Part shown: piece by piece, positions 1-32,333 of the stretch | Layout: every line of letters begins with the position of its first letter | Numbering within the stretch: the first letter of the stretch is position 1 | Source: Gammaproteobacteria bacterium | GTDB lineage: Bacteria > Pseudomonadota > Gammaproteobacteria > Arenicellales > Arenicellaceae | Direction of reading: 5' to 3' | DNA: 32,333 nucleotides | Assembly (NCBI GenBank): GCA_017854775.1 | Contig: JAFMHC010000028.1 | Span: 1-32,333, forward strand | The notes under the pieces: generated by a model | What the model was told of the DNA's origin: nothing | Seen by the model: the letters and a program-made list of their open reading frames with translations, nothing else | Database searches by the model: none | Made by a program: the position numbers and the translations under genes

Positions 1-220
1 TGAAGCTGTCATAGTTTAACGGACACTTTAAATGAGAGACAATAGTCGCTCAGGAGTATCCCAATGACAAGTAAACGAAGACCCTATGAAACTTACCCTA
101 AAGAGTTCAAGCTCGAGGCGATACGCATGATGGAAACATCAGATCGCCCAGCCTCTGAAATTGCGGCTGAACTTGGAATCCGTCGAAACCTGCTTTATAA
201 ATGGAAGGAGCAGCCTCAAA
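1..220 (+). mobile_element. Left-end remnant of an IS3-type insertion sequence
   Basis: This is the left part of an insertion sequence: a terminal segment starting TGAAGCTGTCATAG, a leader of about 60 bases, then the first codons of an orfA-type transposase. A diverged second copy of the first 67 bases lies at 3654-3720, so this is a real terminal module and not random upstream DNA. Homology to orfA stops at about position 215, where an unrelated hairpin and a membrane-protein gene follow. No orfB and no right end are visible, so the element is dead here unless it continues leftward outside the window, which its orientation makes unlikely. Confidence 0.6.
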
Positions 221-261
221 ACTTGGGGTCACAAGACTTGACCCCATTTGTGCGCTGTTGA
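64..261 (+). pseudogene. Truncated IS3-family transposase OrfA (HTH part)
   Basis: The product would be the DNA-binding OrfA subunit of an IS3/IS911-type transposase. Residues 1-50 carry the typical start (YPKEFKLEAIRM), the helix-turn-helix (ASEIAAELGIRRNLLYKWK) and then break off just after KWKEQ. The last 15 residues are read from unrelated DNA that includes the hairpin at 224-246, and the frame closes at 65 residues, whereas OrfA is usually about 90-100. A ribosome binding site (CAGGAGT, 51-57) precedes the ATG. The truncation and the absence of orfB argue for a non-functional fragment. Confidence 0.75.
224..246. repeat. REP-like hairpin TGGGGTCA-loop-TGACCCCA
   Basis: This is a perfect 8-bp inverted repeat (224-231 with 239-246) around a 7-base loop, placed exactly where transposase homology ends. 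The 3' arm with its flank (AAGACTTGACCCC) resembles the sequence at the end of the transposase remnant at 8240-8407 (AAGACTTGGTCC). I infer a relation to REP elements mobilised by RayT-type enzymes, but only two partial copies are seen here. Confidence 0.5.
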
Positions 262-716
262 TGTTGCTAGGAAATTTTCCATCAATAGGGAGTGTTGCTC
301 TTCAGCCCGAGTATCGGTCGTCAGGCGGTTTTTTTAAAAATACAGAGCTTAATTTACTCAAGGGTTCTCGAGAAACAATAAGAAACGAAGCAGTTTTTTT
401 TGAAGAATTGTCTAAGTATTCACTAACAGCATTAAAGCATGTTCAGTATCGATTCAATGCTGTGAGTGAAAAAGGAAATTCTATGATTGGTTTGGTTGTT
501 GGTTTTATTGGTAAAACAGGAATAATTCCAGCTGTCGCGTTAATAATCCTCGCGATTTTTAATGTTGGCGAGAAAACAGGCTTCTCAGCTCTTGGGTACC
601 TAGCCTTTTCTGCAGTAGTAATGTACTTGCTTATGTTTAGATTGATGTTGGTTGTTATTCAATATAAATCTTATAGCAATATATTAAATTTTCACCTTGA
701 GAATTATCGTAAATAA
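261..716 (+). CDS. Two-helix membrane protein, probably 5'-truncated
   Basis: The family is not recognised. The frame is open from 201, but the first 20 codons are read through the IS remnant and hairpin, so the ATG at 261 is taken as the first plausible native start. It has no clear ribosome binding site. The 151-residue product has a soluble, charged N-terminal part (residues 20-70), two hydrophobic segments (about 72-93 and 103-125, the second rich in Met/Leu/Val), and a short basic tail. It ends just before the stem-loop at 753-778. The missing ribosome binding site and the abrupt junction suggest that the original 5' end was lost when mobile DNA landed, so expression is doubtful. Confidence 0.5.
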   Translation: MLLGNFPSIGSVALQPEYRSSGGFFKNTELNLLKGSRETIRNEAVFFEELSKYSLTALKHVQYRFNAVSEKGNSMIGLVVGFIGKTGIIPAVALIILAIFNVGEKTGFSALGYLAFSAVVMYLLMFRLMLVVIQYKSYSNILNFHLENYRK

Positions 717-752
717 AAAGAGGATAACCAAGGTAGACAGCCACACACACAA

Positions 753-778
753 GCTGGGACACACATATATGTCCCAGC
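753..778. terminator. Stem-loop between convergent genes
   Basis: GCTGGGACA (753-761) pairs perfectly with TGTCCCAGC (770-778) around an 8-base AT-rich loop. It lies downstream of the plus-strand membrane protein and beyond the end of the minus-strand DUF2237 gene. There is no U-run on either side, so it may stabilise a 3' end rather than terminate by itself. The GCTGGGACA arm also resembles the left end of the dispersed repeat found further on. Nothing else convincing lies between 717 and 989. Confidence 0.4.
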
Positions 779-989
779 AAGCACCTTTAGAGGAAGACAT
801 CTCCAATGAAATAACGCTGAATGCGATAAAATTCGAGGTCGAGTCAGTTCAAGCAAGGGAGAGATGCTTCTGGAGTGGCTCTGAAGTTTATTCTTCTGCA
901 AGAGTCGCCCCCCTTAGCGTGATAGCCTGTTTGATTTGCACATAAAAACTAAACAGGAGGTAATCAGAACCCTAGCTTCTAAGCAAGAG

Positions 990-1364
990 CTAATTCAGAT
1001 CTGCAGCATGTTGTCTCAATATCGCCATAGGCACTGTCTCAAGTGCCCGTTTGTGAGTGCGGGTTAAAAAGACCTTTGGTGCCATCCCTTTGTTGTACGC
1101 TTGTAGCCAGCGTGACGCGCACAAGCACCATCGATCACCTGGCTTGAGGCCCGAGAATCCAAACTCGGGCCTAGGTGTGCTGAGATCATTGCCAGCTGAT
1201 GCAGAGTACTGCAAGTATTCCTTAGTTACCTGGACACAAATTGTATGAGAGCCGGCGTCCGAGCTGTTTGTGTTGCAGCATCCGTCGCGAAAGAACCCGG
1301 TTAGAGGGTCGTTACTACACGACAGTAAGGATTCGTTAAAAACATTAAGCGACTCATCAATCAT
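990..1364 (-). CDS. DUF2237 family protein
   Basis: This is a 124-residue soluble protein of the DUF2237 family, whose biochemical role is unknown. Hallmarks of the family run through the whole chain: LNVFNESLLSCSNDPLTGFF near the start, the DGCCNT motif, GSHTICVQVT, GNDLSTPRPEFGF and GLKPGDRWCLCASRWLQAY. The conserved Cys residues suggest a metal or redox role, but that is inference. The length matches the family, so the gene looks intact. The ATG at 1364 is preceded on its strand by GGGGA at suitable spacing. It is the only well-preserved gene in the first 1.8 kb, lies alone and points back toward the IS debris. Confidence 0.88.
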   Translation of the reverse strand: MIDESLNVFNESLLSCSNDPLTGFFRDGCCNTNSSDAGSHTICVQVTKEYLQYSASAGNDLSTPRPEFGFSGLKPGDRWCLCASRWLQAYNKGMAPKVFLTRTHKRALETVPMAILRQHAADLN

Positions 1365-1671
1365 AAATTCCCCATAGTAAACTTCTGTGCGGCGCTGTCG
1401 ACGTTAGGTGTTGAACGCATAAATGCTGGTGTACGCGCTAATTATTGCTGCATACTGATTTTAATCTTGATCTAATATTTAGAGTTTACCTGAAGCTGGC
1501 ATAGCAAGTAACCGCATTTAGTCTGGGATTCATTAAGTCATTCATACGAGTGGGATGCTCATCAAAATGAGTTTCTGCCTGAGATTCTAAAGGTCATGGC
1601 TAAGCGAAATGCAGCTGTTTTGTTGCTAGGCAGTGGGCTCTTAAACCGAAAGAACACTGTTCTTAATGCAA
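1365..1671. other. Intergenic region with a weak IS-end relic
   Basis: No coding region is convincing here. At 1491-1516 the sequence TGAAGCTGGCATAG repeats the first 14 bases of the IS left end at position 1 with one change, and a looser match follows (TAAC, then CATTTA). It may be a third, badly worn copy of that end. The part next to 1364 must hold the promoter of the DUF2237 gene, but no clear -35/-10 pair stands out. Confidence 0.35.
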
Positions 1672-1727
1672 CGAAGCTGGGCACCTATTGCTAGCGCTAT
1701 GAAGTGCGGAGGACAGACCAGTGTGTA
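1672..1727 (+). repeat. Dispersed repeat, degenerate short copy
   Basis: It starts ACGAAGCTGGGCACC and TATTGCTAGCGCTATG, matching the left half of the other copies (especially 7445-7521, which also has TTGCTAGCGCTAT). It ends with CAGTGTGTAATGAATAG, a worn form of the right end. It is about 20 bases shorter than a full copy because of an internal loss. It marks the left edge of the repeat array, upstream of the first DUF4920 gene. Confidence 0.5.
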
Positions 1728-1843
1728 ATGAATAGACCACGGAAGAATCAAATCGGTCGGCCCCCTTGATTATTTGGCATCACCATATTAAATAATTCAA
1801 TCATGCTAAACTTAAATGAATTTCTATGAGCTCGGGCTTCAAA

Positions 1844-2326
1844 ATGATTAACAAAGTCATACTGTTTTTTACTCTTTCTATTATTGCTCTTAGCACGGCC
1901 AACGCTGACGTAATTCGCCTCTCGAAGCCAGTGCAAAAAGACGCGACGAGTGAGACTTATGGCGAGCCGTTGTCAACGATGCCTCAAGCAGTGGAGTTGA
2001 AAATGCTTTTGACATCACCAGAAGAGCATCTTGATAAATCATTTTCAGTAACCACTCAAGTGGCTAAAGTTTGTCAGAAAAAAGGCTGTTTCTTTATTGC
2101 ACAAGCGGGTTCAGAAACAATCCGAGTGGCTTTCAAGGACTATGGATTTTTTGTACCCACTGATATTGGCGGCAAGACAGTCACGCTTGTGGGTGAGTTG
2201 ATTGCGCATCAACGCACAGCGAAGCAAGCTAAACATCTCTCCAAAGATTTAGGCGAAAACAGTACTCTAGAAAGCGGCTTTACATACGAAATAGTGGCAA
2301 CTTCGGTACGCGTTCCGATTTACTAA
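1844..2326 (+). CDS. DUF4920 family exported protein (copy 1)
   Basis: This is a 160-residue periplasmic protein with a Sec signal peptide (about residues 1-20, ending STANA). The DUF4920 core contains YGEPL, the Cys pair in VCQKKGCFF, RVAFKDYGFFVP and the GK-TLVGEL segment. Members are small, OB-like secreted proteins with no assigned reaction. The two Cys could bind metal or form a disulfide. The frame is open from 1826, but the ATG at 1844 is chosen because the paralogue at 18372 starts at the same residue. The two proteins differ at about 18 of 160 positions. Homology between the loci extends into upstream DNA (from about 1780) and a little past the stop. A dispersed repeat follows at 2382. 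Confidence 0.85.
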   Translation: MINKVILFFTLSIIALSTANADVIRLSKPVQKDATSETYGEPLSTMPQAVELKMLLTSPEEHLDKSFSVTTQVAKVCQKKGCFFIAQAGSETIRVAFKDYGFFVPTDIGGKTVTLVGELIAHQRTAKQAKHLSKDLGENSTLESGFTYEIVATSVRVPIY

Positions 2327-2381
2327 GTCGTGATTAAACGGGGGTAGGCCGCATGCAACCTATTCAAACTATTAATAGCAG

Positions 2382-2458
2382 CCAAGTTTGGCATCCATAA
2401 CTAGCTTCAATAAAGATCAAAGAGTTTGCGTTGTTCTAAATGTGCATGCTCGAGTAAC
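2382..2458 (+). repeat. Dispersed 77-bp repeat, full length
   Basis: The left end is CCAAGTTTGGCATCCATAAC, a worn CTAAGCTGGACACCCATAAC. The middle TAGCTTCAATAAAGATCAAAG matches other copies closely. The right end ATGTGCATGCTCGAGTAAC aligns with ATGTGGGTGCCCAAGTAAG at 14786-14804. It lies between the DUF4920 gene and the TonB-C gene, in the same orientation as both. Confidence 0.7.
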
Positions 2459-2491
2459 AACGATAGCCGTCATTAAAAAACAATAAAGTAG

Positions 2492-3598
2492 ATGAATCAT
2501 ATTATTAAGAGTTTAATCATTGGCTTAATGACCGCATATTTAAGCCAACCGTCTCTCGCAGAAGATCAAGACAATTTGCAGTTAGCGCCTAAAATTCCTT
2601 CTGGTTTAACTAGTGGTAGGCTCATGAAATTAGATACTGAGCTAGGTTATCACCCGCCGAAACCAATTCATAGATCGCCCCCGATTTACCCCATAAGGCA
2701 ACGCAAAAAAACTCAAGAAGGCATGGTTGTTGTTAAGTTTATGGTTGATGAAGAAGGTAAAGTATTTGAGCCTATCGTAATAGAGTCAACCCATTCAGCA
2801 TTTGAGGGCCCTGCTCTTGACGCTGTATTGAAATATCAATACGAAGCGGCACATATAGATGGTAAACCGCTCAAGTCAGTAACCAGCATCCGACTTGTAT
2901 TTAGCATGCAAGATTCTGAAGATGCCGCAGGTCGAAAATTTATCAGCATATATAAAAAAGCGGATAAGGGTATGAACGCTGAGAATCCTGACCAGCAAGA
3001 GCTTAGGAGTGATCTCGACAGGTTGGCCAATGCAAAATATCTTACTAATTATGGTTTAGCCTATCTGTCTATGTTGGAGTACCGATATGCGACTAAGTTC
3101 TTGAGTAAGCAAGAGCAATTGAAATCGTTACGTAAGTTGCTTTTGTTTCAAAACCGTATTGAGAAAGATCGACAATTTCTTGATGAAGCTGCAATCCACT
3201 CTATTAGAATGAACATACTTCAGCTTCTGATCGAGCTTGGATATTATGGAGAGGCCCGAAGCAATTTTTACTGGTTGAATAAGGAGATTCCTAGTGCCGC
3301 TGAACCATTCAATGATGCTATGACGCAAGTGCGAGAAATACTTAGCGGCGATGATGCAATTATGAGATCAGTTGAGCTAAGCGATCGAGGTTATGAATAT
3401 CACGATCTTACTAAGAGAAACTTTGAAATAGATGTAGTTGAGGGTGGAATAGAAAAGCTTAATTTTTATTGCACTCGGAGCTTCGGCACCATGGCGTTCA
3501 GCCCCGATAGTAGCTACCGTGTGCCTGAGAGTTGGGGTGCGTGTGACTTACTAGTGGTAGGTCGCCCCAAAACCAAAGCCAAGTTGTATCAATTTTGA
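2492..3598 (+). CDS. Exported protein with TonB C-terminal domain
   Basis: This 368-residue protein has a signal peptide (about 1-23, ending LSQPSLA). A TonB_C-type domain spans about residues 55-140: PPIYPIRQRKKTQEGMVVV, then FMVDEEGKV, FEGPALDAVLKYQYEAA, and the closing SIRLVFSM strand. The remaining 220 residues are mostly helical and may be TPR-like, with no motif I can name. The TonB domain is normally the C-terminal end of an inner-membrane energy transducer. Here it lies near the N-terminus after a cleavable-looking signal, so a role in energising outer-membrane receptors is doubtful and a periplasmic binding or scaffold role is as likely. The ribosome binding site is weak. No ExbB or ExbD gene is nearby. 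Confidence 0.75.
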   Translation: MNHIIKSLIIGLMTAYLSQPSLAEDQDNLQLAPKIPSGLTSGRLMKLDTELGYHPPKPIHRSPPIYPIRQRKKTQEGMVVVKFMVDEEGKVFEPIVIESTHSAFEGPALDAVLKYQYEAAHIDGKPLKSVTSIRLVFSMQDSEDAAGRKFISIYKKADKGMNAENPDQQELRSDLDRLANAKYLTNYGLAYLSMLEYRYATKFLSKQEQLKSLRKLLLFQNRIEKDRQFLDEAAIHSIRMNILQLLIELGYYGEARSNFYWLNKEIPSAAEPFNDAMTQVREILSGDDAIMRSVELSDRGYEYHDLTKRNFEIDVVEGGIEKLNFYCTRSFGTMAFSPDSSYRVPESWGACDLLVVGRPKTKAKLYQF

Positions 3599-3653
3599 TG
3601 AGCAACTGTGGCCAGCAAACAAGTTCATTAGACAAGCAAAAGCCAGTTCAATT

Positions 3654-3720
3654 TGAAGCTGTAATACTTTAACCAACACTTTATGTGAGAGACAAGGAGC
3701 ACTCAGAAGTACTCAAACGC
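3654..3720 (+). mobile_element. Second relic of the IS left end
   Basis: These 67 bases align nearly end to end with positions 1-68: TGAAGCTGT, ACTTTAAC, ACACTTTA, GAGAGACAA and GCACTCAGAAGTA are shared with few changes and a one-base gap. The orfA start codon and coding region are missing. It is a solo end or the stub of a deleted element, lying between the TonB-C gene and the next exported protein. Confidence 0.65.
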
Positions 3721-3819
3721 CCTAGGTAAGAAAGCCGTTAAATATAGGCTCGCACACAGCAAATAAACTAATACCCAACCCACAACTAACCACCCATCAA
3801 AATAACCGGAGATTACCCA

Positions 3820-4332
3820 ATGAAAAAAATCATTACCCTACTCGTCGCTGGCTCAATATCATTTTCAGCAACCGCTCAACAAGAAAGCATTCTAATGACA
3901 AAGCAACAGTTTTTGCAAACCTATGAAAACATGCTGAATCAGGCTGAAGAGTATGCTCAAAAAGGCAGTTCTATGTCCGACGAAATGATGAAAAAGAAGA
4001 TGTCTGCTGAAGATTACAGTAGGTACAAAGACGAAGAAAAAGAATTTGAAAAACAGCACAACAAGGAACTGGCAAAATGCATCGGCATTGCACCAGAGAA
4101 ATTGGCTAAAGCAAAAGATTCGTTTAAGCCAAAAGCTATGCTTGTGGTAATGAAGCAGTGCTCATCAAAGATTCCAGAGTCTTTTAATATGACGTCACTG
4201 GATTTCACTGAAGAGCCGGCACTTGCAGACTTCAGCGACTGTACCCAAGAAATTATGACTAAACAGACTGGTATCCCAGTTGCTAAGTACGAGAAGTGTG
4301 ATGCTGAGCTGTCAGGCGACAACGATTACTAA
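3820..4332 (+). CDS. Exported protein of unknown function, helical
   Basis: The family is not recognised. The 170-residue product has a short signal peptide (MKKIITLLVAG, cleavage near SATA-QQ at about residue 19). It is followed by a charged helical region rich in Met, Lys and Glu (residues 40-85) and a C-terminal half with four Cys residues (in LAKCIG, MKQCSS, SDCTQE and EKCDAE), likely two disulfides in the periplasm. A good ribosome binding site (CGGAGA) precedes the ATG. A dispersed repeat begins about 45 bases after the stop. The gene stands alone, which suggests its own promoter in 3721-3810. Confidence 0.7.
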   Translation: MKKIITLLVAGSISFSATAQQESILMTKQQFLQTYENMLNQAEEYAQKGSSMSDEMMKKKMSAEDYSRYKDEEKEFEKQHNKELAKCIGIAPEKLAKAKDSFKPKAMLVVMKQCSSKIPESFNMTSLDFTEEPALADFSDCTQEIMTKQTGIPVAKYEKCDAELSGDNDY

Positions 4333-4377
4333 GTAAACATCAATTAATTTGGTCCCTCATTTCATGTAAATTGGTGA

Positions 4378-4455
4378 CTAAGCTGGACACCCATAACTAG
4401 CTTCGATATAGATCAAAAAGTTGGGAAATAACGGGGGCAGGCATGTCAAGAAGCA
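4378..4455 (+). repeat. Dispersed repeat with well-preserved left half
   Basis: The left end CTAAGCTGGACACCCATAAC and the middle TAGCTTCGATATAGATCAAA agree with the consensus. The right half is worn: only GCATGTCAAGAAGC recalls the right end. The 14-mer TCGATATAGATCAA at 4403-4416 has the GAT-N4-ATC core of an FNR/CRP-family site. The copy sits 45 bases after one gene and about 90 before the next. Confidence 0.7.
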
Positions 4456-4543
4456 AGACTTATCATGCCTGGCCCTCGGCCGCGCAAAAGACGCGACCCG
4501 GTTTTAAAGACGTGATAAACAATCGCAGCTCGAGAGAACATGC

Positions 4544-5239
4544 ATGAATAAACCTTTCTGTAAAATATTTTTACTAGTGGCAACACTATTATCTTCTTTA
4601 GCTTTGGCGGAAGAGGATAGAAAACCGCCCGCGTTGTATCGTCCTTCTTTTGTGGTTTTTGATGGAGTCGCTAGCGCTGGAACAGCATTCGTTATTGAGC
4701 ATGATAAGAAATATTATGCTGTAACTGCCCAGCATTTAATTGGTACGGCTGGAGGCCTAAATAAGGACTATTTAGGAAAAGATATGATGACGAAGTTTAA
4801 AAAAGTAACTTATGATCCCGTGTATTCAGGTTATAAGAAGCTTACAAGCGTGACGTTTATTCCAATTAAAAATGCTGAGCCAATCTCGGACAAAACCGCT
4901 AAATATGATATTTTCATTTCGCCAGTGAATACCTTGGATTCAATGCCGTTAACTCTCGCGAAGAGTTCGCTTAAGGTAGGTGATCGAGTAATGCTATATG
5001 CAATAGTTGCGAGTTCAGAAGAGGTCATGCATTTGGCTACAGTTACGAATATTACTGAAGATGAGCTGGTGTATGTATTTGACGACAAAACCATCAACTT
5101 AAGGGCTACAAGTGGTGCTCCAGTCATAAATGCTAAATATCAAGTTGTTGGTATTAACTTAGCTGGCGGCGAAATGGATGATGGTAGTGTTGTAGGGTGG
5201 GCAAATCCACACGGCTCTATCTTAAAACACTTGCCGTAG
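4544..5239 (+). CDS. Exported trypsin-like serine protease
   Basis: This 231-residue protein has a signal peptide (about 1-22, ending LALA). The rest fits a compact chymotrypsin-fold peptidase: GTAFVIEHDKKYYAVTAQHL places the catalytic His at about residue 64, KYDIFIS gives the Asp at about 122, and ATSGAPV gives the Ser at about 190. The usual GNSGG/GDSGG around the Ser is replaced by ATSGAP, as in some trypsin-2-like families. A typical closing segment (VVGINLAGG) follows. It is probably active in the periplasm, or is a degraded homologue with a structural role. The substrate is unknown. GAGAG lies shortly upstream of the ATG. No repeat separates it from the next gene. Confidence 0.75.
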   Translation: MNKPFCKIFLLVATLLSSLALAEEDRKPPALYRPSFVVFDGVASAGTAFVIEHDKKYYAVTAQHLIGTAGGLNKDYLGKDMMTKFKKVTYDPVYSGYKKLTSVTFIPIKNAEPISDKTAKYDIFISPVNTLDSMPLTLAKSSLKVGDRVMLYAIVASSEEVMHLATVTNITEDELVYVFDDKTINLRATSGAPVINAKYQVVGINLAGGEMDDGSVVGWANPHGSILKHLP

Positions 5240-5335
5240 AGACTAATAACAATCATTGTTGAAAATACTAGTAGGTTAGGTTGAGGCTTTTAGTGAAAAA
5301 TGTTTCTATGTTTTTTTTAGTAATTTAGGGAAGAA

Positions 5336-5929
5336 ATGCGGAAACCAATTATATTGTTCTTAGCCATGTTATTGCTCTCTGCTAGCTCGGCTCAGGCTGG
5401 GCTTTTAGATTTAATCCGAAAGTTTGATCCCACATATCTGCGCTCGGTTGATGTAACGGTAAAACTGTCGAGTGAAAAGGATTTGGCCTTCGACGTTCAA
5501 GTTAATAAGGAGTCTTTAGAGACCCGACCCTACTGGGTAGAGGTCAATGCGCCGATACAGAAATCGAAGAAGCATGTGGACGTGACTAATCAGTTTTCAG
5601 TTTGGAACGGTAAGCACTCTGATCTTCATAAATTAAAGTTTAAGGCGGGCGACAAGTTTGAGTTGGATATCACGCCAAACTTTGCGACTTACTGTGCTTA
5701 TATATTTAGCCTGCAAGTTCCGCTTTATGAGGGGATGGTTTCTGACTATAGAATTGACGAGGGTTGTGAGTTGCAAATCTATTTCTCAGGCCCGGGAATT
5801 AAATCTTTGATCACACAAACGCCTTTCCATTGTGGGCTCCTAATGGATAGCCTTGAGCAAGTAGAAGGTGATTGGTATGAAAATAACGAGCTAGAGAGCC
5901 TACCTTTTAGCTGCAGGCAGGTTCTGTAG
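5336..5929 (+). CDS. Exported protein of unknown function
   Basis: The family is not recognised. The 197-residue product has a clear signal peptide (about 1-21, ending SSAQA). A mature chain follows with predicted beta strands and six Cys residues in the C-terminal half (TYCAYIF, EGCELQI, FHCGLL and FSCRQV among them), suggesting a disulfide-stabilised periplasmic fold. A strong ribosome binding site (AGGGAAG, 5327-5333) sits 2 bases before the ATG. The gene follows the protease by 96 bases, so the two may be co-transcribed. A dispersed repeat begins within 10 bases of the stop. Confidence 0.7.
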   Translation: MRKPIILFLAMLLLSASSAQAGLLDLIRKFDPTYLRSVDVTVKLSSEKDLAFDVQVNKESLETRPYWVEVNAPIQKSKKHVDVTNQFSVWNGKHSDLHKLKFKAGDKFELDITPNFATYCAYIFSLQVPLYEGMVSDYRIDEGCELQIYFSGPGIKSLITQTPFHCGLLMDSLEQVEGDWYENNELESLPFSCRQVL

Positions 5930-5934
5930 CCGGC

Positions 5935-6032
5935 AACTAAGCGACAAACTAAGCTGGACACCCATAACTAGCATCGATATATCTCAATGAGCCCTTATAG
6001 GCCTGATAATGACTTGGGCGCTACTACTTAAG
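5935..6032 (+). repeat. Dispersed repeat with duplicated left end
   Basis: A partial left end (CAACTAAGC, 5935-5943) is followed directly by a good one (AACTAAGCTGGACACCCATAAC, from 5947). The middle TAGCATCGATATATCTCAATG is recognisable, and the right side ends in a worn CTTGGGCGCTACTACTTAAG. It lies immediately after the stop codon of the preceding gene. Confidence 0.65.
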
Positions 6033-6162
6033 GTTGGCATTATGATCCTTATACTTGCCTTACCGATTAAGTCGAAAAAGGCAATTAGTCGGCCACACTT
6101 CGTAATAAATGAAGAGCTCACCCGTTCATATAGTTAGTTAAAAACACTCCAGAGAAACCAAT

Positions 6163-6903
6163 ATGCGCAAATCAGTTATAAGCAAATTCGTAGTGCTGAC
6201 TTTAATCGCCCTAGTTAATCCAGCGTATGCTGAGCTTACTGAAAGCGAGTTGACGTCATTAAAAACACTGATCGATAGTGACCACCGCTCAGAGAAAGCG
6301 CGAGCAAGAAATAAATATCGCCACCCATTCGAAACACTCAAGTTTTTTGACGTTAAGTCTAACCAAACCGTGGTAGAAATATGGCCCGGCGGTCAAGGTG
6401 GTTGGTATCGAAGCATTCTTGAGCCGTATCTTGCTCAAAGCGGCAACTACATAGCCGTCCGCTCAAAGGACTCATTTCCAAAACCAGTTAGTAAGGTTCC
6501 AGATAATACAGCCGACCGAGTACTTGTATTTCGCGCTCATGGTTTCATGATTTATGATAAGCCTGCACAGCAATACTTTGACGCGATTTATAAAATGCTC
6601 AAACCTGGTGGGGTTTTCGGTATTGTTGATCACCGAGGAGATGAGGCTGTACCACAAGACCCAAAAGGCGTCAGTGGTTATGTTAATCAATCGCATGTAT
6701 TGATGCTTGCCAAGAATGCTGGCTTTAAGCTACTAGCAAGTGCAGAAATAAACGCTAACTCTGCCGATATTAAGGACTACCCTAGAGGTCTATACTCACT
6801 GCCACCGTCATTGAAAGGCTCTTCTTTTAACAAAGAACTTCGTGAAAAAGTACTTAAGATTGGCGAGAGCGACCGCATGACTTTACAGTTTGTTAAGCCT
6901 TAG
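6163..6903 (+). CDS. Exported SAM-dependent methyltransferase (COG4798-like)
   Basis: This is a 246-residue member of the predicted methyltransferase family COG4798, which is unusual in carrying a signal peptide (here about residues 1-23, ending NPAYA). Family landmarks are RARNKYRHPFETLKFFDV, the cofactor-loop segment VVEIWPGGQGGWYRSILEPY, FDAIYKMLKPGGVFGIVDHR, AGFKLLASAEINAN and the closing GESDRMTLQFVKP. The protein appears slightly shorter than its relatives between the YSLPPSL segment and the end. Substrate and methyl donor supply in the periplasm are unknown, so the enzymatic role is inferred. The ribosome binding site is weak. A repeat follows within 10 bases of the stop. Confidence 0.85.
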   Translation: MRKSVISKFVVLTLIALVNPAYAELTESELTSLKTLIDSDHRSEKARARNKYRHPFETLKFFDVKSNQTVVEIWPGGQGGWYRSILEPYLAQSGNYIAVRSKDSFPKPVSKVPDNTADRVLVFRAHGFMIYDKPAQQYFDAIYKMLKPGGVFGIVDHRGDEAVPQDPKGVSGYVNQSHVLMLAKNAGFKLLASAEINANSADIKDYPRGLYSLPPSLKGSSFNKELREKVLKIGESDRMTLQFVKP

Positions 6904-6909
6904 TATCGC

Positions 6910-6960
6910 TATGCTGGACACCCATAACTGGCTTCGATATAGATCAAAGAGTTGGCGTAA
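6910..6960 (+). repeat. Dispersed repeat, left two thirds only
   Basis: ATGCTGGACACCCATAACTG is followed by GCTTCGATATAGATCAAAG and AGTTGGCGTAAC, close to the consensus. The right inverted end is not recognisable after 6960. The 14-mer TCGATATAGATCAA at 6934-6947 is identical to that at 4403-4416. The copy starts only 7 bases after the methyltransferase stop. Confidence 0.7.
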
Positions 6961-7077
6961 CTTGGCTTGCCCCTAGAGCCCAGTGAACGGAGTGAATACC
7001 AGAAAATCGATGGGAACAAATGAACCAATTATTGGGTGACCTCAGCTGATTTTAGTTTAAGTGTATATATGATTAAT

Positions 7078-7395
7078 ATGAAAATTGCTTTGAGTTATAC
7101 CAATAGTGCTGGAACGACTCTTGATCTTTCATTACCTGATGGAAATCAGTTACAGAATTTAATGGAGATCGTCAGAGATTATGGTTTTGAGGATTGGGGC
7201 GAATGCAGAGGGCGAGCTTGGTGCCGTACATGCCATGTTCGCCTTATTTCAAACACGAGTATCGAAATTAACTCTCATGAAGAATTCGCGCTAAACGAAT
7301 TAGAAACGCGTTATTCAAACAGTAGACTGGCCTGCCAAATAGCAATAGACTCGACGCTGGACGGTGCGAGACTTATTCATGCTGGAGATAATTGA
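7078..7395 (+). CDS. [2Fe-2S] ferredoxin
   Basis: This is a 105-residue soluble ferredoxin. The cluster ligands are C43-x5-C49-x2-C52 (in GECRGRAWCRTCHV) with C86 in SRLACQI, the spacing of adrenodoxin or Isc-type ferredoxins rather than the C-x4-C of plant type. Residues 1-30 form the usual beta hairpin (MKIALSYTNSAG, LDLSLPDG) and the segment EEFALNELE precedes the last Cys as in the family. The frame is open from a GTG at 7036, with ATGs at 7069 and 7078. None has a clear ribosome binding site, so the start is a guess from family length. No reductase or partner oxygenase is next to it, so its electron acceptor is unknown. Confidence 0.82.
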   Translation: MKIALSYTNSAGTTLDLSLPDGNQLQNLMEIVRDYGFEDWGECRGRAWCRTCHVRLISNTSIEINSHEEFALNELETRYSNSRLACQIAIDSTLDGARLIHAGDN

Positions 7396-7428
7396 GTTAG
7401 TAAGATTGCCCTCTATCAATAAAGTCCG

Positions 7429-7521
7429 AAACTAAGCTGGAGAAATTAAGCTGGACTCCCATTGCTAGCGCTATATAAATCATAGGCTTAGCCTTGGCCT
7501 TGGGTTGGGTGTCCGAATAAG
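7429..7521 (+). repeat. Dispersed repeat, full length with doubled left end
   Basis: A first left end (AACTAAGCTGGAG, from 7430) is followed by a second (ATTAAGCTGGACTCCCATTG, from 7445). The middle CTAGCGCTATATAAATCATAG leads to a clear right end, TTGGGTGTCCGAATAAG (7505-7521). The outer 16-17 bases of the 7445-7521 unit form an imperfect inverted repeat. This is one of the best copies for defining both ends. Confidence 0.75.
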
Positions 7522-7655
7522 ACCGGATCTTTGCGTTGATCTTGATAATTCAATCTTATAAAGTGGGTGTTCAGTATTACCTTTATAAAAATGTTCGTGC
7601 TTAGCGTAAAATTAAGTCGGTGTAAGATAATCTCGTAATCTTTGGGTGTTAGGAT

Positions 7656-8108
7656 ATGTCGGTAAAAAGTATTTTTGCATTGATCAGTGGCGCGGATGAT
7701 TCAGAACAAAAGCCGCACCAGCTAGCGGTTGCTGTCTTATTGTTTCATTTAGTTCGTTGTGATGGCAACGCAAAAATGTTGGAGCTCATGCATATGAGCG
7801 AGTTATTACGAAAGGAGTTTGAGTTTACTCAGCAAGAGTTGGAGGTTATCTTCAGGCTAGCCGATGAGCAAGAGTCTAAAGGCATAGACACTAATGAATT
7901 TACCCGTGAGCTGTGTAACAAGCTAAGCAATCATAGTCGGATGAAACTGCTGGAATATTTATGGATTTTGGCGTTTTCAGATGACCAGATAGAAGAGCAA
8001 GAAGCATCACTTATTAAAAACGTTGCTCAGCAATTAGGGTTAAGCGGGCACGAACAAGCCACCGCACAAGAAAATGCGGAAGAGCATTTAGGCTTAGACT
8101 TGTTTTAG
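7656..8108 (+). CDS. TerB-like (tellurite resistance TerB family) protein
   Basis: This is a 150-residue all-helical cytoplasmic protein of the TerB/COG4103 group. The segment HQLAVAVLLFHLVRCDGNAK (an acidic loop after a helix) and the later YLWILAFSDDQIEEQEASLI form the two helical repeats typical of the fold, each with acidic residues suited to bind divalent cations. Despite the name, such stand-alone members are not shown to confer tellurite resistance. The AGGA at 7651-7654 is unusually close to the ATG, so initiation may be weak. The gene is bracketed by dispersed repeats, ending 24 bases before the next one. Confidence 0.78.
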   Translation: MSVKSIFALISGADDSEQKPHQLAVAVLLFHLVRCDGNAKMLELMHMSELLRKEFEFTQQELEVIFRLADEQESKGIDTNEFTRELCNKLSNHSRMKLLEYLWILAFSDDQIEEQEASLIKNVAQQLGLSGHEQATAQENAEEHLGLDLF

Positions 8109-8132
8109 TTTGACTGTCTAACCAAAAAACTT

Positions 8133-8238
8133 GGCAACTAAGCTGGATGGCAACTAAGTTGGATGGTAACTAAGCTGGGCACCCAAAACTCTTTTTATAT
8201 AAATCAGAGTGGTGATTACTATGAGTGCCTGCGTAAAC
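8133..8238 (+). repeat. Dispersed repeat with triplicated left end
   Basis: Three tandem 16-base units (8133-8148, 8149-8164, 8165-8180) read GGCAACTAAGCTGGAT, GGCAACTAAGTTGGAT and GGTAACTAAGCTGGGC. The third continues into the body: CACCCAAAACT, TATATAAATCAGAG, and a right end ATGAGTGCCTGCGTAAAC (8221-8238). The element therefore shows local growth of its left end. The transposase remnant starts immediately after the right end. Confidence 0.72.
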
Positions 8239-8239
8239 G

Positions 8240-8407
8240 ATGAAGCCCTTAACTATTGTTGAGTATGAGGCGCCTACAGATGATAGAGGCGATGCCATAG
8301 TTTTGGCTTATCTAAGCGGCGGATATACCCAAAAAGAACTCGGGTAGCACTTTGGTTTATACTATGCTCGTATAAGTCACACTGTAGGACTGGCAAAAGA
8401 TAAGACT
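8240..8407 (+). pseudogene. C-terminal remnant of a REP-associated (RayT-like) transposase
   Basis: One frame reads MKPLTIVEYEA, DDRGDAIVLAYLSGGYTQKELG, a TAG stop at 8345, then HFGLYYARISHTVGLAKDKT. This resembles the small helix-turn-helix tail found at the end of REP-associated tyrosine transposases, which commonly end in a KDKT/KGKT-like motif. The catalytic HUH domain is absent and the frame is interrupted, so it is a relic. The sequence after KDKT (ACTTGGTCC) resembles the hairpin arm at 239-246 (CTTGACCCC), hinting at the same family. Assignment is from memory of the motif and is moderate. Confidence 0.55.
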
Positions 8408-8466
8408 TGGTCCTACCAGATTCTAAATACTGTATTTTTAACTCTTATGTTTTATTAAGGATAATT

Positions 8467-8898
8467 ATGATGAAGATCACTTTTCTATTGGTTTTATTGG
8501 GTACATGTTTTTGCACCTCGATTGCGTCAGCACACGACTTCAAAGTGCCGCAACAAGCGATCGATGCGTATATCACAGGAGTATCAACAGGTTCTGGAGA
8601 GCATGTTGAAATGGCGTATACCTCAGATGCGACCATCAAGTTTTATGATCAGAATGACCTTTATAAGGAATACACGCGCGAGAGTTTTGCGAAAGCGGTA
8701 AATGGCGGTGAAGGGTGGGATGCTAAAATTGAAACTACGGCATTAGTCGTGACGGGCAACGCTGCAAACGCCACCGTTGAGTTTACATGGGGAGAAAACG
8801 GTGAACATGGTTATGTGGATTACCTAAATCTCATTAACTCAAATGGCAGCTGGCATATTACAAATAAAGTCGCGCAATATATCTCGCGCAAGGAATAA
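8467..8898 (+). CDS. Exported NTF2/SnoaL-like (lumazine-binding-like) protein
   Basis: This 143-residue protein has a signal peptide (about 1-23, ending IASA) and a mature chain that fits the NTF2-like cone fold: QQAIDAYITGVSTGSGEHVEMAY in the first helices, DATIKFYDQ, then ESFAKAVNG and the final strands ATVEFTWGENG and WHITNKVAQYI. It most resembles the putative lumazine-binding subgroup of exported NTF2-like proteins, whose ligands are unknown. The frame is open from 8407, but that part runs into the transposase relic. AAGGA at 8457-8461 supports initiation at 8467 (or at the adjacent ATG at 8470). Confidence 0.75.
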   Translation: MMKITFLLVLLGTCFCTSIASAHDFKVPQQAIDAYITGVSTGSGEHVEMAYTSDATIKFYDQNDLYKEYTRESFAKAVNGGEGWDAKIETTALVVTGNAANATVEFTWGENGEHGYVDYLNLINSNGSWHITNKVAQYISRKE

Positions 8899-9171
8899 GA
8901 AAGCAGCAGAGCCTAACCGGACAAAAAGGTTCCTTTGTATCGAGCTTAAAGTAAATGCTAGTTACAAGGCAAAAGGCAAGCTTTGTTCGGGTTTCAAGCG
9001 AGGATGAATGATTACGCTCGGTGATTCTAACGGACACTCACATTAAGAAGGTATAAACCAATCTGGACCCACAGCAATAAGTAAGAACAGACATACAATG
9101 CGATGATTGAGTGTTTATATGACTGTCCTAAGATTCTGAGGTTGAGACTTGCTGAATAATATACCGCGGCC
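8899..9171. other. Intergenic region between convergent genes
   Basis: No coding region is seen. TCTAACGGACACTCACATTAAG near 9030 recalls the inner part of the IS left end (TTTAACGGACACTTTAAATG at 16-35), but the match is short. At 9134-9141 and 9170-9177, TTCTGAGG and CCTCAGAA could pair across 28 bases and overlap the stop of the minus-strand gene, a weak candidate for a 3'-end structure. No convincing copy of the dispersed repeat is found. Confidence 0.3.
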
Positions 9172-12100
9172 TCAGAACTTGAACTGTAGCCCCAGCATTA
9201 AAGTCGAATACTCAGTATCGAAATCAGTGACATTTCGATAGTCATATCGAAGGTTCCATGACCATCGATCGTTAAGACACACACCCAATGAGGCACCAAC
9301 ATTGTAGCCAACGCCACTCTTACTGTCTTGGTCTTCATAGTTACCAATTCCCGCATGTATCGCGGGTCGTGGGCAGAAGTCGTTACTAAAGTTGTATTTC
9401 ACTTCAGCAGACAGGTGCGTGAAAGAAAAATCATCCCCACCGAGGGTGTTGTCAAAAGTATCGTGCCCTAGAAAGAAACCTGCCGCTAGAGTGTTTGTGA
9501 ACTGGCGCTGCACTTGCAACCCAAGCGCGGTGTTGCCATCAGCAATCGAATCAAATGGTGAATGGGGTTCTGAGGCACCAACAAATACCGCTACGGAATA
9601 GTCTTCAGCACGTGGCAAGCAACCACATCCGCCAGGAGGTAATGGGTAGCCACCTTCAGGTCCATCTGGTTGGTCGTACTTTGGATACTGAAACGATAAC
9701 ATGGTATAGCGGGTGAATGGGTCACCACTGTTGTCGGTACCACTGGCTTGAGCGTAAGCAAGGTAGGCTCCACGCTCTAACGTGGTGTGTTTATGACCAT
9801 AAATACCATCGTTAGCCGCACCATCGTCATTAGCACCATCATCCAGAAAAGTGATCATGGTCTTGTCGCCGTCAGGGTCACGAAGTTCAGCGGTTACTGT
9901 AGCGCCAGCTATCGGTGCATTGTCGACTAATACCAAACGCATACGCGCATCAATACCACTTGGTTGCAAGAATTCAACATCGACAGGGCCAGCACGCAAC
10001 GCTAAAATCGACGGTGCCGACGCCACTACTGAAAATTCTAGATCATTAGAATTGAAATCCTCTTGCCCCTCGAAGGTGAACAGTGAATAGTTCCAAGTGC
10101 CTGGTTCGGGTTGTTGAATGCGAAACGATTTATGGGTGCTTGCGCTATAGCTTTCAATATTAGGGGGAGCGTGTGCGATTGCAGTAGCACTTGGGTCCGA
10201 AAGCGTCAATGTCGGCAAATCGGGCGTCGGGCCATCAGGGTTATTCCAGTGCATAACGACCGTCATCCATTCAAGCCCGGCAGGCACTTCGAAGGTATCA
10301 GAGCGTATACAACCGGCACCAAGGCCTATGCAGGGCGGTAAGTCTTCGCGATAGAAAAATCGTTGCTCGTCTCGAATATCGGCGTCAATACGTTTATAGA
10401 TATCTGACAAGCGACTTAGTAGAAAGTAAGAGCCCTCACCTGTGAGTAAATTAACCCAGGTGCCTCCAGTGCTCTCAGCGATCTCCTGAAGAAAAGGGTC
10501 GTCAGCATCACCACCGACCGAGATAGTATGCAATCTAACAGGTGGGTCTGCCGCCGCGATACTGCTTTCAACATCCGCTTTATATCGAGGGTCACGATTT
10601 TCTTTGCCATCGGTTATCAATACGATATCCCTAGTAATGGGAGACAATATAGCTGCATCGTTCATAATTCGAAGCGCTTCTTGTGCTGGCGCACCAATCG
10701 AGGTTTCACGCATCGGTGGCACTGGAGTTGGCCATACATTACTAATATCGCTTCGCATCGCGATTCGGTTTGCAGCATTCAACGAGCTAAAAGCAGGCCC
10801 TTCTATACGCACTGTTTCAGGAATAATATCGACGTTGCCGTTGTCATCAACGTCACCTAGATATTGAAAACTTAGGGCGCCAAAACGATCCTCACTGCTT
10901 GAAAGGTCTACAAAGAGCTCTCCAGCAGCAACGGCTGCCTGCATCTTTTCAGGATCGGCTGTATTGTCTACCCGTAACATACTGGTGGTTCGATCGATGG
11001 CGATGACCCTATCAAGTGGAACCGCTTCTTCGTAACAAATAGAGCTTGCTTCCACATCGAATAACTCGGGAAATGCGGTCATTTGTACGCGCAGGTCAAA
11101 ACAAGTCCGACCAGCAACAATCTGTTGGCCGGGGCGAAACACTAACCAATTTTCATTACCAATTCGGCCTATATTTATAATTCGCTCAGCACCAAATGGT
11201 GTGCCGTCAACTTCAAACTGAAGATCGGAAGGAATCATGTCAAGGTTAGGGCCTTGCAACCGTATTAGAATTCTTGGGTCAGCATCCTGCGACCGCACAT
11301 TTGTGGGTAACTGCGTGGTCGGTTCAACTATATTTAAGGCGCTCATATTAGTGAATAACTGATTCGGCACGCAACCAAAACAGCCTTTGTCCTGTCCATC
11401 GCCGCCAGCCACATAAACATCCAAGTCTCCATCAAGGTCGTAGTCGATAAAATCGGCGGATAAGCGCTGATAGTTTCCATGGCCTGGCAATGGGTCGGTT
11501 CCACCGAACTCAACAAAACTACCGTCCCCGTTATTTCTCCATATGCGTACTTGACCATTATTGCCTCCATCAATCGTAACCGCGCTAATATCTATATCAC
11601 CATCAAGATCAATATCTCCGAGCTCAACATCGTAAAATGAACCCGCTGCTGCATTGCTCAATAGGGTCTCCGAAAAAACGCTTGGGGTACCTCCGGAGTT
11701 GTTCAAAAACACAATGACCGTATTGCTTCCAGCTAATACGAAATCATCGAAACCATCGGCGTTAAAGTCAGCAGAGCCGCCAGCTAAGGAGGTTGGAAAC
11801 ACTGTGGATGATGCCGTAAAGGCTGGTAAATCTTCACCATCGTTTAACCATAATTTACCCGGGACACCGTTCTCATTTACGGTGAAAATATCTAGGCTAT
11901 TATTGTCGTCAGCATTGAGAAAGAATACATCGTGCGTAGAGCGGTCTGCGTCAGTTTCATCAGACGCTGCTAACTTAGGCGTGAGCAAGGTGAAGTTAAA
12001 GCTATCGTCCTGGCCTATAAAGACCGCAGTGGTAGATATTTGAGCACCTGCCGCGTTGCAGATATTGCCAATGCGTTCAGTCACCGCAAAATCTAGTAAA

Positions 12101-13047
12101 CCGTCATTATTTAAATCTCCGACGGCAATATCGTCAGGACATAAATCTAAATTAGCGGTGAAGTCTGGTGCTGATAAATCAAAATAGTTATCCTCTCTTC
12201 CACGATTACGGTACACCGAAATACGCCGTCCGCCATCTGGTGACTCTGTGCGTATGAGGTCAGGCAAATTATCAGAATTTAAATCGGCAAAGTCAGAGTC
12301 ATAGCTAACAAAGCCGTCTCGCGGGCCTACTATAGTCGAAGTGAAGCTACCCGAACCCGTATTGCGGCGCACAATAACATCGGTACTATTGTCGTCATTG
12401 TTGGAGTTCGAATCAAAGATATCCGGAAAGCCGTCGTTATCCAAATCTGCAACGTCTGCATCTTTGGTGCGTCCAAGATTTTCATCAGGGTCTCCTAAAG
12501 CTCCATCTTGATCTCGATCGGCTATAATTTGAGTACGTTGAACGTAGGCAAGTGTATCAATAGCGTTAGAACCGCGCCGCGCAGCCAACTCATCAGTAGT
12601 AATGAGGGTCCATGTGGCCGCTGCGTCTTCAACTTGAATAGTGAAAGGCCCCGCTGGTAATACTTGAGCACCGCCGCCGCCCAAAAAACCCGATGGCAAG
12701 CGAAATTGAATTAGTTCATCACGCCAAAGCTCAATTTTACTTACCGGTACTTCAACGCTGCTTGAAACCTCAATGAGTGTTACCGTGCCAGGGTTGCAAG
12801 ATGCAGGCGAACAAAAGTCAGAACCGCGAATCGAAACTACCTCTCCCACCCGTTGCCTAGACGGTTCGAATTCACTAATCGTCTGTGCTTGCAAATAGCC
12901 ACTGACGAAAATAAACCCAAGTATTAAAATCTTCAAAAACTGAAAAAAATAAGCACTTACTGAATAGAAATTCGGTGTTAACCACTTCGATGTCACATGA
13001 GGTGAAGTTGCTGAAAGCGCCTGCGACATAGATGTTGAACTTAACAT
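9172..13047 (-). CDS. Giant surface protein: IPT, FG-GAP repeats, vWA, outer-membrane barrel
   Basis: This 1291-residue envelope protein has a long N-region and a hydrophobic signal at about 34-53, with likely cleavage near LQAQ. Order of parts: an IPT/TIG-like beta domain (57-150); six or so FG-GAP/VCBS-type calcium loops (170-555; e.g. DLDNDGFPDI, DLNNDGLLDF, DLDGDLDVYV); a second beta domain (570-670); a von Willebrand A domain (680-895) with MIDAS D685-x-T687-x-S689 and ITDGKEN; two beta-sandwich domains (900-1120); a Pro/Gly/Cys linker; and a C-terminal region (1150-1291) with alternating strands ending in LGLQFKF, as in small outer-membrane barrels. I infer an adhesin or binding platform that carries its own anchor. 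AGGAGT (13053-13058) fixes the start. It is the only intact minus-strand gene of the array. Confidence 0.82.
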   Translation of the reverse strand: MLSSTSMSQALSATSPHVTSKWLTPNFYSVSAYFFQFLKILILGFIFVSGYLQAQTISEFEPSRQRVGEVVSIRGSDFCSPASCNPGTVTLIEVSSSVEVPVSKIELWRDELIQFRLPSGFLGGGGAQVLPAGPFTIQVEDAAATWTLITTDELAARRGSNAIDTLAYVQRTQIIADRDQDGALGDPDENLGRTKDADVADLDNDGFPDIFDSNSNNDDNSTDVIVRRNTGSGSFTSTIVGPRDGFVSYDSDFADLNSDNLPDLIRTESPDGGRRISVYRNRGREDNYFDLSAPDFTANLDLCPDDIAVGDLNNDGLLDFAVTERIGNICNAAGAQISTTAVFIGQDDSFNFTLLTPKLAASDETDADRSTHDVFFLNADDNNSLDIFTVNENGVPGKLWLNDGEDLPAFTASSTVFPTSLAGGSADFNADGFDDFVLAGSNTVIVFLNNSGGTPSVFSETLLSNAAAGSFYDVELGDIDLDGDIDISAVTIDGGNNGQVRIWRNNGDGSFVEFGGTDPLPGHGNYQRLSADFIDYDLDGDLDVYVAGGDGQDKGCFGCVPNQLFTNMSALNIVEPTTQLPTNVRSQDADPRILIRLQGPNLDMIPSDLQFEVDGTPFGAERIINIGRIGNENWLVFRPGQQIVAGRTCFDLRVQMTAFPELFDVEASSICYEEAVPLDRVIAIDRTTSMLRVDNTADPEKMQAAVAAGELFVDLSSSEDRFGALSFQYLGDVDDNGNVDIIPETVRIEGPAFSSLNAANRIAMRSDISNVWPTPVPPMRETSIGAPAQEALRIMNDAAILSPITRDIVLITDGKENRDPRYKADVESSIAAADPPVRLHTISVGGDADDPFLQEIAESTGGTWVNLLTGEGSYFLLSRLSDIYKRIDADIRDEQRFFYREDLPPCIGLGAGCIRSDTFEVPAGLEWMTVVMHWNNPDGPTPDLPTLTLSDPSATAIAHAPPNIESYSASTHKSFRIQQPEPGTWNYSLFTFEGQEDFNSNDLEFSVVASAPSILALRAGPVDVEFLQPSGIDARMRLVLVDNAPIAGATVTAELRDPDGDKTMITFLDDGANDDGAANDGIYGHKHTTLERGAYLAYAQASGTDNSGDPFTRYTMLSFQYPKYDQPDGPEGGYPLPPGGCGCLPRAEDYSVAVFVGASEPHSPFDSIADGNTALGLQVQRQFTNTLAAGFFLGHDTFDNTLGGDDFSFTHLSAEVKYNFSNDFCPRPAIHAGIGNYEDQDSKSGVGYNVGASLGVCLNDRWSWNLRYDYRNVTDFDTEYSTLMLGLQFKF

Positions 13048-13407
13048 ATTAAACTCCTTTTATGTTTGAACGTACTTGGTTAAACTAGAAATTGAGCATC
13101 GACTACCAAGGGTTAGGCCCATCTGAAAATGTGCCGAATTTCTTCGATACAATATTTATTTCCACTTTTAATTCACCCATCACCCTGCTGTATGCGCGTC
13201 AATCGATCGTCAACAATATGTTAAATATCTGTGAAAGGCTCAAGCAGATAATCAATTAAAAGTCTTACTAGGGCAGGCACGTGTAGAGATGTTAAAGTTT
13301 TACAGATAGCCTCGACGTCTAAGAAATCGTTTTTGTCGATTTAACAAACGGCGGCAAAAATTTAGCGGCCATCAACTTGGGAGTGTCCCCGAACGCCTTG
13401 GTTTTAC
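13048..13407. other. Intergenic region upstream of the giant protein
   Basis: These 360 bases hold no convincing open frame. They must include the promoter of the minus-strand giant gene, but I cannot fix a -35/-10 pair. No repeat copy is seen until 13408. Confidence 0.3.
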
Positions 13408-13510
13408 GAGCTAGACAACAACCAAGCTAGACAACAACCAAGCTGGACACCCAACTGAGTTGGGCGCCCAACTAAGCCAACTGAGTTGAGCGCCCATAAC
13501 TAGCTTCACC
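13408..13510 (+). repeat. Dispersed repeat with strongly amplified left end
   Basis: About six tandem left-end units of mostly 15-19 bases can be read, from GAGCTAGACAACAAC (13408) and CAAGCTAGACAACAAC through CAAGCTGGACACCCAAC, TGAGTTGGGCGCCCAAC and a short TAAGCCAAC to TGAGTTGAGCGCCCATAAC. The last continues into TAGCTTCACC. The right part of the element is lost. Divergence between units created a perfect 14-bp palindrome, GTTGGGCGCCCAAC (13459-13472). This is the most extreme case of end amplification in the window. Confidence 0.7.
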
Positions 13511-13636
13511 AGCTGCTGAGAAATAAAGCACAGTGGCATCTAAAACAATTCTTTATAATACAAGCTGTTGATCAGTTGCCTTACAGGCTGTTGTCTGTGA
13601 GTCATCATTTAATTGAATAGTTTGGTTGAGGTTTTT

Positions 13637-14053
13637 ATGAAAGTGTTGGGTTTTGAGGGTGTTGTTATTCGTTTCGTTTTTGCCTTGGTGCTTGTCTTTG
13701 CCACTTATAATCCGTCGGCGTATTCCTATTTCCATTGGGCTGAAGGCTCGTTTCCACAGTTTACTCCCGCGCTCGCGATCTGCGGCTTATTTCTGATTAT
13801 CTCTTGGGGCATCTATTTGCGTGCAACTTTTCGGTCGCTTGGCGTTATTGGTCTTTTATTGGCCGCTGCCTTTTTTGCTAGTTTTGTCTGGCTTTTTTAT
13901 GATCTCGGGTGGCTTCAGGCAGACAATGCCGGAGCAATGATGTGGGTGGTACTTGTGATCGTGTCGCTGTTGTTGGCTATTGGTATGTCGTGGTCGCACA
14001 TTCGTCGTAGACTGACTGGGCAGGTTGATATTGATGATGTTGATGATAATTAA
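13637..14053 (+). CDS. DUF6524 family integral membrane protein
   Basis: This is a 138-residue inner-membrane protein with four hydrophobic segments (about residues 10-28, 42-60, 68-90 and 100-122). The start VIRFVFALVLVFATYNPSAYSYFHW matches the signature I associate with DUF6524 (Arg before helix 1, then TYNPSxYSYxHW). The C-terminus is basic then acidic (IRRRLTG, DIDDVDDN) and cytoplasmic by the positive-inside rule. The function is unknown. The frame is open from 13613, but GAGG at 13629-13632 supports the ATG at 13637. A worn repeat copy begins at the stop codon. Confidence 0.72.
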   Translation: MKVLGFEGVVIRFVFALVLVFATYNPSAYSYFHWAEGSFPQFTPALAICGLFLIISWGIYLRATFRSLGVIGLLLAAAFFASFVWLFYDLGWLQADNAGAMMWVVLVIVSLLLAIGMSWSHIRRRLTGQVDIDDVDDN

Positions 14054-14133
14054 GCGAATAGTCGAATCCATTGAGCACTAGTTTTAAAACAAAGAGTTGA
14101 TGTTGGTCTTTATAAGTGTCCCGATGAATTGTC
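14051..14133 (+). repeat. Dispersed repeat, degenerate copy
   Basis: ATTAAGC, then CCATTGAGCACTAG, AACAAAGAGTTGATGTTGG, and TATAAGTGTCCCGATGAATT align in order with the consensus middle (ACTAGCTTCAATATAGATCAAAGAGTT) and right end. The left inverted end is mostly lost. Its first bases overlap the stop codon of the DUF6524 gene. Confidence 0.45.
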
Positions 14134-14201
14134 TTCAAGTGTTTATATTCCTTTCCCAGCAAGAACTAACTTTTAGTATTGAATTATTATGAGGGTTTAC
14201 A

Positions 14202-14651
14202 GTGGTAAATTTTAAAAGCGATATTTCTATATTTTGGTCTGAGAGCGTTCTGTATATAGCCATTTACTCAATATTTGCATTGATTGTTTGCTTTATATTT
14301 GCTGCCCTGGAGTTATATAACCAATCGACAAACGTAGCGTTTAGTCGGGTAGCGATTAAAGCGGCAGCACTGACGATTTTCGTGATTTTATTGTTTACGG
14401 TATCCTTATTCATTGTGAGTTGGAAATCGTCCTTATTCGGTGGGGAAATAATTACTAATATTGTATTGGCTACGATTTGGTTTGTTTTGTCGTATTTATT
14501 AAATAATGCATTAATAGCTTGGTGTGGTCTAAGTTTTGAAAAGAGTGTTTTTTATACTTATTTGCCTGTCGTTATTTTAATGTCACCATTTATCATATTT
14601 ATCATATTTAATATATTTGTTTTATTGCTGGGAAGTGCTTGGAAAAATTGA
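14202..14651 (+). CDS. Integral membrane protein of unknown function
   Basis: The family is not recognised. The 149-residue product is very hydrophobic, with four predicted helices (about 14-37, 50-72, 82-105 and 117-142) and few charged residues. The start is GTG at 14202, supported by GAGGG at 14191-14195. The DNA is more AT-rich than its neighbours. It lies 148 bases after the DUF6524 membrane protein on the same strand with a worn repeat between. Nothing in the sequence shows whether the two proteins interact. Confidence 0.65.
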   Translation: MVNFKSDISIFWSESVLYIAIYSIFALIVCFIFAALELYNQSTNVAFSRVAIKAAALTIFVILLFTVSLFIVSWKSSLFGGEIITNIVLATIWFVLSYLLNNALIAWCGLSFEKSVFYTYLPVVILMSPFIIFIIFNIFVLLLGSAWKN

Positions 14652-14668
14652 TGTTATTGCCAATAAAC

Positions 14669-14804
14669 AACTAAGCTGAACACCAATAACTGGCTTCAAT
14701 ACTAAGTTCATTAAGTGGATGAAGCTCACTAAGTGGACACCCATTGCTAAATTCAACATAGAGCAAAGAAACGGCGTCGGTTTTAATGTGGGTGCCCAAG
14801 TAAG
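14669..14804 (+). repeat. Two adjacent dispersed repeats, the second full length
   Basis: A first left part (AACTAAGCTGAACACCAATAAC, then TGGCTTCAATA) starts near 14669. After a second partial start (ATTAAGTGG) a full unit runs 14728-14804: ACTAAGTGGACACCCATTGC, TTCAACATAGAGCAAAG, GGCGTCGGTTTTAATG and the right end TGGGTGCCCAAGTAAG (14789-14804). This copy defines the right inverted end best. From 14805 to 15098 no gene or clear motif is seen, only a 46-codon open stretch without a start codon. Confidence 0.75.
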
Positions 14805-15098
14805 AATTCGTCTTGAATTCACAATTCAGGACGCAGCACCTTTTCTAAAAGAAAAATTCATCAGATAGAGGATAACTATCCAGTCGCGCTCCTTTCTAGA
14901 GAGTGATGACGTTTTAGAAAAATCGTTGGTCACTCTTATCGACCAGCGATGCTTAGTTAGCTGGCGAGCCGGTATCGGCAAGTGGTTATTGCCCGAATTG
15001 CTCGCTGCTGTGTACTAATACTGTTGTACAACCTGCTGCATTGATTCGACGGGATAGACATCTTATGTTCGATTTCTTTGCCAACACGAGAAAAAATA

Positions 15099-15644
15099 AT
15101 GAAACAAACGATTGTTCTAGCACTCTTGGTTCTGTGGTCTATGTCATCTTCTGCGTTGGAGATAGGATCTATCGCCCCTGATTTTACTCTGCAAGGCTCG
15201 GATGGCAAAACATATAGTTTATCGGACTTTCGAGGCAAGCAATCAGTTGTGCTTGCTTGGTTCCCAAAAGCCTATACAGGAGGGTGCACAATTGAATGTA
15301 AGTCGCTTTCTGAGAATGGCCATCTACTGAAAAAATTCACGGTCACTTATTTTATGGTAAGTGTTGACCCGATTGAGAAAAATATAGGGTTTGCTCAGCA
15401 GCAAGAAGCGGACTTCCCATTGCTTAGTGACCCAACTACGAACACAGCACAGCAGTACGGTGTGCTGAGGGAAAACGGTACCGCCGCTCGACACACGTTT
15501 TATATAGGCCGGGATGGTAAAATTTTGGCCATCGATAGAAATGTAAAACCAGCAACCTCAGCGGAAGATATGGCCACAATGCTGGCTGAGTTGGAAACAC
15601 CTCTTGTGGATACACAACTAAGCTCAACACCCATAACCAACTAA
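15099..15644 (+). CDS. Exported Bcp/AhpC-type peroxiredoxin
   Basis: This 181-residue thiol peroxidase has a signal peptide (about 1-20, ending SSAL), so it acts in the periplasm. It would reduce peroxides with a thiol donor. The active-site motif is P56-x3-T60-x2-C63 (PKAYTGGC), with a second Cys at 67 (CTIEC) in the position expected for a Bcp-like resolving Cys. Other landmarks are [39 protein letters not shown] and [11 protein letters not shown]. The frame opens at 15078, but ATG 15099 starts the signal peptide. The last ten codons are supplied by a dispersed repeat: the reading frame ends inside it. Confidence 0.85.
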
Positions 15645-15717
15645 GCTGGATACCCATAACTAGCTTCAATATAGAGCAATGAATTGGCGTTGATTTTAAT
15701 GAGTGTGTCCAAGTAAG
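15615..15717 (+). repeat. Dispersed repeat, best full copy, overlapping a gene end
   Basis: A first left end (CAACTAAGCTCAACACCCAT, 15615-15634) lies inside the peroxiredoxin gene. A second follows (CAACTAAGCTGGATACCCAT, from 15639) and continues through TAGCTTCAATATAGAGCAATG and TTGGCGTTGATTTTAATG to the right end GTGTGTCCAAGTAAG (15703-15717). It is the most regular full-length unit. Confidence 0.78.
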
Positions 15718-15747
15718 AACGCTCGTTTAATTAGCGTACCCGCACTC

Positions 15748-16404
15748 TCATAGGCTAGGGCGGTAATCTGTACCTCTGGCGATTTGCGACCACTGACGAA
15801 TATGTGGCGCAGTGTCGTCTAGCCAGCGGGCCTGGCTATTTTCAATAACTAAAATTTCCTCCCACTTTGCACCTACTTCACCCTGGTCCGCGTGCGGTTT
15901 TACTAACCACAAACCATCATGTGCTGGATGGTCAGAGGTCTGCATATTGTTCCATAATGGGCTGCTCCGGCCTAAACCACGTTGCGCAAGGCTATCCTTA
16001 AACTTAAACCATGTTAGCGATACCGCATCGAAGCCTTGCAACCTCAGGTTAAAGGGGATGTTGGGTGATTTGATAGCTCGATGACCCAAGACCTCGCCTG
16101 GATGCTTTATGTGAACCGGCTCATAGCCTGCTGATGGCAGGCTGTCGCGATACTGAGCAAGGTGTTGCATCATCTGTTGATGGTCTGCGTTCTCAGCAAA
16201 ACAAAAGCTGTACGAGGTGCCGACTAAAAAGCGGGAAAACAGCGGGGCCGCATCTAGGATTACACTGTCGCCTTTCGCTAAGGTTTTTGATTTTGGGAAA
16301 AAGTTACCTACTTTCCACTTGCCTGGCAATGCCGTACGCTCGCCAAACAGCACAACGGGTAAGTGAAAAAAAGAATCTGCACCTTCTTTTTGATATGCGC
16401 TGAC
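15748..16404 (-). pseudogene. Decayed M24-family metallopeptidase (Xaa-Pro peptidase-like)
   Basis: Read on the minus strand, the frame runs back to a stop at 16405-16407 and encodes AYQKEGADSFFHLPVVLFGE, RTALPGKW, AKGDSVILDAAPLF, SYSFCFAEN, HPGEVLGHRA and WEEILVIENSQARWLDD. These are recognisable pieces of M24 (pita-bread) peptidases. The N-terminal part is missing, the first usable start is a GTG at 16353, and the step from LAQYRDS to SAGYEPVH looks like an in-frame internal deletion. Several metal-ligand regions cannot be placed, so activity is unlikely. It lies between a repeat copy and a second broken gene. Confidence 0.6.
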
Positions 16405-16562
16405 CTAGGCTTCATTTGTCCTGCTATTTGAGAGGTATTCATCTACGTCACAGCAAGAACTTCGGGGCCGTAGGACAGTCATCAGGTCAACTAGACATCT
16501 GCCACGAAGATGCAGTATTGTCACACTATTCAATTTATGTCAATTTTATCGCTAACCACATT

Positions 16563-17995
16563 ATGATCATAGTAAGAGCTGTTTGTTTCTGGCTTATCTT
16601 TCCAACGCTGTTGTTCTCAACCGTATCTCAGGCCAAGGTGCGCAATGAGACAGTAACCTTGGACGTCTACTGCGGTGCTGGAGACGAGATCGACTTTAAT
16701 GGGTTGGCTTATTTCTGTTATGTCGATCAATCGAAGGTCGCGCAGCTCTATCGCGCCAATGGACAGCAGACGAGCTGGCAGGCTATGACCGGCTTCAAAA
16801 CTGGTTCGGCTACCGGATTGCGTGTCGTGTTCAAAACTGAGCGCGCACTTTTTTTCACCGTATTGCGCGGTAACAAGTGGCATCTGTTTAAAACAAATGG
16901 TCAGCCGGTGACCATCAGGATCTGGGTGTGTATGAGGGGAGTGGCAGAACGCTTGATCTAATTGCCAGCGATTCCGGCATTCATTATTTGCGTTCGGGCA
17001 ACGCCCTTTTCGCGGCTAATGAAGATACGGCACAAATAAAGTTTATTGCCTGGACCACGCGAGATGCTGGACTCTATCGATCCGATGTGGTGTACCAAAA
17101 CGGGTATCTCTATTACGTGACCTCAAATTCGCCAGGTTACTGGAATTTGGTTGAGCGTGTTAACAAGAACGGTAAGCGAGAGTTATTGCGAGAATTTCCA
17201 GGTGATACAGATACTGTCATATCTCCAATTATTACCAGTGCTGGTTTTACCTTTGCCAATCGCGTTGGACAGTTTTTCGTCAACGCTATGGGTGCAGTAC
17301 AGGAGAAAAATGTCGTTGGATTTCCGGTAGGAAAAGTGGGTTCAACATTCTTAGTTTGGAGTTACGGCGGTGAACTCGGAGCGACCAAAGACTTTGATGT
17401 GGTCACGCCGCTGGGGAGTTCCGACTTAGATTTTACCTACATACAATTTGTTGAACTTGGAAATTCCGCAATTACTCGTTGCTGCTCAGGTCAGTACGTT
17501 GTCTCCGATGGGACCGCATCGGGTACCGTTACTGCTCCGGGCACACCGCTTTTTGATACTGTTCAAGAGGACGTCGGGATGCTGGTGAAACGGGGCACTA
17601 ACCAGCTTCACTTTCTTGATAAAGACCGCCCCCGGCAGTCAACATTAATAGCTCAGTTTGACGGTGACATTGCTTACGCTCTGGTAAGAGATCAAAGCTC
17701 TTACTATGTGATAACCGAAAATGAAGAAGGGGGCACTTCGAAAGTATGGCGAGCGTACCGCGATGGCCGCAGGCCAATGCTTTTACGCAGCACAACTAGG
17801 CTCATCTCATTTGCCAGAACCGAAGGGCAGCGGTTGTACTTTGGTGAACAAGCCTTTGGCTTAAGCTTTGACAAGGCGGACCTTTGGCACAGTGATGGCA
17901 CACCAGGTTTCACTTACGTGCTCAAGGATACGACGATTGAGTTACCACGGCTAGATTGGCTCCCAGCGGTTCTAGACATTATCAATGGCGACTGA
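16563..17995 (+). pseudogene. Frameshifted exported protein, possible beta-propeller
   Basis: Two overlapping frames together encode about 476 residues: a signal peptide from ATG 16563 (ending SQA), then repeating strands such as AQLYRANGQQ and WHLFKTNGQPV, and after a one-base frame change near 16911-16920 the continuation LGVYEGSGRTLDLIA to the end. Motifs such as DLWHSDGTPG resemble the ELWxxDGT repeats of bacterial beta-propeller-like proteins. The join needs a -1 shift, so one base was probably lost, by mutation or sequencing error. No slippery heptamer with a following structure is evident. The protein would be periplasmic or on the surface. The function is unknown. Confidence 0.6.
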
Positions 17996-18018
17996 CAAGC
18001 AGTGAACTAGGTTGAGGA

Positions 18019-18097
18019 ACTAAGCTGGACGCGCTTAGCTAGCTTTAATATATATCAAAGATTTGTCGTTGCTCTTAACTGGGTGTTCACGTATATG
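18019..18097 (+). repeat. Dispersed repeat, full length, last copy of the array
   Basis: It runs from ACTAAGCTGGACGCG through TAGCTTTAATATATATCAAAG and TTGTCGTTGCTCTTAACTG to the right end GGGTGTTCACGTATATG. Its core TTAATATATATCAA (18043-18056) retains an FNR-like dyad. It begins about 25 bases after the preceding stop. Downstream (18098-18371) no further copy or gene is seen before the second DUF4920 gene, only the diverged upstream flank that this gene shares with copy 1. Confidence 0.72.
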
Positions 18098-18371
18098 ACT
18101 CTCGACGGTGCTCATAACTAGTTTGTGAGTGAGCATCGTAGCCACACAAAAATACGTGTCACCTAGCCAATGGCTATTGAGACAAAAGGACTGTTATTGT
18201 CGAACGGTTGCAGCAGATTATTAATCGAAAGTGTTGGTTGGTAGTGTTAGTTGATCGTGTCGATCAGAATGAACCTGTCTTACGATGTGCTCAGAAAAAG
18301 TGAGGGGTCATCATAATAGTTGATTCAATCATGCTAAGCTTGAAACAATTTCTACAAGGTTGTACTCCACA

Positions 18372-18854
18372 ATGATTAATAAATTTGCACTGTTTTTTAC
18401 TCTTTCTATTATTTGCCTTAGCACGGCCAACTCTGATGTAATTCGCCTCTCGGAGCCAGTGCAAAAAGACGCAACGACTGAGACTTATGGCGAGCCATTG
18501 TCAACGATACCTCAAGTCGTGGAGTTGAAAGTGCTTTTGACATCACCAGAAGAGCATCTTAGTAAATCATTTTCAGTAACCACTCAAGTGGCGAAAGTTT
18601 GCCAGAAAAAAGGCTGTTTCTTTATTGCACAAGAGGGCTCTGAAATAATTCGGGTGGCGTTTAAAGACTATGGTTTTTTTGTACCCACTGACATCGGTGG
18701 CAAGACAGTCACGCTTGTGGGCGAGTTGATTGCGCATCAACGCACAGCGAGCCAAGCTAAGCATTTTTCCAAAGATTTAGGTGAAAGCAGTGCTCTAGAA
18801 AGCGGCTTCACATACGAAATAGTGGCTACCTCGGTACGCATTCCGATTAACTAG
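18372..18854 (+). CDS. DUF4920 family exported protein (copy 2)
   Basis: This is a 160-residue paralogue of the protein at 1844-2326, differing at about 18 positions, mostly in the signal peptide and in surface-type substitutions. The signature VCQKKGCFF, KDYGFFVPTDIGGK and VGELIAHQRTA are unchanged, so both are probably functional. The signal peptide ends near STANS. A TTG at 18360 is in frame, but the ATG at 18372 matches the paralogue. The upstream flank TTCAATCATGCTAAGCTT corresponds to the flank at 1796, showing that the duplication carried DNA beyond the gene. It sits just outside the last repeat copy. Confidence 0.85.
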   Translation: MINKFALFFTLSIICLSTANSDVIRLSEPVQKDATTETYGEPLSTIPQVVELKVLLTSPEEHLSKSFSVTTQVAKVCQKKGCFFIAQEGSEIIRVAFKDYGFFVPTDIGGKTVTLVGELIAHQRTASQAKHFSKDLGESSALESGFTYEIVATSVRIPIN

Positions 18855-19177
18855 GTCATCATCAAGGGGGCATGTCAGGTTCAGTCTAACCGGACTAATA
18901 ACAGGGAGTATAACTATTGCCCAGATTATTTCTGGATCTGGGAGCTAACTTAAGCAGAAAATGAGACTGAGCAGCATTGTGTGCTTGGGTTTAATTGAGG
19001 CTGAGTAAACTATATTCCGGCGATGTATATTTCGGAGTTGTATATTGAATTATATTAAGAGCCCGCTCATGTCTCTCTACATCCTGAAATCTGATTTTCA
19101 AATTAACTAGACGTGACCGCCAGAACGTTAGATGGATTACCTCCTATTCAACCCCGAAACTCAGTGACGCTTTGAAA
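18855..19177. other. Intergenic region without recognisable features
   Basis: These 323 bases hold no open frame, clear terminator or repeat copy. GTCTAACCGGAC near 18885 recalls CCTAACCGGAC at 8913, but the shared stretch is too short to name. Confidence 0.3.
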
Positions 19178-20533
19178 ATGAAATCATTAATATGTGTTGT
19201 CTTGCTAATATCAACTGTCTTACCTAGCCTAGCCTATTCAGCCTCGTATTCTGATTATCGGCGTTTGCTTAAAAAAATTGAATCTAATCAAAGCTTGATT
19301 GCCGATGATCAAGCTTTTATAAACCTGTTAGGTGAAGAGCAATTTATACCTGAAATTGCTCTTCTAAAGTCCAACAAAAATATCAGTGCCGTGCAAACGA
19401 AATGGTTGAAATTTGCCATTCCTAACGATGAAATCATTTACGATTTTTTAGAAAAAAGAATTACCAAAGCACTGGAAAGAAACGATGATGCTGTTCCGCC
19501 TAAAGGAGGACGAGCACGGCACTATTCTTGGTATTGGGGTTACTACGGCAGGGCGGCTATTAATATGTATTCGGTAACTAAAAAGAGGAAGTTTTTAGAT
19601 TTAGCCTCAGAGAGTTACGCTCGGTTACTTGAGTTTCGCGATGACCGTTTAGAACTGACTGATGATCGTAGAGATGAGATTGTACCGTCATGGGGAACTC
19701 TCTATAAAAATGGACTACGAGGCAATGAGGTCACGACAGCCGGACTTGTCTCTTTACCTGCGTGCGAATTTCTCCAAGTTGTTAATAATGACCCCGAACT
19801 GAAAGATATTTATGCCGAGCAGATAAGCTATTACGTAAAAACTGTGAATGAAACCTTGTCTTATTTTTTTGATGAGATGCTTTATAACGAAAATAATGGT
19901 GGTTACTTTCGGCACAAATTGGAAAATTATCTAGAACCTTTCAATCATTCTAATATCTATGCGGCTGCACTAGTTCGATGCCTCCCATTCAGCCAAGATA
20001 AGGTAAAACAAGAATCGGTAATACAGGCTATTTCAAATTATTATAAGCAAGCGATCACAGTTCTCGATAATCAAAGTTATTCTTGGCCCTACTCTGCAGA
20101 ATCTCGTTATTCGTGGCTCTACTTTCTAAATCCTAATAAAAAGACACCAAAATCTGAAGCTATTTGGAAGGCAGGAGTAACCATAGAGCTGCCAATTGCT
20201 GCGCATCATGCGGGAATTGTATTTGATCAAAATGACATTGATCATATTGCCAATGTTTTACTAAAAAATGTAGTGAGAGACGATGGTAAACTAAATCGGT
20301 CAATTGGCTTGGATGGGACGCGGACAGTCAAAGACTCTAGTGCCTTAGGGTTTATATCGATCTGGTTGTATATCCCAGATACTGAAGAGAAAATAAGGAC
20401 GAAAATTGAAAACATATTTAAACAGAATCCTGAAAAATTCCCACACGGCTGGTTTGGCGGAGCTCGCTCAATGATCATGGGTATGACCCACTATCTGAAA
20501 CTAAATGCGATGAAAGATAGCAAAGCAATCTAG
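19178..20533 (+). CDS. Exported alpha-helical protein, possibly toroid-fold
   Basis: This 451-residue protein has a signal peptide (about 1-22, ending AYSASY). The chain is rich in paired helices with aromatic residues (HYSWYWGYYGRAAINMYSV, KFLDLASESYARLL, HSNIYAAALVRCL, YSWPYSAESRYSWLYF, SAIWKAGVTIEL-like, IMGMTHYLKL). This pattern is reminiscent of (alpha/alpha) toroid enzymes acting on polysaccharides, such as uronyl epimerase or six-hairpin families, but I see no diagnostic motif and do not assign one. The start at 19178 gives a normal signal peptide. The TTG two codons earlier is less likely. The ribosome binding site is weak. The next gene, a signal peptidase, starts 168 bases later on the same strand. 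Confidence 0.6.
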   Translation: MKSLICVVLLISTVLPSLAYSASYSDYRRLLKKIESNQSLIADDQAFINLLGEEQFIPEIALLKSNKNISAVQTKWLKFAIPNDEIIYDFLEKRITKALERNDDAVPPKGGRARHYSWYWGYYGRAAINMYSVTKKRKFLDLASESYARLLEFRDDRLELTDDRRDEIVPSWGTLYKNGLRGNEVTTAGLVSLPACEFLQVVNNDPELKDIYAEQISYYVKTVNETLSYFFDEMLYNENNGGYFRHKLENYLEPFNHSNIYAAALVRCLPFSQDKVKQESVIQAISNYYKQAITVLDNQSYSWPYSAESRYSWLYFLNPNKKTPKSEAIWKAGVTIELPIAAHHAGIVFDQNDIDHIANVLLKNVVRDDGKLNRSIGLDGTRTVKDSSALGFISIWLYIPDTEEKIRTKIENIFKQNPEKFPHGWFGGARSMIMGMTHYLKLNAMKDSKAI

Positions 20534-20701
20534 AGAGTCTCGTGAATTAGATGACTGGGAAAAATACTGTCAGGTCTGCTTTTTGCCAAATTCAATTAGC
20601 TGTTTTAGACAGTAACTAGAAGAGGCATTGTAAAAAGAATGAAGTTTAAAAACCTCACGATAAATAGTAATTGCTCGATCAACTAATTGGTAACTTTATC
20701 T

Positions 20702-21547
20702 ATGAATGAAAATGTAAATCATGGCGACACTAAAAATAGGTCTCCGTTTGTTGCTGGAATTTTGGGGATATTATCACCAGGATTGGGACTACTCTATGCA
20801 GGGAAGGGCCGTATGGCTCTGTTAACACCTATTTTTATGCTGCTGTTGATTGCAATACTTTCATGGTCTAGGTTGATACTTTTACCCGTAGGATATTGGT
20901 TGTTAATTGCAGGCTCAATTGTGTTTGTGGTAGGCGCAATTGTTGTCGCATGTAGGTATGCAGGCATGGCAACTGCCGTGCCGAAAAATTGGTACCAACG
21001 CTGGTATATTTACATACTTTTCATTGTAGTGGTACAAGCCGGTTTTATGGTTATGGAGGGTAATTCACGGTCTACGATATTTGGTTTTGAAACCCACCGT
21101 ATTCCATCGGTGTCTATGCAGCCCATATTGGTTCCAGGAGACTTTATTCTAGCCGACAGTTGGGCGTATGCATCGCAGGCGATTGAAGTTGGGGATGTTG
21201 TAACATTTGATTACCCATCTAGGCCGAGTCAAGTCTGGATAAAGAGAGTGATCGGCCTGCCTGGTGACAAGGTTGAGATAATAAATGGTGTCGTGATGGT
21301 GTCTGGTGTAAAACTCGATGAGCCTTATATAGACATGGACAATAATATACGTACAGCAAATAGCCCATATTCGACTGTTGTTCCTCAGGGGCAGTATTTT
21401 GTACTAGGTGATAACCGAGATAATAGTGCTGATAGCCGAATGTGGGGCTTTGTGCCTCACGAAAATATTCGTGCAAAACTCGTCAATATTTGGTTTGCGC
21501 TCGATAAAAACGGAATTCAATTTGAACGGATTGGATTAGTTAACTAG
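20702..21547 (+). CDS. lepB-like: Signal peptidase I with extra N-terminal membrane domain
   Basis: This is a 281-residue type I signal peptidase. The N-terminal half is unusual: residues 15-120 hold several hydrophobic segments, beginning FVAGILGILSPGLGLLYAGK, a motif of short membrane domains found before some signal peptidases. The catalytic part follows: IPSVSMQP with the nucleophile Ser at about 138, WIKRVIGLPGD with the general-base Lys at about 181, and LGDNRDNSADSRMWGFV (box E). It would cleave signal peptides at the outer face of the inner membrane. It is probably an accessory paralogue, since the housekeeping lepB usually sits with lepA and rnc, which are absent here. Start chosen at ATG 20702. 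The ribosome binding site is poor. Confidence 0.85.
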   Translation: MNENVNHGDTKNRSPFVAGILGILSPGLGLLYAGKGRMALLTPIFMLLLIAILSWSRLILLPVGYWLLIAGSIVFVVGAIVVACRYAGMATAVPKNWYQRWYIYILFIVVVQAGFMVMEGNSRSTIFGFETHRIPSVSMQPILVPGDFILADSWAYASQAIEVGDVVTFDYPSRPSQVWIKRVIGLPGDKVEIINGVVMVSGVKLDEPYIDMDNNIRTANSPYSTVVPQGQYFVLGDNRDNSADSRMWGFVPHENIRAKLVNIWFALDKNGIQFERIGLVN

Positions 21548-21580
21548 CGAGTCGACTTTGCTGTATTTTTAACAAAGAAA

Positions 21581-21601
21581 GGCGTGCTGCCAAAGCGCGC
21601 C
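21581..21601. terminator. Bidirectional terminator between convergent genes
   Basis: GGCGTGCT (21581-21588) pairs with AGCGCGCC (21594-21601), with one G-T wobble, around loop GCCAA. An A-rich tract on the left gives a T-rich tail for the minus-strand dodecin transcript. The plus-strand side has only a weak tail. Confidence 0.6.
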
Positions 21602-21629
21602 TCTCTACTGTATATTTACGGCTTTGACT

Positions 21630-21836
21630 CTAATCGTCGTTTAAAACGAAGCTAACTTTCATTTTGACTATAAATTGATCAACTTTACCGTCCTTAATAC
21701 TGACTTCTTGGTCCTTTACCCACGCGCCTGTGACGTTCTTAAGAGTTTTACATGCTCTTTCGATGCCTTTTTCTACAGCGGCTTCAAAACTTTTTTTCGA
21801 TGATGAGGAAATTTCGGTTACTCGTGCGACAGTCAT
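21630..21836 (-). CDS. Dodecin family flavin-binding protein
   Basis: This is a 68-residue dodecin, a small protein that forms a hollow 12-mer and stores flavin (FMN/riboflavin) to limit photochemical damage. Family features are the start MTVARVTEISSSSKKSFEAAV, the long helix EKGIERACKTLKNVTG, the Trp-containing AWVKDQEV strand (position of the isoalloxazine-stacking aromatic) and the final FIVKMKVSFVL strand. The length is typical. The ATG at 21836 is preceded by AGGAT on its strand. It converges on the signal peptidase gene and shares the terminator at 21581-21601. Confidence 0.92.
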   Translation of the reverse strand: MTVARVTEISSSSKKSFEAAVEKGIERACKTLKNVTGAWVKDQEVSIKDGKVDQFIVKMKVSFVLNDD

Positions 21837-21862
21837 ATTTTCATCCTAGATTAGTGGTTTGA

Positions 21863-21882
21863 TTAGCGATTTTAATCGCTAA
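21863..21882. promoter_or_regulatory. Perfect 9-bp palindrome upstream of dodecin
   Basis: TTAGCGATT (21863-21871) and AATCGCTAA (21874-21882) form a perfect dyad separated by TT, starting 27 bases upstream of the dodecin ATG. The position suits an operator overlapping the promoter. A hairpin in the dodecin leader is the alternative. Confidence 0.4.
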
Positions 21883-22017
21883 CGAATTGGTTTTCTTTTT
21901 CGGAACTACGTTGAGTATATCGACCGAAACGGCAGTCGATCGTTATTTTTTGTGAAACATATGAGCTGAAGATACTCATCAATTTCCTGTAACCACAGAT
22001 AGTGAGGGGTTAGCGTT

Positions 22018-22206
22018 ATGAAGACATTACCGTATGTGAATCCATGTTGTCCGGGGTTTGAGGTAACAGACATTCAATGTGATGATTGCAATTCGAGTGA
22101 TAAGCTTTGTCGCTCGTGTCGAGGAACTGGTCAGAATCTGCGCTTGAGTAAATGCGATAATTGCGCTGCCGTTATCGATAATTCTGAAATAGATTATGAT
22201 TGTTAG
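22018..22206 (+). CDS. Small zinc-ribbon-like CxxC protein
   Basis: This 62-residue protein has three CxxC motifs (CDDC at 21-24, CRSC at 31-34, CDNC at 46-49), plus C10, C11 and C62. The second continues as CRSCRGTGQ, a CxxCxGxG repeat like those of the DnaJ central zinc domain, so zinc binding is likely. The family is not recognised. A strong ribosome binding site, GAGGGG (22002-22007), precedes the ATG. It stands alone between dodecin and the DUF6915 gene. It could act as a zinc sink or a small adaptor, but that is a guess. Confidence 0.6.
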   Translation: MKTLPYVNPCCPGFEVTDIQCDDCNSSDKLCRSCRGTGQNLRLSKCDNCAAVIDNSEIDYDC

Positions 22207-22366
22207 GGGCCTTTTTGATAGGTACAAATAAACGAATAGAAAGCGTTGCATAAACTGGCGAGGTTTAGAAATCTTACTGGGGCAAGTATTTTAACAATCA
22301 ATAAAATCAAATTTTTAGCAATCCCTGCCAGGCTTAGGCCTGAATAAAACCATGAGCCAATAAGAT

Positions 22367-22978
22367 TTGAATGCTACCAAACATTGTAAAATTTCAGTAC
22401 GTCGCTGGGGCGGAATAGATGACGATTATCGAGCCGTTCATGATTTCATAGACAGCACTAAAGTGCTGTGCGCGGATAGTAGGCATCGAATTTTTCATAC
22501 GATGTGGGCTGTAAATTACATCATTGTTCCGTTGTTTGGGGATACTATTGTTAATAGCGACGGGGTAAATGTTGATGTTAAGGATCTATGTGAGCGCGAT
22601 CATTTATTGGTTGATTACGCTAATAAATTTATTCCCACACTAAATGATTTTGTTTGTGCTATCGAGATAGACTCCAGTTCAATACGACAGCCAATTGAAA
22701 GGCTTCATAGCCATTACTCCAGCAACCCGCTCTTGAGTAATCTCCTGCTTTCTCCACTCGATATTACCGGTAAGTTTGAATCACTGTTATTGACTCATAA
22801 CAGTTGGTTTTTAAATACGATTGCAACGCGTTTGTTTGACATCGAAAGGCGGTTGATCGATTTTGAAATCGCACCGGATATCACATTTGAAAATATGCGA
22901 TTTGAATCGTGGATGGATAATGGTTTGACTTATCCTCCTAGCGCAAAAAAATTACAAACTATAACTAATAGGAATTAG
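22367..22978 (+). CDS. DUF6915-domain protein
   Basis: The first 100 of 203 residues match DUF6915: HCKISVRRWGGIDDDYRAVHDFIDSTK, DSRHRIFHT, FGDTIVNSDGVNVDVKDLCERDH and FIPTLNDFV correspond to family blocks around a conserved Arg-His pair and an NSDG motif. The rest (110-203) is not recognised. The only in-frame start upstream of the conserved block is TTG at 22367, following an in-frame TAA, so a TTG start is proposed. The ribosome binding site is poor. The stop is three bases before the next ATG, so the two genes form a translationally coupled pair. Function unknown. Confidence 0.65.
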   Translation: MNATKHCKISVRRWGGIDDDYRAVHDFIDSTKVLCADSRHRIFHTMWAVNYIIVPLFGDTIVNSDGVNVDVKDLCERDHLLVDYANKFIPTLNDFVCAIEIDSSSIRQPIERLHSHYSSNPLLSNLLLSPLDITGKFESLLLTHNSWFLNTIATRLFDIERRLIDFEIAPDITFENMRFESWMDNGLTYPPSAKKLQTITNRN

Positions 22979-22981
22979 CAA

Positions 22982-23749
22982 ATGGCTAAACATGTGATAC
23001 GTCAGTATCAATTTGGATATAACGACGAGTGTTACTATATAAGTGGCTCGAATATTTTAAAAGTGTATGACAATGAGGATGATGCGAATGGCGCATTTCG
23101 TAAGCTAGAAATTGCCCATATCCGTAGTGCAGAGCTCCATGAACAAAGCTCTTTATGGGATCTTAGTGGTGATGAATTAAAACCGTTGAATGACTTTGTC
23201 GAATCTAAAATAGGTAAAAAATTATTCGCAGGTGATCATCCTGATTATGACGATTCTGTACCTAAGTCTTTAAGCGATGATGACGTGCTTACACTCGGGA
23301 AAATGGCAGGTATACGTGGCTATAAGCTTGTTTCATTTGAAAATGAACCTGTATTTTATGCTGTTTGGATTCTCGGTGGTGATGAAGAGGGTTGGTATAA
23401 ACTTTACGATGAGGATTCAACCAGCCTGGTTTATTCAGAATCAAGAGACGATATAATCAAAGATGTCGGCGAGCTTGCTTATGATTATTGGTATGAAAAG
23501 AAAATCAAGGGAAGCCTAGAAGAGCTTAGTGACAGCCCGTCGTTATTATCGAGCTTTTTAGAAAAAACTAAGGGAATAAAATTCGTTGAGAAAGAAAAAA
23601 AGTCATTCATTAAAATGAGGTCGGAAGAGGGCGCCGATGTTTGCTCATTAAATGAATTGCTTAAAAGTCCTTTGTTCGAAATAAAAGAACTATCTATTGA
23701 TCAAGTCGTCGAAATTGAAAAAGAACTTGCCGAAGAATTCGAGTATTGA
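22982..23749 (+). CDS. Acidic cytoplasmic protein of unknown function
   Basis: The family is not recognised. The 255-residue product has no signal peptide and is strongly acidic. The N-terminal 45 residues (QYQFGYNDECYYISGSNI, then VYDNEDDANGAFRKLE) look like a small alpha/beta module found in proteins that read out amino-acid input. Later segments are helical and end in EKELAEEFEY. AGGA at 22970-22973, inside the end of the upstream gene, serves as its ribosome binding site. It forms a two-gene operon with the DUF6915 gene, closed by a strong terminator at 23768. Confidence 0.6.
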   Translation: MAKHVIRQYQFGYNDECYYISGSNILKVYDNEDDANGAFRKLEIAHIRSAELHEQSSLWDLSGDELKPLNDFVESKIGKKLFAGDHPDYDDSVPKSLSDDDVLTLGKMAGIRGYKLVSFENEPVFYAVWILGGDEEGWYKLYDEDSTSLVYSESRDDIIKDVGELAYDYWYEKKIKGSLEELSDSPSLLSSFLEKTKGIKFVEKEKKSFIKMRSEEGADVCSLNELLKSPLFEIKELSIDQVVEIEKELAEEFEY

Positions 23750-23767
23750 AATAAGAATATAGTGAGA

Positions 23768-23802
23768 GGGCAATCTTCTTTAGATTGCCCTTTTGCCTTT
23801 TT
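23768..23802 (+). terminator. Rho-independent terminator
   Basis: GGGCAATC (23768-23775) pairs perfectly with GATTGCCC (23783-23790) around TTCTTTA, followed by TTTTGCCTTTTT. It lies 18 bases after the stop of the acidic protein and closes the two-gene unit. Confidence 0.88.
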
Positions 23803-23959
23803 ATATCATCGATAATCCTCATCGACGATGGAGATAACGGCTTGCGTTTAAAACAGTGCTTATACCTTTGGGTAATTCTACAAGTGCTAATGAGTGATCT
23901 CATTAAGACTTTGCTTGAGTTCTTTTAAACCTGAATTTTATAAACAAATTGGCTTTAAG

Positions 23960-24000
23960 TTGATCCAGATCAGTTGCAGAAAATCTTGAGGAAATAAAAT
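23960..24000 (+). promoter_or_regulatory. FNR/Anr-type box and -10 of the ompW promoter
   Basis: TTGATCCAGATCAG (23960-23973) matches the FNR consensus TTGATNNNNATCAA at 9 of 10 defined bases. A -10 hexamer TAAAAT lies at 23995-24000. If transcription starts at about 24007, the box is centred near -40.5, the spacing of a class II activated promoter. ompW genes in other gammaproteobacteria are known to respond to oxygen through FNR, which fits. This is a prediction from sequence only. Confidence 0.72.
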
Positions 24001-24044
24001 TGCTTGGTAGGCAAAAACCGTTAATTTTTCTTTAGGAAATCACC

Positions 24045-24710
24045 ATGAAAAAAGCTAGTATTTTATTAAGCAGTGTCGTTTTATCAATGATGACTGGGTC
24101 GGCAATCGCCTATGAGGCTGGCGATATCATCGTACGATCAGGGATAGCTAACGCGAACCCTGATGCCTCGAGCAGTGAAGTGCGTTTGGGTGGTACAGCC
24201 TTGCCGGGTTCAAGTGTCGATGTAGACGACAGCACCCAACTTGGTCTTACCGCGACCTATATGTTAGGAGACTCACTAGGCATAGGCTTATTGGCTGCAA
24301 CACCTTTCAAACACGATATCAGTGCGCAGGGAATTGGGGTGAGCAATGTCGGTAGAGTTAAGCATTTACCACCAACCTTGACGCTGCAGTATTTCCCGCT
24401 CGATGGTGATTCGAAGTTTCAGCCTTATGTCGGCGCAGGCCTAAATTTCACTACGTTCTTTTCTGAGAAAACCTCCGGTGAGTTGAATGCGGCACTCGGC
24501 CAAAGCACCATCAGTTTAGATGATTCTTTCGGCTTGGCGCTAGAAGCCGGTATCGACTATTCACTCAATGAAAACTGGTTGATAAATGTCGCTGTCTGGC
24601 GCCTAGATCTTGATACCGATGCGGTGATTGATTCGCCCGCAGGGCAAGTGACAGTCGATGTAGAGATCGACCCTTGGGTTTATATGTTGGGCCTAGGGTA
24701 TAAGTTTTAA
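24045..24710 (+). CDS. ompW: OmpW family outer-membrane protein
   Basis: This 221-residue protein has a signal peptide (about 1-22, ending AIA) and an eight-stranded barrel with a hydrophobic channel. Family features: YEAGDIIVRSGIANANPD after the signal, TQLGLTATYML, GIGLLAATPFKHDI, GRVKHLPPTLTLQYFP, FQPYVGAGLNFTTFF, FGLALEAGIDYSL and the closing YMLGLGYKF with a terminal Phe for barrel assembly. OmpW members are linked to uptake of small hydrophobic compounds and to stress or low-oxygen adaptation. AGGA at 24034-24037 serves the ATG, and an FNR-type promoter lies upstream. A single-gene unit. Confidence 0.92.
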   Translation: MKKASILLSSVVLSMMTGSAIAYEAGDIIVRSGIANANPDASSSEVRLGGTALPGSSVDVDDSTQLGLTATYMLGDSLGIGLLAATPFKHDISAQGIGVSNVGRVKHLPPTLTLQYFPLDGDSKFQPYVGAGLNFTTFFSEKTSGELNAALGQSTISLDDSFGLALEAGIDYSLNENWLINVAVWRLDLDTDAVIDSPAGQVTVDVEIDPWVYMLGLGYKF

Positions 24711-24742
24711 TCTAGTAGTAATGAAGTGCGCGGCTAGTAAGG

Positions 24743-24770
24743 GGCAGGTCTTGTATCGCACAAGTCTGCC
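24743..24770 (+). terminator. Stem-loop downstream of ompW
   Basis: GGCAGGTCTTGT can pair with ACAAGTCTGCC around ATCGC, with one bulged base. It lies about 30 bases after the ompW stop but lacks a U-run, so it is a weak terminator or a 3'-stabilising structure. Confidence 0.45.
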
Positions 24771-24988
24771 GAGTAAAGTCATTCCGTATAAGATTTTATC
24801 ATTCGGATAAGAAGAGCAAGTCCTAGACCGTCTAAACAGTCATGCTAATAAACTGGATATAAAATAACTTGGGCAGTCATCGCCGGGTTTCTTTTGGATC
24901 TTTACTTCTTGAACCTTTAATAATCACTGATAAGCCGTTTAGCATCAGCGCGATGCTTCAACAGCGTGTATGCCTGTGCTTGCTAAGT

Positions 24989-25222
24989 TTATTTATGGCT
25001 ACCATCGCATAACGGTTGCGATGCTGTACTCTTGCAGCCACAAAAGTAAACCTTTTTAGATTCCGTTGCTTGGTACTTTACCGGCGTGAAATCTGTGCCT
25101 TTGTGAGACCCATCGCAAAATGGTTGTGATTTACTTTCGCCACATGAGCACCAGAAATATGATTTTCCGGTTTCAACTTCGACTGCAATAGGTGTGTCAG
25201 ATGCTCTTTTTGGGTCACTCAT
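24989..25222 (-). CDS. CDGSH iron-sulfur domain protein, double motif
   Basis: This 77-residue protein has two CDGSH-type [2Fe-2S] sites: FWCSCGESKSQPFCDGSHKG and, 38 residues later, YFCGCKSTASQPLCDGSHK at the C-terminus. Each has the three-Cys, one-His ligand set. Tandem small CDGSH proteins of this size occur in many proteobacteria. Roles in redox sensing or cluster transfer are proposed, but the partner is unknown. The ATG at 25222 has AGGAAT upstream on its strand. It stands alone and is convergent with ompW. Confidence 0.9.
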   Translation of the reverse strand: MSDPKRASDTPIAVEVETGKSYFWCSCGESKSQPFCDGSHKGTDFTPVKYQATESKKVYFCGCKSTASQPLCDGSHK

Positions 25223-25745
25223 ATTTATTCCTTATTGGTTGCTTTTCGAACATAACGAGACTGTAGAAAAAGATACAGTCGTATAACGGTTTGAAATTGC
25301 GTTTGCAATTAAGCCTTTCCTGCATTTTCGTAACGCCGCTATGATCGTAGCACGAAGCGATTTTTGCTTATGTTTTGATTTCGCCATTAATGCGTATTAA
25401 AACTATGCTGAGGTCTCACAATAGTACTACAGCAATCAGACCAAAGAATACTTAGATTGTTATTGCAGCTTGATAGGCCAGAAGTCTGGTATGAGCTGCT
25501 CGGAAGGGCAACGGTCAAGTCTTTTCTAGCGCTACTAGGTTTGAATATGTGGTTATTGATCATAGTGTTTATGAACTGGGCATAATCGTCACCGAGTCAT
25601 TCTTATTTACTTCGTTATGCTAATAACGAGGTAGTTGTGTGGTAACTTCCAGACAAATGTTTAGGTAGACCGATCTTTAGCGTGTTGGAGCGTTAAAGGT
25701 TTTAGTTTTACTTAGTAAAAAAAATCATATAATTAGGGTTGATTT
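25223..25745. other. Intergenic region with two small hairpins
   Basis: GACTGTA and TACAGTC (25259-25265 and 25274-25280) pair perfectly around an A-rich loop, 37 bases upstream of the CDGSH start. AATTGC and GCAATT (25295-25300 and 25305-25310) form a second small dyad. They could be operators or leader structures of the minus-strand gene. Nothing convincing is seen from 25311 to the ribosome binding site AGGG at 25735. Confidence 0.35.
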
Positions 25746-27569
25746 ATGAAAAACTTGTCTCGGGTTTTTGTTCTTTGTGCGTGGGTGTTGTCTTTCTTTT
25801 TATTTTCAGTGCCTGCGCATGCTACGTACTACAAATACAGTTTTAATAAATACGATGGCTACGGTTTTTCGAAAAAATCTAAAAGTCATTCCTCACACTA
25901 TCAGAAATCATATTCGAGCCGCGATCATAAAGGTAAGCATGATTCTGGCAAGAAGCCTCGTCACAGAAATAGCGATTGTGAAACGAGTAAGTATTCTCCT
26001 TATTATTCTAAGTCGAGCTATTGGAACAAAAACAGTAAGCACGAAAACCGTTGGCATAAGCAAGGCAGCTACGTAAACACGCATCAATATAAAAGTTGTC
26101 GTAGCCGCGGTCATTCCTCGCATCATCATGATGATTCATGTAAACCAGAAAATACAGATTTAAAGCCAATAGCGGTTGATGATTCATATGCCGGCGTTGT
26201 TGGCGAGCCATTTAGCCAAAATATATTTAGTGAAAATGATACAGCTGGTGATGGTGAAACGCGTGTTTACTTCATCTCAGGCGACCTCGCTAATGGGCTT
26301 AACTTACAATCTGACGGTAGTTTCTCGGGTACGCCGGCACAAGCCGGTACGTTTACTTTCAAGTACAAAATTAAAGATAAAGATTACGATAAGTCTTATG
26401 CTTTTGTGACCGTCGTAATTGACTCGGCTAACCTTCTGCCAGAAGCAATTGACGATGATTATACCGGTATGGTTGGTGATCAATTTAGGCAAAATATATT
26501 CAGTGAAAACGATACCGCTGGCGATGGTGAGACACTGGTTGAATATGTTTCAGGAGACCCTCTGCCAGAAGGCCTTGTGATTGACACCGATGGCAACATA
26601 ACAGGATCACCAACAGTATCGGGTATCTTTGTATTTACCTACAAAATTAGTGATGAAGACTCGGATCAGGCAACCGCTGATGTGACTATAACTATTGAGG
26701 AATTGCTAGAGTATTGTGCAATCTCTGCTGTAGCCGACCAGTACCGAAATGGTTCAAGCAGCCATTCTTTTTGGATACCAGAGATTTCTAAGAATCTAGT
26801 ATTTGACTCGGAGAATATTGTACGTCGTGTATTACCGACAGGTGATATAACAATTGTGGGCAGTATTAGCGATGGTGACGTCAGTTTTGATGTAAACCTA
26901 ACCTACACTAAGTTTGCCGATGTGTCGCATCCTAAGCTGGAGTTAAATTCAAATGCCTATATTACCAACGGTGGTCCAATTGACCCCGCGACATGGGATT
27001 TCTTCGGCGAAGTCACAGGTACTCTGACTGGTAGTAGTGGTCTTTGGAATGGTGTGGTGTTGGAAGCTAATATGACTGGCCCGATAGCGCAAATTGGTCT
27101 AGGTGCTAGTGGTAAGAACATTGAGTTTGGTTTTTCAAACTGGTTTAAGTTTAAGATCTTAAGCGAAGGCGGTGACTTACCAGCAGGCTTTCATCAGTAC
27201 CAAGAGTTAAACGGTGATATTAATATCAACCTGGTTGATGACTGCATAGTCGAGCCTCCTTTAGAGCCGATTGCAGTCGACGATCAAATGTTTGTAAACG
27301 GCGATTGCTATGGTATTAACAATCCGGTCGGCATCAATATTCTCGCAAATGACGACCTAGGTGCTGGGCTGGCCTCAATTGAATTGGCTGATACTAGTGC
27401 GGTACCATTTGGCTTCAGTTTGACCGAAGATGGTCAGTTGTTTCAAACCTCTGCTTTATTTCAACCTGTCCGAGCCACTCAAGAATTTTCCTATGAGATA
27501 ACCGATTTAAATGGACTCAAATCAACGGCGCTTGTTGAAATCATTATAAACGTGATTTGTATTGATTAA
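25746..27569 (+). CDS. Exported cadherin-like repeat protein with His/Ser/Lys/Tyr-rich head
   Basis: This 607-residue protein has a signal peptide (about 1-27, ending PAHA). Residues 28-135 are of low complexity, rich in Ser, Lys, His and Tyr with clusters such as GHSSHHHDDSC, possibly metal-binding or unfolded. Two tandem beta domains of about 90 residues follow (141-228 and 232-318), each with AVDDSY/AIDDDY and an identical NIFSENDTAGDGET, typical of putative-Ig or cadherin-like modules. Then comes a unique beta-rich domain (320-500, SAVADQYRNG...) and a third related module (507-603). No sorting signal or barrel is visible, so it is secreted or held by partners. AGGG upstream supports the ATG. 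A stand-alone gene. Confidence 0.72.
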   Translation: MKNLSRVFVLCAWVLSFFLFSVPAHATYYKYSFNKYDGYGFSKKSKSHSSHYQKSYSSRDHKGKHDSGKKPRHRNSDCETSKYSPYYSKSSYWNKNSKHENRWHKQGSYVNTHQYKSCRSRGHSSHHHDDSCKPENTDLKPIAVDDSYAGVVGEPFSQNIFSENDTAGDGETRVYFISGDLANGLNLQSDGSFSGTPAQAGTFTFKYKIKDKDYDKSYAFVTVVIDSANLLPEAIDDDYTGMVGDQFRQNIFSENDTAGDGETLVEYVSGDPLPEGLVIDTDGNITGSPTVSGIFVFTYKISDEDSDQATADVTITIEELLEYCAISAVADQYRNGSSSHSFWIPEISKNLVFDSENIVRRVLPTGDITIVGSISDGDVSFDVNLTYTKFADVSHPKLELNSNAYITNGGPIDPATWDFFGEVTGTLTGSSGLWNGVVLEANMTGPIAQIGLGASGKNIEFGFSNWFKFKILSEGGDLPAGFHQYQELNGDININLVDDCIVEPPLEPIAVDDQMFVNGDCYGINNPVGINILANDDLGAGLASIELADTSAVPFGFSLTEDGQLFQTSALFQPVRATQEFSYEITDLNGLKSTALVEIIINVICID

Positions 27570-28056
27570 ACTCTCGGCGGAGCATTGGAAGATAAGGCTG
27601 TTCACCTAGGGACCAGTCGTTAGTATCTTCAAAGCGTCTTTATCAGGAGATAGGCGTTAGAGTCTCGGTGGCAGTGCGGTATCTATAGAGCCGCATTTGC
27701 CCTCGAGAACGAGCAGTCTTATCCAGTCGGTAAGTTCTAAAAATAAACTGTGAAAGATATCTTAAAAACACCGATTGGTGGATGCCGGTAGCTGCCGGTA
27801 ACTGAGCTTGAATAGCTAAGCAAAAATATAATCAGGACGATCGGGGTTATTGCCGAATACAAAAAGCCTTGATCTCTCCCCAGTGAAAAATGGAGATCTA
27901 AATATGGATTTTGAAAAATATTTAAATAGCTGATTCTCTGGCTCAAACACAAACCTTAATTAGCGGGCTTTCGATTTTCGTCACATCACTATGTGATACT
28001 GTTTCATTAAGTAATAGTGGTGTCATCAGGGCCTCTAGTATGGTTAATCCGAACTT
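27570..28056. other. Intergenic region before the efflux genes
   Basis: No open frame, strong terminator or repeat copy is seen in these 487 bases. Part must hold the promoter of the efflux operon. No regulator gene is adjacent, so its control cannot be read from this window. Confidence 0.3.
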
Positions 28057-29331
28057 ATGAGAACTTCTTTTTCTTGCACATTAGCATTTTTTTCAACGCT
28101 ATTGTTTTGCGGTCAGCGCTTGCTAAAGTACATTTTTCTTAACGTTGCGCTGCTGCTTTTATCCGCGTGCGGTTCTGAGACTGCCTCCAAAAATGGAGCT
28201 GATCGAGGCGCTAAAAACGAGCCGGTTGAGATTATTCCATACACGGTTAACGTGCGTCCCGAATCTGTCGAGGTTCAGGCAGTGGGTACGGCTAGAGCTG
28301 AACAGGCGGCGGTAATTCGAGCGGACGATGGCGGCGAAGTCACGGCGGTATATTTTCAGGCAGGCGATCTTGTTAGTAAAGGCGACGTTCTGCTTGCATT
28401 GGAACTCGACGAAGAGAGTTTAGCCGTTGATCAAGCACGCGTGGCGGTTAAGGATGCTGAACAATTGATTGCTCGTTTTGCCGGAAGTAAACTCCCTGGT
28501 GCGATCTCCGATACTCGAATCGATGAAGTAAAAATAGCCGCGGAGGCCGCGCGCATCGAACTCAGTTTGGCCGAATTGGCGCTAGATCGACGACAGGTTC
28601 GGGCGCCATTCTCAGGCATTGTCGGGTTAACCAATATTGACGCTGGGGCGCGTATTACCGCCGAGACTGAGATTACTCGCTTAGATGATCGCTCTGTTTT
28701 ATATGTTGACTTTCAAGCGCCTGAACAAGTTTATGGCCGTATTGTCAGTGGCGATAAGATTGACATTGAACCCTTTTCAAGCGCGGGCACCATTTACTCT
28801 GCCAAAGTGCACAAAATTGATAGCCGTATTGACGAAGTTAGCCGGAGTTTTACTGTGCGCGCTGAGATCGACAATGGTGATGATAAATTACGCCCAGGCA
28901 TGAGTTTTAAAATCAAACTCCAATTGCCAGGGCAAGCTTACCCGGTGGTACCAGAAGCGGCGATTATTTGGGGCGGCGATGGTGCCTATGTTTGGCTTGT
29001 GGAAGATGGTAAGGCGCAGCGAGTGTCGGTAACAATTGTTAGCCGTGATAAGGGCCAAGTACTAGTGCGGGCTCCGATCTCAGAGGGCAGCATTGTTGTT
29101 GCTGAAGGTGTGCAAAAGGTACGTGAGGGAACCAGCTTAGCTTTCTCTGAATTGTACTCTGAATTGTACACAAGCCCAGAGCCACCAATGCCTGAGCCAA
29201 GCTCAACACCGGCGCTGGAAATGCAGAAAGCTGAACCGTACGTCGATCCCTTACTTAAGGCCGACACTATTATCGACACTGGGGCTAAGCCAAACCAACC
29301 CACTGAAGCATCGCCTTCTGAAGCATTATGA
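28057..29331 (+). CDS. RND efflux periplasmic adaptor lipoprotein (MFP)
   Basis: This is the membrane-fusion subunit of a resistance-nodulation-division pump, linking the inner-membrane pump to an outer-membrane channel. A lipobox LLLLSAC places the lipidated Cys at residue 38, long for a signal, so a TTG at 28120 could be the true start. Domain order: barrel-sandwich (VEVQAVGTARAE, DGGEVTAVYFQAGDLVSKGDVLLAL), a short alpha-hairpin (about 120-175), QVRAPFSGIVGLTNIDAGA, beta-barrel (VDFQAPEQVYGRIVSGD), membrane-proximal part (LRPGMSFKIKLQL). After about residue 355 comes a Pro/Glu/Ser-rich extension of 70 residues, including a doubled 12-base unit (29146-29169, SELYSELY). Its stop overlaps the pump start (ATGA). 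Confidence 0.9.
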   Translation: MRTSFSCTLAFFSTLLFCGQRLLKYIFLNVALLLLSACGSETASKNGADRGAKNEPVEIIPYTVNVRPESVEVQAVGTARAEQAAVIRADDGGEVTAVYFQAGDLVSKGDVLLALELDEESLAVDQARVAVKDAEQLIARFAGSKLPGAISDTRIDEVKIAAEAARIELSLAELALDRRQVRAPFSGIVGLTNIDAGARITAETEITRLDDRSVLYVDFQAPEQVYGRIVSGDKIDIEPFSSAGTIYSAKVHKIDSRIDEVSRSFTVRAEIDNGDDKLRPGMSFKIKLQLPGQAYPVVPEAAIIWGGDGAYVWLVEDGKAQRVSVTIVSRDKGQVLVRAPISEGSIVVAEGVQKVREGTSLAFSELYSELYTSPEPPMPEPSSTPALEMQKAEPYVDPLLKADTIIDTGAKPNQPTEASPSEAL

Positions 29332-32300
29332 ATCAGTTTCGCACAGGGCTTCCCGAACTTGCCGTTAAGCGCCCTTTATTGGTAACGGTACTTAATTTAT
29401 TGATTGTCATTGCTGGTTTGGCGGCGTATCTGGGCATTGATGTGCGCGAGTTACCCGATATTGATAGACCGATTGTATCGGTCAGGGCCGCTCTTCCAGG
29501 TGGTGCACCGGAGACCATTGATGCCGAGGTTACCAGTGTCCTTGAAAGCGCGGTGGCACGAGTTTCTGGGCTTAAAGAAATTCGCTCATCGAGCGAAGAG
29601 AACAGTGCTCGATTGCGACTCGAATTTAATACCGGTATTGATCTGGATGTCGCGGCATCCGATGTCCGCGAAGCGGTTAATCGCGTCTTACGACGGTTGC
29701 CCAACCGCGTTGAAGACGTGTTTGTCACCAAAGCCGATGCAGACGCTCAAGCTATTATTCAGCTGGCGGTGGTCAGTGATGTTTATCGTGAAGAAGAACT
29801 TACACAGATTATCGAAACGGATATTTCGCCTGAAATCTTGACCATTGACGGTGTTGTATCGGTACAAGAATTTGGAACGCGCGAACGGCAAATGCGCGTG
29901 GTGGTTGACCCGTTACGACTAAGCCGTTTCGCTCTTACAATCAGCGATGTTGATCGAGCGTTATCAGAAGCCCCGTTTGATGTGCCTGTTGGAAGCTTTC
30001 GATCTAAAGATCAAGAACTGGTGGTGCGTGCTGAAGCTACCGCGGCTACTGCAGAGCTGATTAAGCAAGTGACCATTGCCGGCACCACCACCATTGGCGA
30101 TGTTGCCGACGTGACGCTGGCTCCCGCAGATGCTACTAATTTACTTCGCTTAGACGGCAAGTCGGTTATTGGCCTTGGCATAGTGCGTCAGGCGCAATCA
30201 AATACAATTAATATTTCTGATGCCGTGCAGCTCAAAGTAGAGCAGCTAAATAAGCGCTTCGATAAGCTTGAAATTATAGTGTCGTCAGATGATGCCGTGT
30301 TTATTCGTAATTCTGTGCAAGAAGTGATGACTACGCTGTTATTTACCATTTTTATTGTGATAGCAACTATGTGGTTATTTCTGGGCTCGTTAAAAGCCAC
30401 CTTAGTACCAGTGACGGTGATTCCGGTGGCACTGGTTGGTACATTGGCGGGTATTTGGATATTTGGATTTTCGATTAATTTATTAACGTTACTGGCGCTG
30501 GTGTTAGCTACCGGCCTAATTGTAGATGATGCCATTGTGGTATTGGAGAACATTCAACGCCAGCAAAGCCTGGGTTTAAAGCCTCGACCAGCAGCGGCGA
30601 TAGGTGCGAGACAGGTATTCTTTGCCGTGATTGCTACCACCGCCGTTTTAGTCGCGGTGTTTGTACCTATTTCATTTTTGCCTTCAAGTGTAGGACGGCT
30701 GTTTCGGGAGTTTGGCTTTGTGCTCGCGTTCTCAGTGGTCATTTCGTCATTCGTAGCTCTATCACTAGTGCCTGCGATTGCAGCTCATTTGGATTTATCA
30801 AAACCTAAAGACGCGGGTCGCGGTTTCGAGGCTCTTGGTAAACTCGGGCGAAATCTAAGCTCATTTTATGAGCGTCGCCTAGCTCAATGCCTGGACCATC
30901 CGTATACGGTAGGATTGGTCTGTTTAGTAATGTTAATAGCGGCCGCTGGCGTGTTTACCCAAGTTGATCAACAACTGGTGCCGAAGGAAGATCGTGGTCG
31001 CATTGAAATATTTGCCACTGGGCCTGATGGTGTTGGCTTGGCGTACATGGAGCGGCAAGCCGATCACATTGATACCGTGCTGCAGCCATATTTAGACAGC
31101 GGTGAGATAGAGTCGGTGTTTACTATCGTTGGTCGCTATGACCCAAACCGAATTGGCATTACCGCCACATTGGCACCGTGGGAACAGCGTGATCGCTCGC
31201 AACAAGAAATTATTGATGAATTGCGTGATCCGATATCGCGCATTCCAGGCTCACGTATTTCGGTATTTAGTCGTGGTAGCTTAAGCGGCGGTCGCGGTGG
31301 ACGCCAAGGTTTAGAGGTCGCTCTCACTGGCCCTGACTACGATACAATTTATGCGGTAGCACGGCAGTTCGCGGAGATGATAGAGACTGAGTCGGACATT
31401 CTCTCTAACGCGGAAATATCTTACCAGCCCACGCAGCCGCAACTGTCGGTGCGAGTCGATCGTAATCGCGTCGCTGACCTTGACGTGCCGCTAAGCGAGT
31501 TGTCGCTGACACTCCGAGCAATGGTAGGCGGCGAAGACGTGGTCGACCTCAACGTTCGTGATCAGTCTATTGCAATTATTTTGGAGGCCGAGACCTCAGC
31601 CATTCAATCGCCTTCTGACTTGCGCAACTTATTCGTTCGTTCGAATAACGGTTCGCTGGTGCCAGTATCGAGCTTGGCAACGATTGTTGAAGAGGGCATT
31701 GCTGCGGAGCTCGACCGATTCGGTCAACGGCGAGCAATTGAAGTGCAATCTGATGTCGCTGCTGGCGTTGCATTAGCGGATGCCGTCGCCGAAATTGAAC
31801 GTATCGCCGACGCCACTCTTACTGACGATGTTAGTTTGATTTTGCAAGGTGAAGCAGAAACCTTAGAAGAGTCATCGAATGAGTTGCTGATTACCTATGG
31901 CTTCGCGATCTTGATCGTATTTCTAGTATTAGTTGCCCAATTCGAACGATTTAGTAGCCCCGTTGTGGTCATGCTAGTGGTGCCATTCGGTCTTGCTGCA
32001 GCCATATTTGCCGTATTCTTTACCGGTGGGTCTCTTAACATTTATTCTCAAATCGGCTTTATTCTACTAGTCGGGCTAATGGCCAAAAATGGAATTCTGC
32101 TGGTCGAATTTGCGGATCAACTCCGCCGCGAGGGCCAATCCATACGTGACGCCGTCTTTAATGCCGCCATCACCCGCGCGCGACCAATTGTGATGACCGT
32201 TATCTCAACGGTATTAGGCGCATTACCACTAGTATTATCAAGCGGTGCCGGCTCGGAAGCACGCTCAGCAATCGGCTGGGTGGTGTTCGGTGGCCTTGGC

Positions 32301-32333
32301 CTAGCCGCTGTCTTCAATTTATTTTTGACCCCC
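29328..32333 (+). CDS. RND efflux transporter permease, 3' end outside window
   Basis: The frame stays open for 1002 codons to the window edge, so only the last few dozen residues are missing. This is the proton-driven inner-membrane pump of an RND system. It starts MNQFRTGLPELAVKRPLLVT, with helix 1, then the periplasmic porter domain (ELPDIDRPIVSV, SSSEENSARLRLEF). Helices 2-6 hold GLIVDDAIVVLENI, with the Asp pair of the proton relay in helix 4. The second half repeats the plan (VDQQLVPKEDRGRIEIF, FILLVGLMAKNGILLVEFADQ, ITRARPIVMTVISTVLG). It belongs with the AcrB/MexF-type HAE pumps. The substrate is not predictable. Translational coupling to the adaptor is by a 4-base overlap. No outer-membrane channel gene is in view. 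Confidence 0.93.
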   Translation, partial: MNQFRTGLPELAVKRPLLVTVLNLLIVIAGLAAYLGIDVRELPDIDRPIVSVRAALPGGAPETIDAEVTSVLESAVARVSGLKEIRSSSEENSARLRLEFNTGIDLDVAASDVREAVNRVLRRLPNRVEDVFVTKADADAQAIIQLAVVSDVYREEELTQIIETDISPEILTIDGVVSVQEFGTRERQMRVVVDPLRLSRFALTISDVDRALSEAPFDVPVGSFRSKDQELVVRAEATAATAELIKQVTIAGTTTIGDVADVTLAPADATNLLRLDGKSVIGLGIVRQAQSNTINISDAVQLKVEQLNKRFDKLEIIVSSDDAVFIRNSVQEVMTTLLFTIFIVIATMWLFLGSLKATLVPVTVIPVALVGTLAGIWIFGFSINLLTLLALVLATGLIVDDAIVVLENIQRQQSLGLKPRPAAAIGARQVFFAVIATTAVLVAVFVPISFLPSSVGRLFREFGFVLAFSVVISSFVALSLVPAIAAHLDLSKPKDAGRGFEALGKLGRNLSSFYERRLAQCLDHPYTVGLVCLVMLIAAAGVFTQVDQQLVPKEDRGRIEIFATGPDGVGLAYMERQADHIDTVLQPYLDSGEIESVFTIVGRYDPNRIGITATLAPWEQRDRSQQEIIDELRDPISRIPGSRISVFSRGSLSGGRGGRQGLEVALTGPDYDTIYAVARQFAEMIETESDILSNAEISYQPTQPQLSVRVDRNRVADLDVPLSELSLTLRAMVGGEDVVDLNVRDQSIAIILEAETSAIQSPSDLRNLFVRSNNGSLVPVSSLATIVEEGIAAELDRFGQRRAIEVQSDVAAGVALADAVAEIERIADATLTDDVSLILQGEAETLEESSNELLITYGFAILIVFLVLVAQFERFSSPVVVMLVVPFGLAAAIFAVFFTGGSLNIYSQIGFILLVGLMAKNGILLVEFADQLRREGQSIRDAVFNAAITRARPIVMTVISTVLGALPLVLSSGAGSEARSAIGWVVFGGLGLAAVFNLFLTP

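Follow-up and report, generated by a model that had tools for sequence, protein, structure and literature searches.

Short repeats behind accessory genes in an Arenicellaceae contig and their probable link to HuH/Y1 transposase elements with paired ends

A contig from a gammaproteobacterium of the family Arenicellaceae (GenBank assembly GCA_017854775.1, contig JAFMHC010000028.1), analysed over its whole length of 32,333 nucleotides and called the window here, carries about a dozen copies of a short repeat packed into 17 kb, and it raises the question of what such repeats are, what moved them, and how they came to lie one behind another among the genes. The initial annotation had proposed a family of diverged, intergenic, MITE-like repeats, and the family is real: a profile built from the five fullest copies (2380, 7446, 14728, 15639 and 18018) matches the window at 13 places with E<0.01, every one of them on the + strand, and the whole genome holds 16 matches at E<=0.01. 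The same repeat families are also shown by repeat finding in the window, the best profile matches outside the five builders being those at 6909 (2e-11), 4378 (2e-10), 5948 (4e-8) and 8169 (3e-5) and the weakest those at 13480, 1672, 14077 and 14670 (E 0.001-0.01). Beyond 18.1 kb of the window there are zero profile matches at E<0.01. The copies are the following.

1671..1698, + strand: left end only (profile E=0.0016)
2379..2460, + strand: near full-length copy, behind the DUF4920 gene with its stop at 2326
4375..4424, + strand: left part only, behind a gene ending at 4332
5946..6004, + strand: left part only, behind a gene that ends at 5929, with an additional left end at 5934-5946
6906..6962, + strand: left part only, behind a gene ending at 6903
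7445..7526, + strand: near full-length copy following the Fer2 gene, with an additional left end at 7430-7443
8167..8236, + strand: degenerate copy following the TerB gene, with two additional left ends at 8134-8165
13420..13537, + strand: left ends repeated in tandem several times and followed by a degenerate left part
14062..14119, + strand: very degenerate piece, behind the DUF6524 gene (profile E=0.005)
14669..14710, + strand: left end, behind a gene ending at 14651
14726..14808, + strand: near full-length copy; its bottom strand folds at z -2.97, the only one of seven strands below -2
15638..15720, + strand: near full-length copy and best match; extra left end at 15614-15637, and an upstream ORF (15078-15644) that runs into the copy
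18017..18098, + strand: near full-length copy, behind a gene ending at 17995

The copies are unequal: only five (2379, 7445, 14726, 15638 and 18017) reach the right end and are near full length, at about 80 nt, the copies at 4375, 5946, 6906 and 8167 retain about the left 50-70 nt, those at 1671, 13480 and 14669 retain less than that, the site given as 14051 is a very degenerate piece, and several copies start at extra left ends. The repeats are short, non-coding and dispersed, with imperfect terminal inverted repeats that are strongest in the copies at 14726 and 15638 and in one copy of a genome of the same genus (G012b), and the middle of the repeat may resemble an FNR box. Single-strand folds of seven strands (five copies, with both strands of two) gave z from -2.97 to 0.74, and the window has zero matches to Rfam at the gathering threshold. 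The comparison with a MITE is apt as far as length, lack of coding capacity and imperfect inverted ends go, but the likely parent is a HuH/Y1 element and not an ordinary DDE insertion sequence. Inspection by eye of the sequences flanking the full window copies showed no target duplications, and since the likely parent encodes a HuH/Y1 single-strand transposase, none would be expected.

Searches of the whole genome and of related genomes, as the initial annotation had proposed, returned matches both outside the contig and in other genomes. A sequence model of 11 copies, which took in nine of the ten contig matches and two of the six elsewhere, finds 16 matches at E<=0.01 in the 4.86-Mb genome, ten of them in the 32-kb contig and six outside it (two in C368 and one each in C84, C216, C291 and C157). 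At the C84 site (L040 3380-4045) a ParD/ParE-like pair is followed by an attC-like sequence that runs straight into the repeat copy, the pair and the attC-like sequence both being recognised by eye. Among 369 genomes of the class, five, the window's own included, matched the repeat at E<=0.001; weak matches in G208, G211, G109 and G033 were judged by eye to be chance. In G012, two copies occur at a spacing of 604 nt; one follows a gene, the other overlaps the end of the next gene, and right halves of the repeat stand in contig C19 (L089) beside a tRNA-Leu gene, with a tandem right end, and in contig C21 (L090) beside an apparent 3' part of tRNA-Leu, where the whole gene was not found.

The description of the repeats as intergenic understates their placement, which is directly 3' of stop codons and in one orientation. 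At the eight measurable sites, defined by a clear + strand ORF upstream and a profile match, the left end begins 4-54 nt (mean 27) after the stop codon; uniform placement in the same gaps predicts a mean of 91 nt, and 4 of 20000 simulations gave a mean as low as the 27 observed. The count leaves out the copy at 15614, into which the upstream ORF runs, the degenerate piece at 14062, and the sites at 1671, 13480 and 14726, which have no such ORF or directly follow another copy. Genes of the array encode, among others, DUF4920, TonB_C, trypsin-like, Fer2, TerB, lumazine-binding-like, DUF6524 and AhpC/TSA proteins. Opposite to the array direction, positions 9172-13047 on the minus strand encode a 1291-aa protein with FG-GAP, VWA-like and outer-membrane-barrel features. 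Two further stretches, 1-231 and 3654-3711, are similar to each other (79% over 58 nt), the first being followed by a short stretch that reads as an HTH_Tnp_1 transposase start.

One gene followed by one repeat, in a single orientation and among accessory genes, is also the layout of a chromosomal integron, in which the repeats would be attC recombination sites that each close a one-gene cassette. An integron integrase (396 bits) is encoded in the genome (G000:C285, L009 9007-10008), cut off at the contig end, and integron integrases occur in 13 of 18 genomes of the genus at E<=1e-60. The start of the C285 integrase abuts the contig end, and its cassette array is not on that contig. The one large array of the genus examined in numbers, a chromosomal integron in G007:C1 (L058) with 32 copies of its site in 17.6 kb, has 36 GGCGTTA, 35 TAACAAG and no GGACACCCA on the + strand, against 2, 3 and 5, respectively, in the first 18.3 kb of the window. 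Because the genus's own array is without the repeat core and the window has little of that array's site, identity with attC was rejected, and we regard the integron reading as very improbable; six of the seven single strands folded at z above -2, and copies also lie beside the tRNA-Leu gene of G012 and at scattered single sites. A strict search for R'/R'' boxes (GTTRRRY/RYYYAAC) was uninformative, because control arrays passed it in only 4 of 31 cases.

Larger, transposase-bearing elements sharing the repeat's end core, which the initial annotation had predicted, were found. The candidate parent elements are about 1.25 kb long, code for a HuH/tyrosine (Y1) REP-associated transposase of about 325 aa, and carry an end core that reads RGACACCCA upstream and TGGSTGTCY downstream. 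The lead to them came from one of the five matching genomes, G404, an unrelated member of the same class, in which RGACACCCA left ends, often in tandem, stand behind stop codons and are paired with TGGGTRTCC right ends, an anatomy like that of the window. A 328-aa protein is encoded by three elements of G404, which have AGACACCCAT on the upstream side of the gene and TGGGTGTCT on the downstream side, and elements of about 60 nt in the same genome have the left end of the transposase element itself (ACACCCATTNTAATATTTGACAA) at their start and TATGGGTG at their close. On G404:C69 (L102, reverse strand 6133-6193 and 7392-7452), short elements combine the transposase left end with a TTGACA promoter-like box, and one of them lies directly ahead of a gene.

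Relatives of the candidate parent occur in many marine Gammaproteobacteria, at up to 15 transposase matches per genome; whole or partial copies are present in 9 of 18 genomes of the window's genus, and the window's own genome carries relatives in C80, C350 and C142. Each of the 11 aligned proteins has a match to NCBIfam REP_Tyr_transpos at E<=0.01, although the two that were fully scored reach 37.8 and 40.9, below the 80-bit cut-off, and the one protein scanned against Pfam Y1_Tnp (from G404) scores 22.3, just below the 23-bit cut-off; a PDB profile search gave no match. H71 and H73 are invariant in the 11 proteins, and intact proteins read to the stop are 315-328 aa long. Among 80 named loci, the best 80 of at least 590 found, a loose core pattern, whose frequency by chance was not controlled, picked out the core upstream of the gene in 50 cases and downstream of it in 54.

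Compared with GGGGWSAS, a motif of published transposases of the TIRYT type (PMC3733652), some transposase ends read GGGGACAC (for example L148), many read AGACACCC or TGGACACCC, and the intact-looking copy in C80 has GGACATCC, not GGACACCC. The right end of the transposase element of G004, read backwards, matches the left 41 positions of the repeat (E 8.6e-5), whereas the right ends of L124, L148 and L212 match the right end of the repeat in the forward direction, so that the two assignments of ends contradict each other. Inside the core, window repeats and the transposase ends of the genus gave no convincing alignment (z mostly <2, best 2.6).

A second point of resemblance lies in the tandem ends, or stutter. 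Extra left ends, 12-26 nt apart, open the window copies listed at 5935, 7429, 8133, 13408 and 15615; when 80 nt around each of 13 hand-chosen left-end cores were searched, an exact direct repeat of >=10 nt was found near 4 of the 13, compared with 16 of 1000 random windows, the stutter at this 10-nt threshold being confined to three loci. Transposase element ends were scored with a stricter core pattern and an 80-nt span in 103 loci (G013 C10 was entered twice), and direct repeats of >=10 nt were present at 28 of 64 scored left ends and 14 of 48 right ends (42/112 together), as opposed to 14 of 1030 controls. The Fisher p of 3e-34 for this difference is optimistic because the loci are related. 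Cases come from Microbulbifer, Marinomonas, Shewanella, Colwellia and Sedimenticola loci, among others, and the repeated unit at the transposase ends is often host flank joined to the element's first letters. The stutter at transposase ends is the same oddity as the tandem left ends of the window.

These observations bear on another explanation, by which the repeats would derive, as a MITE, from an ordinary DDE transposon that has no relation to the Y1 elements, with GGACACCCA shared by chance. In its favour, the inner sequence of the repeats does not align with the Y1 element ends, and in the better copies the inverted repeat reaches a length of about 15 nt; the extended ends of the repeat read CTAAGCTGGACACCCATAAC...GTGTCCAAGTAAG. 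A core of nine nucleotides is nevertheless shared, the ends stutter, the copies form same-orientation clusters without target duplication to the eye, and in G404 elements of similar anatomy coexist with short elements that bear the Y1 element's left end; a DDE origin is therefore unlikely in our judgement.

Orientation within clusters is a further property that repeats and transposase elements have in common. Neighbouring transposase pieces within 20 kb of each other, a count that includes pieces of broken copies, have the same orientation in 24 of 24 pairs; with pieces <700 nt apart merged, the figure is 14 of 14 pairs from five loci, ten of the pairs coming from two loci of Microbulbifer thermotolerans (G430; L273, L288). 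There, as many as seven transposase copies within about 15 kb are for the most part interleaved with antisense genes, six of the element right ends lie 13-78 nt from a gene's stop, and others overlap the stop or lie up to about 220 nt from it; the arrangement of genes and elements is the layout of the window. By eye, some of the genes in these arrays resemble Rhs-type C-terminal pieces. At 33 of the 44 right ends scored across 60 loci, and at 29 of the 40 left ends, the neighbouring ORF runs antisense to the transposase gene. In the window's genus, elements run against the GC skew at 18 of the 20 sites (two-sided p 4e-4; among the 18, one skew is near zero), but there is no overall bias at 40 named sites compared over flanks of up to 20 kb (15/40 negative; 11/30 where skew is strong), and the short flanks of the 80 named loci give 33 negative and 36 positive among the 69 with enough flank. 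Orientation relative to skew looks uniform in some lineages, in either direction, a grouping that was made after seeing the data.

The alternation of genes and elements could mean that the units are gene cassettes, in which case the transposase system would move or gather host genes along with an element end and so build alternating arrays. The window, parts of G404 and Microbulbifer thermotolerans all show accessory genes alternating with elements, over short distances between gene and element end, and the density of the window copies points the same way. The window's one duplicated gene, however, a DUF4920 gene present at both ends of the array (1780-2344 and 18308-18870, 87% identical), has homology boundaries that do not coincide with any repeat, the gene present at two places in G404 is not bounded by element ends on its left side, and the same picture would be expected if insertion were tolerated only between dispensable genes. 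Gene capture is possible, and the two duplications examined give it no support; we hold the cassette reading to be improbable. In its fullest form, it would have Y1 elements building integron-like arrays, in one orientation and one per accessory gene behind the stop, that carry or recruit genes, the window being an old array whittled down to 80-nt ends while the arrays of Microbulbifer thermotolerans keep their transposase genes. This proposal too has a slim chance of being right; if it were, the alternation of genes and elements would itself be an array-building process.

The repeats are instead probably non-autonomous, MITE-like elements of about 80 nt that were mobilised by a TIRYT-type HuH/Y1 REP-associated transposase with the core RGACACCCA / TGGSTGTCY. 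The window's genome and genus contain transposase elements, a common end core lies at roughly fixed distances from the gene, stutter is found at transposase ends and at some window repeats, and clusters of both kinds keep one orientation. The link between repeat and transposase is likely on the strength of the shared end core, the stutter and the context, and the inner sequence does not settle it; the strongest bridges are the stutter and the elements of about 60 nt in G404 with their transposase left end. By analogy with Y1 transposases in general, the enzyme would nick and rejoin one DNA strand at the core, and a single-stranded copy would move into strands exposed near replication forks, which would fix its orientation; IS608 and ISDra2 target the lagging strand template (PMC6006769). 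Tandem ends may come from repeated nicking or slippage at the junction, insertions behind stop codons would be the tolerated (or targeted) ones, and many copies would afterwards have lost their right halves.

The initial annotation recognised no described family, and literature searches likewise brought up no paper describing this repeat or the stutter, as judged from titles and the openings of abstracts, with most subscription journals and bioRxiv outside their scope; a full-text search for the core letters returned only unrelated papers among the matches listed. A related kind has nonetheless been published: TIRYT genes, which encode Y1 tyrosine transposases, are flanked by terminal inverted repeats and not by REPs, forming TIRtrons, and in some TIRYT systems TIR repeats are also dispersed, forming dimers or clusters (Di Nocera et al. 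2013, PMC3733652). The proposed parent would resemble these in having a Y1 (HuH) transposase between inverted repeats at regular distances, to the extent that a loose pattern with an uncontrolled chance rate can tell, and the TIRYT motif GGGGWSAS (PMC3733652) resembles (G)GGGACAC. Sequence and hosts are different, and the passages of that paper that treat TIRYT do not describe a stutter that takes in flank and end, an alternation with genes in a single orientation, or two-ended derivatives of about 80 nt with this sequence.

REPs, REPINs and BIMEs are short non-autonomous repeats that are likewise attributed to Y1 (RAYT) transposases (PMC3116915, PMC2817692, PMC8266576), and REPs lie mostly downstream of coding regions and have a GTAG foot (PMC3733652). 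The window copies differ from REPs and REPINs in lacking a stable hairpin (they fold weakly), in their low copy number and in their strong clustering, and no GTAG foot was seen in them by eye. With integron cassette arrays they share one gene, one repeat and one orientation, but sites of the genus's attC type are absent and a fold is mostly lacking. The Y1 elements may offer a route to one-gene-one-repeat arrays without an integrase. Similar enzymes, as judged by length and copy number, are those of TnpA_Y1 subclass 2.3, which have a median of 325 aa and number several per genome in Alteromonadales and Chromatiales (Quentin et al. 2018, PMC6006769); the present proteins, of 315-328 aa, also occur in multiple copies per genome. 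The account of that subclass in PMC6006769 reports no identifiable REP-like secondary structures beside its genes, whereas the proposal made here is of a paired end core together with a short-repeat relative. A Y1 class described without REP-like flanks (PMC6006769) appears to have paired ends, a tandem-junction signature in many genera and short non-autonomous relatives, and the paired ends and short relatives offer testable substrates for a poorly understood group of enzymes.
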